Part shown: one piece after another, positions 1 to 64,000 of the stretch
Numbering within the stretch: the first letter of the stretch is position 1
Layout of the letters: each line of letters opens with the position of its first letter
Assembly: GCF_019633745.1 (NCBI RefSeq)
Contig: NZ_CP037968.1
Location: 1,246,789 to 1,310,788, forward strand
Origin: Methanofollis formosanus
GTDB taxonomy: Archaea; Halobacteriota; Methanomicrobia; Methanomicrobiales; Methanofollaceae
Direction: 5' to 3'
DNA: 64,000 bases
The notes under the pieces: generated by a model
Seen by the model: the letters and a program-made list of their open reading frames with translations, nothing else
Database searches by the model: none
Told to the model about the DNA's origin: nothing
Position numbers and translations under genes: made by a program

Positions 1-711
1 CACCCCGTGGAAGGCGGCCTCGATCACGCCTTCGCGCGAGCCAAAAGAGATGTCGGGCTTTCGTCCGATGCTTTTCATCACGACCGCCGCCTCGAGCCCG
101 GCGATCCCCACCTGCTGCACGCCGGCCAGGACCCCCCGCACCCCGGCCAGGTCCATCTTCCTGGAACCGCCCCGCTCGATCCGCGGGACCTTGAGGACGT
201 GCACCGTCCCCTCGGCATGGTCGATGAGCCCGGTGAGCCGTGCAACGCCGACGTCCTGCCCGGCCTCGGCGTCGGCGATCACCTCACCCATCGCACTCTG
301 TTCGGTCTTCGAGGCGTAGAGCCAGCCGTCTTTCATGAAGACCCCGACGGCGTCGCCCTTGTGGAGGGGTTCGGCCGCGACCGCCGGCCAGACCCGCACC
401 TTCTGGATCACGTCGCGGGTGACATGGCGGGCATAGTTCTCCAGCACCTCGGCGTTGGCAAGCACCCACTCGATCCCCTCTTTGGTGACCTCGTAGCGGC
501 CCCTGCCGTAGGCCGAGACGAACCCGTCGTCGGCGAGTTCTCGGATGTACTCGGAGACCGCCTGGGGGGTCACTCCCATCTTCTCGGCGACCTCCTGCTG
601 CCGAACCGCCGGTTGGTGCTCGGCGACCTCGACCAGGATCTGGAAACGGGTGATCTCCCGTTTGCTTCGGAGCAGTGCAGCCACCGGGTCTTCACCTGGT
701 GTCTTCGACAT
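1..711 (-). CDS. Winged-helix (MarR-like) transcriptional regulator, C-terminus cut by window edge
   Basis: Reading on the minus strand from ATG at 711, the frame stays open to base 1, so at least 237 residues are present and the C-terminus is missing. Residues about 15-80 form a winged helix: a run like QQEVAEKMGVTPQAVSEYI is a typical helix-turn-helix, followed by the wing GRGRYEVTKEG. The rest, with VRVWPAVAAEPL and FMKDGWLYAS, looks like a sensory domain found with archaeal MarR-type proteins. The start lies inside the end of the upstream regulator gene (20-nt overlap), which suggests translational coupling and one operon. Ligand and targets cannot be read from the sequence. The regulator class is fairly sure; the exact family is not. 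Confidence 0.75.
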   Translation of the reverse strand, partial: MSKTPGEDPVAALLRSKREITRFQILVEVAEHQPAVRQQEVAEKMGVTPQAVSEYIRELADDGFVSAYGRGRYEVTKEGIEWVLANAEVLENYARHVTRDVIQKVRVWPAVAAEPLHKGDAVGVFMKDGWLYASKTEQSAMGEVIADAEAGQDVGVARLTGLIDHAEGTVHVLKVPRIERGGSRKMDLAGVRGVLAGVQQVGIAGLEAAVVMKSIGRKPDISFGSREGVIEAAFHGV

Positions 712-1204
712 ACATCAGCCCCTGCCCCTTGACGTCGAGGTTCGGGATCCGTTTGGTCAGACCCTTGACATAGAGGGGAGATACACTGTACTTCCTGGCG
801 ATGTCGGCGATGGACGTGTTCCCGGCCTCCAACTCGTCCTCGACGTTGGTGACCATCGACCGCAGATTCTCATCCGTCGAGAGCGCCAGGTAGATGAGGT
901 CGGCCAGATCGGTCATCGTACACTGGAAGTTCGCCCTGAACCCGCCATAGGTGGTCCTGAACTCTTTACTCGGCTTCTCGCCCGGTTTGGGCATCCGCCA
1001 CTGTTCCTCGATGAGATTGCCCTTCTTCAGAATTGAGAGACACGGGCCGACGCAGGTACTGTCGCACTCTTCGCAGAGTTCTTGCTCGGTCATCCACTGC
1101 TTGTTTAAAAGTCCATAGATCTCTTTGAATTTCGGATTATTGAATGTCAACAAGAGAGGCACGATCTCAACGGGATCATTCACTATCCTGATATGACCTG
1201 TCAC
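692..1204 (-). CDS. ArsR-like transcriptional regulator
   Basis: A 170-residue protein. Its N-terminal half (FNNPKFKEIYGLLNK, then MTEQELCEE) looks like a winged helix that senses through cysteines: CEECDSTCVGPC carries four Cys in 12 residues, a possible metal or redox site. The C-terminal half has a second helix-turn-helix-like run, SIADIARKYSVSPLYVKGL. It starts with GTG at 1204; an in-frame GTG at 1183 is an alternative because the TATA-like sequence lies very close. It is divergent from hypF and overlaps the following regulator gene by 20 nt. Control of hypF or of its own operon is a natural guess, not shown. Confidence 0.7.
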   Translation of the reverse strand: MTGHIRIVNDPVEIVPLLLTFNNPKFKEIYGLLNKQWMTEQELCEECDSTCVGPCLSILKKGNLIEEQWRMPKPGEKPSKEFRTTYGGFRANFQCTMTDLADLIYLALSTDENLRSMVTNVEDELEAGNTSIADIARKYSVSPLYVKGLTKRIPNLDVKGQGLMYVEDTR

Positions 1205-1209
1205 GCAAA

Positions 1210-1228
1210 ACCCTATTTATATATCGCA
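1210..1228. promoter_or_regulatory. Divergent TATA-box promoter region between regulator and hypF
   Basis: The 56-bp gap between the two genes holds ATTTATATAT. It is TATA-like on both strands and sits about 35 bp before the hypF ATG. On the plus strand a transcript would start near 1245, leaving a short leader with AGGT before the start. On the minus strand it would start at or just inside the regulator gene. Confidence 0.5.
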
Positions 1229-1260
1229 CTGTAACCCAATAAACCTTTGCAGGTCGCGCA

Positions 1261-3477
1261 ATGCAAAACAGAGGTACCATTATCATCCGCGGGATCGTGC
1301 AGGGCGTCGGTTTTCGTCCTTTTGTCTATGCTCTCGCCGAGAAATACACGATATCAGGGTGGGTCAAGAACCTCGGGAGCAGGGTCGAGATCGCCGCTTC
1401 CGGTGCGCGCTTTTCGGAGTTCTGTCAGGCAGTGGCCGGGGGGACGCCTCTCTCGGTCATCGACTCGGTCGAGGTGCTGCCTCTCGACGAAGAGGTCGAA
1501 ACGGGGTTTGTGATCCGGTCGAGCGGGACAGGGGCCCTGGACGGGCTGATCCCGCCCGACGTCGCCGTCTGCGACGAGTGTATCAGGGACATCTTCACGC
1601 CGGGCGGGCGGTACGAGGGCTACTGGGCGACCTCGTGCGTCAACTGCGGGCCGCGGTACAGCATCATCAGGAGCCTCCCGTACGACCGGGAGCGGACGGC
1701 GATGGAGGAGTTCCCGATGTGCGACGCCTGCGAGGCGGAGTACACCGATCCCGGGTGCCGGCGGCATCATGCCCAGACGATCGCGTGCGGGAGGTGCGGA
1801 CCTGGTCTCGCCCTCCTCGGGCCTGACGGCGCCGACCTCGGCGGCGACGATCCGGTCGGCGCCGCCGCGGCGATGCTCGACGCCGGGGCGGTCCTCGCGA
1901 TCCGCGGGGTCGGCGGGTTCCACCTCGCCTGCACCGAGGAGGCGGCCGGGACGCTCAAGGCCAGGTTGGGTCGGCCCGAACAACCGCTGGCGGTGATGAT
2001 GACGGAAGACGTGGTGGACCGGTACGTCGACCCGACGGCGTGGGACCGTGAGGCGCTCACCAGCCGCGTCCGGCCCATCGTCGTGATGAAGAAACGAGAC
2101 GCCGCTGCCAACCCCGGGCTCTCGTCACTCCACACCCTCGGCGTGATGCTCCCGTACACCGGGCTCCACCACCTCCTCTTCGCCCGCCTCGGCCACGACC
2201 TCCTGGTCATGACCAGCGCCAACGTGCCCGGGACGCCGATGATCACCGCAACCGCCGACGCCCTGGCCCGTCTCGGCGGGACGGCCGACGGGTTCCTGGT
2301 CCACGACCGCGAGATCGTGAACCGGTGCGACGACTCGGTGGTGCGGGACGGCCATATCATCAGGCTCTCGCGGGGCATCGCCCCGAAGCGGTTGCGGATC
2401 GATCTCGGCGAGCGGTGCATCCTCGGGGTGGGCCCCGAACTCAACGCCACCACGACGATCTACCGCCACGGCTTCACCGTCACCTCCCCGCATATCGGGA
2501 ACGTGAGAAACCCCCAGACCCTCGCCTACCTGCAGGAGACGGTGGAGAAGATCGGCGGACTCCTCGGGGCGGAGTTCGAGGTGATCGCCCACGACCTCCA
2601 CCCGCGGTTCCTCTCGACGCGCTACGCCCGCACCCTCGCGGAGGAGACCGGCGCCGAACTCGTCGCCGTCCAGCACCACCGCGCCCATATCGCCGCCACG
2701 ACGCGGGAGGAGTGCGTCGGGATCGCCATCGACGGGGTGGGCTACGGCAACGACGGCACCATCTGGGGCGGCGAGATCTTTGCCGGCGCCGTGCCCGACC
2801 TTGAACGGGTGGCCCACCTGGAGACGGTCGGGATGCCGGGCGGCGACCTTGCGACGCGGTTCCCGGAACGGATGCTCTACGGCATCCTCCCCGGCGAGCG
2901 GACTTTTGATCTTCTGGCCGCCCGCGGCTGGGGCGAGACCGAACTCGGGGTGCTGGCCCGCCAGGTCGAGCGGGGGTTCAATGTGGCGCAGACCAGCAGC
3001 ACCGGCCGGGTGCTCGACGCGGCGTCCGCCCTCCTCGGGATCTGCCGGGAGCGGACCTACGACGGGGAACCGGCGATGAAACTGGAGGCCGTGGCGGCGC
3101 AGGGCACGCCCGAAACCTGGAACCTCTCCTTCGGGCGCGACGGGAGTTGCGAGATCCTCGAGACCTCGGCCCTCCTCACGAGAGCCTTCGACGCCTACGA
3201 GGCCGGGACAAAGGTCGCCGACATCGCCGCCTCGGTGCAGTACAACCTCGCCCGCGGGCTTGCCGACCTTGCGGTGAGGACGGCGCACGACCGCGGGATC
3301 CGCAGCGTCGCCCTCTCCGGCGGGGCGGCTTACAACCGGCAGATCAGGGAGACGATCCGCTCCACGGTGGAGGGGGCGGGGCTTGACCTTATGGTCAGCC
3401 GCGAGTATCCGCTCGGCGACGGGTGCATCAGTCTCGGCCAGTGCGTCTGGGCCGGGACGCTTCGTGCTGAGCGGTAG
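1261..3477 (+). CDS. hypF: Carbamoyltransferase HypF, [NiFe]-hydrogenase maturation
   Basis: 738 residues, normal for HypF, which makes the cyanide ligands of the NiFe site from carbamoyl phosphate and passes them to HypE. Domains in order: an acylphosphatase domain (residues about 1-90, with VQGVGFRPFVYALA), paired zinc fingers at about 105-180 (CDEC, CVNC, CDAC, CGRC with the histidine pair HH), a YrdC-like domain (about 195-370), and a Kae1-like carbamoyltransferase domain with HDLHPRF, VQHHRAH, GVGYGNDGTIWGGE and LSGGAAYN. All expected motifs are intact. The gene stands alone, facing away from two regulators and followed by a repeat array. It implies a NiFe hydrogenase in the organism, as expected for a hydrogen-using methanogen. 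Confidence 0.96.
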   Translation: MQNRGTIIIRGIVQGVGFRPFVYALAEKYTISGWVKNLGSRVEIAASGARFSEFCQAVAGGTPLSVIDSVEVLPLDEEVETGFVIRSSGTGALDGLIPPDVAVCDECIRDIFTPGGRYEGYWATSCVNCGPRYSIIRSLPYDRERTAMEEFPMCDACEAEYTDPGCRRHHAQTIACGRCGPGLALLGPDGADLGGDDPVGAAAAMLDAGAVLAIRGVGGFHLACTEEAAGTLKARLGRPEQPLAVMMTEDVVDRYVDPTAWDREALTSRVRPIVVMKKRDAAANPGLSSLHTLGVMLPYTGLHHLLFARLGHDLLVMTSANVPGTPMITATADALARLGGTADGFLVHDREIVNRCDDSVVRDGHIIRLSRGIAPKRLRIDLGERCILGVGPELNATTTIYRHGFTVTSPHIGNVRNPQTLAYLQETVEKIGGLLGAEFEVIAHDLHPRFLSTRYARTLAEETGAELVAVQHHRAHIAATTREECVGIAIDGVGYGNDGTIWGGEIFAGAVPDLERVAHLETVGMPGGDLATRFPERMLYGILPGERTFDLLAARGWGETELGVLARQVERGFNVAQTSSTGRVLDAASALLGICRERTYDGEPAMKLEAVAAQGTPETWNLSFGRDGSCEILETSALLTRAFDAYEAGTKVADIAASVQYNLARGLADLAVRTAHDRGIRSVALSGGAAYNRQIRETIRSTVEGAGLDLMVSREYPLGDGCISLGQCVWAGTLRAER

Positions 3478-3519
3478 GGGGACAAAGGAAAATTCAACTC
3501 TGAAGAGAACCTCAGGGCG

Positions 3520-4345
3520 GCGTGCTCCTGCTGAAAAGAGATCGGCACTCTCTCGTCCAGGTTCTATCTCCGGGGTCATGATATCAGGGCGGCGTGGTGA
3601 TCAGAACGTGCCGCCCCCTCATCTTCGAATCTGTTCTGCCGTCTCGCGAAAAGATAGGACGGGGGACGGCACGAAACGCATGATCCTGCTGAGAGTAGAT
3701 CGGTGCTCTTCTGTGCGGGTTCTATCTCCGGGGTCATGATAACAAGGCGGCGTGGTGATCAAGGACGGGCCGCCCCCCGTCACGACGCCTGTTCTGCCGT
3801 CTCGCGAAAAGATAGGACGGGGGCGGCGAAGAGTGGTGTGCTCCTGCTGAGAGTAGATCAGTGCTCTTCTGTGCGGGTTCTATCTCCGGGGTCATGATAT
3901 CAGGGCGGCGTGGTGATCCGAACGTTCCGCCCCCCGTCACGACGCCTGTTCTGCCGTCTCGCGAAAAGATGGGGCGGGGACGGCGAAGAGTGGCGTGCTC
4001 CTGCTGAAAAGAGATCGGCACTCTCCCGTCCGGGTTCTATCCTCAGGGCCATGAAAACAGGGCGACGTGGTGATCCGAATGTGCCGTCCCCTCATCTTCG
4101 AATCTGTTCTGTCACCTCGCGAGAAGATAGGACGGGGGCGGCGAAGGGTGGCGTGCTCCTGCTGCAAAGAGATCGGCGCTCTCCCGTCCCGGTTCTATCT
4201 CCGGGGTCATGGCACCAGGACAGCATGGTGATCCGAACGTGCCGCCCCCGATCACGGGATCTGTTCTGTCGTCTCCCCCGGGGGAAACCCCCAGGACTCG
4301 AAGCCCTCCGGTCGTCCCCTCACGACGAGGATAGGCGGGGGCGGC
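3520..4345 (+). repeat. Tandem intergenic repeat array 1 (5 units, about 157-bp period)
   Basis: The box TTCTATCTCCGGGGTCATG begins near 3561, 3720, 3878, 4035 and 4192, a period of 156-159 bp. Each unit continues with a GGGCGGC...GCCGCCC inverted repeat, then CTGTTCTGCCGTCTCGCG with AAGATAGGACGGGGGCGGC. The last copy is followed by a degenerate GC-rich hairpin (4270-4340). The array fills the gap between hypF and the M23 gene; open frames in it are shadows. 4346-4518 shows nothing further. The same unit recurs in five other gaps of this window. Confidence 0.9.
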
Positions 4346-4518
4346 GGTTGAACAGGGTCTCCGTCTCTTCATCTGTCCTGAAAAGAGAGAGCAAGCGACG
4401 AGAAATTTTCATCAGGTATGCTTGATGCGTGCACCCCGTTCATGCCCGGTTCTCCACAGCCGGATCGAATCCGCACTCTGGGAGGGGTCGGATATCGGCA
4501 CTCGGCGGAGCGTCACCG

Positions 4519-4533
4519 AATAGTATATATTAG
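4519..4533 (+). promoter_or_regulatory. TATA-box promoter of the M23 lipoprotein gene
   Basis: AGTATATATTAG lies about 30 bp before the ATG at 4558. This spacing puts the predicted transcript start at or within a few bases of the start codon (leaderless or nearly so). Confidence 0.5.
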
Positions 4534-4557
4534 ATCTGTCGTCCAGATGCTGCCATC

Positions 4558-5781
4558 ATGTCGAAGATCCGCCAGGTTTTCATCCTTTTCATCATGACGG
4601 CGGCGATCGTTGCCGCCGGATGTACGCAGTCCACAGCGGAACTGCAGGCATCCGCGATCCCGCCGGTGAATCTGACCGTCCCGTTCTCGCCCATCCCGGT
4701 TCCGAGTTCGGAAGGCGTCAATCTTGCGTACGAACTCGAACTCTCGCCGACCGGAAACGAGACGCCCGTACCGGAAAGGGTCGAGGTCGTCGATCCCGCC
4801 ACGGGAGAGAGCCTCTGGTCTCTTGAGGGGGATATGCTGGCCGCGCTCTACCATCCGGTCGCAGACCCGCCGCCGACCGCGGCGGAACTTGAGAATGGTA
4901 CGGGAAAAGTGCCGGTCCCGAGAGTCTCTCTCTGGTTCAAGGTCAGTCCGGATGCCGTGCCCGACCGGCTCGTCCACAGGCTGACCCTGAACCAGACCGG
5001 GAGCGGGCTGTCGCCGGTTACGCTGGATGGCGGCGAGGTTGCGGTGCGCACGGATCTTCGGCCGGTGGTGATCGGTTCTCCGATGCGTGGCGCCGGATGG
5101 ACGGCAATCGAGAGCACGGCTCCCATGACTCATCATTTCCTTGCTCAGATCACGATGAACGGGGTGACCCGCGTTCCCCAGCGGTACGCACAGGACTGGA
5201 TATACCTGGACCCGGAGACGGGGGAGGCGGTTGTCGGGAACGCGACGCTGGCAAAGAACTACCTGGGATATGGCAGAGAGATCTATTCGGTCGCCAACGG
5301 GACGGTGGTGGATGTCCTGGACGGTCTTCCTGATCTGGAGACCATTTATTCCGCCCCGCCGGCCACCGTCGAAACCGCAGCCGGCAACTATGTCATCGTC
5401 GATATCGGGGACGAGAAATATGCCTGCTATGCCCATATGGCTCCGGGCTCGGTCAGGGTCGAGGAAGGCGACACGGTTGCGGAAGGGCAGGTGCTGGGGC
5501 AGGTGGGCAACAGCGGGAACTCCGATATCCCGCATCTCCACTTCCAGGTCGTGACAGATACGCCTTCGTTCCTGGGGGCCGAGGGGTATCCTCATGTGTA
5601 CCGTTCGTTCGATGTGATCGGCGGGATCAACCAGACGCTTGCAGAACAGAAAACTTCGGAACCTGATTATTCGATGAACCGGTTCTGGTCGGAACTCGGG
5701 GACTTTGTCGTCTTCTCCCCGCAGTCGATGTCCCGGGAGAACGAACTGCCGGAAAATTTCGCGATCGTCCTGCTCCCCTGA
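4558..5781 (+). CDS. M23-family metallopeptidase-like lipoprotein
   Basis: 407 residues. The N-terminus has a hydrophobic segment followed by AAGC at about residues 19-22, a lipobox-like site, so the protein is probably exported and lipid-anchored. The C-terminal half is an M23 (LytM/lysostaphin-like) beta fold: NGTVVDVLDG, GNYVIVDIGD, YAHMAPGSVRVEEGD, GQVGNSGNSDIPHLHF. The HLH pair and the YAH histidine are present. The segment RYAQDW appears to hold the aspartate of the HxxxD metal site, but its usual histidine is not obvious. Methanomicrobiales lack murein, so the substrate is unknown; family members can be inactive or act on other peptides. It stands alone with its own promoter and terminator. 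Confidence 0.85.
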   Translation: MSKIRQVFILFIMTAAIVAAGCTQSTAELQASAIPPVNLTVPFSPIPVPSSEGVNLAYELELSPTGNETPVPERVEVVDPATGESLWSLEGDMLAALYHPVADPPPTAAELENGTGKVPVPRVSLWFKVSPDAVPDRLVHRLTLNQTGSGLSPVTLDGGEVAVRTDLRPVVIGSPMRGAGWTAIESTAPMTHHFLAQITMNGVTRVPQRYAQDWIYLDPETGEAVVGNATLAKNYLGYGREIYSVANGTVVDVLDGLPDLETIYSAPPATVETAAGNYVIVDIGDEKYACYAHMAPGSVRVEEGDTVAEGQVLGQVGNSGNSDIPHLHFQVVTDTPSFLGAEGYPHVYRSFDVIGGINQTLAEQKTSEPDYSMNRFWSELGDFVVFSPQSMSRENELPENFAIVLLP

Positions 5782-5787
5782 TCGCAT

Positions 5788-5808
5788 CCTTTTTTTTGTT
5801 TTTTTCCT
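5788..5808 (+). terminator. T-rich terminator after the M23 gene
   Basis: Two T runs (8 and 7 T separated by G) begin about 8 bp after the stop codon, the usual form of an archaeal intrinsic terminator. Confidence 0.6.
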
Positions 5809-6314
5809 GCGGGATCTGCCGGGGAACTCCGTTGAGTATGGTATCCCGGCGGTGTGGAAGAATTTTGAAGGAGATTTGAGTTTGAGGGAGGTCTCAAGGC
5901 CGGACGCATCATCCTGATGTAGAGGATGTTCCCCGAGTGCAGATCCCCCGGGACTCTCTGGAGGGAGGTGCGCTCTCGTCGCGGGGGTGGTCGGGGAGAT
6001 TGTGAGATGGGTGAAGGGTGGGTGGGATGCTTCCCACCTCCTGATGCGGCGGTGGTGAAAATAGATAGTATTAGATATCACCATCTCTATTGATCGATCA
6101 GTCATGGTCGGGTGAGCGTGGTGGCAGGTGAGAGGACGAGAATGGTGGGGTTCAGGTACAGCGGGAAAATCCCCCACACCCGGGGAATTCAAAATGGTCG
6201 TCCTGATAAAATTGATTTTCAGGGAATTGTTCGCGATGCAAATAAAAAAGGGAAAAAGATCTTCAAAGAATCCCGCATGATGAGTCTAAACCTGAAATAA
6301 AAGGTCTGGTTCAT
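5809..6314. other. Intergenic region without a supported gene
   Basis: About 500 bp. A palindrome TGATCGATCA lies near 6091 and AT-rich TATA-like sequence at 6060-6080. A 62-codon frame at 6112-6300 has no recognisable features. Base composition becomes AT-richer from 6200 on, continuing into the next gene. Confidence 0.5.
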
Positions 6315-7850
6315 TTGAGATCTGAGCACTCCTCTTTTTCCGGGTGCAGGTACCCGGAGATCTTCGAGATTTTGCATCATACCGATTACTTTGGGGAAGA
6401 AGATGGGCCGTGTTCCTGCATCCTGAAAAAATGCGTCTACAGCAGGGAATGGGACTATGAGTACAATGAGTATTACTCCCGGACTCTTTTTGGGATCGAT
6501 GCGGCGCTTGGTATCCTGAAGGGCATTGTGGAGAATCCTGAAGAGAGAAATTTCTCCGAAGAGATAAAACGAAACCTTGCATCGATGAAAGATTCCGAGA
6601 GGGAGAGGATCAAGGGAATCATTGATCACTTCCCCTTGAAAGAGATCTCAAATCATATCTCTCGAATATCCTTGTATACAAAAGAAGGACGCGAGCCCAG
6701 GTATCTTGGATTCGTCGATCTCTCTCCTTTCGGGGTTAGTGAAGTTTATATCAGACCGCCGTTGTGGATGACCTCTCCTCATTATTATCTCCCCTGTGAG
6801 AGGATTTTTTTCCCGGACACCGCCCTGAGGCTCAAAGAAAATAGTGCAGAAATGGTCAGTTGTGTGCCGTTCATCAAAGTCCAGGCCGAGGTGGCGGTAT
6901 GTGCACAGTATGCGGTACGGATGGCACTCATGATCCTGTCTCAGCGACCTCCGACGGTGCCGGAGATCGTCTTCGAAGCGAGCAAGACGGCGCTGAAAGG
7001 TGGTCTGGATCGTCATCAGGAAGACGGGTGGTATGATGATGAGATCAAGCAGGCTATTGAAGACAAGGGATATGGGGTCCATGAACTGGGGCACTGTGAA
7101 TATATCAGGTGCGAAGAATGCGGTGCGGAGTTCAACCTGAACCCCCGCCTCAAGAGTCCGGATCTTGAAAATATTTATGCGTATGTGGAATCCGGCATTC
7201 CTGTGATTTTAGGAATCAAAGATACGAGTTACTTGCCCTGGTGGCCAGATGAAACCGAGGGAGAAGCACATGCAATCGTTGCAATAGGACATACCATTTC
7301 TGATGACAACAGGATCGACGGTCTGATCGTACATGATGAAAGCACCTATCCGTACCAGGTGCTGTATGAAGTCCTTGATAACGGGACTCAGATAGAAGAT
7401 ATGATCGATTCTGCAATTATTCCTGTCCCTCGGGAGGTTGTCGTCGAGTACCCTGTTGCAAAGGGGATATTCAATGAGATCATAGGGCATCTCCAAGAGA
7501 ACGGGATATTGCGTGATATTCTGTACCGGCCTATTCTCGTCGATGCGCATCATGCAAAGAGGATGCTTGGCGAGGAAGGAAAGAGGGCGGGCATAATGGA
7601 TTGCACTATCCCGGTCGATGTGAGAGATGCGTTTTTGTCTGCCTATATGGGTCGGTATGTCTGGCTGTTTGAGTTGCGGTACGATACGGGTGACGAGCAT
7701 TACGAGTATACCGGGGATATTCTGATCGGAACGAAAGATCCGGTATGCATGGGGATGCATGTCCCGGAGGCAGGGATATATGCATATTATGAAGATGAGC
7801 GGGCTGAGGGGTTGACGTTCAACGAGTATTCTGATGATGGTGAGTGGTGA
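6315..7850 (+). CDS. Putative papain-like (C39-type) cysteine peptidase, unknown role
   Basis: 511 residues if the TTG at 6315 is the start; no ATG lies in frame before about residue 90, so the true start is uncertain. The middle of the protein has the order expected of a C39/papain-like thiol peptidase: a glutamine before VCAQY (Q, then Cys near residue 197), EAHAIVAIGH (His near 318) and VHDES (Asp near 333). A CxxC pair (RCEECGAEF) lies between Cys and His. The N-terminal third carries CSCILKKC. No signal peptide is seen, so it acts in the cytosol. It is clearly AT-richer than neighbouring genes, a sign of transfer. I do not recognise the family; the peptidase call rests on motif order alone. 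Confidence 0.5.
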   Translation: MRSEHSSFSGCRYPEIFEILHHTDYFGEEDGPCSCILKKCVYSREWDYEYNEYYSRTLFGIDAALGILKGIVENPEERNFSEEIKRNLASMKDSERERIKGIIDHFPLKEISNHISRISLYTKEGREPRYLGFVDLSPFGVSEVYIRPPLWMTSPHYYLPCERIFFPDTALRLKENSAEMVSCVPFIKVQAEVAVCAQYAVRMALMILSQRPPTVPEIVFEASKTALKGGLDRHQEDGWYDDEIKQAIEDKGYGVHELGHCEYIRCEECGAEFNLNPRLKSPDLENIYAYVESGIPVILGIKDTSYLPWWPDETEGEAHAIVAIGHTISDDNRIDGLIVHDESTYPYQVLYEVLDNGTQIEDMIDSAIIPVPREVVVEYPVAKGIFNEIIGHLQENGILRDILYRPILVDAHHAKRMLGEEGKRAGIMDCTIPVDVRDAFLSAYMGRYVWLFELRYDTGDEHYEYTGDILIGTKDPVCMGMHVPEAGIYAYYEDERAEGLTFNEYSDDGEW

Positions 7851-8043
7851 TCGTGATGGGTTTTTTTCCAGAGATAATATCGGGATCCTGTACCACATCA
7901 TACGATTTCTGGGCTTTGTAGAATCGGGCATGAGCCCCGGGCTCAAGCATACGCGATGAAAATTTTCTGAGCTGCGCTACGGTGTGTGGGCGGGATCCCA
8001 ATCCTCGCGACAGAACCTTTGGAAGATCTGGTTTCATCGCCGC

Positions 8044-8088
8044 CCCCCGGCTATCCTCGTCGTGGGGGTCCGGGGGCAGAGCCCCCGG
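8044..8088 (+). repeat. REP-like GC-rich hairpin, copy 1
   Basis: CGGCTATCCTCGTCGTGG precedes a strong hairpin, CCGGGGGC-AGA-GCCCCCGG. Related copies occur at 8350, 29461, 43381, 61321, 61436 and 62280. Confidence 0.7.
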
Positions 8089-8349
8089 CGCGAGATTGCG
8101 GGAAAGATTTGGCGATTAGGGGCGGTCGATCCATCAGAAGAATTTTCTATCCTCTGCGTATCGGCTTCAACGTGATATGACGAGTTCAAATGCTCATGCA
8201 AACCTGAAGAGAGGATCGTCAGGATCATTTTCATGGTAAATCATCTTGATGGTTCTCTTCGACGGGGGGCTCGCCGCCCCCCGAACTCCCCGCGCGAGCG
8301 ATAGGCGGAGGACTGCAACCCCCCTTTCATGGCCATTGATCCGCCTTCC

Positions 8350-8392
8350 GCCCTAATCTTCATCATGGGGGGTCCGGGGGCGGAGCCCTCGG
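8350..8392 (+). repeat. REP-like GC-rich hairpin, copy 2
   Basis: CCCTAATCTTCATCATGG is followed by GGTCCGGGGGCGGAGCCCTCGG, a less perfect version of the copy at 8044. Confidence 0.65.
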
Positions 8393-8623
8393 TGTGAACA
8401 GGAGGGAAGGCGATGGGTGAAGGTCACAGGGGGGTTGAGGTGATGAAAAGAGGATGTTTTCTACAGAGCCGATTTCTGGTTCTCTCTTCATCGTAAGGAG
8501 GATCGATCATTCATTCCACAGGCAGGAGCATGGTCAAATAAAAATCAGCATATTTATCGTGTGGAAGGGACACGTCGATCATGTTCTGTCTTCAATCGGC
8601 CACCACGAGCAGGAGAATCTTCT

Positions 8624-9625
8624 GTGACGGTATATTATACCACTCTGGATGAGATCGAAGAGGGCCTCTCAACAATTTTACCCGACAAAAAGTATCGAAA
8701 GAACTGTCTCTCTGTATTTGCCGAATCGATCGTTGAAGCGAATTCATATGGCAGGAACAGGTGGGGGGTCTATTGTTTCCGCGATGGTGCCCGGATAGGT
8801 GTCCGACTCCTGGTGGGCCATCTCATCGTTTTTACGATAGACCGGGACGGGATGTGGCTGTCTCTGGATAAAACCCTGCTGGATGAGAGCAAAGATATGC
8901 GGCATCTGTTCGACCGGAGAGAGGACTGGCAGTGGGGTCGAGGAGAGTACTCTGAGTATCAGGTGGTCAGATCGCGGAACGGATATTATATCCCTTCGAG
9001 CACGGATTTTGATCTCTGGCCGTTCATCCGTCAGTTTCACTTTGCCTATATCAAACGTTGTGCACAGCGATATGACCGGTTGGACCCGAGGAGCCAGCAG
9101 CATCACTCCCCTGCCCTCCTGGCGTATATCAGAAAAGAACTCGGGCAAAAGATCCCGGGTCCAGAATATGGGGCGGAGACTGGCGATACTATTTTTCAGG
9201 AGATGGAAGAGTTTCAGAGGAGATACCGAGAACTGCCTGAGACCGAACGTGCATCTCTGGTTCTGAGTCGTATCGGGCAGGGGGTGTTCAGGTCAGATCT
9301 TAAGAACTACTGGAAGACCTGTGCGGTGACGGGATGTGCGGAAACTGAGTTGCTGGTCGCATCTCATATCAAACCCTGGAGGGATTCGGATAATTTCGAA
9401 CGCCTTGATGTCTATAATGGGTTATTGCTTGTTCCACAGATCGACCGTGCTTTTGACAGAGGATATGTGAGTTTTGATGACGGGGGGAAGATCATCATCA
9501 GTCGAAACCTCAGCGATGGCGACAGGAAGAAGCTTGGCATTTATCCTGGCATGAGACTGAGGACGGTGGAGAAGAATCATCGTCCCTATCTGGAATACCA
9601 TCGGCAGAAGATCTTCATAACATGA
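8624..9625 (+). CDS. HNH endonuclease domain protein
   Basis: 333 residues from GTG at 8624, chosen because AGGAG lies 8 nt before it and a TATA-like box at 8547 would start the transcript near 8575; an in-frame GTG at 8561 lacks both. The C-terminal 110 residues are a clear HNH nuclease of the restriction type: GVFRSDLKNYWKTCAVTGC, ASHIKPWRDS (first His), ERLDVYNGLLLVPQIDRAFDRG (Asn, central helix), with GYVSFDDGGKI after it. The N-terminal 220 residues are not recognised. Such proteins often act as modification-dependent or solitary restriction nucleases. No methyltransferase partner is nearby. It follows an AT-rich putative peptidase gene, so both may belong to an accessory (defence-like) patch. 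Confidence 0.8.
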   Translation: MTVYYTTLDEIEEGLSTILPDKKYRKNCLSVFAESIVEANSYGRNRWGVYCFRDGARIGVRLLVGHLIVFTIDRDGMWLSLDKTLLDESKDMRHLFDRREDWQWGRGEYSEYQVVRSRNGYYIPSSTDFDLWPFIRQFHFAYIKRCAQRYDRLDPRSQQHHSPALLAYIRKELGQKIPGPEYGAETGDTIFQEMEEFQRRYRELPETERASLVLSRIGQGVFRSDLKNYWKTCAVTGCAETELLVASHIKPWRDSDNFERLDVYNGLLLVPQIDRAFDRGYVSFDDGGKIIISRNLSDGDRKKLGIYPGMRLRTVEKNHRPYLEYHRQKIFIT

Positions 9626-9773
9626 ACATTTCATTTCTGGAGAAATCTTTTTGCTGTAGATCCGATCGCGTTCGTCTTCCCTGGATCTTGAACGAAGCGG
9701 TATCATCGTCTCACTTCGCAGATCAAATAATTTTTATCTAAGAAATATTAATTTGATCGAGGTGCAGAGCGGC

Positions 9774-10235
9774 ATGAAACGTGAGATCCTCCTGGAGCAC
9801 GCATCGACGATCCAGGACGAACCGATGGAGCACGGGATCGTCCTCGACAGGGATGGGGAGGTATGCACCCGCCTTTCTGGCGGGCGGTCGTCGATCGTCT
9901 TCGATCACCGGACCCTCCATGCCGTCTGCCACCGCGTCTTCATGCACAACCACCCGCGGGGCGGTGCCTTCTCCACCGCGGATATCTGGACGGCCTGCGC
10001 TCTCTGCATGCGGGGGATGGTGGTCGTGACGCATGGGTGTGTCCACTGCCTCGCCCCACCGGGCGGGCGGGACTTCTTCTGCCGGGACGATTATGCCGAC
10101 ATCGTCCGCTGCTATCGTTTCCGTTGCCTTACGGCGGACCTCTCGAAACGCCTCCGTCCGCCGGATCGGGTCTGGAAGGCGGTGGCTGCCGACATGGACC
10201 TTGGATACTGTGCGATCCCCTTTCAAAAAGAGTGA
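9774..10235 (+). CDS. JAMM/JAB-like small protein
   Basis: 153 residues from ATG 9774 (GAGGTG nine bases before; the TTG at 9753 is less likely). The stretch HNHPRGGAFSTAD matches the zinc site of JAMM/RadC-type proteins, HxH-x6-SxxD, one residue shorter in the spacer than RadC. It contains many cysteines (about 9), some in pairs that could bind metal (CALC, HGCVHC). There is no signal peptide. JAMM proteins cleave isopeptide bonds or occur in DNA-processing and sulfur-transfer proteins; which applies is unknown. TATA-like TTTTTATCT lies near 9731. Confidence 0.55.
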   Translation: MKREILLEHASTIQDEPMEHGIVLDRDGEVCTRLSGGRSSIVFDHRTLHAVCHRVFMHNHPRGGAFSTADIWTACALCMRGMVVVTHGCVHCLAPPGGRDFFCRDDYADIVRCYRFRCLTADLSKRLRPPDRVWKAVAADMDLGYCAIPFQKE

Positions 10236-10250
10236 GATGGGTGACCTTCG

Positions 10251-10445
10251 TCACTGCTCGTAGGCGATGAGGATCTTGCCGAGTTTTTTCTCTTCTTTCT
10301 GGACGTCCCTGATCTCATCGTCGGAGAGGTCGGCAAATGCCGGAACTTTCTCGTAGGCCACGAGGATGGTCCCGAACTCTTCCTCGAACTTCCGGAGTTT
10401 TTTCAACTTCTCGTCAGAGAGGTGTGCATAGGCCGTGCATTGCAT
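10251..10445 (-). CDS. Small charged protein with two internal repeats
   Basis: 64 residues. Two similar halves are visible: LSDEKLKKLRKFEEEFGTILVAYE (residues about 9-32) and LSDDEIRDVQKEEKKLGKILIAYE (about 40-63), each ending in the same hydrophobic tail. GGTGA lies 6 nt before the ATG, supporting translation. Predicted helical and cytosolic; function unknown. It is divergent from the next gene and convergent with the JAMM-like gene. Confidence 0.6.
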   Translation of the reverse strand: MQCTAYAHLSDEKLKKLRKFEEEFGTILVAYEKVPAFADLSDDEIRDVQKEEKKLGKILIAYEQ

Positions 10446-10469
10446 GGGTCTTCACCGATCCATCCACTG

Positions 10470-10495
10470 ATTTCATAAGATTTATATCTTTTATA
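10470..10495. promoter_or_regulatory. Divergent AT-rich promoter region
   Basis: GATTTATATCTTTTATAC lies between two divergent genes and reads as TATA-like on both strands (ATATAAATC on the minus strand). Confidence 0.45.
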
Positions 10496-10503
10496 CATCG
10501 TGG

Positions 10504-11268
10504 TTGATATATCCCAACGGCACTGGCGGCCGGGCCGATCGGCCACGGCGGGTGGGGGGTGGAGACCTGGATCCCTGCGAACCGTCCTTCTTCAGAAAGC
10601 CATGGCTCACTCTCTGGTTCTCGGTGCAGTGCCGGTACCCCGACCCTCCGGGGCAGTACACCCTCGCCTGCACCCTTCACGACCTGGTCGGCGCCGTGAA
10701 AGAGACCTTCGACGGCGGCGGGATGTCGGCGGGGACCTGCGGGAGGCGGGCCCCGAAGTTCAGGACGAAGGTGAAGGGGACCGACGACCCCTGCACCGTC
10801 GAGTATCTCATCCTGCCCCGTGCATCGTACTCGCTCCGCGACCTTGCCGCCGAACGGCGGGCGCTCGTGGTGGCGAACCGGATGCTCGCCTCGCGGTCGG
10901 GGGCTCGGTTCAGGACGGTACCGCTTGCCTGTCTCGGCTACGACGACGCGGGCGAACCGGTGGGACGACTCAGTTTCGGCCCGCTCTCGGTGCGGTACCT
11001 GATGCGGGACCGCGTGCGGTCCGGGATCGACGACCTCTTCTTCGACAAGTTCTACTTTTACGAAACCGTTTTCGAAGCGGTCTCGAGGCTCAAGCACACC
11101 GGTCTCTCGGAGTACGCCGCCGGATGGGTGACCGACGTGGAGGCGGTCATCGACGAAGAACTGGCACGCGGCGGGTGCGACCGCCGGACGATCGAGCGGC
11201 GGGCCCGGGAGGTGGACAACTTTCTCCGCGGCGTCCACCGGCGGCACCGGATGCCCCGTGTCTGGTGA
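10504..11268 (+). CDS. Conserved-looking hypothetical protein
   Basis: 254 residues from a TTG at 10504; the true start could be further down because the first 25 residues are low complexity and the promoter is only about 20 bp away. The body is a soluble, arginine-rich alpha/beta protein with well-spaced hydrophobic blocks (LTLWFSVQC, VEYLILPRASYSL, FYFYETVFEAV) and a basic C-terminus. Codon use matches neighbouring genes, and the competing frames are arginine-rich shadows. No known domain recognised. Confidence 0.6.
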   Translation: MIYPNGTGGRADRPRRVGGGDLDPCEPSFFRKPWLTLWFSVQCRYPDPPGQYTLACTLHDLVGAVKETFDGGGMSAGTCGRRAPKFRTKVKGTDDPCTVEYLILPRASYSLRDLAAERRALVVANRMLASRSGARFRTVPLACLGYDDAGEPVGRLSFGPLSVRYLMRDRVRSGIDDLFFDKFYFYETVFEAVSRLKHTGLSEYAAGWVTDVEAVIDEELARGGCDRRTIERRAREVDNFLRGVHRRHRMPRVW

Positions 11269-11319
11269 ATTTTCTGGAGAGCCGGGCATCAGGAACCGGC
11301 GATGGATATTCTCCGATGG

Positions 11320-12110
11320 GACGGCACGTTCCTGATCAGCACGTCACCCCGTGCCGTCCCCCGTCCTATCTTTTCGCGAGATGACAGAACAAGTTCGGTG
11401 AAGGGGGACGGCATGTTCTGAACATTACGCCGTCCTGTTTTCATGACCCCGGAGATAGAACCGGCATGAGAGAGAGCCGATCTGTAGCAGGAGCACACCA
11501 CTCTTCGCCGTCCCCGTCCTATCTTCTCGCGAGACGGCAGAACAGATTCGATGATGAGGGGGCGGCATGTTCTGATCAGCACGCGGTCCTGGTGCCATGA
11601 CCCCGAAGATAGAACCTGGACGGGAGAGTGCCGATCTACTCTCAGCGGGATCATGCGTTTCGTGCCGTCCCCCGTCCTATCTTCTCGCGAGAAGGCAGGA
11701 CAGATTCGATGATGAGGGGACGGCACGTTCTAATCACCACGCCGTCCCAGCTGTCATGACCCCGAAGATCGAACCAACATGAGAGAGAGAGCCGATCTGT
11801 AGCAGGAGCACACCACTCTTCGCCGTCCCCCGTCCTATCTTCTCGCGAGAAGGCAGAACAGATTCAAGGATGAGGGGATGGCACGGTCTGATCACCACGC
11901 TGTCCCCGCTGTCATGACCCCGGAGATAGAACTGGCATGAGAGAGAGCCGATCTGTAGCAGGAGCACGCCACTCTTCGCCGCCACCGTCCTATCTTCTCG
12001 CGAGACAGCAGAACAGATCATGTGACAGAGGGCGGCACGTTCTAATCACCACGCCGTCCCCGCTGTCATGACCCCGAAGATCGAACCCGCACAGAAGAGC
12101 ACCGATACTC
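11320..12110 (-). repeat. Tandem intergenic repeat array 2 (5 units, minus orientation)
   Basis: The box CATGACCCCGGAGATAGAAC, reverse complement of that in array 1, occurs near 11442, 11596, 11754, 11912 and 12066, spaced 154-158 bp. Between boxes lie TATCTTCTCGCGAGACGGCAGAACAGAT and GGACGGC...GCCGTCC arms. The array fills the gap between two convergent genes (10504-11268 and rpl12). 12111-12216 shows only the rpl12 terminator beyond it. Confidence 0.9.
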
Positions 12111-12216
12111 CGGATCATTTTCATAGCCCCCAGGCATACCGGACGGACAAACATTCCACACCGATCGCCGGGGCTCGACCCCTCGCACCCGGACAAACCA
12201 ACGAACCGAACGAACA

Positions 12217-12231
12217 GAAAAGAAAAAAAAT
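12217..12231 (-). terminator. T-rich terminator of the ribosomal stalk operon
   Basis: On the minus strand an 8-T run and further T-rich sequence follow directly after the rpl12 stop. Confidence 0.55.
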
Positions 12232-12540
12232 TTAGCCGAAGAGGGCACCGAGCCCGGCCATACCGGACTCTTCCTTCTCCTCTTCCTTCTCTTCCTCTGC
12301 CTCTTCCTCGGCCGGAGCGGCCTCGGCAGGGGCGGCGGCGGCCGGAGCGGCAGCGACCGGAGCGACGGCGGCCTTGGAGATGGCCTCCTCAATGTCCACA
12401 CCGTCGAGTGCGGCCACGAGGGCCTTCACACGGGCGTCGTCAGCTTCGATACCGGCAGCGGAGAGAACGGCCTTGACATTCTCCTCGTTGATGTCCTTGC
12501 CTGCGTTGTGCAGGAGCAGTGCAGCGTAGATGTACTCCAT
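12232..12540 (-). CDS. rpl12: 50S ribosomal protein L12 (P1-like stalk protein)
   Basis: 102 residues from ATG 12540 with AGGTG six bases before it. [22 protein letters not shown] is the conserved dimerisation region. An Ala/Pro hinge follows, then a Glu/Lys-rich stretch and the GTPase-contacting tail MAGLGALFG. It binds as dimers to P0 on the large subunit and recruits translation factors. Last gene of the rpl11-rpl1-rplP0-rpl12 operon. The last 16 residues are nearly identical to the end of P0, as usual in archaea. Confidence 0.96.
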
Positions 12541-12584
12541 GATTTTCACCTATCTCAAATTACAATCTTGAATTTTATTCGTGT

Positions 12585-13601
12585 TCATCCGAAGAGAGCC
12601 CCGAGACCGGCCATTCCGGACTCTTCCTTCTCTTCCTCTTCCTCTTCTTCCTCTTCAGCGGGGGCTTCCTCAGCAACCGGCGCCGCGGCTGCGGGTGCGG
12701 CTGCAGCAGCCGCTAAAGCCTGCGTGATCGACTCGTCGAGTTCGAACCCGCCTTCCGAGGCCTTCATGGCGATAGCAAGCATCTCGCGGTATGCCCGCCC
12801 GACGATGAGGTCGGCGACATCCTTCTCGTAGATACACGCCTCGACTGCCAGGTTCCTGGCTTCCTGTGCCGCCTTGCCGATGATCGTCTCGGTCGTCGTC
12901 GGCGTCAGGATCGTTGCGTTCACCGAGAGGTTGAATGCCTGCTGGGCCGCGAGCGTAATCTGGTTGAGGTAGACCGTCTCGTCGATCGCCAGCGTCTCGG
13001 GCGCGAAGATCGTGCCGTCGTGGAACGCCGCCTTGAGGATAAGGCCCACGTCCATCGGCTTGATATCGAGCTTTGCCAGCACGCCGGCCATCTTCGCATC
13101 GATGACCTGGCCCTTCTTGACGACCGTCTTGGTCTCCCTGATCTTGACCTTCCCGCCCTCGATCATCGCCGGAATCCCGGCCTGCTGGAGTTCACCGACG
13201 ATCGGACCCGGCTTGAAGCTCGTCGGACCCTTTGCGACGACGATGTCCTCCGGCGCCGTTTCGCCCGGCTTCGCGGCCATCTTCGTCTTCGTCAGTTCCA
13301 GCTGCTTGTAGAGTTTGAAGGGGTTCTCAAGCGTGAAGATGAGCGCACTCTGCCCTGAGATGTGCTCGCCCATCTCGACCGCCTCACCGCCGATCTCGTC
13401 GAGCGCACGGTGCGTGAGCGTCTTGCGAGCCATCTTGATCTCGGCGACCCCGCGAAGGTTCTGCCTGATGTCCTGGAGCTGGCTTGCCGGAATCCCGTGC
13501 ATATCGACCAGCCCGACCACCGGGTACTTCGCGAAACGCTCCTTGATCTCCTCGACCTGCTCACGCTTCCACGCAGGCAGGTGGTGCGTATAGAGTGCCA
13601 T
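12585..13601 (-). CDS. rplP0: 50S ribosomal protein L10 / P0
   Basis: 338 residues. It has the archaeal uL10 N-terminal fold (WKREQVEEIKERF, GLVDMHGIPASQLQDIR, KMARKTLTHRAL), the P0 insertion domain (about 110-180), helical spine sites for L12 dimers, then an Ala-rich linker, a Glu run and the C-terminal tail [11 protein letters not shown] shared with L12. It anchors the stalk next to uL11 on 23S rRNA. One base separates it from the rpl1 stop codon, indicating tight coupling. Confidence 0.96.
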   Translation of the reverse strand: MALYTHHLPAWKREQVEEIKERFAKYPVVGLVDMHGIPASQLQDIRQNLRGVAEIKMARKTLTHRALDEIGGEAVEMGEHISGQSALIFTLENPFKLYKQLELTKTKMAAKPGETAPEDIVVAKGPTSFKPGPIVGELQQAGIPAMIEGGKVKIRETKTVVKKGQVIDAKMAGVLAKLDIKPMDVGLILKAAFHDGTIFAPETLAIDETVYLNQITLAAQQAFNLSVNATILTPTTTETIIGKAAQEARNLAVEACIYEKDVADLIVGRAYREMLAIAMKASEGGFELDESITQALAAAAAAPAAAAPVAEEAPAEEEEEEEEEKEESGMAGLGALFG

Positions 13602-13602
13602 C

Positions 13603-14247
13603 TCAGATCACCCTCACTGCCGGGCCCATCGTCGTCTTGACGTAGACCGAGCGGATGTTCTGCGGACCCTGCTCCAGCGCCCCCTCAATCCTCTTGAGGA
13701 TCACGTCGATGTTCTCCGCGATCTCCTCGGGCGACATCTGGGTGCTGCCCACCGGAGCGTGGAAGACCTTCTTGTCCTTGGACCGGATCTTCACCGACGT
13801 CTTGAGCCGCTCGATGATCGGGCGGACATCCGTCCCGGTCGGGACCGGCGTCGGCATCCTGCCGCGAGGACCGAGCCTCGGACCGAGCCAGCGACCGACC
13901 AGTCCCATCACGCTCGTCTCGGCCAGGAAGAAGCGATACTCGTTCGCGACCTTCCGTGCCTCGCGGGGCTCGCCGCCGAGCCGCTCGATCTCCTCGGGGC
14001 TGATGATCAGGTCGACTCCGGCCTCTTTGGCCTGCGTCGTGATCTCGCCCTTCCCGAGGACAGCGACCTTGATCGGGGTGCCCAGACCGTTGGGAAGATT
14101 AATAGTCTCGTCGATACGGTTTTTGGGCTGCGCCATATCGATGTTCCGGAGGTTGATGGTAATATCAACGCTCTCCTGGAACTTTCGTTCGGGCGCAGTC
14201 TCAAGGGCCGTCTTCACGGCCTCCAATATCTGTTGTTTCTCAACCAT
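13603..14247 (-). CDS. rpl1: 50S ribosomal protein L1
   Basis: 214 residues, typical of archaeal uL1. Recognisable runs are NLRNIDMAQPKNRIDE near the start, RFFLAETSVMGLVGRWLGP and GPRGRMPTPVP. It binds 23S rRNA at the L1 stalk near the E site. In archaea uL1 also represses its own operon by binding the mRNA; the leader here was not examined for the mimic. It lies between rpl11 and rplP0. Confidence 0.96.
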   Translation of the reverse strand: MVEKQQILEAVKTALETAPERKFQESVDITINLRNIDMAQPKNRIDETINLPNGLGTPIKVAVLGKGEITTQAKEAGVDLIISPEEIERLGGEPREARKVANEYRFFLAETSVMGLVGRWLGPRLGPRGRMPTPVPTGTDVRPIIERLKTSVKIRSKDKKVFHAPVGSTQMSPEEIAENIDVILKRIEGALEQGPQNIRSVYVKTTMGPAVRVI

Positions 14248-14300
14248 TGAGGACCTCCATAGTCTGCGACCTTGTTCGATCTCCTATGGATGAATACCGA

Positions 14301-14777
14301 TTACTCCTCAAGGGCGCCGTCGAACTCGCCCGCATCGATAGCGGCCAGCATCTCCTTGGGTGCACGGCCTTCGACCGTCACACCAACTGAGACACAGGTC
14401 CCGACGACCTCTTTCACTGCCGTCTTGAGACGGTAGGAGAGCATGTCGTCGAACTTCATGCGTGCGATCCTGACAGCGGCCTCGAGCGGCAGATCACCCA
14501 CAAACTGGGTGGCAGGCTCTCCGGACCCCTTCTCGATACCAACCTCTTTCATGACCAGGGCCGTCGTCGGCGGAATACCGACCGTGACAGTGAAGTTCTT
14601 CTTATCGTCGACTTCAATCGTCACCGGCACCTGCATGCCATTGAACTCTGCGGTCTTCTTATTGATCTCGTCAATAACCGCTTTTACGTTGATACCGAGG
14701 GGACCCAGGGCAGGACCAATAGGCGGACCTGCAGTTGCTCTGCCTCCGGGTACCAATACCTCGACCGTTTCTGCCAT
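14301..14777 (-). CDS. rpl11: 50S ribosomal protein L11
   Basis: 158 residues. uL11 landmarks: PGGRATAGPPIGPALGPLGIN near the N-terminus, TVGIPPTTALVMKE, and a C-terminal rRNA-binding domain. It sits at the GTPase-associated centre. GGTGAT precedes the ATG by six bases. First gene of the stalk operon, with its own promoter about 70 bp upstream. Confidence 0.96.
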   Translation of the reverse strand: MAETVEVLVPGGRATAGPPIGPALGPLGINVKAVIDEINKKTAEFNGMQVPVTIEVDDKKNFTVTVGIPPTTALVMKEVGIEKGSGEPATQFVGDLPLEAAVRIARMKFDDMLSYRLKTAVKEVVGTCVSVGVTVEGRAPKEMLAAIDAGEFDGALEE

Positions 14778-14843
14778 AGCTATATCACCATGCGTTCCCC
14801 GCTAGGGTACTGTGCTTGGGTTGACTAAGGTTTCCTCGGCCGA

Positions 14844-14859
14844 CTATTAAAACTATCAC
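14844..14859 (-). promoter_or_regulatory. Promoter of the rpl11-rpl1-rplP0-rpl12 operon
   Basis: In the 109-bp gap between spt5 and rpl11 the minus strand reads GTGATAGTTTTAATAG, an AT-rich TATA-like box with purines before it. The transcript would start near 14824, giving a leader of roughly 45 nt. Confidence 0.5.
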
Positions 14860-14886
14860 TTTCGCATGAAAAGAGCAGGGGGAGGA

Positions 14887-15363
14887 TCAGGATTCGCCCC
14901 GGTCGATCACCCTGACATTGTCGCCGCGCACGGTGATCGGGATCGGGACCATCGACTCGTAGAGTTCGACGGTAATCTCCTCTTTGTTTGAATCGACCCT
15001 TTTTACCACGGCCTTCTCGCCCTTGAACGGCCCGGCGATCAGTTCGACGATGGTCCCCTCGTCGATCCCGGAGACCGCCGGTTTGGGCTCGAGATAATGG
15101 GCGATCTCGTCCATCTTCGTCTCGCCGGGCACCACCGTCCGGGCGCTCGGCACGCTCTCGATCAGTTCGGCGATACGCGCAAAGGGTTCGGCCGCCTCGA
15201 TGAGGACGTAACCCTTCAGTTCGTCGGGCGAGACGACGGAGAGCACCTTGAACGAAGGGTCGTGCAACACCGTACGATAGATCCCGTCCACTACCGAACG
15301 TTCCTGTTTTGCCGTCGTCTTGACGGCAAAGATCCTGATCTCGGAATCCTCAGTCATGGGCAT
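14887..15363 (-). CDS. spt5: Transcription elongation factor Spt5 (NusG-like)
   Basis: 158 residues: an NGN domain (IFAVKTTAKQERSVVDGI; LKGYVLIEA) followed by a KOW domain at about 100-150 (GTIVELIAGPFKGEKAVV). With Spt4 it clamps RNA polymerase for processive elongation. The ATG at 15363 shares one base with the secE stop; an in-frame ATG two codons on is possible. Gene order secE-spt5-rpl11 is the ancient conserved order. Confidence 0.94.
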   Translation of the reverse strand: MPMTEDSEIRIFAVKTTAKQERSVVDGIYRTVLHDPSFKVLSVVSPDELKGYVLIEAAEPFARIAELIESVPSARTVVPGETKMDEIAHYLEPKPAVSGIDEGTIVELIAGPFKGEKAVVKRVDSNKEEITVELYESMVPIPITVRGDNVRVIDRGES

Positions 15364-15563
15364 CAGCGCATCGGCGCGGTCATGATCACGTAGATGATGA
15401 ACCCTAAGAGCCCGATGAGGAACACCCCGATCGCCGCCACGAGGGCGATCTTGGTGAACTCATCCCGGGTCGGCGTCCGCGCCAGCTTCAGGACGCGCAT
15501 GTACTTTTTGAAGAACTCCTCGTTGATGGAGCTCATCTTCACTGACTCAGTGCTGATAGCCAT
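15363..15563 (-). CDS. secE: Protein translocase subunit SecE (Sec61 gamma)
   Basis: 66 residues with one C-terminal membrane segment (about 42-62, ALVAAIGVFLIGLLGFIIYV), an amphipathic helix before it (EEFFKKYMRVLKLARTPTRDEF) and a short tail, as in Sec61-gamma. The ATG at 15563 is preceded by GAGGTGA at 8 nt. It is nine bases downstream of ftsZ and overlaps spt5 by one base. Confidence 0.92.
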   Translation of the reverse strand: MAISTESVKMSSINEEFFKKYMRVLKLARTPTRDEFTKIALVAAIGVFLIGLLGFIIYVIMTAPMR

Positions 15564-15572
15564 ATATATATT

Positions 15573-16667
15573 TCACCTCAGGAAGTCGATGTCAAATTCC
15601 TTGGAAACTCTGGGGAGAGATTTGCGTTCGTTACGCCCATATATTTGTGGGGAGTTGACCCCGGTGACCACCAGCATGGTGCGCATACTGCCCTCCATTT
15701 CGGGGTCGACCTGCGCGCCCCAGATGATCCGCGCACTCGGATCGATGCGGTCGTAGACCTCCTGCACCACGCCTTCGGCCTCGGACATCGTCATGTCCGG
15801 GCCGCCGACGACGTTGACGAGCGCGGCGGTCGCGCCCGAGATGTCGACGTCGAGGAGGGGGGACCGCAGCGCCTTCTTGACCGAGTCGGCCGCCTTGTCC
15901 TCGGAGTCCGACTCGCCCATCCCGATCATGGCGACGCCGCCGCGTTCCATGACGGTGCGCACGTCGGCGAAGTCCAGGTTCACCAGACCGGGCACGGTGA
16001 TCAGTTCGGTGATGCCCTTCACGGCCCGCATCAGCACCTCGTCGGCCACCTTGAAGGCCGCGTGGAGGGGGAGGCGCGGGACGACTTCGAGGAGGCGGTC
16101 GTTGGGGACAACGATGACGGTGTCGGCCACGTCGCGCAACCGTTCCAGGCCGGCCTCGGCGTTCTCCGCCCGGATCGTCCCTTCTGAGGTGAACGGCAGG
16201 GTGACGATCGCGATGGTCAGGGCGCCCTCCTCGTGGGCGGCCTTGGCCACGACGGGCGCGGAACCGGTGCCGGTCCCGCCGCCGAGCCCGGTCGTGATGA
16301 AGACCATGTCGGCCCCGCCGAGGGCGGCCTTGATCTGGTCTTCGTTCTCGAGGGCGGCCTCTTCGCCGATCTGGGGGATCGACCCGGCGCCCAGGCCGCG
16401 GGTCCGCTGCCTGCCGATGAGGATCCGCGTCTCGGCCTTTGTCCTGATCAGGTGCTGGGCGTCGGTGTTGACCGCCACCAACCTGGCGCCGGTTACTCCT
16501 TCCTCGGCGATCCTGCTCATCGTGTTCGAGCCGCCGCCGCCGCACCCGACGACGACGACTTCGGTCCTGAGATCGCGCAGGAGCGCTTCCAACTCGTCAT
16601 CGGGCTGGACGGGCGCTTCGAATTCCTCTTGTGCCCGTGACAATGCCTCTTCAACAATGGACTTCAT
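15573..16667 (-). CDS. ftsZ: Cell division GTPase FtsZ
   Basis: 364 residues. The nucleotide-binding motifs are intact: [22 protein letters not shown], the tubulin signature [13 protein letters not shown], and the T7 loop [11 protein letters not shown] with catalytic Asp. An N-terminal extension of about 35 residues is usual in archaeal FtsZ1. It polymerises into the mid-cell ring. Its start overlaps the end of dtdA by 17 nt, and secE follows nine bases after, so division and translocation genes share a transcript here. Confidence 0.96.
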
Positions 16668-17979
16668 TGATATACCTCTCCAACCCCGGAATATGGATGC
16701 GGGTCACACTGCTCGACTGGACCATGGACGGGGTGACCGTCGCGTCCCCGATCTCGACGGCACGGCCGCTGGAAAGTTTCCCAAAGAGGGGGCCTTTCGG
16801 AACTCCCAGCGCCCGGGCCTTGCCGGGATCAAAACGGGTCCTGGTGATGACGAGGTCGTCCCCGTCGGCAGCAGTGCTCCACCGTACATCTATGATTTTA
16901 ATACACAGGGATATGACATCATGTATTATTTCTTCGCTTTGATTTTTGAAGGTGATGAATGAAGGGGCGGTGGTGCCGGTCGGGGTGGCGATGAAGGCCG
17001 CCGAAAGACGGTCGAGGCCGTCCCTGAAGGCGTGCGGGTCCGTTCGTTCGGCTTCCCGGACGAGGTCTTCGGGGATCTGAGCCTCGATGAACTCCCCTTC
17101 ACCCTCCAGTCCGCCGGGATGGACCCGACCGCCCGGGACGGTCTGCTCGGCCGCGGCCCTGAGCGCGGTGTAGGTCTCCCAGGAGAGGGTGCCGATCTCG
17201 GTGATCTCTCCTTCCGAGAGGACCGGCACGTCGAGGGCCGAGAGGTGCGCTTCGGTCGTCGTGATCTCGTCTCTGGAGAGGGCCTTGCGGTCGAGATAGG
17301 CGGCGACCGCCCCGGTCTCCTCGACCATCGCGGCGATGAGGGCGCGGTCGAGGTCAGGGACGACGCGCGAGGGGGCGATGTGTCCGAAGGCGCCTCTCGA
17401 GGTGAGGGTGATCTCGGTCTGCCGCACCGCGTAGTGAGTCCCGCCGAACCCGACGAGCGGGATCACCGGGGCGGGCACGGCCTCGAGGACGGCGCGCGCG
17501 GCGGCGTCGGCGGCGGCGGGGTCGTTCCACTCGGTCTCGGTCGACCCGATCTCGACGAAGAGGGAGGGGGTCGAGAGGGCGGTCGGGCCGTGGTGGGTGG
17601 CCTCATAACCGGCCCGGTATCCGGGCGGGGCGTGGCGGGCGAGGCCGCGGAGGACGGCGTGCATCATGGCCGGGGCCGCCGGCGGGAGGGTCCGGGCCGC
17701 GCCGCCGTACACGGCCTCGCCGAAGTTGCCGGTGACGTGAACGGTGAGGGCCGGGACGGGGTGGGTGCTCGTGTGCCTGGAGAGGAAGACCAGGAGGTCG
17801 GCGCCGAAGTCCCGGTCGACCTCTTCGGCGTAGATGAGTCTCCCCTCGGTTTCGTGGAAGGTGAGGTCGGCGGCCCGGAGAAGGGGCCAGTCCTCCCGTT
17901 CCCTGAGAAGTTCCTTCAGCCGCCGGGCCAGGTTGGTGCCGGCCGGGTCCAGACGGGATGAGAGGAGGGCGATATGCAT
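16651..17979 (-). CDS. dtdA: D-aminoacyl-tRNA deacylase DtdA
   Basis: 442 residues. The archaeal/plant GEK1-type deacylase hydrolyses D-amino acids wrongly attached to tRNA. Diagnostic runs are [26 protein letters not shown] at about 128-153 (given here as two adjoining motifs, THHGPT and [10 protein letters not shown]) and [13 protein letters not shown] near 190. The zinc-binding histidines of the THHGPT and GGTHY segments are present. The C-terminal 170 residues form the extension common in Methanomicrobia. Head of the operon with ftsZ. Confidence 0.93.
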
Positions 17980-18214
17980 ACCTTATGATCGGTGCCGCAG
18001 GGCTAAAGTCTTGCCAGGGGGGGAGAGAGATCCGGGGATGGGCCGCCCGAACCCCGGCTGCGCCCCCCACCCGGACAGGCAGAGCACCCGAGACGACACC
18101 GGGAAAAATCCGTGCATGGCCACTGTCTTAGATCCCCCGCCCCCGTCCCCACGTCCTGTACCGTCCCCTTCTCCACAGGGGAAATGCTATCTTTTTGAAG
18201 GGCAATCTCACTTC

Positions 18215-18397
18215 ATGGACAGAGAGTTGATCGAGAAGGCCTTCGAGGAGTTCGGGATCACCACCGAGATCCGCTGCGAGCAGGCCTTCGCCATCTGCGA
18301 AAAATACGATATCGCCAAGATGGACATCGCCAGATATTGCAACCGCCACGACCCGAAGATCAAGATCCGTGCGTGCCAGCTGGGCTGCTTCAAATGA
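18215..18397 (+). CDS. Small cysteine-containing protein preceding MoeA
   Basis: 60 residues. It reads as a short helical domain with cysteines at C(EQAF), C(EKY), YC(NRHD) and the tail CQLGCF. Similar small domains ending in CQLGCF occur beside or within molybdenum/tungsten-related proteins as far as I recall; this is from memory. The stop overlaps the moeA ATG (ATGA), so the two are translated together. Possibly a cofactor-sensing or metal-binding partner. A longer in-frame extension upstream is arginine-rich and not supported. Confidence 0.65.
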   Translation: MDRELIEKAFEEFGITTEIRCEQAFAICEKYDIAKMDIARYCNRHDPKIKIRACQLGCFK

Positions 18398-19596
18398 GTC
18401 TCTTTCTTGAGGTGGTGCCGGTCGCCGAGGCGGTCGAGGTCGCCCGTTCCATCGCACCGACGGTCGGCACCGAGGAGGTCGGGCTCGAGGCCGCCCTCCA
18501 CCGCGTGCTCGCGGAGGACGTCGCGGCAGGCGGCGATCTCCCCGGTTTCGACCGTTCGGTGGTGGACGGGTACGCCGTGACCGCCGGGGACACGACCGGG
18601 GCCTCGGAGGCGCTGCCCGCGATGCTCACGCTCAAAGGGAGAGTCGAGATGGGCCAGGCCCCGCCCGGCACGGTGGAGAGCGGGACCTGCTGGTATATTC
18701 CGACCGGCGGCGTCATGCCGCCGGGCGCCGACGCCGTCGCCATGGTCGAGTACTCGGAGGTGCTGGAGGACGAGGTGCTCGTCCACCGGGCGGTGGCGCC
18801 CGGCGAGAACGTCCTTGCCCACGACGAGGACTTCGCCGCGGGTGCGGTCGTCCTTCCGGCAGGCCGGCGGCTCAACCCGCAGGACCTCGGGGTGCTCGCC
18901 TCGGCCGGCGTGACCACGGTGCCGGTGAAGAAGGATCCTCTGGTAGGGATCATCTCCACCGGGAACGAGGTGGTGCCGGCCGACGCACCCCTCGCACCGG
19001 GGCGGGTGCGGGACGCCAACTCGTACCTCTGCGCCGGGTTCGCCCGGGAGCACGGGTGCGAGGCGAAGCGCTACGGGATCGTGAAAGACGACCCCGCCAT
19101 CCTCAGGCCGCTCCTTTTGCAGGCGGTGGAGGAGTGCGACCTCGTCCTCATCTCGGGCGGGTCGTCCAAGGACGTGCGGGACATGAGCGCCGGGGTGATC
19201 GGCGAACTCGGTACGGTGCTCGTGCACGGGATCGCTCTTTCGCCGGGCAAACCGACGATCATCGGCCGGGTCGGCACGACGCCGGTCATCGGCCTGCCCG
19301 GCCATCCGGGCTCGGCCTACATCGTCCTCACCACGGTCGTCGCCCCGCTCCTCGCCCTCGCCGCCGGTGCGCCGGTGCCCGAGCGGCGGGTGCGGGTGCG
19401 CCTGGCCGCGAACATCCCCTCGGCGAAGGGCCGGGAGGACCATGTGCGGGTCAGGATCGAGGACGGCGAGGCGGTGCCGGTCTTCGGCAAGTCCGGGCTT
19501 CTCAACACCCTGGTCAGGAGCGACGGCGTCGTCGTCGTCCCGGCAAGTCGAGAAGGATTTGAAGAGGGCGACGACGTGGAGGTGGTCCTTTGGTAA
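18394..19596 (+). CDS. moeA: Molybdopterin molybdenumtransferase MoeA
   Basis: 400 residues, the usual MoeA length. Motifs: DLPGFDRSVVDGYAV (domain III/I), IPTGGVMPPGADAV, ISTGNEV, DANSYL, LISGGSSKDVRD, KPTIIG and GLPGHPGSAY of the MPT-binding domain, then a C-terminal beta barrel. It inserts molybdate (or tungstate) into adenylated molybdopterin. The cofactor is needed by formylmethanofuran dehydrogenase and formate dehydrogenase in methanogens. Its 3' end overlaps the second moeA by 7 nt. Confidence 0.94.
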   Translation: MSLFLEVVPVAEAVEVARSIAPTVGTEEVGLEAALHRVLAEDVAAGGDLPGFDRSVVDGYAVTAGDTTGASEALPAMLTLKGRVEMGQAPPGTVESGTCWYIPTGGVMPPGADAVAMVEYSEVLEDEVLVHRAVAPGENVLAHDEDFAAGAVVLPAGRRLNPQDLGVLASAGVTTVPVKKDPLVGIISTGNEVVPADAPLAPGRVRDANSYLCAGFAREHGCEAKRYGIVKDDPAILRPLLLQAVEECDLVLISGGSSKDVRDMSAGVIGELGTVLVHGIALSPGKPTIIGRVGTTPVIGLPGHPGSAYIVLTTVVAPLLALAAGAPVPERRVRVRLAANIPSAKGREDHVRVRIEDGEAVPVFGKSGLLNTLVRSDGVVVVPASREGFEEGDDVEVVLW

Positions 19597-21449
19597 GGCG
19601 CTACCTCGACCTCGTCTCCCTCGCGCGGGCGCTTGAAATTATCAAAGACGAGTGCGGCGGCCGGCCCCGGACCGAGACGGTCCCGCTCGAGGAGGCCGCC
19701 GGCCGGGTGACCGCAACCCCGATCTTCGCGCGGTTCTCGGTGCCGACCGTCCACATCTCGGCGATGGACGGGATCGCCGTGCGGAGTGCGGATACCAGGG
19801 GCGCGAGCGAGACGCGGGCGGTCACCCTGCCCGACGCCCTCCGGGTGAACACCGGCAACCTGGTTCCCAACGTTTACGACGCCGTCGTGATGATCGAGGA
19901 CGTCTGGATCGGCGAGGACGGCACCTACACCATCAGGAAACCGGCCGCACCCTGGCAGCACGTCAGGCCGGTGGGCGAGGACATCGGGGAGTCGGAGATG
20001 ATCCTCCCGTCCCTGCACACGGTCAGGCCCCACGAACTCGGGGCCCTCGCGGCCTACGGCGTGACCGAGGTGGCGGTGCTCGCCCTCCGCGCCGGGATCA
20101 TCCCGACGGGAAGCGAACTCGTGCCCCCCGGCACCAGGCCGGGGCCGGGGCAGGCGGTGGAGAGCAACTCGGTCATGGCCGCGGCCCACCTCCGGTCCCT
20201 GGGCGTGACGCCGAAGCGGTACGGGATCGTGCCCGACGAGCCCGACCTGATCAGGGCGACGATCGAGGAGGGGATCGAGGAGAACGACATCCTCATCATC
20301 TCGGCCGGGTCGTCGGCGGGGACGCGGGACTTCACCGCCTCGCTCATCGACGAACTCGGCGAGGTGCTCGTGCACGGCGTCGGGATCAAACCGGCCAAGC
20401 CGGTGATTATCGGGAAGATCCGGGGCAAACCGGTCATCGGGCTGCCGGGCTACCCACTCGCGGCCTTCACGATCCTGCGCGAGGTGATCACCCCGCTCGT
20501 CGCCGCGTACGGTTTCCCGGTCCCCGAGCCCGAGCGCGTCGAGGCGGCGCTCACCACCACGCTCCACTCGGACATCGGGACCGACGAGTTCGTCCTCCTC
20601 TCGGTGGGGCGGATCGGCGATTCCTGGGTGGCCGTCCCGCAGTCGCGGGGCGCGGGTGTCCAGATGAGTGCGGTGCGGGCGAACGCCGTCATGACCATCC
20701 CGTCCGCCAAAGAAGGGGTGGAAGCCGGCGAGACCGTCGCCGCCCGCCTCATGGTCCCGCGCCGGCAGGCACAGGAGGCGGTCCTGATCACCGGCAGCCA
20801 CGACCCGGCCCTCGACTCCCTCGCCGACCTGGTGAGGCCGCAGGGCGTGGAGGTCCACTCCACCCATGTCGGCTCGATGGGCGGACTGCTCACCCTGAAA
20901 AAACGACAATGTCACGCGGCGCCGATGCACCTGCTGGGCGCCGACGGAGAGTACAACCTCCCGTATCTGAGAAAATATATGCCCAACGACGACCTGGTCT
21001 GCGTCTGCGTGGCCGAACGCGAACAGGGACTCATCGCGCAGGAACCGGTCAGTTTCGAGGACCTCCCGCGTCTCCGGTACGCCAACCGGCAGAAGGGCTC
21101 GGGCACCAGGATCCTCCTCGACCACCTCCTCAGGGAGCAGGGGACCGACCCGCGGACCATCGCCGGATACGACCGGGAGTTCACCACCCATCTCGGCGTC
21201 GCCCTTGCCGTGAGGTCGGGGGAGGCCGAGTGCGGGATGGGCGTATACTCGGCGGCGAAGGCGCTCGGCCTGGCCTTCACGCCGGTCGCCACCGAACGCT
21301 ACGAACTGGTCCTCCGTGCCGAGATCCTGAACGACCCGCGGGTGGACGCCCTCCTCAGGGCGGTCTCCTCCGAGCGGTTCAAAGGAGTGCTCACCGCCCT
21401 CGGCGGCTACCGGGTCAGCGAGACGGGCGTGCGGCGCGAACTGCCATAA
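19590..21449 (+). CDS. MoeA paralogue fused to a periplasmic-binding-protein-like domain
   Basis: 619 residues from TTG 19590, with GGAGGTGG a few bases before. Residues 1-400 repeat the MoeA fold: SVPTVHISAMDGIAV, PTGSELV, ESNSVM, IISAGSSAGTRD, KPVIIGKIRGKPVIGLPGYP. Residues about 420-619 form a LysR-substrate/PBP-like domain (LITGSHDPALDSLAD, HSTHVGSMGGL, GTRILLDHLLREQG, ECGMGVYSAA). This fusion is known in archaea and some bacteria; the extra domain may bind molybdate, tungstate or another oxyanion. Two MoeA types may separate Mo and W insertion, which is inference. Confidence 0.9.
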   Translation: MVRRYLDLVSLARALEIIKDECGGRPRTETVPLEEAAGRVTATPIFARFSVPTVHISAMDGIAVRSADTRGASETRAVTLPDALRVNTGNLVPNVYDAVVMIEDVWIGEDGTYTIRKPAAPWQHVRPVGEDIGESEMILPSLHTVRPHELGALAAYGVTEVAVLALRAGIIPTGSELVPPGTRPGPGQAVESNSVMAAAHLRSLGVTPKRYGIVPDEPDLIRATIEEGIEENDILIISAGSSAGTRDFTASLIDELGEVLVHGVGIKPAKPVIIGKIRGKPVIGLPGYPLAAFTILREVITPLVAAYGFPVPEPERVEAALTTTLHSDIGTDEFVLLSVGRIGDSWVAVPQSRGAGVQMSAVRANAVMTIPSAKEGVEAGETVAARLMVPRRQAQEAVLITGSHDPALDSLADLVRPQGVEVHSTHVGSMGGLLTLKKRQCHAAPMHLLGADGEYNLPYLRKYMPNDDLVCVCVAEREQGLIAQEPVSFEDLPRLRYANRQKGSGTRILLDHLLREQGTDPRTIAGYDREFTTHLGVALAVRSGEAECGMGVYSAAKALGLAFTPVATERYELVLRAEILNDPRVDALLRAVSSERFKGVLTALGGYRVSETGVRRELP

Positions 21450-21861
21450 GCACCGCCTCTTCCGGGGTGAGACAGGGGACGACGCCGTCGATCTCCCAGG
21501 TCCCCACCCCGAAGACCGCTTTTTTCATCGTGAGCGCGAAGGCGATCTCGGAGAGCGTGCCGTACGCCCCGCCGACGGCGACGACGGCGTCGGCCGACCC
21601 GACGACCAGGGTGTTCCGCGCATGCCCCAGCCCGCTCCTCACCACGATATCGACGTACGGGTTCTCCCCGCTGGTCCCCGAGATGATCCCGACGGTCGTC
21701 CCGCCTCCTTCCTTCGCTCCCCGGCACGCCGCCTCCATGACGCCGCCAAGCCCTCCGCAGACGACGACGGCCCCGTTCTGTGCAAGAAGATATCCGACAG
21801 TCTCTGCGGATTCCGCCTCCTGGGACGAAGCGTTTCCGGCACCGATGACAGCGATCTGCAT
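21415..21861 (-). CDS. SLOG/TIGR00725-family nucleotide-binding protein
   Basis: 148 residues, Rossmann-like. Runs are MQIAVIGAGNAS, GGLGGVMEAACRGAKEGGG, VVVRSGLGHARN and VVAVGGAYGTLSEIAFAL; the last resembles the PGGxGTxxE loop of LOG/lysine-decarboxylase-like proteins. It probably binds a nucleotide or sugar-nucleotide; no reaction is assigned. Its 3' end overlaps the moeA-PBP gene by 35 bp, tail to tail. Confidence 0.8.
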   Translation of the reverse strand: MQIAVIGAGNASSQEAESAETVGYLLAQNGAVVVCGGLGGVMEAACRGAKEGGGTTVGIISGTSGENPYVDIVVRSGLGHARNTLVVGSADAVVAVGGAYGTLSEIAFALTMKKAVFGVGTWEIDGVVPCLTPEEAVLMAVRAARPSR

Positions 21862-21906
21862 ACCATGATCTTTGACGGCGGAGACCTAAACCCTCCCGCT
21901 GATTTT

Positions 21907-21922
21907 AGAAACTTATATATAC
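21907..21922. promoter_or_regulatory. Divergent TATA-box promoter (SLOG gene / deacetylase gene)
   Basis: ACTTATATATACT is nearly symmetric. On the plus strand it lies about 30 bp before ATG 21945, predicting a leaderless mRNA. On the minus strand it would serve the SLOG gene with a leader of about 25 nt. Confidence 0.5.
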
Positions 21923-21944
21923 TCATTCTGGTCCAGATGGGGAC

Positions 21945-22979
21945 ATGCGGGGGGAAGTCAATCTTGAACGCCGGGCTATCTCTCTTTTTTCATCCTTCCT
22001 CAGCCCCATAGGCGCGTGCGACGCGTACAGAAACCTTCGGAACACTATCGGAAGCGGAACCACCATCTACACCTTCCACCGCGTCGGCCCCCAGCGTCAC
22101 GAATGGCTCATCCCGAGCATGGAGACCGCAGAGTTCGATCGGACGGTTCAATGGCTTGCCGGAACCCATCGCGTCCTCCCCCTCCACGAGGTCGTGAACG
22201 CCCTTGCAGAGGGGCGGGAACTCCCGCAGGGGACCGCCGCGATCACCTTCGACGACGGGTACCAGGACATCTACACCCACGCCTGGCCGGTGCTCCAGAA
22301 GTACGGCGTGCCGGCCACGGTCTTCCTCACCACCGACCCCGTCGACCGCCGGGAACTCTTCTGGTTCGACCGGTTCAGGCACATCATCCATACCACCCGG
22401 AAGACGAGGGTGGAGGTGGACGGACTCGGCGAGATCCCGCTCAGGACACAGGACGAGCGGTTCAGGGCGGTCACGCTCATCGAACGGTCCGTCCTCAAGG
22501 TCGCCGACGAGGCCGGGAAACTTGCGTGCATCGATGCGATCGAGGAGGACCTCCGGGTGGAACCGCCCGAGATCGGGGACGACTACATCCTCACCTGGGA
22601 CCAGGTCCGCGAGATGGGGCAGGACAGCGTCAGTTTCGGTTCCCATACCGTCACCCATCCCCAGCTCACCCACATCCCTCTCAGGCAGGCGGCGAAGGAG
22701 GTGCGGGACTCCAAGGAACGAATCGAACGCGAGACCGGGAAAAAGATCCTCTTCCTCTCCTACCCCAACGGGGGCGCCGCCGACACCTCGGCGGCGATCG
22801 AAACCCTGGTCGGGGATGCCGGGTATCTCTCGGCCTTTTACGGGGTTCCGGGCCCGGTCAGGGCAGGGAACAACCTTTTCAGGCTCAACCGGATCTTCTC
22901 GGGCTGGGACTTCAACACCTTCAAGTTCTTCAGCTCCGGGGCGTTTGCCGACCTTGCCTGGTTCCATTTCAGACGGTGA
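21945..22979 (+). CDS. Polysaccharide deacetylase (NodB-type)
   Basis: 344 residues. The NodB homology domain spans about 45-270: TIYTFHRVG, ITFDDGYQDIYTHAWPVLQKYG (motif 1; Asp-Asp of TFDDGY), SFGSHTVTHPQLTHI (motif 2, the HxxxH metal site), and FLSYPNGG further on. No clear signal peptide; the N-terminus is only mildly hydrophobic. It would remove N-acetyl groups from a glycan or glycan precursor. Six bases separate it from the next gene, so the two form an operon. Confidence 0.88.
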   Translation: MRGEVNLERRAISLFSSFLSPIGACDAYRNLRNTIGSGTTIYTFHRVGPQRHEWLIPSMETAEFDRTVQWLAGTHRVLPLHEVVNALAEGRELPQGTAAITFDDGYQDIYTHAWPVLQKYGVPATVFLTTDPVDRRELFWFDRFRHIIHTTRKTRVEVDGLGEIPLRTQDERFRAVTLIERSVLKVADEAGKLACIDAIEEDLRVEPPEIGDDYILTWDQVREMGQDSVSFGSHTVTHPQLTHIPLRQAAKEVRDSKERIERETGKKILFLSYPNGGAADTSAAIETLVGDAGYLSAFYGVPGPVRAGNNLFRLNRIFSGWDFNTFKFFSSGAFADLAWFHFRR

Positions 22980-22985
22980 TGCATC

Positions 22986-24053
22986 ATGAAGGTTCGGAGT
23001 ATCAACACCGACGAGTATGAAGGCCTTGCGGCCTTCCTGGCAACGCAGGTCGAAGCCGACCCGGCAGATCTCTGGATGCGCCGGTTTGCGATGTGGTGGG
23101 ACGAAAACCCCGCGATGGACGAGGAGATCCCGCGAGGGTGGACGATCGAGGACGACGACCGGGAGGTGGCCGGGTTCCTCGGGAATATCCCGGTCCCCTT
23201 CTGGGTGGACGGCAAAGAGGCCCGTGCCCGCGCCGCCTCTTCCTGGTATGTCCGCTCCGAGGTGCGCGGGGTGCTCGGGCTCCAGCTCAATATCGCCTAC
23301 TCGCGCCAGAAGGACGCCGACCTCTTCATCAGGACGACCCCGAACGAACTGGTCCAGGCGATGCTCCCGCGCCTGGGTTTTAGCAGGGTTCCCTTCCCGG
23401 TCGGCGGCCGGGAGTACCTCTCGGTCCGCGACTATGGGGGGGCGGCGGCGCTGTACGGTGCGAGTCCGGGGGCCGGCGGAACAAAACGGACCCTCACCTC
23501 CATCGCTCGCGGCCCGCTCTCCGCGGTCTCTCCCCTGCTCAGGAAAAAAAACGGCGTCGCACCCGGGTCATGGGAGGTCTGCACCGGGTGCGGCGATGAG
23601 TTTGCCGCACTCTGGGAGGCGCACCGCACGCCCGGCACCGCCTCGGTGGCGCGGGACCACGAGACCCTGGAGTGGCTCTACTTCTCGGAGACCGTCGCCG
23701 ATAAACGGACGGTCGTCGCATGCCGGGACGACGAGGGGGCACTCTCCGGCTACTGCGCCTTCGACCTGCTCACCCCGTACGGCGCCGGGGTGCGGGTGCT
23801 CCTCCTCCGCGACGCCTTTCTCCCGGACGGCTCGAGCGCACGGACGGCGGTCGCCGCAGGCAAAGCCCTTGCCGAGGAGAAAAAAGCGGCCACCGTCGCC
23901 TTCTGGCCGGCCTCGCCCGAGATGGAGGAGGTGCTCAGGGCCGAGACCACCACCTCCAGACCGATCGACTACAGTTACTTCTACCGCTGGGGCAGGACGG
24001 GCCCGGCCGATCTCCACCCCTCGACCATCGACCCTGACCGCGGGACGCTGTAA
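22986..24053 (+). CDS. GNAT/FemAB-like acyltransferase, probable surface-glycan modification
   Basis: 355 residues. Two GNAT-like halves are suggested: residues 1-140 (EVAGFLGNIPVPFWVDG, SSWYVRSEVRGVLG, LGFSRVPFPVGG) and about 200-340 (HETLEWLYFSETVADKRTVV, YCAFDLL, VRVLLLRDAF). This double arrangement resembles FemAB-like N-acyltransferases found with polysaccharide export loci. It is co-transcribed with the deacetylase, so a shared glycan substrate is likely. Acetyl-CoA or aminoacyl-tRNA as donor cannot be told from the sequence. Confidence 0.65.
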   Translation: MKVRSINTDEYEGLAAFLATQVEADPADLWMRRFAMWWDENPAMDEEIPRGWTIEDDDREVAGFLGNIPVPFWVDGKEARARAASSWYVRSEVRGVLGLQLNIAYSRQKDADLFIRTTPNELVQAMLPRLGFSRVPFPVGGREYLSVRDYGGAAALYGASPGAGGTKRTLTSIARGPLSAVSPLLRKKNGVAPGSWEVCTGCGDEFAALWEAHRTPGTASVARDHETLEWLYFSETVADKRTVVACRDDEGALSGYCAFDLLTPYGAGVRVLLLRDAFLPDGSSARTAVAAGKALAEEKKAATVAFWPASPEMEEVLRAETTTSRPIDYSYFYRWGRTGPADLHPSTIDPDRGTL

Positions 24054-24084
24054 AGATTTTCACGTACGGGAGGGGCGAGCGGGA

Positions 24085-25525
24085 ACACCATATCTCGCCG
24101 CCGCTCCCCGGCTATCCTTGCGCGAGACGGCGGAAAATTTCGGTGACGGGGGGACGGCACGGTCTGATCACCACGCCGTTCCGTTATCATGACCCTGAAG
24201 ATAGAACCCGGAGAGGGGAAGGGCACGCCGCTCTTCGCCGCCCCTCGGCTATCTTCTCGCGAGACGGCAGAACAGATCCTGCGAAGTGGGACGGCACGGT
24301 CTGATCACCACGCCGTTCCGTTATCATGACCCTGAAGATAGAACCCGGACAGAAGAGTGTCGATCATTTCCAGCAGGATCACGCCGCCCTGTGCCGTCCC
24401 CGTCCTATCTCCTCGCGAGACGGCAGAACAGATCCTGCGAAGTGGGACGGCACGTTCGGATCAGCACGCTGTCCCATCGTCATGACCCCGGAGATAGAAG
24501 CCGGACGGAAGAGAGTTGATCCATTTTCGGAGGGAACTCGCGTGATGCCGTCCCCGTCCTATCTTCTCGCGAGATGACAGAACAGATCGTGCGAGAGGGG
24601 GCGGCACGGTCTGATCATCACACCGTTCTGTTGTCGCGACCCCGAAGATAGAACCCGGACGGGAGAAAGTTGATCCATTTTCGGAGGGAACACGCGTGAT
24701 GCCGTCCCCGCCCTATCTTCTCGCGAGACGGCAGAACAGATCGTACGAGAGGGGACGGCATGTTTGGATCATCACGCCGTCCTGTTGTCATGACCCCGAA
24801 GATAGAACCCGGACAGGGGAAGGGCACATCACTCTTCGCCGTCCCCGCCCTATCTTCTCGCGAGACGACAGAACAGATCTTGCTAGAGGGGACGGCACGA
24901 TCGGATCACCACGCTGTCCCCCCGTCATGACCCCGAGGATAGAACCCGAACGGGAGAAAGTTGATCCATTTTCGGAGGGAACACGCGTGATGCCGTCCCC
25001 GCCCTATCTTCTCGCGAAAGAACAGAACAGATCGTGCGAGAGGGGACGGCACGTTCTGGTCAGCACGCTGTCCCCCCGTCATGACCCCGAAGATAGAACC
25101 GGGACGGGAGAGAGCCGATCGATTCTCAGAGGGGCACACCACTCTTCGCCGTCCCCGCCCTATCTTCTCGCGAAAGAACAGATAAGATTCGGGAATGAGG
25201 GGACGGCATGTTCGGATCATCACGCCGTCCTGGTGCCATGACCCCGAAGATAGAACCCGGACAGGGGAAGGGCACGCCGCTCTTCGCCGCCCCCGCCCTA
25301 TCTTTTCGCGAGATGACAGAACAGATCGTGCGAGAGGGGGCGGCATGTTCTGGTCACCACGCCGTCCCCCCGTCATGACCCCGAGGATAGAACCCGGACG
25401 GGAGAAAGTTGATCCATTTTCGGAGGGAACACGCGTGATGCCGTCCCCCGCCCTATCTTCTCGCGAGACGGCGGAAAATTTCGGTGATGAGGGGACGGCA
25501 CGGTCTGATCAGCACGCCCGTCGTT
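24085..25525 (-). repeat. Tandem intergenic repeat array 3 (9 units, minus orientation)
   Basis: The largest array. The box CATGACCCCGAAGATAGAAC (or close) occurs near 24187, 24324, 24481, 24636, 24788, 24926, 25080, 25238 and 25374, spaced 136-158 bp. Units fall in two lengths (about 137 and 155 bp) that differ by loss of a block near CGATC. It separates the convergent GNAT gene and acyl ligase gene. Many small frames here are by-products of the repeat. Confidence 0.92.
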
Positions 25526-25570
25526 CTCGACACCCCGCCCGCACACAAAGGTGGGAAACCAGAGAGAAGA

Positions 25571-27118
25571 TCAGAGGGCGGTGCCGTCCCCCGCCCCCCC
25601 TCTCCCGCGGTTCGGTCCGATCTCCTCGTACCCGCCGACCTCCTCCCCGGCCCGGATGGCGGCGACCACCGCCTTCAGCCTGACCAGGTCCACCTTGTCG
25701 GAGGCGTTGAGGGGCATCGACTCCGCAAAGACCACGACCTTCGGAACCTTGTACGACGGGAGGGAAGACTGGCAGAGCCTCATGATCTCGTCGCGGAGCA
25801 CTCCCGACGGCGCCCCGACCGGCTGGACCACGGCGACCGCCGCCTCGCCCATCAGTTCATCGGGCACTGCGACGACCGCCGTCTCGCTCACCGCCTCCAG
25901 GGTGTTGATGAGATCTTCCACCTCCCGCGGGGTGATCCGGTGCCCCGCCGACTTGATGATGGTGTTGCCCCGCCCCTTGAAATAGACGTACCCGTCCTCG
26001 TCGACGGTCCCGAGGTCGCCGGTGTACAGCCTGCCGTTCTTCAGTTTCGCCGCGGTCGCCACCGGGTCCCTGAAGTAACCCTGCATGGGCGTCCTGCTCA
26101 GGACCGTGATCTCGCCGATCTCGCCCGGGTCCACCGGTCGGCCGTCCGGGCGGAGAACCTCCAGGGCGACGCCCGGCATCCCCCTGCCCAGCGACCCCAT
26201 CCTCTCGAGGACCAGCGCCGGGTCGAGGACCGAGATCCTGGCCGTCGCCTCGGTGGCGCCGTAGTAGATGAAGAGATCCTTCTCAGGGAAGGCGTCGGTG
26301 ATCATTCTGACGTACTTCTCCTCCAGGTACCCGCCGCCGCAGGTCATGTACCGGAGCGTCGGGAGAGCCTTCTTGAGGAACGGCGTGCGGTGGATCAGGA
26401 TCTGGTAGGTGCTCGGCACGCCGTAGATCCCGGTGCAGCCATAGTTCTCGATCTCGGAGATGACGGTCCCGAGGAAGATCGCGGTGTGCAGGACCACGCT
26501 CCCGCCGACCCGGAGATGGGTGTGGAGGACCGAGACCCCGTAGCAGTAGGTGAAGGGCAGGACCGCACACGCCCGGTCTTCTTCGGTGAGGCGCATCACC
26601 TCCAGGATCGCTTCAGAGTTGGTCACCAGGTTCCAGTGGGAGATCATCACCCCCTTCTTCTCCCCGGTGCTCCCCGAGGTGAAGAGGATCTGCGCCGTCT
26701 CGTCGTCCGCCGTCTCGACCACCCACTCCTCGTCGGTCACCGGGAGTGCGGCACAGTCGGCCTCCGAGAAAAGCGGCCACCCGTCCCGGACCTTGGGGCG
26801 GTACTTCTCCTGGACGCAGCAACACGCGAACTCGCAGAGGTCGCCGATCTTTTCGAGTTGATCTTTTGCGACCCTCGTCTCGACGAGCACCGCCGTGTTC
26901 CCGCTCTTCATCGCGGCGAGGTAGCAGAGGGAGAAGTAGAGACTGTTCTCCGCGAGGACCAGGATCCGTTTCCCCCTCCCGCAGGTCTGCCCGAAGTGGC
27001 GGGCCAGGGCGTTCACCTTCCTGAAGAGGTCGCGGTGGGTGATCGTCTCCGTCGGCCCGGCGATGAAGAGGGCGTCGCGCTCCCGGCTCTTCTCCAGGAG
27101 ATAGTCGACGAAGTTCAT
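25571..27118 (-). CDS. Acyl-AMP ligase (acyl-CoA/acyl-ACP synthetase family)
   Basis: 515 residues from ATG 27118, which overlaps the acp stop by four bases. Adenylate-forming motifs in order: ILFTSGSTGEKKGVM (P-loop), YGVPSTYQ, YYGATEATARI, YTGDLGTVDEDGYVYFKGRGNTIIKSAGHRI (ends before 20 residues if split: YTGDLG and KGRGNTIIKSAGHRI), and a C-terminal lysine in NASDKVDL. It activates a carboxylic acid as acyl-AMP and loads CoA or, given the neighbouring ACP, the carrier protein. It resembles ligases of bacterial exopolysaccharide/exosortase loci. Chain specificity unknown. Confidence 0.88.
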   Translation of the reverse strand: MNFVDYLLEKSRERDALFIAGPTETITHRDLFRKVNALARHFGQTCGRGKRILVLAENSLYFSLCYLAAMKSGNTAVLVETRVAKDQLEKIGDLCEFACCCVQEKYRPKVRDGWPLFSEADCAALPVTDEEWVVETADDETAQILFTSGSTGEKKGVMISHWNLVTNSEAILEVMRLTEEDRACAVLPFTYCYGVSVLHTHLRVGGSVVLHTAIFLGTVISEIENYGCTGIYGVPSTYQILIHRTPFLKKALPTLRYMTCGGGYLEEKYVRMITDAFPEKDLFIYYGATEATARISVLDPALVLERMGSLGRGMPGVALEVLRPDGRPVDPGEIGEITVLSRTPMQGYFRDPVATAAKLKNGRLYTGDLGTVDEDGYVYFKGRGNTIIKSAGHRITPREVEDLINTLEAVSETAVVAVPDELMGEAAVAVVQPVGAPSGVLRDEIMRLCQSSLPSYKVPKVVVFAESMPLNASDKVDLVRLKAVVAAIRAGEEVGGYEEIGPNRGRGGAGDGTAL

Positions 27119-27369
27119 TCCTCTCCCTCCTCGAGGTGGGAGAAGACGACCGCTTTGACCCTGCCGAAGTCCTCCATCTCCACGATCTCCTCCATCTCCA
27201 GGGTGATCCCGAAGGCCTCCTCCAGGGCCGCCACCAGTTCGAGGTGCTTGAGCGAGTCCCAGAGTTCGTGCGAGTTGTAACCGATATCGTCGGAGAGGTC
27301 CGATTCCCGTACACCGATCACGTCGCAGAATATCTTCTCTATCCTCTGTTGTTGTGGTCCCTTCTCCAT
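27115..27369 (-). CDS. acpP: Acyl carrier protein
   Basis: 84 residues, acidic, four-helix ACP pattern. The phosphopantetheine serine lies in LWDSLKHLEL (about residue 39), and ITLEMEEIVEMEDFGRV is the usual helix III/IV region. Predicted substrate of the holo-ACP synthase encoded just upstream (31-nt overlap) and acceptor for the acyl ligase (4-nt overlap). Archaeal lipids are isoprenoid ethers, so an ACP is not expected for membrane synthesis and a specialised acylation is more likely. Confidence 0.88.
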   Translation of the reverse strand: MEKGPQQQRIEKIFCDVIGVRESDLSDDIGYNSHELWDSLKHLELVAALEEAFGITLEMEEIVEMEDFGRVKAVVFSHLEEGEE

Positions 27370-27734
27370 CCGTCCCCCTCCGTCGCAAGCGCACAGGCGA
27401 GCGCAATGTCCCCATCGTGCGAGAGACTGACGAGGACAGTGACCATACTTGCATCACGACATATTAAAGTAACGGAGGGCACCCCTGACGGCCCGTTGGT
27501 GATCTCGATTTCGTTCATTGCAATGCCGTCGATCCCCATGGAGGAGAGGGCTTTGGTCACCGCTTCCTTGCCGGCGAACCTGGCGGCGAGGTGGGGGGCC
27601 GGATGCTCCTTCGAGAAACAATACGCGATCTCTTTTTCGGTGAAGACGCGTTCGAGGAAGCGGCGGTCGCGTTCCGGGGTCTTGCCCTCGAAACGGCTGA
27701 TCAAAACGACGTCGGTGCCGATGCCGGGGGTCAT
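27339..27734 (-). CDS. acpS: Holo-[acyl-carrier-protein] synthase
   Basis: 131 residues, AcpS-type phosphopantetheinyl transferase. GIGTDVVLISRFEG is the metal-binding strand (Asp), FTEKEIAYC follows, and RFAGKEAVTKAL is the second signature with catalytic Glu/Lys; VSLSHDGDIALACAL completes the fold. It moves phosphopantetheine from CoA to the ACP serine. First gene of a three-gene overlapping operon, acpS-acp-ligase. Confidence 0.9.
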   Translation of the reverse strand: MTPGIGTDVVLISRFEGKTPERDRRFLERVFTEKEIAYCFSKEHPAPHLAARFAGKEAVTKALSSMGIDGIAMNEIEITNGPSGVPSVTLICRDASMVTVLVSLSHDGDIALACALATEGDGWRRDHNNRG

Positions 27735-27887
27735 CAGGGCGGAGATGGTGCGGCGGGGGATATAGATGTTGTGGAGTGGGGGAGCGTCGAAGAGGTGAGA
27801 CGTCCCCTGCCGTCATCGATCGCTTTTTTCTCTTCGGAATATTTTCCGGACCGATATCCCGTTGGTCCCGCCGGAACAAAATGATCG

Positions 27888-27898
27888 TTATTATATAC
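27888..27898 (+). promoter_or_regulatory. TATA box of the zinc-ribbon/RDD gene
   Basis: TTATTATATAC lies about 30 bp before ATG 27924, predicting a leaderless transcript and supporting that start over the upstream in-frame one. Confidence 0.5.
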
Positions 27899-27923
27899 TC
27901 GTTTGGAAATTTTACCCATTATT

Positions 27924-28463
27924 ATGTACTGCCAGACCTGTGGTGATCTCATTCCCGACGACTCCGCCTTCTGCCCGTCATGCGGGAAGCGCCTGGTCTC
28001 CGCCACACCCCCCGCTGAAGAAGCGCCCGTCGAATACGCCGGGTTCATCAGACGGGTCGCGGCATGTATCCTGGACTCCCTCGTCATTACGGCATTATTC
28101 TTTGTGCCGGCCACCCTTTTCGGCTTCATCCTCACAATCTTCATGGATTCTTCACAGGTCTTTTCGCTGCTGCTTGAGATCAAACCCATCATCTATATCA
28201 TCGCGTTCATCTTCTCCTTCTTCTACTACGCCTACCTGGAGAGCTCGCAGCGGCAGGCCACCGTCGGCAAGAGAGCCATCGGGATCGCGGTCACCGACGC
28301 CGACGGGGAGCGGATCTCGTTTGGCCGCGCCACGGTGCGGTATATCGGCAAGTTACTCTCCGAACTCTTTTTCCCGGTCTTCTTCATCATCGCTGTCACC
28401 AGGAAGAAACAGGGGCTGCACGACATGGCGGCCGGAACGCTGGTCGTCAAAAAGAGGGTGTGA
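27924..28463 (+). CDS. Zinc-ribbon plus RDD-family membrane protein
   Basis: 179 residues. MYCQTCGDLIPDDSAFCPSCGKR is a zinc ribbon with two CxxC knuckles. It is followed by an RDD domain with about three membrane segments (residues 50-75, 85-110, 140-160) and the characteristic Arg/Asp spots FIRRVAACILDSL and RQATVGKRAIG. RDD proteins have been linked to ion or antiporter functions in some bacteria; the archaeal role is unknown. Followed by another zinc-ribbon protein after three bases, probably an operon. Confidence 0.82.
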   Translation: MYCQTCGDLIPDDSAFCPSCGKRLVSATPPAEEAPVEYAGFIRRVAACILDSLVITALFFVPATLFGFILTIFMDSSQVFSLLLEIKPIIYIIAFIFSFFYYAYLESSQRQATVGKRAIGIAVTDADGERISFGRATVRYIGKLLSELFFPVFFIIAVTRKKQGLHDMAAGTLVVKKRV

Positions 28464-28466
28464 ACC

Positions 28467-29297
28467 ATGTACTGCCGGAAGTGCGGGGCAAAGATCGCCG
28501 ACGACACCCGATACTGCCACCGGTGCGGGGCGGCCGCCGACCCCGAGGAAGCGAGAGAACCCACACCCGCACCGACGGCCACGCCGAAGAAGGTCCACAT
28601 CTTCGACCGCGGAACACCCCTCTGGGCATGCGTCGGCATCGTCTTCTGCCTCGTCTTCGCCGTCTTCTTCGTCGGCGGCGACGAAGCATGGGAGACCGAG
28701 ATGGGGCCCGCGATCAGGAACGCCACCGACTACCAGGAGCCGGCCACCCGCGACTTCGCCCTCGCCCTGGTCAGGGCCGAGAACGCGGGCGAGTTCAACA
28801 TCGCGCAGGTCTGCGACATCTGGGAAGAGGTCTACGAAGAATGGACCTATGTCGACGACCCGAGGGGCACCGAGTACTTCTCTCCGGCAAGCCGGACCAT
28901 CGAGGCCGGACTCAAAGGGGACTGCGACGATTTCGCCGTGCTCCTGACCGCCCTGATGGCAGCAATCGGCGGCGAGGCGCGGGTCGTCGCCGCCTACGAT
29001 CTCTCCGGCAACGGCCACGCCTTTTCAGAGATCTATGTCGGCGACGACTACGAGGATCTCAAAGGCGCCGCTCACTACATCTGCGACCGCTACGAGTGCA
29101 CGACGATCTGGTACCACTGCCGGGAGAGCCTGATCGGGACCGAGTACTGGATCAACCTTGACTGGCAGAACGACCATCCAGGCGGTTACTTCTTCCCCTG
29201 CGACGACGCCTTCGCCGTCTATATCGACGGGACCGAGGAGTACCTCACCGGCGACGGGGATCCGGTCAGGAGCATCCGGTGCTGGACCGGGGGGTGA
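28467..29297 (+). CDS. Zinc-ribbon, membrane-anchored transglutaminase-like protein
   Basis: 276 residues. It has an N-terminal zinc ribbon (CRKCGAKIADDTRYCHRCG), a Pro-rich linker, one membrane segment at about 53-70, then a transglutaminase-like papain fold: GLKGDCDDFAVLLTALMAAIGG (Cys nucleophile), GNGHAFSEIYV (His) and YWINLDWQ (Asp). The catalytic part would face outside if the ribbon is cytosolic. Such domains act as peptidases or crosslinkers of surface protein. Start ATG lies three bases after the RDD gene. Confidence 0.82.
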   Translation: MYCRKCGAKIADDTRYCHRCGAAADPEEAREPTPAPTATPKKVHIFDRGTPLWACVGIVFCLVFAVFFVGGDEAWETEMGPAIRNATDYQEPATRDFALALVRAENAGEFNIAQVCDIWEEVYEEWTYVDDPRGTEYFSPASRTIEAGLKGDCDDFAVLLTALMAAIGGEARVVAAYDLSGNGHAFSEIYVGDDYEDLKGAAHYICDRYECTTIWYHCRESLIGTEYWINLDWQNDHPGGYFFPCDDAFAVYIDGTEEYLTGDGDPVRSIRCWTGG

Positions 29298-29623
29298 GCG
29301 GGCGGCGGTGTGGGGAGGGATACCGTCGGGGAGACGGTCGAGCCACTCTCCTCCTGGTCTGCAGGCTTTCGCCCCCCCGGCTCTCCTCATGAAGATTGAA
29401 ACAGGACGGCAGGCACTCGATCAAAGAAGGCCATCCTCACCTGATCCTCCCTTCAGCAATCCCCCGTCCATAGCCATCGCAGGGGTCCGGGGGCGCTCGT
29501 CCCCCGACGAAGGGACGGCCGTACACTTTTCATGAAGATCGGTGCGAGAGAACAGACAGACAATCAAAATAGAATAAACATGTCACGACTCTCCCTGGTC
29601 CCTTCCAAAAAAAGGTGGGAGGT
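29298..29623. other. Intergenic region between convergent genes
   Basis: It holds one REP-like hairpin (29461-29510) and degenerate pieces of the same repeats (29360-29460, for example CCGGCTCTCCTCATGAAGATTG). No gene is supported. Confidence 0.5.
29461..29510 (+). repeat. REP-like GC-rich hairpin, copy 3
   Basis: CCGTCCATAGCCATCGCAGG is followed by GGTCCGGGGGCGCTCGTCCCCCGA, related to the copy at 8044. Confidence 0.6.
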
Positions 29624-32600
29624 CTATCTCCTCCTCCACACGACAACGCCGACGACGAGGATCGCAATCGCCCCGCCGACGACGAGCAGCATCGTGGGGA
29701 AGGGGGGGTCGGTTGCAGGGGTCGCCGGGCCTGCGGCCGCCGGCGTCGCCAGCGTCTCGACGGTCTCCGCCGCTGCGGCGGGCGTCATCACCGGGGTCGA
29801 GAGCGGCGAAGGTTCGCCGCCGATCGCAAAGAGGAAGAAGCCCGGACTCCTGGCCGAGAAGTGCCAGGAGGTCTCGTCCTCCCCGTCGACGCTGGTCGGG
29901 AGAGGCTGCCACCCGTCGTTGTCGTAGCGGTACAGCGCCACGTCCGCCGGGTCGATGCCGTGCTCCTCGAGCCAGGTCTTCGGGACGCCGAAGGAGACAA
30001 CGATCTCCTCGATCGCGTCCTCGGTCGTGTGGTAGAGCGTCACCTCGTCGTACTCGTAGACCGTGCCCGCGGGTGCGTCGACGCCTGAGGGTCGACCGGT
30101 CTTTTCGATGGTTATCATGACCTTCGGGATATCTTCTCCGGCGGTCACCCTGACCTCGTAGATGCTCATGCCCTTCATCTTCATGGAGGCGCTCTCTCCG
30201 GCAGGGATCGACCCGGTCGACCCGGCCGAGATGGGTGAATGGCCGCTGTTGGATTCAGAGGATGGAGTGGCCGGGGGTGCGTGGACGGTGACGTGTGCGG
30301 TGGTGGTGTTGACGAATGTGCCGGTGCTCACGGTGAGGACGAGCGGGTAGGTGCCGGCCTTCTCGTAGGTGACGCTCCGGTTGATCTCGGCCGGGCTTGC
30401 GCCCTCGACCGTCCGGCCGTCGCCGAGGTCGAGGTGCCATGTCTCAGGCATCCCATCGCCGCTGACATTGATGCCGAGGGTGAAGGGTGCGTTGCCTTCG
30501 GTGGCCGAGAGGTGGAGGACGGGTGCGGGCATGCCGACGGTGACGTTCACGGTGCGGACGAGGGTGACGAGGTCGCTCCCTTCGCCCCATCCCGCCGTCA
30601 GGGTGGCGGTGTATGTCCCGGCCTTCTCGTAGGTGTGAGACGGCCAGTAGCACGGGCTCGATTCGTTGCCGTCGCCGAAGGTCCAGGTGTGGCGGTCGGG
30701 TTCGGGGTCGGGGAACCAGGTGTCGAAGGAGACGTTGAGGGGTGCGAGGCCCTGCCGGGGTCTCGCGTAGCCCCGGATCTCGACCTCGCCGACCTCGACG
30801 ATCACCGGTTCGGTCGCACCGACGGAGAGATTGATCACTGCCCGTCCGTAGGTCGTCGCCCCGACGATCTCGACGGTGTGGTTCCCGGCCGGGAGGAAGA
30901 ATGCATCCGAAGGCGGGGTGGGTGCGTTGGCGGCTCTCACCGGTGCGGGGGCCGGGAAGTGGTCGGCGGTGCGGGTGGTGTTCGTGCCGTCGATATGGAC
31001 GAACCCGCCGTGAGCGGAGGCGCGGACGAGCACGGTGCCGCGGTCCCCGCCGGTCGCCAGCGGGAGGTGGTCGGTGCCGAGGCCGGGGATGGTCAACGGT
31101 TGGTCGCAGATGCCGTCGCAGTCGATGTCAGGCCCCCATTCGGAGATGTTCTGTTCCGGATCATTGAGCCAGAGGTTGCCGCCGAGGTACGGGCCGCCCG
31201 CGATGGTGGTGCCGCGGGTGCGGGTGGCGTTGAGGACGCCGGTGGAGTGCTCGGCACGGACGTTGGTGGGGTTCTCGAAGCGGCAGTCGGCGACGAAGGT
31301 GTCGTTGCACCAGGAGAGATGAGTCCCGCCGCCGGCGGGTGCGTCGTTCCCGGTGAACACCGTCCTCTCCACCGAGAGGTTGTCGACCGCTCTGGCAGAG
31401 AGCGCACCGCCGGATTGGTCTGCCGCGTTCCCGGTGAAGGTGCAGTCGGCGATGGCGAAGTGCTGTAAGGGAACTTTGCTGGATCCGCAATGCCCGGTGA
31501 CGTTGATCGCACCGCCCGCATGGGCGGCGCGGTTGCCGGCGAAGACGGAGGTGTTGAGCGTGGCGGCATCGCATTGATAGAAGTATGCGCCGCCGCCGTC
31601 GTCCGCACTGTTCCCGTCAAAGGAGAGGGCGGTGAGCATGGCTTCATCGCAGTCCACGAGGTATGCCCCGCCGCCGAACTTCTCCGCGGTGTTGTTGACG
31701 AAGGTGGCGCCGGCGAGCACGGCCGCGGGGAGGGCGGCGCGATAAGATCCCGCAAAGTATGCCCCGCCGCCGAATCCTGCGGCGTTGCCGATGAAGGCGG
31801 TGCCGTTGAGCGTGGCGCAGGAGCCTTCGGCAATGTAAAAGCGTGCGCCGCCGCCCTGGTTGGGGGCGGTGTTGTCGGTGAAGGCGGTGTCGGTGATGGT
31901 GACGGGCCCATGTGAATACAAGAAGTCCGCCCCGCCGCCGCAACTGGAGGCGCGGTTGCCGGTGACGGTGGCGTTGGTGAACACGGAGTCGTTGCAGAAG
32001 AGGAACTGTACCCCGCCGCCGAATCGTGCGACGTTGTCGGTGAAGGTGGTGTCGGTGAGCACGGAGTCGTTGCAGGAGAGGAACCGTGCCCCGCCGCCGT
32101 ACCGGGTGGCGTTGTTGCCGGTGAATGCCGTCCTCTCGATCAGGAGGTCGTCGACGTACCCGGCGGAGAGCGCACCGCCGAATGCATCGGTTCCGTTCGC
32201 CGCGTTCCCGGTGAAGGTGCAGTCGGCGATGGTGAGGCGAGATGTCCCGGTGGCGTTGACCGCACCGCCGGCCTCTGTTGCAATGTTGTCGGTGAAGGCG
32301 GTGACGGTGAGCATGGTGTTATTCGACCGGAAGATGTTGGCGCCGCCGCCGTACCGGGCGCGGTTGTCGGTGAAGTGCGTGTTGGCGAGTGTGGCGTTGT
32401 CGGAGAAGACGAACTCGACGCCGCCGCCGTCATGCCCGGCGGTGTTGCGGGTGAAGGTGGTGTTGGCGAGGGCGGCGGCAGGGGTCTTGAAGAAGAGGGC
32501 GGCGCCGCTGTCGCGGGCGGCGTGGTTGTCGGTGAAGGTGGTGTCGGCAAGGGCGGGCGCGGTGCAGGAGACGAAGCAGGCCGCGCCGCCGTGCTGCGTC

Positions 32601-35600
32601 GCGTTGTTCCCGGTGAACTGTGTCCTCTCGACCGAGATGTCGTCGACGAACGCGGCCCCGAGCGCACCGCCGCACGCCTCGGTTCCGTTCACGGCGTTGC
32701 CGGTGAAGGTGCAGTCGGCGATGGTGAGGCGCGATGTCCTGGCGGCACTGATCCCGGCGCCCAGGCCTTCTTCGTCGTCCAGGCGGTTGCCCGAGATGTC
32801 GAGGCCGCGGAAGGTGGCGTTGGGTGCGGTGACGGTGAAGGCGGGGGCGGTGTGGTTGGTGCTGGTGATGAGCGGTTTGACGGGCGAGCCTTCCCACTGT
32901 CGGATGGTTACGTCGGAGGCGTTGATGACGATCCCGCCCTCGTACGCCTGCCCGGCCATGCCCCAGATGTGGATGGTGTCGCCCTCGCCGATCTCGGGGA
33001 TCTCCTGGAGACTGCTGAAGTTCCCGCTGATCGTCGAGACGTACCAGTCTATCGGGTGGGTGCTCTCCATGAGGTCGAAGGTGAGGGGGTCGTTCTCGCC
33101 GGCGGTGATGGTGAAGTCCTGCTCACAGGTGAAGAACCCTTCCTTGTGCACCGAAACGGTGTGGTTCCCAACGGGGAGGTAGAAGGCGCCGCCCGCGGTG
33201 CGGGTGGTGTTGGTGCCGTCGACGGAGACGAAGGCGTCGGCGGGGGTGGCGTTGATCTGGACGGTGCCGCGGTCGGGGTCGTAGATCAATGGGAGTTCGT
33301 CGGTGCCGAAGTTCGGGATGCTCAGGTTTTCGTCGCAGATGCCGTCGAAGTCGGCGTCCTTACCGCACTCCGAGATGTTCTGCGCCGGATCGTTCAGCCA
33401 GAGGTTGCCGCCGAGGTACGGGCCGCCGGCGATGGTGGTGCCGGAGGCGTAGGTGCCGTTGAGGACGGCGGTGGAACCGCGTGCATGGATGTTGGTGGGG
33501 TTGTCGAAGCGGCAGTTGGTGAGCGTGGCGGCAGTGCAGCCTCCGAAGCCTGCCCCGCCGCCGCCCTGTCCGGCGGTGTTGTCGGTGAAGGTGGTGTCGG
33601 TGAGTGTGGCGCCGGTGCAGAACTCGAAGTCTGCTCCGCCGCCGTAGTCGCCTGCGGTGTTGTCGGTGAAGGTGGTGCCGGTGATGTTGGCGGCATTGCA
33701 GAACTCGAAGATTGCTCCGCCGCCGTCGGAGGATGCGGTGTTGCCGGTGAAGGCTGTTCCCTCGACCAGGAGGGCGTCGACGTATTTGGCAGAGAGGGCG
33801 CCGCCGTCTGTGTTCGTCCCGTTCACGGCGTTGTCGGCGAAGGTGCAGTTCGTTATGGTGAGGCGCTGTAAGAGGTCTCCTGAAGTCCCGACGGCGTTGA
33901 TCGCGGCGCCGTTGGTATCGTTCAACGTGTTCCGCGAGATGTTGAGGTCGAGGAACGTCGCGTTGTCGGCGGTGACGGTGAAGGCCGGTGCGGTCTGCGA
34001 GATGGTGGTGATGAGCGGTTGGACTGGCGAGCCTTCCCACCGTTTCACGGTGACGTGCGGTTTGCCGATGACGACCCCGCTATCGTACGCGTGGCCTTCG
34101 ACGCCCCAGACGTGGATGGTGTCGCCCGTGCCGATCTCGGGGATCGCGGAGATGGTCGTGTAGTTGCCGGTGATCGTCGAGACGTACCAGTCCATCGGGT
34201 GGATGATCTCGATGAGGGTGAAGTCGAGGGGGTCGTTCTCGGCGGGGGAGACGGTGATCTTCTGTTCACCGGCGAAGTAGCCCGCCTTGTGCACCGAAAT
34301 CGTGTGGTTCCCGACCGGGAGGTAGAAGGCGTTGCCCGCGGTGCGGGTGGTGTTGATGGTGTCGACGTAGACGAAGGCGTCGGCGGGCGTGGCGTTGATC
34401 ACCACGGTGCCGCCGCCGTGCATGAGGGGGAGGTGGTCGGTGCCGAAGGCGCCGAGGGACAGCGGTTGGTCGCAGATGCCGTCGAAGTCGGCGTCCGCGC
34501 CCCGCTCGGAGATGTTCTGCGCGGGGTCCTGGAGCCAGAGGTTGCCGCCGAGGAAGGGCCCGCCGGCGATGTTGGTGCCGCGGGTGCGGGTGGTGTTGAG
34601 GGCGGTAGCGGCGGAAAATTCTGCATGGATGTTGGTGGGGTTGTCGAAGCGGCAGTTGGTGATGGTGGCGTCATCGCACCCAGAAAAGCATGCCCCGCCG
34701 CCGTCGTCAGTTGCGGTGTTGCCGGTGAAGGTGGTGCCGGTGAGCGTGGCGGCATAGCAGCCGAGGAATAATGCCCCGCCACCGTTGGTTGCGTTGTTGC
34801 CGGTGAAGGTGGCGTTGGTGAGCGCGGCATCATTGCAATTAAAGATCAATGCCCCGCCGCCGTTGGTTGCGTTGTTGCCGGTGAAGGTGGCGTTGGTGAG
34901 CGTGGTGCCATCGTAATTAGTAGCCCCCGAACCCCAGAAGCATGCGCCGCCGCCGTGGAGGGTTGCGGTGTTGCCGATGAAGGTGGTGCCGGTGAACGTG
35001 GCGTAATCGCAATCCTCGAAGAATCCGCCGCCGCCGTTGGTTGCGTTGTTGCCGGTGAAGGTGGTGGTGGTGAGCGTGGCGGCATAGCAACCACTGAAGT
35101 ATGTCCCGCCGCCGCTGCCGGATGCGTTGTTGTTGGTGAAGGTGGTGCCGGTGAGCGTGGCGAAAGAGCAACTACTGAAGGATGCCCCGCCGCCGGAGGA
35201 TGCCGTGTTGCCGGTGAAGGTGGTGTTGGCGAGCGTGGCGGCATAGCATGACTTGAAGCGTGCCCCGCCGCCGCTGCCGTCAGTCGCGCTGTTGCCGGTG
35301 AACGCCGTCCCCTCCACGAGGAAGGCGTCGACGTACCGGGCAGAGAGCGCACCGCCGCTTGCTCCCATCCCGGTCACCTTGTTCCCGGCAAAGGTGCAGT
35401 TCGTTATGGTGAGGCGCTCCAGGTGGCCGGTATAAGTCCCGAAGGCGTTGATCCCGGCACCGCGGCTTTGATCATAGTTCAGGTGGTTCTCAGAGATATT
35501 GAGGTCGAGGAAGGTGGCGTTGTTCGCGGTGACGGTGAAGGCCGACGCGCCGGAGCGATTGGTGATGAGTGGTTGCACCGGCGAACCCTCCCACCGTTTC

Positions 35601-37399
35601 ACCGTCACGTTCGGTTTGTCGATGACGAACCCGCCCTCGTACGTATGCCCGGCCACGCCCCAGATGTGGACGGTGTCGCCCGCGTCGAGGTCGGTGATAT
35701 TCAGGAGACTGGTGACGTTATCGTCACCGCCGAACTTCGAGACGTACCAGTCCTTCGGGTGTTCGACGGTCGGCTGGAGATCAAAGGTGAGGGGGTCGTT
35801 CTCGCCGGGGACGATGGTGACCTGCTTCTCGGCGGGGAGGTAGCCCTCCTTCTGCACCGAAATCGTGTGGTTCCCGACCGGGAGGTAGAAGGCGTTGCCC
35901 GCGGTGCGGGTGGTGTTGGTGTTGTTGACGAAGACGAAGGCGTCGGCGGGGGTGGCGTTGATCACCACCGTCCCGCCGCCGTGCATCAGCGGGAGGTAGT
36001 CGGTGCTGAAGATGCCGATGCCTGAGATGGTCAGCGTTCCGTCGCAGATGCCGTCGAAGTCGGCGTCCGCAGCCCGCTCTGAGATGTTCTGTTTGGGGTC
36101 CTGGAGCCAGAGGTTGCCGCCGAGGTACGGGCCGCCGGCGATGTTCGTGCCGCGGGTGCGGGCGGTGTTGAGAACAGCGGAGGACACCGTTATTGCATAG
36201 ATGTTGGTGGGGTTGTCGAAGCGGCAGTTGGTGATGGTGGCGGCATCGCACTCGTAGAAGTATGCCCCGCCGCCGTCCCTGACTGCGGTGTTGCCGGTGA
36301 AGGTGGTGCCGGTGAGCGTGGCGGCATTGCACCACCAGAAGCCTGCCCCGCCGCCGTGTTGTGCGGTGTTGTTGGTGAAGGTGGCGTTGGTGAGCGTGGC
36401 GGCATAGCAGTCGTAGAACCATGCCCCGCCGCCGCCGTCGTCTGCGGTGTTGCCGGTGAACGCCGTCCCCTCGACCAGGAGGTCGTTGACCAATAGGGCA
36501 TAGAGCGCACCGCCGTATGTATTCGTCCCGGTCACTGTGTTCCCGACAAAGGTGCAGTTCGTTATGGTGAGGCGCTCCAGGTGGTTTCCTATTCCTGAAG
36601 ACCCGACGGCGTTGATCCCGGCGCCGCCCTTACCGTTCAACTGGTTGTCGGAGATGTTGAGGTCGCGGAACGTCGCGTTGTTCGCGGTGACGGTGAAGGC
36701 CGGCGCCGTGCCGGAGCTATTGGTGATGAGCGGTTGCGCGGGCGAACCCTCCCACCGTTTCACCGTCACGTTCGGTTTGTCGATGACGAACCCGCCCTCG
36801 TACGTATGCCCGGCCGCACCCCATATGTGGACGGTGTCGCCGTCGCCGAGATCGGTGATATTCAGGAGGCCGGTGACGTTCCCGTTACCGGTCGCGGAGA
36901 CATACCAGTCCCTCGGGTGACCAGCACCGGCGCCGTCCGCCAGGACGACCGCCGGCGGGGCGGCCGCCGGAGCGGGTGCGACGGTGACATTGATATCGAC
37001 CGAAGAAGTGTTCGTGACCGACGCGCTCTCGTTGACGGCGGTGAGGCCGACGACGTGGGTGCCGGGTTCGTGGAACGTGTGATTGAAGGTCGATTCGTTC
37101 CCGACCGCCGCGACACCGTCGACCGTCCAGGTCCAGAGGTCGACCGCGAGGCCCTGCACCGCGGCGGTGAACCGCACGGTGAGCGGCACCGGGCCGGTGG
37201 GCGGATCGGCGGCGAGCGAGAGGTTGAGCGCCGGGGCGGTGGCGTTCGTGATGTTCAGAGGTGGTTCGGGTGGCGCAATGGTTTCGGACGGCCCCGCGCC
37301 ATCCTCGTCGCCGGCGACCGGCAGGACGAGACAGACCAGAACCGTCAGTAAAACGATGAAAAGAGCTACATTTTTCCGGAAGGGGGGATTTTTGTTCAT
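29624..37399 (-). CDS. Giant surface protein: parallel beta-helix modules with PKD and PEGA-like domains
   Basis: 2,591 residues from ATG 37399 (GAGGAGG upstream). Order: signal peptide (1-30, cleavage near PVAG); PKD-like domain (about 65-140); four large modules beginning near 161, 547, 1067 and 1447, each starting HP-x-DWYVS with DTVHIWG, then many right-handed beta-helix coils of the type LTNATFTGNTA...GGGA. PEGA-like domains (INATPADAFV, ending in GNHTISV) lie near 475, 995, 1376 and 2120; two PKD domains at about 2210-2370; a PGF-pre-PGF domain at about 2400-2530; then a Pro/Ala linker, a membrane helix and RRR. Rich in N-x-T/S sites. Probably a cell-wall-associated adhesin or sugar-binding protein. 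The repeated coils make it recombination-prone. Confidence 0.93.
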   Translation of the reverse strand: MNKNPPFRKNVALFIVLLTVLVCLVLPVAGDEDGAGPSETIAPPEPPLNITNATAPALNLSLAADPPTGPVPLTVRFTAAVQGLAVDLWTWTVDGVAAVGNESTFNHTFHEPGTHVVGLTAVNESASVTNTSSVDINVTVAPAPAAAPPAVVLADGAGAGHPRDWYVSATGNGNVTGLLNITDLGDGDTVHIWGAAGHTYEGGFVIDKPNVTVKRWEGSPAQPLITNSSGTAPAFTVTANNATFRDLNISDNQLNGKGGAGINAVGSSGIGNHLERLTITNCTFVGNTVTGTNTYGGALYALLVNDLLVEGTAFTGNTADDGGGGAWFYDCYAATLTNATFTNNTAQHGGGAGFWWCNAATLTGTTFTGNTAVRDGGGAYFYECDAATITNCRFDNPTNIYAITVSSAVLNTARTRGTNIAGGPYLGGNLWLQDPKQNISERAADADFDGICDGTLTISGIGIFSTDYLPLMHGGGTVVINATPADAFVFVNNTNTTRTAGNAFYLPVGNHTISVQKEGYLPAEKQVTIVPGENDPLTFDLQPTVEHPKDWYVSKFGGDDNVTSLLNITDLDAGDTVHIWGVAGHTYEGGFVIDKPNVTVKRWEGSPVQPLITNRSGASAFTVTANNATFLDLNISENHLNYDQSRGAGINAFGTYTGHLERLTITNCTFAGNKVTGMGASGGALSARYVDAFLVEGTAFTGNSATDGSGGGARFKSCYAATLANTTFTGNTASSGGGASFSSCSFATLTGTTFTNNNASGSGGGTYFSGCYAATLTTTTFTGNNATNGGGGFFEDCDYATFTGTTFIGNTATLHGGGACFWGSGATNYDGTTLTNATFTGNNATNGGGALIFNCNDAALTNATFTGNNATNGGGALFLGCYAATLTGTTFTGNTATDDGGGACFSGCDDATITNCRFDNPTNIHAEFSAATALNTTRTRGTNIAGGPFLGGNLWLQDPAQNISERGADADFDGICDQPLSLGAFGTDHLPLMHGGGTVVINATPADAFVYVDTINTTRTAGNAFYLPVGNHTISVHKAGYFAGEQKITVSPAENDPLDFTLIEIIHPMDWYVSTITGNYTTISAIPEIGTGDTIHVWGVEGHAYDSGVVIGKPHVTVKRWEGSPVQPLITTISQTAPAFTVTADNATFLDLNISRNTLNDTNGAAINAVGTSGDLLQRLTITNCTFADNAVNGTNTDGGALSAKYVDALLVEGTAFTGNTASSDGGGAIFEFCNAANITGTTFTDNTAGDYGGGADFEFCTGATLTDTTFTDNTAGQGGGGAGFGGCTAATLTNCRFDNPTNIHARGSTAVLNGTYASGTTIAGGPYLGGNLWLNDPAQNISECGKDADFDGICDENLSIPNFGTDELPLIYDPDRGTVQINATPADAFVSVDGTNTTRTAGGAFYLPVGNHTVSVHKEGFFTCEQDFTITAGENDPLTFDLMESTHPIDWYVSTISGNFSSLQEIPEIGEGDTIHIWGMAGQAYEGGIVINASDVTIRQWEGSPVKPLITSTNHTAPAFTVTAPNATFRGLDISGNRLDDEEGLGAGISAARTSRLTIADCTFTGNAVNGTEACGGALGAAFVDDISVERTQFTGNNATQHGGAACFVSCTAPALADTTFTDNHAARDSGAALFFKTPAAALANTTFTRNTAGHDGGGVEFVFSDNATLANTHFTDNRARYGGGANIFRSNNTMLTVTAFTDNIATEAGGAVNATGTSRLTIADCTFTGNAANGTDAFGGALSAGYVDDLLIERTAFTGNNATRYGGGARFLSCNDSVLTDTTFTDNVARFGGGVQFLFCNDSVFTNATVTGNRASSCGGGADFLYSHGPVTITDTAFTDNTAPNQGGGARFYIAEGSCATLNGTAFIGNAAGFGGGAYFAGSYRAALPAAVLAGATFVNNTAEKFGGGAYLVDCDEAMLTALSFDGNSADDGGGAYFYQCDAATLNTSVFAGNRAAHAGGAINVTGHCGSSKVPLQHFAIADCTFTGNAADQSGGALSARAVDNLSVERTVFTGNDAPAGGGTHLSWCNDTFVADCRFENPTNVRAEHSTGVLNATRTRGTTIAGGPYLGGNLWLNDPEQNISEWGPDIDCDGICDQPLTIPGLGTDHLPLATGGDRGTVLVRASAHGGFVHIDGTNTTRTADHFPAPAPVRAANAPTPPSDAFFLPAGNHTVEIVGATTYGRAVINLSVGATEPVIVEVGEVEIRGYARPRQGLAPLNVSFDTWFPDPEPDRHTWTFGDGNESSPCYWPSHTYEKAGTYTATLTAGWGEGSDLVTLVRTVNVTVGMPAPVLHLSATEGNAPFTLGINVSGDGMPETWHLDLGDGRTVEGASPAEINRSVTYEKAGTYPLVLTVSTGTFVNTTTAHVTVHAPPATPSSESNSGHSPISAGSTGSIPAGESASMKMKGMSIYEVRVTAGEDIPKVMITIEKTGRPSGVDAPAGTVYEYDEVTLYHTTEDAIEEIVVSFGVPKTWLEEHGIDPADVALYRYDNDGWQPLPTSVDGEDETSWHFSARSPGFFLFAIGGEPSPLSTPVMTPAAAAETVETLATPAAAGPATPATDPPFPTMLLVVGGAIAILVVGVVVWRRR

Positions 37400-37487
37400 T
37401 TCAGGCCTCCTCGGGAAACGAACGCCGGCATCATGGGGTATGCGGCGATACCGTTCCCGTGGGCGCACAAAGATTCGCGGGATTTAA

Positions 37488-37506
37488 TTTTTGGTATTAT
37501 ATATGT
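37488..37506 (-). promoter_or_regulatory. TATA-box promoter of the giant surface protein
   Basis: The minus strand reads ACATATATAATACC about 100 bp before the ATG at 37399, predicting a leader of roughly 70 nt that contains the strong GAGGAGG site. Confidence 0.5.
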
Positions 37507-37832
37507 TTTTATTTTGAGCTCAATGGGCCGCGGGCGATCGAAAAAAAGATCGATTCCGGGAGGATTGGATTAAAATGATCGAGGTGCCCGACCCCCGCCC
37601 TGGAAGCAGAGGGAGATCATGAAAACTATCGAGTCGGCCCGGCGCCCACTTCACGCGAGGCCGGAGAGCCCTCACGGTCACGTCCGAACCATTCTCCGCG
37701 ACCTTTTGATCTCGGCCCGCCGGAAAATTTTCGACGCCCCCGCCCACCCCATTGAAAAACTACTTTGGCTCTCAGGACGCACCTGACTCCTCATGAACAC
37801 CCGCCCTTCACCGGGCGGTGAGAGGGATCGAG
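37507..37832. other. Intergenic region upstream of ileS
   Basis: About 325 bp between divergent genes. A hairpin CCGCCC-TTCACC-GGGCGG (about 37802-37819) sits just before the ileS start and could affect its translation. A 75-codon minus-strand frame is unsupported. Confidence 0.45.
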
Positions 37833-40800
37833 GTGAAAGAAGTCACCAGCAGTTATGATGCAAAGGCGGTCGAGGCCTCTGCCCGAGAATTCTGGCGGGA
37901 ACACGACACCTACCATACCGTAAAGGACCTGCGACAGTCAGGCAAACAGTTCTTCTTCGTGGACGGCCCGCCGTACACCACCGGCCACATCCACCTGGGC
38001 ACCGCGTGGAACAAGATCATCAAAGACGCCATCCTCAGGCAGAAGCGGATGACCGGGCTCAACGTCATCGAGCGTGCCGGCTACGACATGCACGGCCTCC
38101 CCATCGAAGTGCAGGTCGAGCACGAACTCGGGTTCACCTCGAAGAAAGACATCGAAGCCTACGGTATCGACAAGTTCATCGAACGCTGCCGGGAGTACGC
38201 CCTCGCCAGGATGGAGGAGATGTCGGACCAGTTCAGGGAACTGGGCATCTGGCTCGACTTCGACAACCCGTACCAGACCCTCAAGAAAGAATATATCGAA
38301 GCGGCCTGGTGGACGCTCAAAGAGGCCGAGAAGAACGGGAAACTCGAACGCGGCCACCGCGTCGTGAACTGGTGCCCGCGCTGTGAGACGGCGATCGCCG
38401 ACTCGGAAGTCGAATACGACGACGCCGTCGACCCCTCGATCTTCGTCAAGTTCCCGGTCAAAGGGGCGGAGAACGAATACCTCGTCATCTGGACCACCAC
38501 GCCCTGGACCCTCCCGGCCAACGTCGCCATCGCCGTCCACCAGAAGATCACCTACGCCCTCGTCGCCGCCCGCAAGGACGGCCGCGAAGAGAACCTCTGG
38601 ATCGCCAAAGACCTCGTCGAGAGCGTGCTCAAGAAAGGGAAATACCAGGACTACGACCTGCTCAAAACCCTGCCCGGCACCGACCTCGTCGGGACCGAGT
38701 ACGAGTCCCCGCTCGTCGAGCAGGTGCCTCTCCAGGCCGAGATCCCGCACCGCGTCGTCCTCGCCGACTACGTCGCCCTCGAAAACACCGGGCTCGTCCA
38801 CACCGCACCCGGCCACGGGTGGGACGACTTCCTCACCGGCCTGCGCGAAGGCCTCCCGATCTTCTGTCCCGTAGACGGCAGCGGGCGGTACACGAAGAAG
38901 GCCGGCGTCTTCGAAGGGCTCTACGTGAAGGATCCGGCGACGAACCAGCAGGTCCTCGACGCCCTCGGCGACCACCTCCTCCACGAAGGGAAGATCACCC
39001 ACCGGTACGGCCACTGCTGGCGGTGCAAGACCCCGATCATCTACCGCGCCACCGAACAGTGGTTCATCAAGGCCTCGGAGATGCGCGACGACCTCCTCGC
39101 CGAGGTCGAGAAGGTCGACTGGTACCCGGACTGGGCCGGCAGCGCACGCTTCCACGACTGGGTCAAGGAGGCCCGCGACTGGTGCATCTCCCGCCAGCGC
39201 TACTGGGGCATCCCGATCCCGGTCTGGCAGTGCGACACCTGCGACCGGCGCGAGGCCTACGGGACCGTCGAAGAACTCGAGGCCGCGAGCGGCAGGCCGG
39301 TCAAAGACCCGCACCGCCCGTACGTCGACGAGGTCACGGTCCCGTGTTCCTGCGGCGGCACCATGCATCGCGTCTCCGACATCTTCGACGTCTGGTTCGA
39401 CTCCGCGGTCGCTTCCTGGGCCACCCTCGGGTTCCCCGGAAACAAGGCGGAGTTCGAGAAATACTGGCCGGCCGACTTCATCACCGAAGGCCAGGACCAG
39501 ACCCGCGGCTGGTTCTACTCGCAACTCGGCGCATCCATGGTCGCCTTCGGCCGCTCGCCGTATAAGTCGGTGCTCATGCACGGCTTCGCCCTCGACGCCG
39601 AAGGACGCAAGATGTCCAAGAGCCAGGGCAACGTCGTCGCCCCGGCCGAGGTGATCGAGAAGGGCGGGGTCGACGTGCTCCGCCTGTACGTCCTCTGGGC
39701 CAACGCACCCTGGGACGACATGAAGTTCAACTGGGACGGGGTCAGGACGGTCAACCGGGCGCTCAACATCCTCTGGAACGTCTACCGCTTCCCGCTGCCG
39801 TACATGACCCTCGACGGGTTCACGCCGGCGACCGCCGACGACGGCACCTGGGACGAGGACGGGGTCAGGGCACTGCTCGACGGCATGCCCGACGAAGACC
39901 GCTGGATCCTCTCGCGCGTCAACACCCTCTGCAAGGAGGTCAACGCCGACTTCGAGGAGTACAACCTCCACAAGATCACGAGGGCGCTCGTCACCTTCGT
40001 GCTCGAAGATCTTTCCAGGTGGTACCTCCAGATCGTGCGCCCGCGCATGTGGCTCGAAGAGGACGCACCCGAGAAGCGGTGCGCCTACGAGACGGTCTAC
40101 TACGTGCTCCGCAGACTCGCCCAGCTCCTCGCGCCCTTCACCCCGCACCTCACCGAGGCGATCTACCGGAACCTCAGGTGCGAGGGCGACCCCGAGAGCG
40201 TACACATGCTCGACTGGCCCGAAGCCGACGACGCCCTCGTCGACGAAGACCTCGAAACCGCGATGGCCGTCGTGCAGAACTTCGACGACGCCGCCGCCAC
40301 CGCGAGACAGGACGGAAAGCGCAAACTCCGCTGGCCGGTCGCCGAGGCGGTCGTCGCCACGAGTGCCGAGGAGGTCAAGGCGGCCGTCATCAGGCTCAAC
40401 GACCTCTGCACCTCGCGGGCGAACGCGAAGAAGGTCGCGGTCGTCGGCGAACACTGGGACCGGATCGGGTGGCAGGCCGAACCGGTGATGCGTGCCATCG
40501 GCCCGAAGTTCGGGCGCGATGGGCCCAAGGTGAAGGCGGCGATCGAGGCGGCCGACGGGAACGCCCTGAAGGCCGCCCTGGCCGAGACGGGCGTCGCCGT
40601 GCTCGGCGAGATCGAGGTGACGCCCGAGATGGTCGCCTTCACCGAGGCGATGCCGGAAGGCGTCTTCGCCGCGGCGATGGAGAACGCCACCGTCTACGTC
40701 GACGTCAACCTCACGCCCGAGATCGAGGCCGAAGGCTTTGCCCGCGAGGTGATCCGGCGTCTGCAGGACATGCGCAAACAGCACGATCTCAAGGTGGACG

Positions 40801-41006
40801 ACCACATCGCCGCCGAGATCGTCGTCGCCGACGTGAGAGTCGCCGACCTCGTGCGGAGCTGGGAGAAGGAGATCGCCGGCGAAGTGCGGGCCGCCGCCCT
40901 GGAGATCCACAACGGCGCCGCCCTGACCGGCGCGTGGGCGCTCACCGCCGAGTGGGAGGTCGAAGGCGTCGGAATGACGATGGGCCTCTCACTCGCCGAA
41001 GAGTGA
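37833..41006 (+). CDS. ileS: Isoleucyl-tRNA synthetase
   Basis: 1,057 residues from GTG 37833 (an in-frame GTG at 37818 is possible; the sequence between is not conserved-looking). Class I synthetase: GPPYTTGHIHLGTAWNKI holds the HIGH motif (near residue 55); the editing CP1 domain includes WTTTPWTLPANVA; GWFYSQL and KMSKSQGN (KMSKS, near 594) follow; zinc-type cysteine pairs (CPRCETA; CDTCDRR) and an anticodon-binding C-terminal region complete it. Length and domain order are normal for the archaeal/eukaryotic type. The 3' end overlaps thg1 tail to tail by 18 bp. Confidence 0.96.
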   Translation: MKEVTSSYDAKAVEASAREFWREHDTYHTVKDLRQSGKQFFFVDGPPYTTGHIHLGTAWNKIIKDAILRQKRMTGLNVIERAGYDMHGLPIEVQVEHELGFTSKKDIEAYGIDKFIERCREYALARMEEMSDQFRELGIWLDFDNPYQTLKKEYIEAAWWTLKEAEKNGKLERGHRVVNWCPRCETAIADSEVEYDDAVDPSIFVKFPVKGAENEYLVIWTTTPWTLPANVAIAVHQKITYALVAARKDGREENLWIAKDLVESVLKKGKYQDYDLLKTLPGTDLVGTEYESPLVEQVPLQAEIPHRVVLADYVALENTGLVHTAPGHGWDDFLTGLREGLPIFCPVDGSGRYTKKAGVFEGLYVKDPATNQQVLDALGDHLLHEGKITHRYGHCWRCKTPIIYRATEQWFIKASEMRDDLLAEVEKVDWYPDWAGSARFHDWVKEARDWCISRQRYWGIPIPVWQCDTCDRREAYGTVEELEAASGRPVKDPHRPYVDEVTVPCSCGGTMHRVSDIFDVWFDSAVASWATLGFPGNKAEFEKYWPADFITEGQDQTRGWFYSQLGASMVAFGRSPYKSVLMHGFALDAEGRKMSKSQGNVVAPAEVIEKGGVDVLRLYVLWANAPWDDMKFNWDGVRTVNRALNILWNVYRFPLPYMTLDGFTPATADDGTWDEDGVRALLDGMPDEDRWILSRVNTLCKEVNADFEEYNLHKITRALVTFVLEDLSRWYLQIVRPRMWLEEDAPEKRCAYETVYYVLRRLAQLLAPFTPHLTEAIYRNLRCEGDPESVHMLDWPEADDALVDEDLETAMAVVQNFDDAAATARQDGKRKLRWPVAEAVVATSAEEVKAAVIRLNDLCTSRANAKKVAVVGEHWDRIGWQAEPVMRAIGPKFGRDGPKVKAAIEAADGNALKAALAETGVAVLGEIEVTPEMVAFTEAMPEGVFAAAMENATVYVDVNLTPEIEAEGFAREVIRRLQDMRKQHDLKVDDHIAAEIVVADVRVADLVRSWEKEIAGEVRAAALEIHNGAALTGAWALTAEWEVEGVGMTMGLSLAEE

Positions 41007-41711
41007 CCTGAGATATCGGCGGCCCTCAGGGGCCGAGAAAAGCGGCAGGTCTTCGTCGGCGACGACGCATCGGCGTTCGACGACGACCCGCTCCCCGGTG
41101 ACGGGGTTCATCCCCTCTTTTGTATAGTGTCCGTGCCTCACCAGCGTGCCGCGCCGCTGCCATGCCGGGGTCTCGGCGAGGTTGACGCCGCGTGCAAACA
41201 TCATCTCGTGCATTCCGGCCGCTTTCGTCCGGTTCAGTGCTGCGGCGACCTCGCGGGGCGGCAGGCCCTCGTCGAGGAGCGCGGCCTGGCAGTAGGCGTT
41301 GATGTGGTTGCGCCACGCCTCGGCCTGCCGCATACTAAGGTACTCCAGGGCGTACGACGGCGTCGCCGGGATCACGCGGCTGTCGAAGGCGACCGGAGCG
41401 TCCAGGCCCGCTTCCAGGGTGAAGGCGCTTGCCGCATACGAGGCCGCGACCGAATCGAGTTTCTCGACCCTCCCGCCGAAGGGGAGCGCATCGAAGTAGA
41501 GACTGATCTCGTCTGAGAAGGTGTAGGCACAGACGGGGTTGAGCCCGCTCTCCGCGAGGAGACGCCGGCACGTCCCGACCATCGCCGCGTGGAACCGGGC
41601 GTCGAAGGGTTTGACGCAGGTCCGGGTCAGGCCGTGAAAAGCCCGGCCGTCGAGACGGAGGATGACCGGAGGATAGATGGCAAGGTTTGAAAAAATCTCG
41701 TGGGTGTCCAT
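40989..41711 (-). CDS. thg1: tRNA(His) guanylyltransferase family protein Thg1
   Basis: 240 residues from ATG 41711; the longer upstream frame is Ser/Arg-rich noise. Signature runs: VILRLDGRAFHGLTRTC (first catalytic Asp) and CAYTFSDEISLYFDALPFGGRVEKL (second Asp-Glu), then HINAYCQAAL and KAAGMHEMMFARGVNLAETPAW. Archaeal Thg1 enzymes add nucleotides 3' to 5' in a template-dependent way, either G-1 on tRNA-His or 5'-end repair of tRNAs. It lies 25 bp after the PRC-barrel gene on the same strand. Confidence 0.92.
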   Translation of the reverse strand: MDTHEIFSNLAIYPPVILRLDGRAFHGLTRTCVKPFDARFHAAMVGTCRRLLAESGLNPVCAYTFSDEISLYFDALPFGGRVEKLDSVAASYAASAFTLEAGLDAPVAFDSRVIPATPSYALEYLSMRQAEAWRNHINAYCQAALLDEGLPPREVAAALNRTKAAGMHEMMFARGVNLAETPAWQRRGTLVRHGHYTKEGMNPVTGERVVVERRCVVADEDLPLFSAPEGRRYLRSLFGE

Positions 41712-41736
41712 GTTCCCGCGCGCCGGAGACCGGGAA

Positions 41737-42006
41737 TTATTTCCTCGGTTCGGTGCCGGTCTTCCTGAAGGTGCTGGAGATGTGGCGGATGATGATGATG
41801 TCGCCGATGACCTTGATGATCCGGTACGGGATAAGGTAGCCGCGGTGGCCCTTGGGATCGGCGATCTCGGGGTTGAGGTTGCCGACGGCGATCGACTCGA
41901 TCTTCTTGCCGTCGATGTCGAGGAGGACATCGTCGACGTCTCCCACATAGACCGCTTTCTCGGTATAGACGTTCATCCCAAAGAGATCTGTGACCTGTGT
42001 CTTCAT
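41737..42006 (-). CDS. PRC-barrel domain protein
   Basis: 89 residues from ATG 42006. The PRC-barrel fold covers nearly all of it: TDLFGMNVYTEKAVYVGDVDDVLLDIDG is the typical beta start, then IESIAVGNLNP and the C-terminal RIIKVIGDIIIIRHI. Small archaeal PRC-barrel proteins include division factors (CdpB-type in haloarchaea) and RNA-processing proteins; ftsZ lies 25 kb away, so a division role is only a possibility. Divergent from the S2P gene, sharing a promoter region. Confidence 0.85.
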   Translation of the reverse strand: MKTQVTDLFGMNVYTEKAVYVGDVDDVLLDIDGKKIESIAVGNLNPEIADPKGHRGYLIPYRIIKVIGDIIIIRHISSTFRKTGTEPRK

Positions 42007-42020
42007 CGCTATCGGTTCAA

Positions 42021-42045
42021 GGTATAGACTATAAACGTTAAAAAG
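42021..42045. promoter_or_regulatory. Shared divergent promoter (PRC-barrel / S2P protease)
   Basis: TATAGACTATAAACGTTAAAA lies midway between the start codons, 52 bp apart. Either direction would give leaderless or near-leaderless transcripts. Confidence 0.5.
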
Positions 42046-42058
42046 ACTATCATTCGCC

Positions 42059-43204
42059 ATGAACGGATCCCTCAAGATCGGGCACCTATTCGGGATTCCC
42101 ATCTATCTTCACTGGACGTTCCTGCTGGTCATCCCCCTCTTCGCCTGGATCATCGGCAGCCAGATCGTGCTCACGACCGAGTTGCTGGCCGACCTCTTCG
42201 GGCTCGAGATCACGATGACCTACTATCTCCAGGGGTGGATGCCCTACATCCTCGGGACGCTGGTGGTGCTGGGACTTTTCGCCGGGGTGCTGGTCCACGA
42301 ACTGGCGCATTCGCTGGTGGCGAAGTCGAAGGGGATCACGATCCATTCGATCACCCTGCTCATCTTCGGCGGCGTGGCGTCGATGGAGGAGGAGATGCCC
42401 GACCCGAAGGTCGAACTCCCGATGGCCCTGGTCGGGCCCTTGACGAGCGGGGCGATCGGCGGGATCTTTCTGGCGATCACCTACGGGATCGCGGCGGCGG
42501 CGGGGGCCGGGGCGGTGGACGCCGCGACGGCCGGGGTGTTCATCTTCTTCTTCGGCTACCTCGCGCTCCTCAACATCATCCTCTTCCTCTTCAACCTGCT
42601 CCCGGCCTTCCCGATGGACGGGGGCCGGGTGCTGCGGGCGTGGCTGGCGAAGAAGATGCCGCTGCACCAGGCGACGAAGATCGCCGCCGACGTGGGCAGG
42701 GGGTTCGCGGTCTTCTTCGGGATCTTCGGGTTCCTGGTGCTCAGCCCGATCCTGGTCATCATCGCCTTTTTCATCTATATCGGGGCGAACCAGGAGGCGA
42801 CGATGGTCCGCTACAACTTCCTGCTCAAGGACGTGGTGGTCAAGGACGTGATGAGCGCTCCGGTGACGACGGTGCGCCCTGACCAGCCGGTGATGGAGGT
42901 GGTGCAGATGATGTACGAGACGAAGCATCTGGGGTTCCCGGTGATGGAGCGCGGGGCGGTGGTCGGGATGGTGACGCTCGGCGACGTGCATGCGGCGCCG
43001 CCGCTCGACCGAGAGGCGATGCAGGTGCGCGACCTGATGTCGCGCGAGGTGGTGATGCTCAAGCCGTCGGCGCCGCTGACCGATGCGATGCGGATCATGT
43101 CCAGGTCGGGGATCGGGCGCATCCCGGTGATGGAGGAGGGGGAGTTGGTCGGGATCGTGACCAGGACCGATGTGCTCACGACGCTGGAGATCAAGGAGGC
43201 GTGA
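42059..43204 (+). CDS. Site-2 protease (M50 family) with two CBS domains
   Basis: 381 residues. About six membrane helices carry the zinc motif HELAHS (HExxH, near residue 82) and FPMDGGR (the N/DG motif, near 183). Residues about 265-381 are a CBS pair: VKDVMSAPVTTVRPDQPVMEVV and VRDLMSREVVMLKPSAP. CBS domains usually bind adenine nucleotides and may gate proteolysis by energy state. The enzyme cuts membrane-embedded substrates such as anti-sigma-like or signal proteins. Substrate unknown. Confidence 0.92.
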   Translation: MNGSLKIGHLFGIPIYLHWTFLLVIPLFAWIIGSQIVLTTELLADLFGLEITMTYYLQGWMPYILGTLVVLGLFAGVLVHELAHSLVAKSKGITIHSITLLIFGGVASMEEEMPDPKVELPMALVGPLTSGAIGGIFLAITYGIAAAAGAGAVDAATAGVFIFFFGYLALLNIILFLFNLLPAFPMDGGRVLRAWLAKKMPLHQATKIAADVGRGFAVFFGIFGFLVLSPILVIIAFFIYIGANQEATMVRYNFLLKDVVVKDVMSAPVTTVRPDQPVMEVVQMMYETKHLGFPVMERGAVVGMVTLGDVHAAPPLDREAMQVRDLMSREVVMLKPSAPLTDAMRIMSRSGIGRIPVMEEGELVGIVTRTDVLTTLEIKEA

Positions 43205-43380
43205 GGGCCGATCAAAAAAGATGGCGCTCATCCGATCCATCCTTCATCCGGCCCCCGAAAATCGTCGTTGCAGCGGCACGGGGGCGGCCACCCCTCGGCG
43301 AAAGCTATGCATTCGGCTCTGTTGGAATCCACGATTCCTCTCCTCATGACAGGGAGGGTGATGGAACCAGGCACCTCGCC

Positions 43381-43430
43381 GCCCCTCGGCTATCTTCGCC
43401 GTGGGGGTTCCGGGGGGTCTCCCCCCGACG
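43381..43430 (+). repeat. REP-like GC-rich hairpin, copy 4
   Basis: CCCTCGGCTATCTTCGCCGTGG is followed by GGGTTCCGGGGGGTCTCCCCCC. It directly abuts the 5' end of a zinc-ribbon gene remnant. Confidence 0.6.
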
Positions 43431-43441
43431 ATGATGGCACG

Positions 43442-43484
43442 TTTGCACCTGGTTTGCACCGTATTTGCACTGAGGATGTGCAAA
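43442..43484. repeat. Phased TTTGCAC motifs, left cluster
   Basis: TTTGCAC occurs at 43442, 43453 and 43464, exactly 11 bp apart, then its inverse GTGCAAA at about 43478. The spacing puts sites on one face of the helix, as for iterons or repressor sites. Confidence 0.45.
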
Positions 43485-43725
43485 GCAAGGGGACGAAGGA
43501 ACGGCCCCGGAGTACCTATTCTAAAGAGAGGAGAGAGATCTCTCTCTCCTATAGTACTCTATTGCACCAGAATGAGGATGCACCCACCACCCCTGATCGG
43601 TCGGGGTCTCCGGGTGAGGGTGGGTGCGAACGGCGTTCGGGTGCACATGACGATCATTATCCTAACGATATCGCCCTGATCAAGAAACAGGGCTATAAGG
43701 TGCCCCCGTTCGGTGGCACTTTCAG

Positions 43726-43765
43726 AGTGCAACCCGGTGCAATCCAGTGCACATGTGCAAACAAG
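43726..43765. repeat. Phased GTGCAA motifs, right cluster
   Basis: GTGCAA, GTGCAA, GTGCAC and GTGCAAAC follow at 10, 10 and 8 bp steps. This is the left-cluster motif in the opposite direction. Confidence 0.4.
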
Positions 43766-43984
43766 GTACTGCCGCTCCCCGGCGTCCTGGACCACCGGGA
43801 GTTCACGCGGGTGAAGAGCGATCTCGGCCGCTGCGACGTGTGCGACGGGGGACGGGCGGTGCACCGGTCTGGTGACGGGCGGGTGGTGCTGTGTGAGGGG
43901 TGTTATGCCCGGCTGGTGCGGGCGTGGAACCGGGGGAAGGGAGTGAGCGGGTGATCCTGGGTGGTGAATGCCCGTCGCAATTGA

Positions 43985-45175
43985 AGTGCGGGGATCAGTA
44001 TCAGCAGCAGACTCGGCATCCATCCGGTCATCGAACCCCACGAGATCGACGGCAAACATGTCGTCATCGTCACCGTCGAACAGAGCCGCACCCCCGTCGC
44101 CTGTGACGGTCGGTATTACACCCGCGTCGGCGACACCACCCGCGAGATGCTCCCCGACGAACTACGAGGCTTTTTCCAGCAGAGCATCGAATGGGACAGC
44201 GTCGTCGGGACGTTCGACCCCGATGAGATCGACGGGGAGAGCGTCGGGCGGTTTCTCGCCCTCGCCCGCACGGCCGGCCGGATCACGGCCGTCGACCCCG
44301 ACGAATCGGTCGACGCCGTCCTTCGCCGCCTCGGCCTCATCAGGGACGGCTGCATCACCAACGGCGCCGTCGTCCTCTTCGGCAAGGATCCGCAGAAATA
44401 TTTCCCGAACACCGTCCTCAGGATCGGCAGGTTCAGGCGGGCCGACATCATCATCGGCGACCACGAGATCAGGGGTAATCTCTTCTCTCAGTTCGAGGAA
44501 GCAGAGAGGATCATCAAGAACTATATCGGCGTCCGCTACGACATCTCAGAGGAGGCGATGCAGGAGTCCTTCCAGAGGAAGGAGGTCTGGGAATACCCTC
44601 TCCCGGCGATCCGTGAGGCCCTGCTCAACGCGCTCATCCATCGGGACTACTTCAACAACACCGTCCAGACGCAGGTCAGGATCTTCGACGATGCCATCCG
44701 CTTTCACAACCCGGGCCGCCTCCCCGAGGGCGTCACCATCGAGATGATCCTCAGGGAACACTCTTCCTATCTGCGCAACCCGAAGGTTGCAGATGTCTTT
44801 TATCGTGCCGGACTCGTGGAGCGTTACGGGTCGGGGATCGAACGGATCATCCGGGCACTGAAGGAGGAAAAACTGCCCGCACCCGAGATCGTCAGCACGC
44901 CCCTCGGCTTCACGATCACCATGCGCACGAGTCCCTTCACCGATGGATTTCTGCAGGAACTCGGTCTGAACGATCGGCAGATCGCGGCCTTTTCCTTCCT
45001 CAAGGAGCATGGCGCCATCACCAACGGCCAGTATCAGAAACTCAACTCCGTCGTCGCCAGCACCGCACTGAAAGACCTGAACGACATGGTCACAAAGCAT
45101 GTCCTTGAACGACGGGGCACGTCGCGGCGGGACATGCACTATGTCCTCGTTCGGGGAGGCGAGGGGTCACCGTGA
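43985..45175 (+). pseudogene. N-terminally truncated AlbA_2/Schlafen-type ATP-binding regulator
   Basis: In frame from just after a stop at 43982, the protein reads HPVIEPHEIDGKHVVIVTV and GRYYTRVGDTTREM, the end of an AlbA_2-type domain. It continues through the C-terminal parts: FPNTVLRIGRF, LPAIREALLNALIHRDYF, GRLPEGVTIEM, RNPKVADVFYRAGLVERYGSGIERI, and a final winged helix. About 90 N-terminal residues expected in the family are missing, and no start codon occurs before ATG 44147 (342 residues from there). The truncation point lies next to the zinc-ribbon remnant, suggesting a deletion joined two element genes. A shortened product from 44147 may still be made. Confidence 0.65.
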
Positions 45176-45505
45176 TGATGCGTGATGAACGCGTGATGAT
45201 GCGTGATGAACGCGTGATGATGCGTGATGAACGCGTGATGATGCGTGATGAACGCGTGATGATGCGTGATGAACGCGTGATGATGCGTGATGAACGCGTG
45301 ATGATGCGTGATGAACGCGTGATGATGCGTGATGAACGCGTGATGAACGCGTGATGAACGCGTGATGATGCGTGATGATGCGTGATGAACGCGTGATGAT
45401 GCGTGATGAACGCGTGATGAACGCGTGATGATGCGTGATGATGCGTGATGATGCGTGATGATGCGTGATGATGCGTGATGATGCGTGATGAACGCGTGAT
45501 GATGC
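45172..45505. repeat. 21-bp satellite (10+11-bp subunits)
   Basis: GTGATGATGC (10 bp) and GTGATGAACGC (11 bp) alternate strictly over about eight 21-bp periods (45174-45340). They then occur in irregular order, with a run of the 10-bp form at 45430-45490. It begins at the stop codon of the truncated AlbA_2 gene. The frame across it on either strand encodes a heptad repeat and is an artefact of the 21-bp period. Confidence 0.93.
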
Positions 45506-45550
45506 CACAGACCTGATCGCAAGAAACCTATCGCCAGCAGGGACGACGCT

Positions 45551-45796
45551 TCACCCCCACCCCATCACCTTTACCACCACGGCGACGATCCCGCCCACGA
45601 TCCCGCCGGCGCCGACGGCGGCCCTTCGTTCCCTGCCCTCCTCACCGGCCCGCTCGCTCTGCCAGTTCTCAAGCACGCGGAGCCGCCCCTCCATCTCGGC
45701 GTCGCGTTCTTCCATCCGCTCCAGCGTCCGGCAGATCCACTTCACATCCCGGTTCGTCTCGACGATCATCTCCCGCAGGTCCCGTTCGGCGGCCAT
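45551..45796 (-). CDS. Small coiled-coil/membrane protein, XhlA/holin-like
   Basis: 81 residues from ATG 45796, with GGTGAT just upstream and a TATA box (ATATAAAACG, minus strand, about 45813-45822). A charged coiled coil (residues 1-50, ERDLREMIVETNRDVKWICRTLERM) is followed by a Gly/Val-rich membrane helix (about 58-79). This layout matches XhlA-type and other viral membrane proteins. It lies in the mobile-element scar, so a proviral origin is likely. Confidence 0.55.
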   Translation of the reverse strand: MAAERDLREMIVETNRDVKWICRTLERMEERDAEMEGRLRVLENWQSERAGEEGRERRAAVGAGGIVGGIVAVVVKVMGWG

Positions 45797-45917
45797 GTGC
45801 ATCACCCAAACGTTTTATATGACTATTGCGATAAAGACAGATTAATATTACTTATAGTAATAGTATCTCTTAGCCTGCGAACATCCCGGGACTTTCCAGG
45901 CAGGAGAGAGAAGAGCA

Positions 45918-46421
45918 ATGGCAGACTTTGTCCTGTCCACCACGAACAAGACGTCGGTGCGCAAACTCACCGCACCGATCGTCGATGCCGCCACCTTCAA
46001 CGGCATCATCGAGAACATCCTGACGAACAACCCCTGGGGATGCACGCCCTGGGAGGGCGCCGGCGTCTCCCACGACGGCGTCGAGAAGGCCGCCGAGAAC
46101 TACACGGCCCGCATCGTCTACGAGGACGAGTTCGGCGACGTGCTCGGCAACGCCTCGGCCCGTGCGCCGGACCTTGCCGGGTTCAACGCGGCGAAGACCG
46201 AACTCCTCGGCAACGAAGCGCTCGAGACCGCGGTCGGGGGGACGGCCGTCGCCGACTCGGGCAGCGAGTCGTACGCCTGCCGCCTCCGCTGCCACGACGC
46301 CGGCGGCGAGGTCTACTTCGTCGCCTTCACCCGCACCTCGGTGCGGATCTCAAGTTACGAGAACGATGCGATCCGCGATGCGATCGAGACCTGGGCCGAC
46401 GGGGTCGCCGCCCTCGCGTGA
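45918..46421 (+). CDS. Hypothetical protein, probable archaeal virus or accessory family
   Basis: 167 residues, soluble and acidic. MADFVLSTTNKTSVRKLTAPIVDAATFNGIIENIL at the N-terminus (quoted in part) and SYACRLRCHDAGGEVYFVAF and SVRISSYENDAIRDAIETWA later form a compact beta-rich protein. A binding-site-like GGAGAGAGAAGAG precedes the ATG. Similar proteins appear repeatedly in Methanomicrobiales genomes as I recall, often in accessory positions. No function recognised. It is divergent from the holin-like gene. Confidence 0.6.
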   Translation: MADFVLSTTNKTSVRKLTAPIVDAATFNGIIENILTNNPWGCTPWEGAGVSHDGVEKAAENYTARIVYEDEFGDVLGNASARAPDLAGFNAAKTELLGNEALETAVGGTAVADSGSESYACRLRCHDAGGEVYFVAFTRTSVRISSYENDAIRDAIETWADGVAALA

Positions 46422-46436
46422 ACGGTCCCTCGACCG

Positions 46437-46450
46437 CTTCATTTTTTCTG
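46437..46450 (+). terminator. T-rich terminator
   Basis: TTCATTTTTTCTGTTC follows the 167-residue gene by about 15 bp. Confidence 0.45.
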
Positions 46451-46534
46451 TTCATCCCTCGTCGTCGACGGGCCGCCGTGAGCCGTCCCACTTTTGATTT
46501 TGAAGAACAGTCAAAGAACCACTCACCGACCCGG

Positions 46535-46546
46535 ACAAAAAAAAAC
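46535..46546 (-). terminator. T-rich terminator of the Yip1 gene
   Basis: On the minus strand a 9-T run lies about 40 bp beyond the Yip1 stop. Confidence 0.45.
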
Positions 46547-46583
46547 AGGGGGATCCTCTCCCCCATCTCTTCCATCTTTCCCC

Positions 46584-47159
46584 TCAGGCCATCGCACCGC
46601 CAGCGACCGCCACCGCGGCGACCATCACGATGAGAACGATGAAGAGCCCGAAGAGGACGACCATCGGCAGGACAACAGCGACCGCCGCCTTCCCGGTCGT
46701 GGTGTCGTGGAACTCCCTGATCCCGATGACCGCGAGGACCAGCGTCCAGATCGTGGCAAGGAAACCGAGAACCGGGATCCACCCGAAGAGCAGGCCGGGG
46801 GTGGAGGCGTACGCCAGAGCCTTGATGGTCGCTTCGAGACCGTTCCCGCCGACGAGGAGGGCGACGAGGACGTGGACGATGAGGCCGATGACAAAGAGGC
46901 CGATGATCTCGCCGATGAACGTCCCGACGATCGCACCGATACCGGCGCCGATGCCGGTCACGGTCCCCATGCCGGGGATATCGGCGTACGACGAACCGAA
47001 CCCGGCCATCGTCATGATCCCGACGAGGACGGCGTTCACCGCGAGGATGGCGACGAAGTACGTGAGCACCTCGCCGAGGTCGTCACCCCGTGTGTTCCTG
47101 AAGGTCTCTACCGGGTCCATGATGAACCCTTTCGCTTTTTCGACGATGTCAGGTGACAT
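46584..47159 (-). CDS. Yip1-family membrane protein
   Basis: 191 residues with five hydrophobic helices (about 33-53, 65-90, 92-112, 122-145, 155-187). The N-terminal amphipathic start IVEKAKGFIMDPVETFRNTRGDDLGEVLTY (in part) and ALAYASTPGLLFGWIPVLGFL are typical of archaeal Yip1-domain proteins. Function unknown; possibly membrane organisation. Its promoter carries a perfect inverted repeat. Confidence 0.82.
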   Translation of the reverse strand: MSPDIVEKAKGFIMDPVETFRNTRGDDLGEVLTYFVAILAVNAVLVGIMTMAGFGSSYADIPGMGTVTGIGAGIGAIVGTFIGEIIGLFVIGLIVHVLVALLVGGNGLEATIKALAYASTPGLLFGWIPVLGFLATIWTLVLAVIGIREFHDTTTGKAAVAVVLPMVVLFGLFIVLIVMVAAVAVAGGAMA

Positions 47160-47162
47160 GAT

Positions 47163-47211
47163 AGAAATGCAAAGCGTTTGGATTTATGTTTTCCGGGCAT
47201 TTTGCATTTCT
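47163..47211. promoter_or_regulatory. Inverted repeat flanking the Yip1 promoter
   Basis: AGAAATGCAAA (47163-47173) and TTTGCATTTCT (47201-47211) are perfect 11-bp inverted arms around a TATA-like GGATTTATGTT (AACATAAATCC on the coding strand, about 47182-47192). The gene starts at 47159. This is the layout expected of an operator for a dimeric repressor. Confidence 0.5.
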
Positions 47212-47299
47212 TTTCCTGAATAAAATTAGCAGAGCAAAATTTCCCCTCAGCCGTCACGCACCCGATCGGATTTCATGATCGCCCGCCCTCGCCGCGGCG

Positions 47300-48125
47300 C
47301 GAAGACGACGGGAAGGCGTGATGATCCGAACGTGCCGCCCCCCGTCACGACGTCTGTTCTGCCGTCTCCCGAGAAGATAGGGCGGGGGCGGCACGATGTG
47401 GGATTCCTGCTGAAAAAAGATCGACACTCTCCCGTCCCGGTTCTATCTTCGGGGTCATGTTAACGGGAAGGTGTCGTGATCGGATCACGCCGTCCCCTCA
47501 TCATCGATCTCTTCTGCCGTTTCGCGCGAGGATAGAGCGGGGGACGGCGATGAAGTAGTGTGCTCTCTCCCGTCCGGTTCAATCTTCGGGGTCATGACAA
47601 CGAAACGGCGTCATGATCAAACCATGCCGTCCCACCTTCACCGGATCTGTTCTGCCGTTTCGCGAGAGGATAGGACGGGGGACGGCGATGAAGTAGTGTG
47701 CTCTCTCCCGTCCGGTTCTATCTTCGGGGCCATGACAACAGGACGGCGTGATGATCAGACCGTGCCGTCGCCCATCACCGAATTTTTCCGCCGTCTCGCG
47801 AGAAGATAGGCCGGGGCTGGCAAGGGAGTGTGATCCCGCTGAAAAAAGATCGGCACTCTCACGTCCCGGTTCTATCCTCAGGGTCGGGACGACAGGACGG
47901 CGTGGTGATCAGATCACGCCGCCCCTCTCGGACGATCGTTCCTGCCATCTCGCGAGAAGATAGGGCGGGGACGGCGAAGAGTGGTGTGCTCCTGTTGCAA
48001 AAGGATCAGCACTCTCCCGTCCCACTTCTATCCTCGGGGTCATGACACCAGGAAAGATGCGATGATCAAACCATGCCGCCCTCTATCGCACGATCGTTCC
48101 CGCCGTCTCGCGTGAGGACGGGGAT
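47300..48125 (+). repeat. Tandem intergenic repeat array 4 (5 units)
   Basis: The box GGTTCTATCTTCGGGGTCATG lies near 47439, 47577, 47714, 47868 and 48025 (spacing 138, 137, 154, 157 bp), so both unit lengths are present. The TCTCGCGAGAAGATAGG core sits between boxes. The array fills the gap between the Yip1 promoter and the end of the radical SAM gene. Confidence 0.9.
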
Positions 48126-48144
48126 CGGCGGCGCAGAGGGGGCC

Positions 48145-49794
48145 TCACTCGAACGAGAGATACTCCTCCACCCTGGTCTTCCCCGCGACCTTCCTGAAGC
48201 CCGCGAGGTCCCTGAACGGCCGCTTCACGATCACCTTCGGCACCGTCTTCTTCCCAAGACCCGGGATCCAGCGGAGGGCGGTGTGCGGGAGGGTGTTCAC
48301 CGGGATCGGTGCCGGGAGGGCGGTGATGGAACGGTGGCCCCATCCGACGACGACGGCGTCGAGCGCGGTGCCGGCGGGCACCTGGAGCGGGAGGCCGACG
48401 AGGATCGGGTACGACCCCATCTGCCGCCCGAAACTCGTCGCCCCCGGTTTCTCGACCCCCACGTCCCTGAGTAGCGTCCCGGCCGGGAAGACCCGCTGGA
48501 GCATCGGGAGGTCGAAATGCTTGTGCACCCACTCCTTGAACGCCCGGAACTCACGGGCATGCTTGCCCAGGGTGTTCTCCTCGTAGGCCCTGGTCCCGGC
48601 AAAGGGCATCAACTGCCTGATGTTCACCCGGCGGACCATCAGCCCGGCGTCGAGCACCTGCTGCAGGAAGGCCCGGTTCTGCTCGTAGGTCGCCGGCGTC
48701 TCGCCGGCCAGACCGCAGACAAAGTTGATCCCGGGCAGGAGGTCGGGCACCCCGTTCCGGCGTGCGCCGCCGACCTCGTTGACGATCTCGACGGCCCGCA
48801 GGACGGCGTCGGGCAGGGCCTTGAGGTTGTTTGCCGCGATCACCGCCGGGTCCGCGGTCTCCATCCCGAAGGCGGCGACGTCGCCCGGCGTGTGGCCGGC
48901 GACGATCGCCTGGAGGGCGGCGCGGCTCTCCTCCTCGTGGCGGGCGATGGTGCCGGGGTTGACGTTGTCGATGTGGAGCGTTTCGAGATCTGGCGCCGCC
49001 GCACGGACCCTGGTGAAGAGATCTTCGATGAGGTCGGGGCGCGGCCGCGGGAACTCCGCATCGCCGCCGGTCCCGTAGGCGAGGAGGTCGGGCTGTCGGC
49101 CGAGCCTGAAGTGGCGGGCGCCGGCCTCGTGGAGGGCCGCCACCTCGGCGGCGAGGCCGGAGATTGAGCGGTAACGCGGGAGGCCGTAGAAGGGTTCGGT
49201 GCAGAACGAACACCCGCCGCACGCCGCACGGGCACACCCCTGCGCCGTCTCGAGTTCGACCATCACCCGCGGGAACATCGGGTGCTCGGCCACCACGCCG
49301 GCGCCGAGGACGCTCCAGCGGTCGATATCGGCATAACTCGCCGTCCCCTCGGGCTCGCCGCCCGAGAGAAGAGCGTCGAGGGCGGCCGACGGCGACCCCC
49401 TGAGCAGGTGGTCGAACCCCGCGACCGCCGTCTCGACCGCCTTCGCCCCGCCCTGCGGAGCGTACCCGAACCCGATCGGCCCGCCGATCACCGTCGTCGG
49501 CCCGCGCAGGAGGGTGCCGATCTGCGAGAGTTCGGTGAGGGTCGCGGGCGTGCCGGCGAGATATTTGCCGGGCACCGTGATCCCGGCGATCACGAGAAGC
49601 AGCGCGGCGTTTGCAGCGGTGCGGAGGAGCGTCGGGTCGTCGCGGACGGCGTCGATGGTGGTGTAGCGGACGGCGTAACCGTGCTCCCTGAGCACGCCGG
49701 CGCAGTACCTGATATACGGAGAAATATAGGGCGGGACGCCGAGACAGGCCGGTTCGTCCACATACCCGTCCAGAATAAACGCTTCAGAGGTCAT
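48145..49794 (-). CDS. Radical SAM protein with C-terminal helix-hairpin-helix
   Basis: 549 residues from ATG 49794; the upstream frame is Ser/Arg noise. The N-terminal 180 residues look B12-binding-like (VIAGITVPGKYL, TVIGGPIGFGY). The [4Fe-4S] site reads GCARAACGGCSFC, so the cysteines fit C-x7-C-x2-C or C-x2-C-x2-C rather than the standard Cx3Cx2C. GMETADPAVIAANNLKALPDA and LPGINFVCGLAGET follow. The C-terminus has a DNA/RNA-binding HhH, IPGLGKKTVPKVIVKRPF. Possibly an RNA- or protein-modifying enzyme. It overlaps mptE by 11 nt. Confidence 0.85.
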   Translation of the reverse strand: MTSEAFILDGYVDEPACLGVPPYISPYIRYCAGVLREHGYAVRYTTIDAVRDDPTLLRTAANAALLLVIAGITVPGKYLAGTPATLTELSQIGTLLRGPTTVIGGPIGFGYAPQGGAKAVETAVAGFDHLLRGSPSAALDALLSGGEPEGTASYADIDRWSVLGAGVVAEHPMFPRVMVELETAQGCARAACGGCSFCTEPFYGLPRYRSISGLAAEVAALHEAGARHFRLGRQPDLLAYGTGGDAEFPRPRPDLIEDLFTRVRAAAPDLETLHIDNVNPGTIARHEEESRAALQAIVAGHTPGDVAAFGMETADPAVIAANNLKALPDAVLRAVEIVNEVGGARRNGVPDLLPGINFVCGLAGETPATYEQNRAFLQQVLDAGLMVRRVNIRQLMPFAGTRAYEENTLGKHAREFRAFKEWVHKHFDLPMLQRVFPAGTLLRDVGVEKPGATSFGRQMGSYPILVGLPLQVPAGTALDAVVVGWGHRSITALPAPIPVNTLPHTALRWIPGLGKKTVPKVIVKRPFRDLAGFRKVAGKTRVEEYLSFE

Positions 49795-50404
49795 GACCGA
49801 GGAGGGCGAGGAGACGGCGCGCCCAGGCCAGTTTGCCGCGCTTGACCGGGTCGACGCCCGTGTCGTCGAGGTCGAAGCCGACGAAACGCACGGCGGTTGC
49901 CCCGAGGGCGTGGGCCGTGAAGGCCGCACGGTCGCCGTCCGAGAACCCGCCGAAGTTGTGGATCCGTCCGAAAGGTGCGGCCTGCGTCGTCCCGACCAGC
50001 GGCCCGACAAACCGCGGCGTCCAGTTGCGGACGAGCGGGATGTTGTCGCCGTGGGCGTGGACCACGACGATCGTCCCGGCCCGGTTCATCTCGATGAGCA
50101 CGTCGGTCGCCCCGTCCAGGTCGGTGAAGACGGCGTCGGGCCTGACGCCGCGGGCGGCGAGCACCTCGGCGGCGGCGTCGGCGGCCAGCACCGTCCCCTC
50201 GATCTCCTCGATCTCGTCCGGGAGACAAGGGGCGTTCCCGCAGACCGTGACCGTCTTTCCTTCGATGAGGGCGCGAAGCGCCGGGAGGTCGTCGCGGGAG
50301 AGCAGACCGGCAAGCACCCGCGCCGCCTCCTCGTCGCCTTCGCGTTCGAAGGCGAAGTACGCGAGAATTTCCTCGTAGAGCGGCTCCCACTCCTCAAACT
50401 TCAT
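49784..50404 (-). CDS. mptE: 6-hydroxymethyl-7,8-dihydropterin pyrophosphokinase MptE
   Basis: 206 residues from ATG 50404. Archaeal MptE (DUF115) transfers pyrophosphate from ATP to 6-hydroxymethyl-dihydropterin in the path to tetrahydromethanopterin/sarcinapterin, the C1 carrier of methanogenesis. Visible: VTVCGNAPCLPDEIE, VLAADAAAEVL, PDAVFTDLDGATD and VVVHAHGDNIPL; the TDLDG acidic motif and HAHGDN are the family hallmarks. It overlaps both neighbours by 11 nt, so DHH protein, MptE and radical SAM are translated as a unit. Confidence 0.88.
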   Translation of the reverse strand: MKFEEWEPLYEEILAYFAFEREGDEEAARVLAGLLSRDDLPALRALIEGKTVTVCGNAPCLPDEIEEIEGTVLAADAAAEVLAARGVRPDAVFTDLDGATDVLIEMNRAGTIVVVHAHGDNIPLVRNWTPRFVGPLVGTTQAAPFGRIHNFGGFSDGDRAAFTAHALGATAVRFVGFDLDDTGVDPVKRGKLAWARRLLALLGHDL

Positions 50405-51860
50405 GCTTCGCCTCGTCTTCCAGCCCCACGATCCGCCGGATCTTGGTGAGAATGGGGTCGATGACCAGTTCGAGGAGGTCTTCCTTCTCCTTGACCATCG
50501 AGAAATAGTTGAGCGGGATCGCGGCCGCCGCCATGTTGGCATGCCCGCCGGCCTCGCCCATCCCGGCGAAGGCCTCCTCGAGCACCTTGCCGATATGGAT
50601 TCTGATGTCCCGGTTCCGCGCCGAGAAGATGATGTTTGCGTCGGTGATCCCGTAGACGACGGCGGTGTTCACGCCTTCGAGGTTGATGAGGATGTCGGCG
50701 GCCTGCGGGACGGCGTCGCGGTTGCGCAGGTAGCCCACGTTCGTGAAGAGGTAGCCGGAAAAGACTTCCCGGCCCTTGATCGCGTTCCCGAGCACGTCCA
50801 GGGTCTCCTGCGAGACCGCCGGGGACATGATCTTGTCCAGGATATCGCGGTCGGTGAGCGGGAGGAGGAACGCCGCGTAGTTGAGGTCCTGGGGCGTGAT
50901 GTTGCGCCTGAAGTCGCGGGTGTCGGCCCGGATCCCATACAGGAGCGCGGTCGCCACCTTCTTGCCCACCGGGATGTCGAGTTCCTGGAGGTACTGGGTC
51001 ATGATGCTCGCCGTCGCGCCCATGCCGGGCCTGATATCGACGAAGTCGACCGCCGTGGTGTCGTGGGTCCCGTTCTTGTGGTGGTCGATGATGATGTTGA
51101 CCCGCGCCTCTTTCTCGAGGGCGTTGTTCACGCCAGGCGCCGAGGAGTCGACCAGCGCGAGGTGGTCGCAGTCGGCCAGGACCTCGGGAGTGATCTTCTC
51201 CATCGTGATGTCCAGGAGGTTGACGAAGGCGCGGTTCTCCTGGTGGCCGATGTTCCCGTCGTACAGGATCCTGGTCACCAGCGCGCCGCCGGTGGCGTCG
51301 TGCGCGATCGCCGCGAGCGCCATCGCGCTCGAGACCGAGTCCGGGTCGGGGTTGGTGTGGGCGACGACCCCGAGGGTCCCCTCCCACGAACCGAGAAGGT
51401 CGTAGAGTTTGCGGGCGATCCGGGATGCCGAGAGACGCCTGATGTGGTGGACGGCGCTCTTGGCGACGACCTCCTGCGGGTAGAGGACGACGTCGGCCCC
51501 GGAGGCGGTGAGCATGTCCTTGCTCACCGGGTCGGTGGCGCGGGCGATGAGGTGCGCACCGGGATATTTGCCCTCGACGGCCCTGACTACGGCAAGGTTG
51601 GCATCTTTGTCGTTGGTGAGCACAAAAACGACTTCAGGAACCGGGAGGTCGTCGAGGACATCAGAAGCGGTGAGGTCGCGGACAATTGCTTCGTATTTCT
51701 GGTCGCGGAGATCTTCGACGCGTTTCTCGTCTTTGTCGAGGATCAGTATCGAATCGGTCTCCTTGAGGAGTTCCTCGATGATATTGTATCCCATGCTTCC
51801 GCAGCCGCAGATGAGGTATTTGATCTTCCCGGCCGACCCGGGCTGAGCTGCATCGGCCAT
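50394..51860 (-). CDS. TrkA-N/DHH phosphoesterase fusion
   Basis: 488 residues. The N-terminal Rossmann (RCK-N/TrkA-N) domain is at about 13-130: YLICGCGSMGYNIIEELL, LILDKDEKRVEDL. The DHH phosphoesterase domain spans about 155-300: VVAHTNPDPDSVSSAMAL (DxD), ALVDSS and NIIIDHHKNG (the DHH motif). The C-terminal DHHA1 domain has GMGEAGGHANMAAAAIP. Proteins of this layout may hydrolyse cyclic dinucleotides or nanoRNA; the Rossmann domain would sense a nucleotide or ligand such as c-di-AMP. First gene of the operon with mptE. Confidence 0.88.
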   Translation of the reverse strand: MADAAQPGSAGKIKYLICGCGSMGYNIIEELLKETDSILILDKDEKRVEDLRDQKYEAIVRDLTASDVLDDLPVPEVVFVLTNDKDANLAVVRAVEGKYPGAHLIARATDPVSKDMLTASGADVVLYPQEVVAKSAVHHIRRLSASRIARKLYDLLGSWEGTLGVVAHTNPDPDSVSSAMALAAIAHDATGGALVTRILYDGNIGHQENRAFVNLLDITMEKITPEVLADCDHLALVDSSAPGVNNALEKEARVNIIIDHHKNGTHDTTAVDFVDIRPGMGATASIMTQYLQELDIPVGKKVATALLYGIRADTRDFRRNITPQDLNYAAFLLPLTDRDILDKIMSPAVSQETLDVLGNAIKGREVFSGYLFTNVGYLRNRDAVPQAADILINLEGVNTAVVYGITDANIIFSARNRDIRIHIGKVLEEAFAGMGEAGGHANMAAAAIPLNYFSMVKEKEDLLELVIDPILTKIRRIVGLEDEAKHEV

Positions 51861-51902
51861 TCAAGAGAGGTAGGTCGTGACCGGATAATTAACCATCGCC
51901 GC

Positions 51903-51916
51903 AATCTATATATGGT
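51903..51916. promoter_or_regulatory. TATA-box region upstream of tRNA-Lys and DHH gene
   Basis: ATCTATATATGG lies about 35-45 bp before the tRNA and about 45 bp before the divergent DHH gene start at 51860; it reads as TATA-like on both strands. Confidence 0.45.
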
Positions 51917-51948
51917 AATTAGACTAACATATTAGAGTCAAAGCACAG

Positions 51949-52022
51949 GGGCCTGTAGCTTAGTCAGGCATAGCGACGGACTCTTAATCCGTAGACCAGG
52001 GGTTCAAATCCCTTCAGGCCCG
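51949..52022 (+). tRNA. tRNA-Lys (anticodon CTT)
   Basis: 74 nt. The acceptor stem GGGCCTG pairs with CAGGCCC; the discriminator base is G and CCA is not encoded. The anticodon stem CGGA/TCCG closes the loop CTCTTAA with anticodon CTT. The T arm is GGGG-TTCAAAT-CCC(T). No intron. A T-rich run follows directly. No duplicated 3' end is seen nearby, so there is no sign of an integrated element here. Confidence 0.94.
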
Positions 52023-52134
52023 TTCCTTTTTGCTCTGATGGTTTTCTGCATTCTCACCATCCACAAGTGCGGGCGCTCCAATGGACGCCGATATCTCAGG
52101 AGAACTATTTTCATCGCACGATAATAAAGAGGGG

Positions 52135-52620
52135 TATCTCTCGGCCTTTCCGGCCGTCTCGCGGGAGGACAGGCGGGGAAGGTATAGTTTGGTGTGTTCC
52201 TCCGAAAAATGATCAGCCCTCTCCGATCCGGTTCTATCTCCGGGGTCATGCTGACAGGAAAGCGTACTGATCAGAACGTGCCGTCCCCTATCACGGGGTC
52301 TGTTCTGCCGTCTCGCGAGAAGATAGCCGAGGGACGGCGAAGAGCGATGTGCCCTTCTCCCGTCCTGGTTCTATCCTCGGGGCCATGCCGACAGGGCAGC
52401 GTGCCGATCAGAACGTGCCGTCCCCTATCGCACGATCGTTCCCGCCGTCTCGCGAGAAGATAGCCGAGGGACGGCGAAGAGCGATGTGCCCTTCCCCCGT
52501 CCCGGTTCTATCCTCGGGGCCATGCCGACAGGACGGCGTGCCGATCAGAACGTGCCGTCGCCCTCTCGCACGATCGTTCCCGCCGTCTCGCGAGAAGAGA
52601 GGGCGCGGGCGGCAATGAAG
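52135..52620 (+). repeat. Tandem intergenic repeat array 5 (3 units, 137-bp period)
   Basis: The box GTTCTATCTCCGGGGTCATG (or CCTCGGGGCCATG) lies near 52230, 52367 and 52503, exactly 137 bp apart, with TCTCGCGAGAAGATAG cores between. It lies between tRNA-Lys and the convergent ABC ATPase gene. 52023-52134 holds only the T run after the tRNA; 52621-52750 has a small hairpin (CTGCTC...GAGCAG). Confidence 0.9.
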
Positions 52621-52750
52621 TGGTGGTCCCATCGGTGTCCTGCTCTGAAGAGGGAGCAGGGGCCCATGCCTGCTCCAGAGACCCACGATCATGGTCAATT
52701 CTCCAGAACCGGAATACGAAATTTTTCTCAAGAAGAGATATTGAGAGGGC

Positions 52751-53638
52751 TCACCGCCCCACCGCCACGAGCATCTCCTCAAGCGACGGGTAGCGCGACT
52801 CCACCCGCTCCACCCGTCCGCCCGCGGCGGTGACCATCGCGGTGACGGCGTGCATCCCCTCGACGTCCCCGGCCTCCGCGAGGTACACCCCCTCGGCCCG
52901 TGAGTACGAGAGATCAGGATCGAGGAGACCGGCATCCAGCACCGTGAAGTAGATCGCATAGGTGAGCGACCCGAAACGCTCCCGCAGTTCGGCCATCGTC
53001 CCGAAGGCCTCGATCCGGCCGCGGCGCAGGATCATCACCCGGTCGCAGATCGCCTCGACCTGAAAGAGGTTGTGGGCCGAGAGGACGATCGTCTTGCCCT
53101 CCGCCCCGAGGCCTTTGAGGAACTCGCCGATGAACCGCCCGGTCATCGGGTCGAGACCTGAGGTCGGTTCGTCGTAGACCAGGAAGGACGGATCGTGGAT
53201 GAGGGAGCGCGCGATCGCGACCTTGCGGCGCATCCCCTTCGAGAGTTCGCCGATCTTTTTTTCACCGGGATCGAGGGAGAGCGAATCGAGGAGCCGCTCG
53301 GCCCTTACCCGCACCGTCGCCCGGTCCAGGCCGTAGATCTCGCCGAAGAAGAGAAGATAGTCGTGGACCCGCATCGTCTCGTAGAGCCGCGACTCCTCGG
53401 GCAGATAGCCCAGGGTCTGCTTGAGCGCCGACGGGTCGGCGAGGACGTCGGCCCCGCCCACCGAGAGGCGCCCGGCCGTCGGGAGCGAGAGCCCGGAGAG
53501 GATCTTGAGGAGCGTCGTCTTCCCGGCGCCGTTGTGCCCGACGATCCCGAGCACCTCCCCGTCCTCCAGGTCGAAACTCACGCCGTCGAGGGCGCGGAAG
53601 GCCCCGTACTCCTTCGCCAGGTCGTGTGCCGCGATCAT
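52751..53638 (-). CDS. ABC transporter ATP-binding protein (ABC-2 type)
   Basis: 295 residues. Walker A is GHNGAGKTTL (near 35), the signature is LSKGMRRKVAIARSL (near 133), Walker B is FLVYDEPTSGLDP (near 155), and the His switch is SAHNLFQVE. The C-terminal 80 residues are the extension typical of ABC-2 exporters. It powers export through the two permeases encoded divergently next door. Only about 140 bp separate it from the permease start, so a shared promoter region is likely. Confidence 0.93.
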   Translation of the reverse strand: MIAAHDLAKEYGAFRALDGVSFDLEDGEVLGIVGHNGAGKTTLLKILSGLSLPTAGRLSVGGADVLADPSALKQTLGYLPEESRLYETMRVHDYLLFFGEIYGLDRATVRVRAERLLDSLSLDPGEKKIGELSKGMRRKVAIARSLIHDPSFLVYDEPTSGLDPMTGRFIGEFLKGLGAEGKTIVLSAHNLFQVEAICDRVMILRRGRIEAFGTMAELRERFGSLTYAIYFTVLDAGLLDPDLSYSRAEGVYLAEAGDVEGMHAVTAMVTAAGGRVERVESRYPSLEEMLVAVGR

Positions 53639-53775
53639 TCCGGGGAAGAGTCTGGCCGGAAACCGGATAAATCATATCATATTCAGACCAACCCCAAGAG
53701 CAGGAGTCGATCGAGATCAGTATTCGCACCGCCCTCACCATCGCCCGGTGGGAGACGAAACGCTCTCTCACCTCG

Positions 53776-55524
53776 ATGAGCAGAGAAGTCCTCCCCGTCA
53801 CCGCCGTTCTCCTCCTCGCCCTCCTCCTGGCCACCGGCCTCACCGCCCAGGGTGGGATCCACCTCCACGACGGGATCTACACCGCCGCCACCGACGACGA
53901 GGCAGCCGCCGCCATCCTCGCGGGCGACCCCAGGTTCTCGACCACCTCTACCGACCTCGCCGCCATCCTGATAGACCCGGACCGCTACGACCTGATCGTC
54001 ACCGACGGACAGGTCTGGGTCGCGAGAACCGCGAAAGGCGAGGCCGCGCTCGCCGCCTTCGAGACCACCTACCGCCATTACCAGAATACCATATACGGCA
54101 CCGCCGACGACCTCTTCGCCGCCTACCCTCTCTGGATCGACACCGTCGAGGTGAGAAGCGAACTCGACTTCACCGCCACCGAGGCCGGACAGAGCGCCGG
54201 GATGCAGCGGGCGCCCAGGACCGTTCCCAGGCCCTCGGGTCCGGTCGAGGCCGTCCCGACCCCGGCGGCCGGCCTTGCCGGCATCGACGAGGACGCCCTC
54301 AGGGAGACGGCCGCCAGGGCCCCCGCGAGCACCGACCAGGTGGACCGCGTCCTCGGCACCGGGTCGCAGGACGAACCCGAACTCGGGCGGTTCAAGACCC
54401 CCGCTCAACTCGCCCCGGCCCTCCCCTTCGACTCGCTCGTCTACGTCTTCGTCTTCATCTTCCCGCTCTACTTCACCTCCCAGTTCTTCATGATGGCCAT
54501 CGCCAACGAACGGAGCGGGCGGCGGGGCGAGGTGCTCCTCTCCACGCCCGCCGGACCGGGAACGATCATCGCGGGCAAGGCCCTCCCGTACTTCCTGCTC
54601 ATGCTCGCCGTCTCGGCGGCGATCCTCCTCGTCACCGGCGGCCCGCTCACCGTCCTCCTCCCGCTCGTCCCGGTGATCCTCTTCTTCCTCGCCGCCGCCC
54701 TCCTCATCGGCATGACCGCCCGGAGTTTCAGGGAACTCTCCTTCCTCTCCATCTTCTTCTCGACCGTGATGACCGCCTACCTCTTCTTTCCCACGGTCTT
54801 CGCCAACGTCCACGCCGTCAGCCTCGTCTCCCCGCTCACCCTCGTCGTCCTCCTCTTCCAGGGGAGCGGGTTCGGCGCGGCCGACTATGTCTACGCCACC
54901 GCCCTCTTCTACCTCGGGACCGCCGCGGTCCTCTTCCTCTGCGTCAAAAACTTCAACGAAGAACGACTCTTCTCGCAGGAACGTCTCACCGCCAAGATCG
55001 TCGGCTTCGTTGCAGGAGCGATGAACAAAAACCATCCCTTCGCCTCCCTCGTCGCCCTCAACGCCCTCTCCATCCCGCTCGTCTTCATGGTCCAGATGAT
55101 GTACCTGGTCCTCCTCTTCAACCTCCCCATCCCCTTCTCGCTCGTCTGCCTCATCCTCCTCGCCGCCCTCACCGAGGAGGTCTTCAAGTCGGTCGGGATC
55201 GCCGCCCTCTTCAGGCGGCAGGGAGGGGCGCCCGGATGGAAGACGCTCGGCCTCGCCGCCGCGGCGACCGGCCTGGGGTTCCTCCTCGGCGAGAAACTGC
55301 TCCTCTTCGTGATGCTCTCCCAGGTCACCGGCTCGGTCTTCGGCGACGTCCTCTTCTCCGGCGTCGGCCTCCTCTGGATGCCCTTCCTCCTCCACACCGC
55401 GGGCGCCGCGATCGTCGCCGCCTACCTCAAGATCGGCGGGACAAAGGTCTACCCCTTCGGGGTGCTCACCGCCGCCGGCGTCCACGCCCTCTATAACTTC
55501 ATGCTCATCGGAGGTGCCCTATGA
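53776..55524 (+). CDS. ABC-2 permease fused to a PrsW-like membrane domain
   Basis: 582 residues from ATG 53776. The same frame is open upstream and encodes IRTALTIARWETKRSLTS, a stretch that looks like a genuine permease N-terminus, but no ATG, GTG or TTG occurs there; AGGAG at 53702 precedes ATC 53716 and ATT 53722, so a non-standard start is possible. Membrane helices lie near residues 15-32, then a 170-residue exposed loop, then about six helices (210-390). The C-terminal 130 residues carry ALTEEVFKSVG, LLHTAGAAI and HALYNF, resembling PrsW/CPBP-type intramembrane proteases. It overlaps the next permease by four bases. Confidence 0.8.
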   Translation: MSREVLPVTAVLLLALLLATGLTAQGGIHLHDGIYTAATDDEAAAAILAGDPRFSTTSTDLAAILIDPDRYDLIVTDGQVWVARTAKGEAALAAFETTYRHYQNTIYGTADDLFAAYPLWIDTVEVRSELDFTATEAGQSAGMQRAPRTVPRPSGPVEAVPTPAAGLAGIDEDALRETAARAPASTDQVDRVLGTGSQDEPELGRFKTPAQLAPALPFDSLVYVFVFIFPLYFTSQFFMMAIANERSGRRGEVLLSTPAGPGTIIAGKALPYFLLMLAVSAAILLVTGGPLTVLLPLVPVILFFLAAALLIGMTARSFRELSFLSIFFSTVMTAYLFFPTVFANVHAVSLVSPLTLVVLLFQGSGFGAADYVYATALFYLGTAAVLFLCVKNFNEERLFSQERLTAKIVGFVAGAMNKNHPFASLVALNALSIPLVFMVQMMYLVLLFNLPIPFSLVCLILLAALTEEVFKSVGIAALFRRQGGAPGWKTLGLAAAATGLGFLLGEKLLLFVMLSQVTGSVFGDVLFSGVGLLWMPFLLHTAGAAIVAAYLKIGGTKVYPFGVLTAAGVHALYNFMLIGGAL

Positions 55525-56597
55525 TGAACGCACGTCATATCTGGACCGTCGCAAAAAAAGATCTCCGCGGCGTGAAGAGCGAGCGGACGATCGTGCTCGC
55601 GATCCTCCTCCAGGTCTTCATCGCCATGTTCTCCTCCTTCCTGGTCGTCGGCCTCACCTCGCTCTACGACCCGGCGGCCCTCGGCGAACAGGCCGGGGGA
55701 CTCGCGGTGGGGTACGCCGGCGCCGACTCGGCGCTCGCCGACCTCCTCGAAGAACCGGGAGGGTTCACGGTCTATTCGATGGACCTCTCCGAGGCGGTCG
55801 CCGCCCTCAAGGAACGGCAAATCTCGGCCGTGGTCTATGTCCCCGACACCCGGCCCGACGCCGAGGAACCGGTGAAGGTCACGCTCTACACGATCAAAAA
55901 CGACATCCAGGGCGCCGCAGCGGCGGCCGGTCTGAAAGAAGCCTTCGAGGCCTACGAAGAAGACCTCAGGAGCGTGCGGGCCGGTCGGCTCGCGACCGTC
56001 CCGGTCGACCTCGCCGCGCCCGAGACGGCAGGCGGGCAGACCTTCTTCCTCTTCGTCTACGGCCTCCTCGTCCCGCTCCTTCTCTTCATGCCGGCGATCA
56101 TCTCCGCAAGCCTGGTCATCGACTTCGTCACCGAGGAGTACGGGGCGCAGACCCTCGAGACGCTCCTCGCCACCCCGGTCACCTTCACCGAGATCTTCTG
56201 GGGCAAGGTGCTCGCCGCATGGCTCCTGGTCCCGCTGCAGGCCGGGGCGTGGCTTCTTCTCCTGGCGGCGAACGGGATCCACATCCGGAACATGCCCGCC
56301 GTCCTCCTCCTGGTCTCGGCGGCGTCCCTGGCCCTCATCCTCCTCGGCGGGGTGGCGGCCCTCCACTACCGCGAGCGGACGGCGGCCCAGTTCGTCTACT
56401 CGACCGCCCTCGTCGCGGCGATCCTCGCCGTCCTCGCCGTCCCCGGCAACCCGGCCCACCTCCTCGTCCTCCTCTCGGCCGGCGCCGCCGGGGCGTGGGA
56501 GCACGCGATGGTCCTGGCCTCGGTCCTCGGGGCCGTTCTCCTCGCCCTCCTTGCCGGGCGGTACGCCCGGGCGGTCGGGGTCCGTGCCCGCGGGTGA
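55521..56597 (+). CDS. ABC-2 type permease
   Basis: 358 residues. VAKKDLRGVKSERTIVLAILLQVF is the typical cytosolic start and first helix; a 150-residue external loop follows, then five helices (about 178-350). ITEEYGAQTLETLLATPVT-like text (FVTEEYGAQTLETLLATPV) is the conserved ABC-2 coupling region. It pairs with the larger permease and the divergent ATPase. Cargo unknown. Confidence 0.9.
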   Translation: MMNARHIWTVAKKDLRGVKSERTIVLAILLQVFIAMFSSFLVVGLTSLYDPAALGEQAGGLAVGYAGADSALADLLEEPGGFTVYSMDLSEAVAALKERQISAVVYVPDTRPDAEEPVKVTLYTIKNDIQGAAAAAGLKEAFEAYEEDLRSVRAGRLATVPVDLAAPETAGGQTFFLFVYGLLVPLLLFMPAIISASLVIDFVTEEYGAQTLETLLATPVTFTEIFWGKVLAAWLLVPLQAGAWLLLLAANGIHIRNMPAVLLLVSAASLALILLGGVAALHYRERTAAQFVYSTALVAAILAVLAVPGNPAHLLVLLSAGAAGAWEHAMVLASVLGAVLLALLAGRYARAVGVRARG

Positions 56598-56729
56598 GAG
56601 GGGCCGACCACCTGAGATCCCTGCAATCTCATACATAAAAAATCAGAGATATACAAAAAATACGGCTAAGGTTCGGAAAAAAAGAGGAAAAAGTAAATAG
56701 AAAAACTTGGAAGTGAAAGTAGATCCACT

Positions 56730-58043
56730 ATGGACAGACGTAGACTGATTCTGACCGGAGCAGTCCTGATGCTCCTCATCCTTGCCGCACCTGTCGCCGC
56801 AAACTCTGTTGGCGGCGACGAGGCGTGGATCAAGGTCCGCTGCAACATCGACGGTGCAGTGGTATATTTCGACAACGACTACAAGGGCACGATCGAGAGC
56901 GGCGAGTTGAACGTAGCCGTCCTCACGACGGCCGCCCCGTACCACACGGTAAAGGCCCAGATGGACGGCTACTACACGGCGTCGGCACCCATCGGCGGGT
57001 ACCCCGCGGTCGGTGAGACCAGCACCGTCTACCTCACCCTCAACCCGGTCCCGACCCCGGCCCCGCCGACCACCGGCACCCTCTCGGTGAGTTCCTCGCC
57101 GAGCGGTGCGAAGGTCTATGTGGACGGCGCGTATTACGGCCGGACGCCCCAGAAGGTCACCGGGCTTGCCGCCAAAAGCCACACCCTCGAGGTGCGCCTC
57201 GACGGCTACGACACCTGGAGCAGTTCCCAGCGCGTGAAGGCCGGCGAGACCACCAGCGTCCGTGCCGACCTGAACCCGCACGTCAACTACGGCTCGATCT
57301 ACGTCACCTCCAGCCCGTCGGGTGCGAAGGTCTACCTGGACGGGACGTACGAGGGCAAGACCCCGCGGACCATCACCGGGATCAGCGAGGGCCGTCACTA
57401 TATCGAACTCGAAGAGGCCGGGTACCAGGAGTGGACCGGGCCGGTGACGGTCGTCGCAGGGCAGCAGACGTATGTCTCGGCCACCCTCAACTCGAACCCG
57501 AAACCGGTCTCCGGGACCATCGACGTCTTCTCCAATCCCGTAGGGGCCTACATCTACCTTGACGGCGAGTATCAGGGCCAGACCTACCCGGAGGGCTACG
57601 TGATCATCGGCGTCACGCCGGGCACCCACACCGTCACCCTCAAACTCACCGGGTACAAGGACGTCTCCTCGTCGGTGAACGTGAACTCGGGACAGGATTC
57701 GTCGGTGAGGATGACCCTCGAACCCGCGGTCCCGTCGGGCGACACCGGGTCGATGGAGATCACCTCCACGCCGGCAGGGGCGGAGGTCTACCTGAACAAC
57801 GAGTACTGGGGCGTGACCCCGGTGACGCTCCGTGACCTGACGACCGGCAGTTACACCGTCACCCTCAAACTCGCCGGCCACCCGGACTGGTCGACGACCG
57901 CCCAGGTGAACGCGGGTGCGAAGACCCCGGTCGCGGCACAGTTCGCCGAGCCCGCACCGACGCAGCAGTCCCCGGCGCCGCTCCTCCCGGTCCTCGGTGC
58001 GCTTGCCCTCTTCGGGTGCATCGCAGCCCGGATGCGGCACTAA
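56730..58043 (+). CDS. PEGA-repeat surface protein
   Basis: 437 residues. Signal peptide at 1-25 (LLILAAPVAAN). One divergent and four clear PEGA domains follow, each with PSGAKVYVDGxYxGxTP and a GxHTVxLxLxGY end, near 110, 185, 265 and 345. A Pro-rich linker and a C-terminal hydrophobic tail (LLPVLGALALFGCIAARMRH) form a membrane or sorting anchor. PEGA domains are common on the outside of methanogens. It follows the ABC exporter by about 130 bp with its own AT-rich leader (56635-56725) and may be unrelated to it. Confidence 0.88.
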   Translation: MDRRRLILTGAVLMLLILAAPVAANSVGGDEAWIKVRCNIDGAVVYFDNDYKGTIESGELNVAVLTTAAPYHTVKAQMDGYYTASAPIGGYPAVGETSTVYLTLNPVPTPAPPTTGTLSVSSSPSGAKVYVDGAYYGRTPQKVTGLAAKSHTLEVRLDGYDTWSSSQRVKAGETTSVRADLNPHVNYGSIYVTSSPSGAKVYLDGTYEGKTPRTITGISEGRHYIELEEAGYQEWTGPVTVVAGQQTYVSATLNSNPKPVSGTIDVFSNPVGAYIYLDGEYQGQTYPEGYVIIGVTPGTHTVTLKLTGYKDVSSSVNVNSGQDSSVRMTLEPAVPSGDTGSMEITSTPAGAEVYLNNEYWGVTPVTLRDLTTGSYTVTLKLAGHPDWSTTAQVNAGAKTPVAAQFAEPAPTQQSPAPLLPVLGALALFGCIAARMRH

Positions 58044-58044
58044 G

Positions 58045-58063
58045 ATTTTTTTTCTTTTTTTTG
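58045..58063 (+). terminator. Strong T-rich terminator
   Basis: Two T runs (8 and 9 T) separated by C begin directly after the PEGA stop codon. Confidence 0.65.
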
Positions 58064-58119
58064 AGTTCTGTCGAGATCATATCCTGACAACCCCTCCTCG
58101 CGGCCATCCCCCCTATCGC

Positions 58120-58560
58120 AATTTCTGGGTTCTCGGGGTCATGACGGAGGGACGGCACGGGTTGGTGTGCGCCTCGAAAGAATGATCGGCTCTCTCTGAT
58201 CCGGTTCCATCTTCGGGGTCGCAAAAGCGGGACGGCGTGACGATCCGGGGTGCCGTCCCCGATCACCGGGTCTGTTCTGCCGTCTCGCGAGAAGATAGGA
58301 CGGGGGACGGCAACAAAGATCGACCGTCTCCCGTCCGCTCCTATCTTCGGGGTCATGTTAACGGGGCGGCGTCATGATCAAACCATGCCGTCCCCTCATC
58401 ACTGAATCTGTTCCGCCTTCTCGCGAGAGGATAGGACGGGGGACGGCACGTCACTTGATTCACCCGAAAAATGATCAGCCCTCTCCGATCAGGTTCTATC
58501 TTCGGGGTCATGCTGACAGGAAAGCGTACTGATCAGAACGTGCCGTCCCCTGACCTCCAC
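58120..58560 (+). repeat. Tandem intergenic repeat array 6 (4 units, first degenerate)
   Basis: Boxes GGTTC-TATCTTCGGGGTCATG lie near 58202, 58339 and 58491, with a decayed copy at 58128. Cores with TCTCGCGAGAAGATAGGACGG are between them. The 58561-58740 remainder shows only degenerate repeat pieces. Confidence 0.88.
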
Positions 58561-58740
58561 CATGGCGATGGGCGGGGGATCGGCGTCCGGCGGATCCGAT
58601 GAGAGTCACCCGTTTTCGATCGGGTCCCTGCCGTCCCCCGTCGATCTTCATGATGAGGGGGGCAGGGGGCCTACCTCCCAGAAAATTCCCCGCCACCCTG
58701 ATCGCATCCTTCAAGAGTCCTGCAACCGATAGATTACACG

Positions 58741-60054
58741 ATGAAAACCGTGGTCATCTCCCCCGAGATCGCCACCTATGGCGCCATGCTCATCGGCGGG
58801 GTGGTACGGGACGCGGGACACGAGGTCCGGCTCTCGACCGCTCTTGCCGCCGGCGACGCCGGGGCGGTGCTCCTCAGTCTGTACTCGACGCAGCACCTGA
58901 TGGACCCGGCGGTGAAGGCGTTCGTCGCCTCGGTGCGAGAGGAAGGGAAACGCTGCTATGTCGGCGGTCCGGTCTCGGCGTACCCCGAGTACGTGCTCGG
59001 CGAACTCGCGCCCGATGCGGTGGTCGTGGGCGAAGGGGAGGAGACGGTGACGAGGCTCCTGGAGGACGGGGTCTCGCCCGACCTGCCGGGGATCGCCTAC
59101 CTCGACGCGGGCGGGCGGACGGTGCTGACCCCGCCGGCACCTCCGGCGCCGGTGCGGCACCGTTCGATGCCCCTCATCCCGCCGACCATCGGGCAGCAGT
59201 CGGTGCGGGGGGCGAACGTGTATATCGAGACGCACCGCGGATGCACCGGGGCCTGCACCTTCTGCCAGGTGCCGCGGTTCTTCGGCCGCGAGATCAGGAG
59301 CCGCGACCTCGATGAGGTGCGGGCCGAGGCGCGGGCGTTCAAAGAGATGGGCGTCAGCCGGGTCTCGGTCTCAGGCGGAACCGGGTCGCTGTACGGCTAC
59401 GACGGCACGACGATCAATAACGACGCCGTCATCGCTCTCCTCGAGGTGCTCGCCGAGGAGTTCGGGCCGAAGAACGTCTCGGCACCCGACATCAGGGTGG
59501 ACGCCCTCACCGACGAGGTGCTGGAGGCGATCAAGAAGTACACCATCGGCTGGCTCTTCTTCGGGTTCGAGTCGGGGAGCGATTCGGTGCTCAGGCAGAT
59601 GGGCAAGGGGGTGACGGTCGAGCAGATGCACGAGGCAGTGGCGTGGTCGCGGCAGCACGGGCTCAAGGTCGCCGGGTGCTTCATCGTCGGGTATCCGACC
59701 GAGACACCGGAGGACTACGAGGCGACGAAGGCGTTCGTCGAGGAGGAGATGCTCGATGACGTCTTCATATCGGTGGCCGAACCGATCCCGAAGACGCCGC
59801 TCGCCGACCTCGTCCTGCGCACGCCGCACGAGGAGAACCCCGTCTACGTCCCGCACGCCGGTGAATATCACTCGCTCCATCTCACCGAGGCGGAGGCGCG
59901 GTGGTTCGACCTCTCGATGCATGCCGATATGTACAAACCTCTTCTGCATGTGGTCACCGACGAGGTCTTCAATGTCTATCTCACCGAGGCGAGGAAGCAG
60001 GGCGAGGATGTGCGACGGGTGACTGGGTTGATCGAGAAGTACGACGGAGCGTGA
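58741..60054 (+). CDS. B12-binding/radical SAM domain protein
   Basis: 437 residues. Residues 1-110 form a B12-binding-like Rossmann domain ([44 protein letters not shown]) without the usual DxHxxG histidine. The radical SAM site is [13 protein letters not shown] (Cx3Cx2C, near 165), followed by [14 protein letters not shown] and [18 protein letters not shown]. It resembles the methanogen family typified by MJ0865, from memory. Target unknown. Its stop overlaps the GTG of the macro-domain gene (GTGA), so the two are coupled. Confidence 0.88.
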
Positions 60055-60584
60055 GACCGATAACCGGTGAGCGGATCACCGTCCTCAGAACCGACATCAC
60101 CGCCCTTGACGTCGACGTGATCGTGAACGCCGCGAACACCTCGCTCCTCGGCGGCGGCGGGGTGGACGGCGCCATCCACCGGGCCGCGGGGCCCGGTCTC
60201 GCCGAGGAGTGCCGGGCGCTGGGCGGGTGCCCGACCGGCGAGGCGAAGGTGACCGGCGGCCACCGTCTCCCGGCACGATGGGTGGTCCACACCGGCGGCC
60301 CGATCTGGCGGGGCGGGGGGAAGGGCGAGGACGAACTCCTGGCCTCGTGTTATCGGCGGTCCCTTGAGGAGGCCGAACGCCTCGGTGCACGGACGATCGC
60401 CTTCCCCGCGATCTCGACCGGAGCCTACGGGTTCCCGGCGGAACGGGCGGCACAGATCGCGGTGCGGACGGTCCGGGCCTACCAGGAGGAGCACGCCGGG
60501 GCGCCGGCGGTCGTGCTGGTGGCATATTCGCCGGCCTCAGAGCAGGTGCTCAGGGCGGCGGTCGAAGAAGCAAAGAAGGAATAG
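60051..60584 (+). CDS. Macro domain protein (ADP-ribose-binding/deacylating)
   Basis: 177 residues from GTG 60051. Classic MacroD-type motifs: [25 protein letters not shown] (short parts [15 protein letters not shown]), [20 protein letters not shown], and [18 protein letters not shown]. Such enzymes remove ADP-ribose from proteins or nucleic acids, or deacylate O-acetyl-ADP-ribose. The active-site Asn/Asp/Gly loops are intact. Coupling to a radical SAM gene is unusual; no ADP-ribosyltransferase is seen here. Confidence 0.92.
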
Positions 60585-60635
60585 GTGTTGGGAACGCCCG
60601 GTCTTCCGGCCGGGAGTGGACGGTCGGCTGAGCGC

Positions 60636-60652
60636 ACATTTTTATTGTATGA
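60636..60652 (+). promoter_or_regulatory. TATA-like promoter of the NYN gene
   Basis: ATTTTTATTGTATG lies about 30 bp before ATG 60675, consistent with a short leader and supporting that start. Confidence 0.4.
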
Positions 60653-60674
60653 TACAAATAATGCCGCCGAGATT

Positions 60675-61199
60675 ATGGATCGCATATGCATATTTATCGA
60701 CGGCAGCAATTTGTATCACGGCCTGCGCCATAACCTGGGCAGGACAGATATCAATTTCTATCAGTTCGGGCAGAAGTTGTGCAACGGCAGAAAACTGATC
60801 CGGACCTATTATTACAACGTCCCCCTCGACCGCGAGGACAACGACGAGGCCTACCGGGGCCAGCAACGCTTCTTCGACTTTCTCAAGTCCACGCCCTACA
60901 TCGAGATCAAACTCGGCCGGATGGTCCAGAGAAACGGGTTCAAGATCGAGAAAGGCGTCGACGTCCACCTCGCCGTCGACATGCTTCGGTTCGCCTACGC
61001 CGACATCTACGACACCGCCGTCCTGGTGAGCGGAGACGGAGACTTCGCATCGGTGGTGAACGCCGTCAAAGACCTCGGGAAACACGTCGAGAACGTGCAG
61101 TTCCCGTCCGGGTGGTCGGCGCACCTGAGCGAGTGCTGCGACATCAGCACCGTCCTCGACGAGGAGTATCTTGAGGGGTGTTTTATGGAGTATCGGTGA
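60675..61199 (+). CDS. NYN-domain (LabA-like PIN-fold) ribonuclease
   Basis: 174 residues from ATG 60675. ICIFIDGSNLYHGLRHNLG (first Asp), EKGVDVHLAVDMLRFAYAD (Asp pair) and AVLVSGDGDFASVVNAVKDLG (Asp-x-Asp) are the NYN/LabA acidic motifs, all present. It should be a metal-dependent RNase acting in the cytosol. It stands alone after the macro-domain gene. NYN proteins occur both in RNA turnover and in phage-defence systems. Confidence 0.9.
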   Translation: MDRICIFIDGSNLYHGLRHNLGRTDINFYQFGQKLCNGRKLIRTYYYNVPLDREDNDEAYRGQQRFFDFLKSTPYIEIKLGRMVQRNGFKIEKGVDVHLAVDMLRFAYADIYDTAVLVSGDGDFASVVNAVKDLGKHVENVQFPSGWSAHLSECCDISTVLDEEYLEGCFMEYR

Positions 61200-61320
61200 G
61201 GGGGGACGGCGGAGCGCCCCCTGTTCGAAGAAACTTTCTTCGCATCGGGGGAAAACCACGACGAAGATAGGACGGGGAACGGCACCTCCTTCTTCAGGGT
61301 CATTGACCAGGCCTTCCCGA

Positions 61321-61365
61321 CCCTATCGCCATCCCGGGGGTCCGGGGGCGGCGCTCCCAGCGGGA
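61321..61365 (+). repeat. REP-like GC-rich hairpin, copy 5
   Basis: CCCTATCGCCATCCCGGGG is followed by GTCCGGGGGCGGCGCTCCCAG, related to the copy at 8044. Confidence 0.55.
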
Positions 61366-61435
61366 GCGTGAGGGGAGGCACGTCGATCGGATCGGCCACC
61401 CCCTCATCGCCGAATATTTTCCTGCCATCGCACAT

Positions 61436-61475
61436 CGGGGGGCGTTGCCCCCCGGACCCCCACGATGAGGATAGG
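61436..61475 (-). repeat. REP-like GC-rich hairpin, copy 6 (inverted)
   Basis: GGGGGGCGTTGCCCCCCGG then ACCCCCACGATGAGGATAGG, the reverse-oriented form of the same family. Confidence 0.6.
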
Positions 61476-61646
61476 ACGGGGGACGGCGATGGAACACACG
61501 CTCCATCGATCCTTCAGTTTTGAAAAGAGCAAGCACACGACGAAACATGTTCATCCCCTCTGCTTGAAGTGGATCAAACCTCAGGGTGAATTTTACACAA
61601 CCCATCAAAAAATATTTCAACGCATGCCATCAATGACAGAAATGCC

Positions 61647-61832
61647 ATGACTGCCACAAAACGGATCGTCGTCACGGAAACCGTATGGGCGGACCTCTCC
61701 CAGATGCGAGAGCCTGGCATGACGTTCTCAGAACTGATCGAGAGCATGATCGAGAACGAAAAAAAGCGGCGCCTTGTTGAGGACATTCAAAAGATCCAGG
61801 AGCAGGAAGATCTGGTGGAGATCGAGTTGTGA
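61647..61832 (+). CDS. Antitoxin of a RelE/ParE-type pair
   Basis: 61 residues. It begins with a short beta strand (RIVVTETVWADLSQM) and a helix-rich region PGMTFSELIESMIENEKKRRLVEDI, the plan of small archaeal antitoxins related to VapB/DUF7557. The stop overlaps the toxin start (GTGA), the usual toxin-antitoxin arrangement. It would bind and block the toxin and repress the promoter. Confidence 0.8.
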   Translation: MTATKRIVVTETVWADLSQMREPGMTFSELIESMIENEKKRRLVEDIQKIQEQEDLVEIEL

Positions 61833-62122
61833 CGTTTGTCGTGCTCTTCAGGCGGTCGGCTGCAGACTTCCTGAATTCGCTTCCCGAAAAATCGCAGCGG
61901 ATCATAAAAGAGAAACTCGCTCTTCTCAAGACCGACCCCTATCCCGGAAAGACCGGCGGAAAAAAACGGCTCAATACCGAGGGGATGGAGGTGTACCGCC
62001 TCCACATCGGGAGATCGTTTACCGCCATCTACCTCATCCACACCGATACCGGTGAACCCTTCGTCGAGATCACCCACCTGATGACCATCGAACAGGCGCA
62101 CAAACGATACGGGAGATTGTAA
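61829..62122 (+). CDS. RelE/ParE-superfamily toxin
   Basis: 97 residues from GTG 61829. LFRRSAADFLNSLPEKSQRIIKEKLALLKTDPYPGK (in parts) is the RelE helical start; YRLHIGRSFTAIYLIHTDTGEPFVEITHLMTIEQAHKRYG is the core sheet with the basic and aromatic residues that act on ribosome-bound mRNA in RelE. Length is standard. Second gene of the pair. Confidence 0.86.
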   Translation: MTFVVLFRRSAADFLNSLPEKSQRIIKEKLALLKTDPYPGKTGGKKRLNTEGMEVYRLHIGRSFTAIYLIHTDTGEPFVEITHLMTIEQAHKRYGRL

Positions 62123-62448
62123 AGAGGTTTCGGGATCTGAGGATTCGGTTCCACGACTTTGTGAAATATTCTTGATGACGGGCTCTGCGGGGGGCTGGCC
62201 TCCCCCGGCGGGAGGATGAGGGAAGGTGTGATGATCAGCCGTGCCGCCCCTCAATTGTCGACTCTTCACCGCCATCTCGCACCGGGGCGTTGCCCCCCGG
62301 ACCCCCACGGAACGAAGAGAGGTGGGGGCGGCGATGGATTAAGGTCTCCACCAGTTTTCCTGTCTTGAAAAAGAGCGATCAAGCGACGAGAAATGTTCAT
62401 CCCATATGCTTGAGGCGTGCTCTCGCCTCATGCCCAATTTTACAAAGC
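62123..62448. other. Intergenic region with repeats
   Basis: It contains hairpin CGGGGGGCTGGCCTCCCCCG near 62190 and an inverted REP-like copy (62280-62312). The toxin pair and nrdJ are convergent across it. Confidence 0.5.
62280..62312 (-). repeat. REP-like GC-rich hairpin, copy 7 (inverted)
   Basis: CACCGGGGCGTTGCCCCCCG then GACCCCCACGG, matching the copy at 61436. Confidence 0.55.
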
Positions 62449-62457
62449 CAAAAAAAA
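62449..62457 (-). terminator. T-run terminator of nrdJ
   Basis: Nine T in a row on the minus strand, a few bases after the nrdJ stop. Confidence 0.45.
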
Positions 62458-62460
62458 AGA

Positions 62461-63888
62461 TCAGTTGCAACCGCTCCATCCGCAACTCTTGCAGATGCCC
62501 TGGTTGCACCCCTCGCCGAAATCGAGTTCGGCCCCGCACTCGGGACAGAGGTTCTTCGTCTTGCCCGGCCCGCTGATCTCGGTGACCGTCCAGTTGTCGA
62601 GGGTGGCGATCGTCTGCTTCGAGGCGGCGAGGTCGATGCACTTGCCGACGACGTCGGCACACGAGAGCCCCTCGGCCTCCGGGTTCTTGAGCGCGGCGAT
62701 GCAGTTGACCTTCGCAAACTGCTTGACGAACTTCTGGTACGGCACCCCGTTCTGGAGACCGGTGGAGATGGACCGGCCGAGGGCGTTGGAGTTGGCCTCG
62801 CACCCGCCGCTCCCGACCGTCCTGATGAAGACCTCCCAGGGTTTGCCGTCCAGGAGGTTGACGGTGATGTACAGCCGGCAGCACCCGGACTGGCAGAGAT
62901 AGGTCTTGCCCGCGAGTTCTTTCGGCCGCGGGGCCGCCACCTTCACCTCCACCTCGACGGCAGGCGCCGGTTTCTTCTCCTTGAGGGCAAGGACCACGTC
63001 CTCGCGGCTGCCCGTCCGGTAGATGGTCATCCCCTTGAGCCCGCTCTTCCATGCCATCAGGACCGCCTCGGCGATCTCCTCGCGAGTGGCGGCGTTGGGC
63101 ATATTGATCGTCTTGGAGATGGAGGCATGGACGTGCTTCTGGAAGACCGCCTGCATCCGCACATGGTCGCGCCAGTCGATGTCGAGCGCCGTCCTGAAGA
63201 GGTGCCTGAACGATGCCGGGAGCCAGGCGACGTCGCGGACGGTGCCGGTCTCGTGGACGTGCTCGATCACCTCTTTCACCCGTGCTTCCTCCTCCTCGGC
63301 CGAGAAGCCCATCCCGCCGACGACCCGGCGGAGTTCGGCCTCGAAGATCGGGTGGAGGATCATGAACGTCTTGCCGACGGTGTTCTTGCGGGTGTAGGCG
63401 TAGGAGAAGACCGGTTCGATCCCGCTCGAACATCCGGCCAGGAGGGAGATGGTGCCGGTCGGGGCGATGGTGGTGAGCGCGGCGTTGCGCATCTCCGAGT
63501 CGCCCCAGACGCTCCCTTCGAACGCCGGGAAGGTGCCCTTCTCGCCGGCAAGCACGTGCGACTCCTCGATCGCCGTCTCGGTCACCAGGGCCATCACCTG
63601 CTCGCAGACCGCCCGGCCCTCGTCGGAGTCGTAGGGCATGCCGAGCATCAGGAGGGCGTCGTGGACGCCCATCAGCCCGAGCCCGATCTTCCGCGTCTTC
63701 CTGGTCGCCTCGCCGATCTGCGGGATCGGGAAAACGTTCTCGTCGATGACGGCGTCAAGGAACCGCACGGCCATCTTCGTCACCGTTTTCAGCCCGGCCT
63801 CGTCGATCGCTCCGTCCTTCACGTATTTCGCCAGGTTGATCGAGCCGAGGACGCAGGACTCGAAGGGGAGGAGCGGCTGTTCGCCGCA
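62461..63888 (-). CDS. nrdJ: Adenosylcobalamin-dependent ribonucleotide reductase (class II), C-terminal extein
   Basis: 475 residues of the C-terminal part; the N-terminal extein lies outside the window. It begins CGEQPLLPFESCVLGSINL, the active-site loop of class II RNR whose first Cys corresponds to the radical-bearing cysteine (NxCxE motif). Further: APTGTISLLAGCSSGIEPVFSYAYTRKNTVGKTF (parts), HVHASISKTINMPN, LKGMTIYRTGSR, and a C-terminal domain with SGGCEANSNALGRSISTG, ending in a zinc ribbon (CPECGAELDFGEGC, CKSCGW). It reduces ribonucleotides with B12, with no need for oxygen. An intein directly precedes the first Cys. Confidence 0.95.
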   Translation of the reverse strand, partial: CGEQPLLPFESCVLGSINLAKYVKDGAIDEAGLKTVTKMAVRFLDAVIDENVFPIPQIGEATRKTRKIGLGLMGVHDALLMLGMPYDSDEGRAVCEQVMALVTETAIEESHVLAGEKGTFPAFEGSVWGDSEMRNAALTTIAPTGTISLLAGCSSGIEPVFSYAYTRKNTVGKTFMILHPIFEAELRRVVGGMGFSAEEEEARVKEVIEHVHETGTVRDVAWLPASFRHLFRTALDIDWRDHVRMQAVFQKHVHASISKTINMPNAATREEIAEAVLMAWKSGLKGMTIYRTGSREDVVLALKEKKPAPAVEVEVKVAAPRPKELAGKTYLCQSGCCRLYITVNLLDGKPWEVFIRTVGSGGCEANSNALGRSISTGLQNGVPYQKFVKQFAKVNCIAALKNPEAEGLSCADVVGKCIDLAASKQTIATLDNWTVTEISGPGKTKNLCPECGAELDFGEGCNQGICKSCGWSGCN

Positions 63889-64000
63889 GTTGTGGGCCAC
63901 AAACCCGTTGGCGTCGAAGGCGTTCACGCCCGGCACCTGCACGTCGTAGACCGCCTCGGTACCGGCGGCGGCGACCGATGCGACGGTCGCAACATACCGT
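63889..64000 (-). CDS. C-terminal end of an intein within nrdJ (cut by window edge)
   Basis: In frame before the extein the protein reads VYDVQVPGVNAFDANGFVAHN, then Cys. This is the C-terminal splicing region of inteins: block F (VYDVQVPG...F.ANGFV) and block G (AHN/C) with the terminal Asn and penultimate His needed for branch resolution, and Cys as the +1 residue. 37 intein residues are visible; the N-terminal splice blocks and any homing endonuclease lie beyond base 64000. Confidence 0.93.

Follow-up and report, generated by a model that had tools for sequence, protein, structure and literature searches.

Unidirectional tandem arrays of an intergenic repeat in Methanofollis formosanus and their relation to a dispersed palindromic family

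Closest described repeat systems

BIMEs and REPs of E. coli, Pseudomonas and others are high-copy, intergenic and palindromic sequences with paired inverted hairpins; they are enriched beyond gene 3' ends, mosaic and sometimes tandem (PMC2817692, PMC3733652). REPs are defined by a tetranucleotide tag, GTAG or CGTC, standing unpaired at one hairpin foot (PMC3733652). MITEs are recognised by terminal inverted repeats together with a target-site duplication. Non-coding dispersed satellites have been reported among prokaryotes from Leptospira interrogans and Methanocella conradii; long-unit families are described as very rare, and the archaea of that survey had one such family only, with five satellites of a 37-bp unit (PMC6749651). 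In Methanomicrobiaceae, the repeated G/C-rich rPQS motif is entirely intergenic and random in direction, with about half of the copies in tail-to-tail and 11% in head-to-head gaps; its four G-runs are separated by loops of 1, 3-5 and 1 (A) bases, and a C-rich tract comes after them (PMC8044849).

Here we analysed a window of 64,000 nucleotides, positions 1246789-1310788 of the genome of Methanofollis formosanus DSM 15483T (CP037968.1, one contig, 2,965,921 bp). It contains six tandem arrays of an intergenic repeat, hereafter the T unit, and copies of a dispersed element, hereafter S. As far as we searched, T matches no named family, as a sequence-only reading of the window had supposed; BIMEs, MITEs, prokaryotic satellites and the archaeal rPQS motif come closest. 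T behaves like BIME or satellite DNA but falls outside the REPs and BIMEs, although the high copy number, intergenic place, paired inverted hairpins, enrichment beyond 3' ends, mosaic make-up and occasional tandem order described above are shared. GTAG was absent from the S and T consensus sequences, and CGTC, as read from the consensus, occurred only within a paired stem. The arrays are unidirectional instead of alternating, although the two hairpins of a unit derive from inverted halves, and the S hairpins are larger, with roughly 70-90 bp per arm. Furthermore, a Y1 (RAYT-type) transposase is missing: PF01797 gave no match in this genome (G000), and six other Methanofollis and five control genomes matched. 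A RAYT-driven REP was rejected on this ground.

Terminal inverted repeats with target-site duplications were found in S-bearing elements, which resemble MITEs in that they end in 12-bp inverted repeats, have target duplications of 8 bp, fall into size classes of about 240 and 540-570 bp and contain no genes. The T arrays, in contrast, have no demonstrable paired ends or target duplications and no fixed size. With prokaryotic satellites T shares non-coding head-to-tail arrays of one family at many loci; it differs from the archaeal satellite family in its structured 137/157-bp unit and its about 55 or more arrays. The context pattern of T repeats that of rPQS, and a G-run next to a GC hairpin is present in the nested palindrome of S, whereas T is devoid of the nested G/C palindrome. 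The published four-G-run form was not found in 860 kb of this genome, and a G3+ quadruplex pattern was present in 2 of 270 T units and 2 of 55 S elements. A CRISPR was rejected, since the units are alike throughout with a mean identity of 74-78% and no unique spacers.

Tandem arrays in the window and in the genome

The sequence-only reading had described six tandem clusters with about 31 units (5, 5, 9, 5, 3 and 4 copies), each cluster having one direction and those at 11.3 and 24.1 kb being inverted. A profile search recovered 32 T units of at least 30 bits in six arrays of 5, 5, 10, 6, 3 and 3 units, with nhmmer E values of 1e-10 to 1e-25; the earlier copy numbers were right within partial edge units. 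The directions agreed as well, arrays 2 and 3 lying on the - strand and arrays 1, 4, 5 and 6 on the + strand. Tandem Repeats Finder reported arrays at 3519-4275, 11353-12091, 24249-25518, 47427-48112 and 52216-52598, with periods of 137-158. Comparison of the units confirmed that they stand head to tail at a period of 137 or 157 bp and are alike over their full length, without spacers.

Array 1 (3561..4275, +, 5 units) lies past the 3' end of a hypF-like gene (1261-3477, +) and is followed by a Peptidase_M23 gene (4558-5781, +). Directly beyond its last unit stands a remnant of a nested G/C palindrome (CCCCCGGGGGAAACCCCC), and it is adjoined by M3, a right-end module of the MITE-like family (4372..4461, +, 72 bits), which contains GAAATTTTCATCAGGTATGCTTGA and has its end near TTCTCCACAGCC. 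Arrays 2 and 3 occupy convergent gaps. Array 2 (11359..12086, -, 5 units) is bordered by an uncharacterised gene (10624-11268, +) on the left and by a ribosomal protein L12/P1-like gene (12232-12549, -) on the right. For array 3 (24106..25526, -, 10 units, one partial), the left neighbour is a gene at 22986-24053 (+) and the right one an AMP-binding enzyme gene (25571-27118, -). Array 4 (47301..48124, +, 6 units, the first partial) has as neighbours a radical-SAM-like gene (48145-49794, -), past whose 3' end it lies, and a Yip1-domain gene (46584-47159, -), to which it is upstream. On one side of array 5 (52230..52610, +, 3 units) is tRNA-Lys (51949-52022, +), on the other an ABC transporter ATPase gene (52751-53638, -). 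Array 6 (58204..58559, +, 3 units, the last partial), with a short leading fragment near 58131, comes after a PEGA-domain gene (56730-58043, +) and before a radical-SAM gene (58741-60054, +). No unit of the window fell in a called gene, and the placement in gene-free gaps, mostly beyond 3' ends, was borne out.

The window also holds a 21-bp tandem repeat (45171-45502, 16 copies, 94% matches) and an open frame of 2614 codons (29624-37468, -) that contains tandem repeats of 78 and 81 bp. At the place of this frame, the sister genome G001 has related, longer, repeat-rich DNA.

Two profiles, for T and for S, were built and used to read the window and 40 further stretches (about 800 kb), 860 kb of the M. 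formosanus genome in all. Since most of the stretches were picked around arrays, T is over-represented in the result: T units numbered 317, and S elements or fragments 147. Fifty-five arrays of at least two units, 28 on the + and 27 on the - strand, held 311 of the T units; they comprised 2 to 11 units, with periods clustering at 154-160 and 136-138, and none of them was mixed in direction. Ten mostly non-targeted stretches (199 kb) contained 24 T and 56 S; together, the cores of the two made up ~19% of their non-coding DNA. The unit core, searched against the whole genome, gave 246 matches (best 150 of 246 listed). The genome was sequenced with Illumina only (PMC9119062), so that T copy numbers could be under-counted. 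Mean identity was 78% for units of one array and 74% for units of different arrays; units so clearly different argue against an assembly artefact.

Genes were called with a simple codon-based caller, with a Pfam check on some genes only. By these calls, none of 305 T units lay inside a gene. Among gaps of at least 150 bp, T was present in 21 of 65 convergent, 27 of 121 tandem and 4 of 52 divergent gaps. The depletion in divergent gaps relative to the others (4/52 vs 48/186; Fisher p 0.004) was also seen for S (3/52 vs 66/186; p 9e-6), and T arrays avoid promoter gaps. Among the 27 arrays that lie in tandem gaps, 13 were oriented with transcription; the direction of T arrays is random relative to neighbouring transcription.

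Unit anatomy and mobility marks

By consensus, the S element consists of two inverted hairpins, each around a nested G/C palindrome, with arms GCCTTCCC...GGGAAGGC and GCCGCCCC...GGGGCGGC joined by GTGATGATCAGACGT. The T unit keeps this two-hairpin plan and the TGATGATCA linker, common to S and T, and is missing the nested palindromes; the modules M3, M5 and M5b recur beside both. T looks like a compact tandem form of the genus-wide dispersed intergenic palindromic S family. We infer that S gave rise to T, or else T could be the older form. The T consensus folds into strong hairpins and carries strongly conserved islands and short palindromes (TCTCGCGAGA, TGATC and TGCCGTCCCC), and its two periods come close to whole numbers of 10.5-bp helical turns, 15 (157.5) and 13 (136.5).

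Linkage between variable T positions was low, with an r2 of 0.059 at 1-2 bp and less than 0.01 beyond 10 bp. Such near-background linkage indicates that variants were shuffled between copies, or saturated. Gene conversion, offered by the sequence-only reading, agrees with the decay of linkage past about 10 bp; saturation could also produce this decay. One long-range link was clear, 68-120, a base pair in the stem of the second T hairpin, which hints that this stem is kept.

Some S copies lie within MITE-like elements whose inverted ends, GGCTYTGTAGAA, are 12 bp long and whose target duplications measure 8 bp. Of 29 inverted-end pairs, 10 had an 8-bp duplication matching at least 7 of 8 positions, compared with none of 116 shifted controls. 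One such element in the window (7912..8470, 559 bp, strand not assigned) has two S modules and the ends GGCTTTGTAGAA/TTCTACAGAGCC; its 8-bp target duplication, GATTTCTG, is perfect. A T or half-T unit is present in some of the elements that have both inverted ends and target duplications. Beside the T arrays themselves, end-like sequences pointed outward on 30 array sides and inward on 9 (p 0.001); only four arrays had them on both sides, with a best duplication match of 3 of 8, and none was counted as a duplication. The idea of a mobile unit behind the repeats is partly supported, in that the family is linked with MITE-like modules, but none of the arrays was shown to be an intact transposon.

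An IS6/IS240-type helper transposase, suggested by the 8-bp duplication, was rejected because PF13610 had no match in this genome or in the genus Methanofollis. Two inverted-end pairs enclosing genes were inspected by eye for an autonomous partner, and the genes were not transposase-like. Viral carriage of T was rejected as well, as a 17-bp T core had no exact match in viral contigs.

Relatives and origin of the arrays

Of 12 Methanofollis genomes, 11 contained S, and among 150 sampled genomes of the order only two outside the genus did so, weakly. Besides M. formosanus, long T matches occurred in low number in three other species only (G001, G006 and G007); the massive expansion of T is confined to M. 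formosanus. In G004, G010 and G011, many matches span only the first hairpin arm of S, and single-arm elements may accordingly be the older form.

The sister genome G001 is colinear with that of M. formosanus and about 90% identical. At the site of array 3, where M. formosanus has 1.5 kb, G001 has 54 bp and G006 almost none, which agrees with the recent spread proposed earlier. G001 has about 42 bp at the site of array 4, and 14, about 0 and 17 bp at three array sites outside the window. At the L12 site, array 2 is represented in G001 by one T unit with the same L12-side boundary; a 7-unit array elsewhere is faced by a short T group (one to three T units at such sites), and several other array sites carry S elements instead. 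The simplest reading of these alignments is that the T arrays were gained in the M. formosanus lineage. The T units of G001 differed from those of M. formosanus by 27-35% on average, and their distance to the orthologous array was about the same as to other arrays, which would fit mild homogenisation of T within the genome. A hypermutation of units was rejected as unneeded in view of these distances, despite a difference among units (22-26%) above the four-fold divergence from G001 (19.5%).

The sites of arrays 5 (52112-52753) and 6 (58074-58681) are occupied in G001 by unlike sequence of about 1.5-1.7 kb, with an apparent extra gene in each. The segment between arrays 1 and 2 (3484-11982) is partly inverted relative to G001, and ~6.5 kb of it is missing there. 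Because these two arrays, opposite in direction, bracket the inverted segment, arrays may also drive rearrangement.

We consider it reasonably probable that the arrays, which number about 55 or more and reach 11 units, represent a non-coding satellite specific to this lineage, amplified from the palindromic T unit, reshuffled by recombination and tolerated outside promoters. S would spread within MITE-like modules, in keeping with its inverted ends. A variant without nested G/C palindromes, as the shared anatomy suggests, would then seed new sites. Each seed may have grown head to tail via unequal recombination or replication slippage, a step suggested by the one to three T units of G001 that face 5 or 7 in M. 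formosanus. Copies would exchange short stretches, giving shuffled variants, as the loss of linkage indicates. Insertions being absent or rare in genes and divergent promoter gaps, the arrays would survive mainly beyond 3' ends. This requires neither an RNA nor a protein product, and the arrays are presumed to have no function. Against the satellite model, the excess of within-array over between-array identity is smaller than expected from simple recent local duplication, no T array was found to be a whole transposon, and no candidate transposase was identified for the family.

BIMEs bind gyrase and other proteins in enterobacteria. By analogy, T units could be putative protein-binding DNA sites for nucleoid, topoisomerase or chromosome-segregation proteins, amplified and kept as useful clusters. 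This seems unlikely, although the conserved islands and palindromes, the near-integral helical periods, the uniform array direction, the placement outside genes and promoters and the double changes that maintain one second-hairpin pair agree with it. Helical phasing is made less convincing by periods that vary over several bp (154-160), a genome-strand bias is absent, and the sister does without nearly all arrays, so that any binding role would not be general. A putative DNA-binding role is possible; somewhat less likely still is its bolder version, in which the arrays are clustered directional putative binding platforms, with unit lengths kept near whole helical turns, for an archaeal chromosome-organising or topology protein, amplified in one species for re-shaping its chromosome.

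More doubtful again is that each array is a transposable element, a T array inside a MITE-like element that moves as a block. The outward bias of end-like sequences, the M3 module after array 1, the T-bearing elements with target duplications and the near-empty sister sites speak for it, whereas no array has both ends and a target duplication, and the arrays resemble one another only weakly as blocks (13% of neighbours fall in the top 5%). Block copying as the main route was rejected on the latter ground. It is very improbable that the arrays are tandem structured RNAs, or strand-specific terminators or mRNA stabilisers. Strong consensus hairpins and sites mostly beyond 3' ends would suit such a role, but direction is unrelated to neighbouring genes, and the opposite strand folds equally well (mean z-score -1.9, compared with about -1.6 for the unit strand). 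Furthermore, covariation in 269 units was clear for the 68-120 pair only, with equal G.T (93) and A.C (90) mismatches, and an Rfam search of the window matched tRNA only and no T. On account of direction, folding symmetry and scant covariation, an RNA element was rejected, and the RNA function raised by the sequence-only reading was not upheld.

Under the satellite reading that we prefer, one cultured archaeon carries about 55 or more arrays of one long-unit non-coding satellite family. As its sister, ~90% identical, presents near-empty, single-element or one-to-three-unit states, satellite birth and growth would be directly testable in a microbe.

Follow-up and report, generated by a model that had tools for sequence, protein, structure and literature searches.

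The acyl-carrier cassette found in a 64,000-nucleotide stretch of the Methanofollis formosanus genome (hereafter the window) would be, with a probability that we set at roughly 0.55, the acyl-loading part of a module of five genes, which would exchange the N-acyl group on a precursor sugar of a surface glycan. The cassette comprises overlapping minus-strand genes for a holo-ACP synthase (acpS), an acyl carrier protein (ACP) and an acyl ligase, from which the original prediction proposed that an acid is activated, carried on the ACP and transferred without any chain building. This proposal is supported and fits everything found, with a biochemistry that we infer from the sequences, and it can now be extended, since the two genes facing the cassette (a deacetylase and a GNAT-type acyltransferase), a second copy of the cassette in the same genome and its recurrence in other methanogens had all been missed.

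Family searches agree with the assignment of each of the three cassette genes. The acpS gene (positions 27339 to 27734, minus strand, 131 aa) overlaps acp (27115 to 27369, minus strand, 84 aa) by 31 nt, and acp overlaps in turn the gene of the AMP-forming ligase (25571 to 27118, minus strand, 515 aa) by 4 nt, as calculated from their coordinates. AcpS, a group I PPTase, matches PF01648 with 61.6 bits (cut-off 25), passes the curated TIGR00516 cut-off (70.8 against 59.8 bits) and keeps its metal and catalytic residues D8, E57 and K61 invariant among eight aligned sequences, and would modify the neighbouring ACP. The latter matches PF00550 (32.1 bits, cut-off 20.8) and carries the motif ELWDSLKHLELV, where the expected phosphopantetheine serine, S39 of a WDSL sequence, is borne out by the invariance of W37-D38-S39 among 11 aligned sequences. 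Comparison with two other Methanofollis genomes gave dN/dS values of 0.04-0.34 for the acpS, ACP and ligase genes, which correspond to purifying selection and, together with same-order orthologues in three other genomes of the genus, indicate that the cassette is not the product of chance.

Two plus-strand genes face the ligase of the cassette, and they make plausible both an acceptor and a transferase for the acyl group. The first one (21945 to 22979, 344 aa) encodes a polysaccharide deacetylase of the CE4 type, which matches PF01522 with 85.2 bits (cut-off 23.1), shows TFDDG and HxxxH motifs when the sequence is read directly, and would expose the acceptor amine. The second one (22986 to 24053, 355 aa) encodes a protein that itself matches no Pfam family, whereas 8 of the 13 members of its family match Acetyltransf_9. 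A profile search of solved-structure sequences gave one weak match alone. An AlphaFold model built from 14 sequences reached a pLDDT of 81 and was used in place of a poor one built from 8 sequences (pLDDT 46); Foldseek aligned it over its full length with Eis2 and N-myristoyltransferase (E ~1e-13), which likewise hold two GNAT domains per chain, but at a TM of ~0.55 and an identity of 10-15%. Judged by this modelled fold, the protein is a tandem-GNAT acyltransferase. Reading by eye revealed no obvious N-terminal signal peptide in either the deacetylase or the GNAT protein, and the two enzymes therefore probably work on a precursor within the cell.

Comparison within the genus indicates that the real unit is this five-gene block, and not the three genes of the cassette. 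Deacetylase, GNAT, ligase, ACP and acpS genes stand side by side in three further genomes of Methanofollis, in which the GNAT and ligase genes directly adjoin, and are split in the window by a 1.3-kb tandem array (24249 to 25518) made of about 8-11 copies (8.4 according to Tandem Repeats Finder) of ~154/137-bp units, which we place outside the proposed function. A stretch near positions 11734-12021 resembles this array when translated, and the array may thus belong to a dispersed repeat family. Deacetylase, GNAT and cassette co-occur in the same 4 of 12 Methanofollis genomes (G000, G085, G090 and G091), and these are also the only ones of the genus with a full-length deacetylase match; the genome G087 holds a different acpS operon, and its deacetylase match is just a weak one. 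A LOG-family gene and ileS are adjacent, 112-545 bp apart, in five genomes of the genus that do not carry the block, whereas 16 kb separate them in the window, which argues that the block was gained or lost as an island.

This island (21862 to 37817, from the LOG-family gene to ileS) contains, besides the five genes, those of RDD and transglutaminase-core proteins. It also holds the gene of a 2614-aa protein (29624-37468), probably a surface protein, in which TFTGNTAxxGGGA-type repeats are numerous and WRRR comes after a hydrophobic stretch at the C-terminus. Elsewhere in the window there is an open frame built of VMMRDER repeats (45172-45354), and another one (62461-63942), whose beginning reads ...FVAHNCGEQPLLPFESC..., resembles a C-terminal intein splice junction in ribonucleotide reductase.

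Relatives of the GNAT protein are rare, as they occur in 10 of the 394 genomes of the phylum, and tblastn found none in plasmids. Outside Methanofollis, they adjoin a ligase at loci L080-L082 and L117, lie a few genes past an acpS-acp-ligase-luxE-luxC-fabG operon at L041, and are close to an ACP and an amidotransferase at L100. At L095-L098 they adjoin or lie near relatives of the deacetylase, with no ligase or ACP seen beside them, and none of the three (deacetylase, ligase and ACP) was seen within ~9 kb of the relative at L099. The relative at L096 (8938-10065; genome G442, same phylum, genus g65) shows one in-frame TAG, which could be a codon that is read through or the mark of a pseudogene. 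The four Methanofollis sequences in a tree of 48 ligases cluster with those linked to a GNAT (SH-aLRT 94), so the GNAT-ligase pairings of the window and of L080-L082 may go back to one event. AcpS is present in 46 of the 232 genomes of the class, many of them with ACP and ligase and often at glycan loci. A plasmid of Azospirillum ramasamyi carries, within an exopolysaccharide cluster, deacetylase, ACP, ligase, asnB, nadE and GNAT genes in a row, with pairwise identities to the window of 31% for the ligase and 25% for the deacetylase and a weakly similar GNAT (E 0.001). Another recurring set, spanning archaea and Bacteroidota, joins related ligases with ACP and with NAD-synthase-like and amidotransferase or asparagine-synthase-like proteins (L114, L115, L116, L121 and L134; no separate ACP was seen in L114).

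The module could work as follows. AcpS would attach phosphopantetheine to the ACP serine, and the ligase would adenylate a carboxylic acid made beforehand, which is probably no alpha-amino acid, and charge the ACP with it. The deacetylase would strip an amino sugar of its N-acetyl group while this sugar is part of a precursor linked to a lipid or a nucleotide, and the tandem GNAT would then transfer the acyl group, carried by ACP (or CoA), to the freed amine, giving a new amide. Each of these reactions, their order and the surface-glycan acceptor are what we infer from the genes and their relatives. The scheme appears supported by the contiguity of the five genes, their joint presence or absence in the genus and the GNAT-ligase and GNAT-deacetylase neighbourhoods found elsewhere; it is also supported by the grouping of the window ligase with GNAT-linked ligases and by the modelled match of the GNAT fold to Eis2 and N-myristoyltransferases, and, by analogy, by the Azospirillum locus with the same four roles and the related archaeal cassettes in glycan clusters. 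No glycosyltransferase adjoins the block in the window, and the link with glycans rests on the deacetylase and on the relatives. Further points against the scheme are the GNAT relatives at L095-L098 and L099, the lack of a Pfam match for the window GNAT, the possible single origin of the window and L080-L082 pairings, and the weak similarity of the Azospirillum GNAT. An archaeal tandem GNAT that depends on acyl-ACP and puts a preformed acid in place of the acetyl group on a surface amino sugar is a more tentative proposal, to which we give somewhat less than even odds.

The nature of the acceptor admits a different reading, where the GNAT would N-acylate a protein (at a lysine or the N-terminus) or a small amine instead of a sugar, with the deacetylase serving elsewhere. 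The enzymes with the nearest folds act in fact on protein or small-molecule amines, and the block shares its island with the large surface protein and the transglutaminase-core protein. However, the deacetylase is present in four of the four blocks and lies also beside GNAT relatives in another family, and the GNAT is found among sugar-modifying or glycan-assembly genes at L041, L080-L082 and L100, which makes a non-sugar acceptor rather unlikely.

The donor of the acyl group leads to a second alternative. The ligase belongs to the ANL superfamily (PF00501, 195 bits; PF13193, 58 bits), with TSGSTGEKKGV, YGATEAT and YTGD motifs and the C-terminal lysine. In amino-acid A domains, an Asp residue holds the alpha-amino group; alignment to gramicidin synthetase shows that the window ligase has Gly where NRPS A domains hold this Asp, so an alpha-amino acid is an unlikely substrate. 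The exosortase A-associated ligase model TIGR03098 ranks among the top NCBIfam matches, in second place for the window ligase and in first for that of the second cassette, but the window ligase is not a member of this family (276.9 against a cut-off of 592.35). Among solved structures, a feruloyl-CoA synthetase is its best relative, and GNAT enzymes normally depend on CoA as their donor. The ligase could then be an ordinary acyl-CoA synthetase whose product is used by the GNAT, with AcpS and ACP serving an unrelated partner; also against the five-gene scheme, the GNAT could use acetyl-CoA independently of the ACP. We consider the acyl-CoA route unlikely, given that the ligase gene overlaps acp and that an ACP adjoins this type of ligase in most of the operon-bearing archaeal loci and in bacterial plasmid loci.

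The genome encodes one other ACP/AcpS pair, which is part of a second acpS-ACP-ligase cassette. LuxE, LuxC and a FabG-like reductase come after it, and the locus lies among glycosyltransferases. The products of this cassette show identities to those of the window of 45% (acpS), 45% (ACP) and 50% (ligase), and the luxE, luxC and fabG genes beside its acp and ligase are absent from the window block. The same gene order occurs in Methanoculleus, Methanocalculus, Methanoregula, Methanogenium and Methanomassiliicoccus, as well as in a Thermoplasmata bin and in a KSB1 bacterium, and in Methanohalophilus profundi (L102:8923-11574) ligase and LuxE form a single 884-codon open frame. Both this fusion and the similarity of the two ligases could suggest that the window cassette merely supplies acyl-ACP to the enzymes LuxE, LuxC and FabG encoded at the second locus. 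This is very improbable, as the second locus owns its acpS, ACP and ligase, and the block is kept in G085, G090 and G091, none of which has a LuxC over the cut-off, indicating that it needs no LuxE-LuxC pathway; a dependence on the LuxE/LuxC locus is largely refuted by these genomes.

A role in fatty acid synthesis was also rejected. Ketosynthase models hit a single locus of the genome, interpreted as a thiolase and HMG-CoA synthase pair, and this search found no fatty-acid ketosynthase in the genome, so a type II fatty acid synthase is not indicated; an MBOAT acyltransferase is likewise missing from the genome. The original prediction had argued against chain building from the neighbourhood of the cassette and had called for such a search of ketosynthases and acyltransferases, and its outcome agrees with it. 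That the cassette is a fatty acid synthesis remnant acquired from bacteria is hardly credible: ACP and AcpS are bacterial-type proteins, and archaea are said to do without ACP save for a few unrelated exceptions attributed to transfer (PMC3533463), but the reading is refuted by a genome without fatty-acid ketosynthase, the ACP scores far under the fatty-acid ACP cut-offs (22.9 against 70.45 for TIGR00517; 30.5 against 71 for NF002148), and the ligase clade is archaeal at the sampling used. In the 48-ligase tree, apart from one Nanohaloarchaea sequence, the archaeal ligases form one clade (SH-aLRT 98), which contains a single bacterial sequence, that of KSB1. The bacterial origin that phylogeny was expected to test is therefore unsupported for the ligase with this depth of sampling, in which bacteria entered only through patterns from archaeal ligases; given this bias, a bacterial source may still lie further back.

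Among known systems, the rfb tetronate genes of Vibrio cholerae O1 include an ACP, a ligase and a LuxC-like reductase that make an acid amide-linked to an amino sugar, and the window block differs from them in having no reductase step. Nothing usable on these tetronate genes, on ACP at exosortase loci or on the glycans of Methanofollis came out of a literature search. TIGR03098-type exopolysaccharide loci offer another parallel, with the deacetylase, ACP, ligase and GNAT of the Azospirillum relative in one cluster. The flagellin glycosylation islands of Aeromonas group II and Enterobacteriaceae hold an ACP, a 3-oxoacyl-ACP reductase, an AMP ligase, LuxE and LuxC, without acpS (PMC7874193, PMC4875605). 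These islands share with the window block an ACP with a dedicated AMP ligase and, as proposed here, a tie to surface glycans, and their full set, plus its own acpS, makes up the second cassette. In contrast, the window block lacks LuxE, LuxC and FabG, whose place is taken by a deacetylase and a tandem GNAT, and it resides in an archaeal host.

The use of a bacterial-type ACP on surface sugars has hardly been recognized in archaea so far. The spread of AcpS, ACP and ligase suggests that archaeal ACPs have a job in decorating these sugars, an idea open to testing in a genus of culturable methanogens, and the five-gene block names a set of enzymes, including a GNAT protein without Pfam assignment, in which both the donor and the acceptor can be sought. 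If the GNAT does depend on acyl-ACP, as tentatively proposed above, ACP would have a dedicated role in the acylation of archaeal glycans or surface proteins, outside lipid synthesis.
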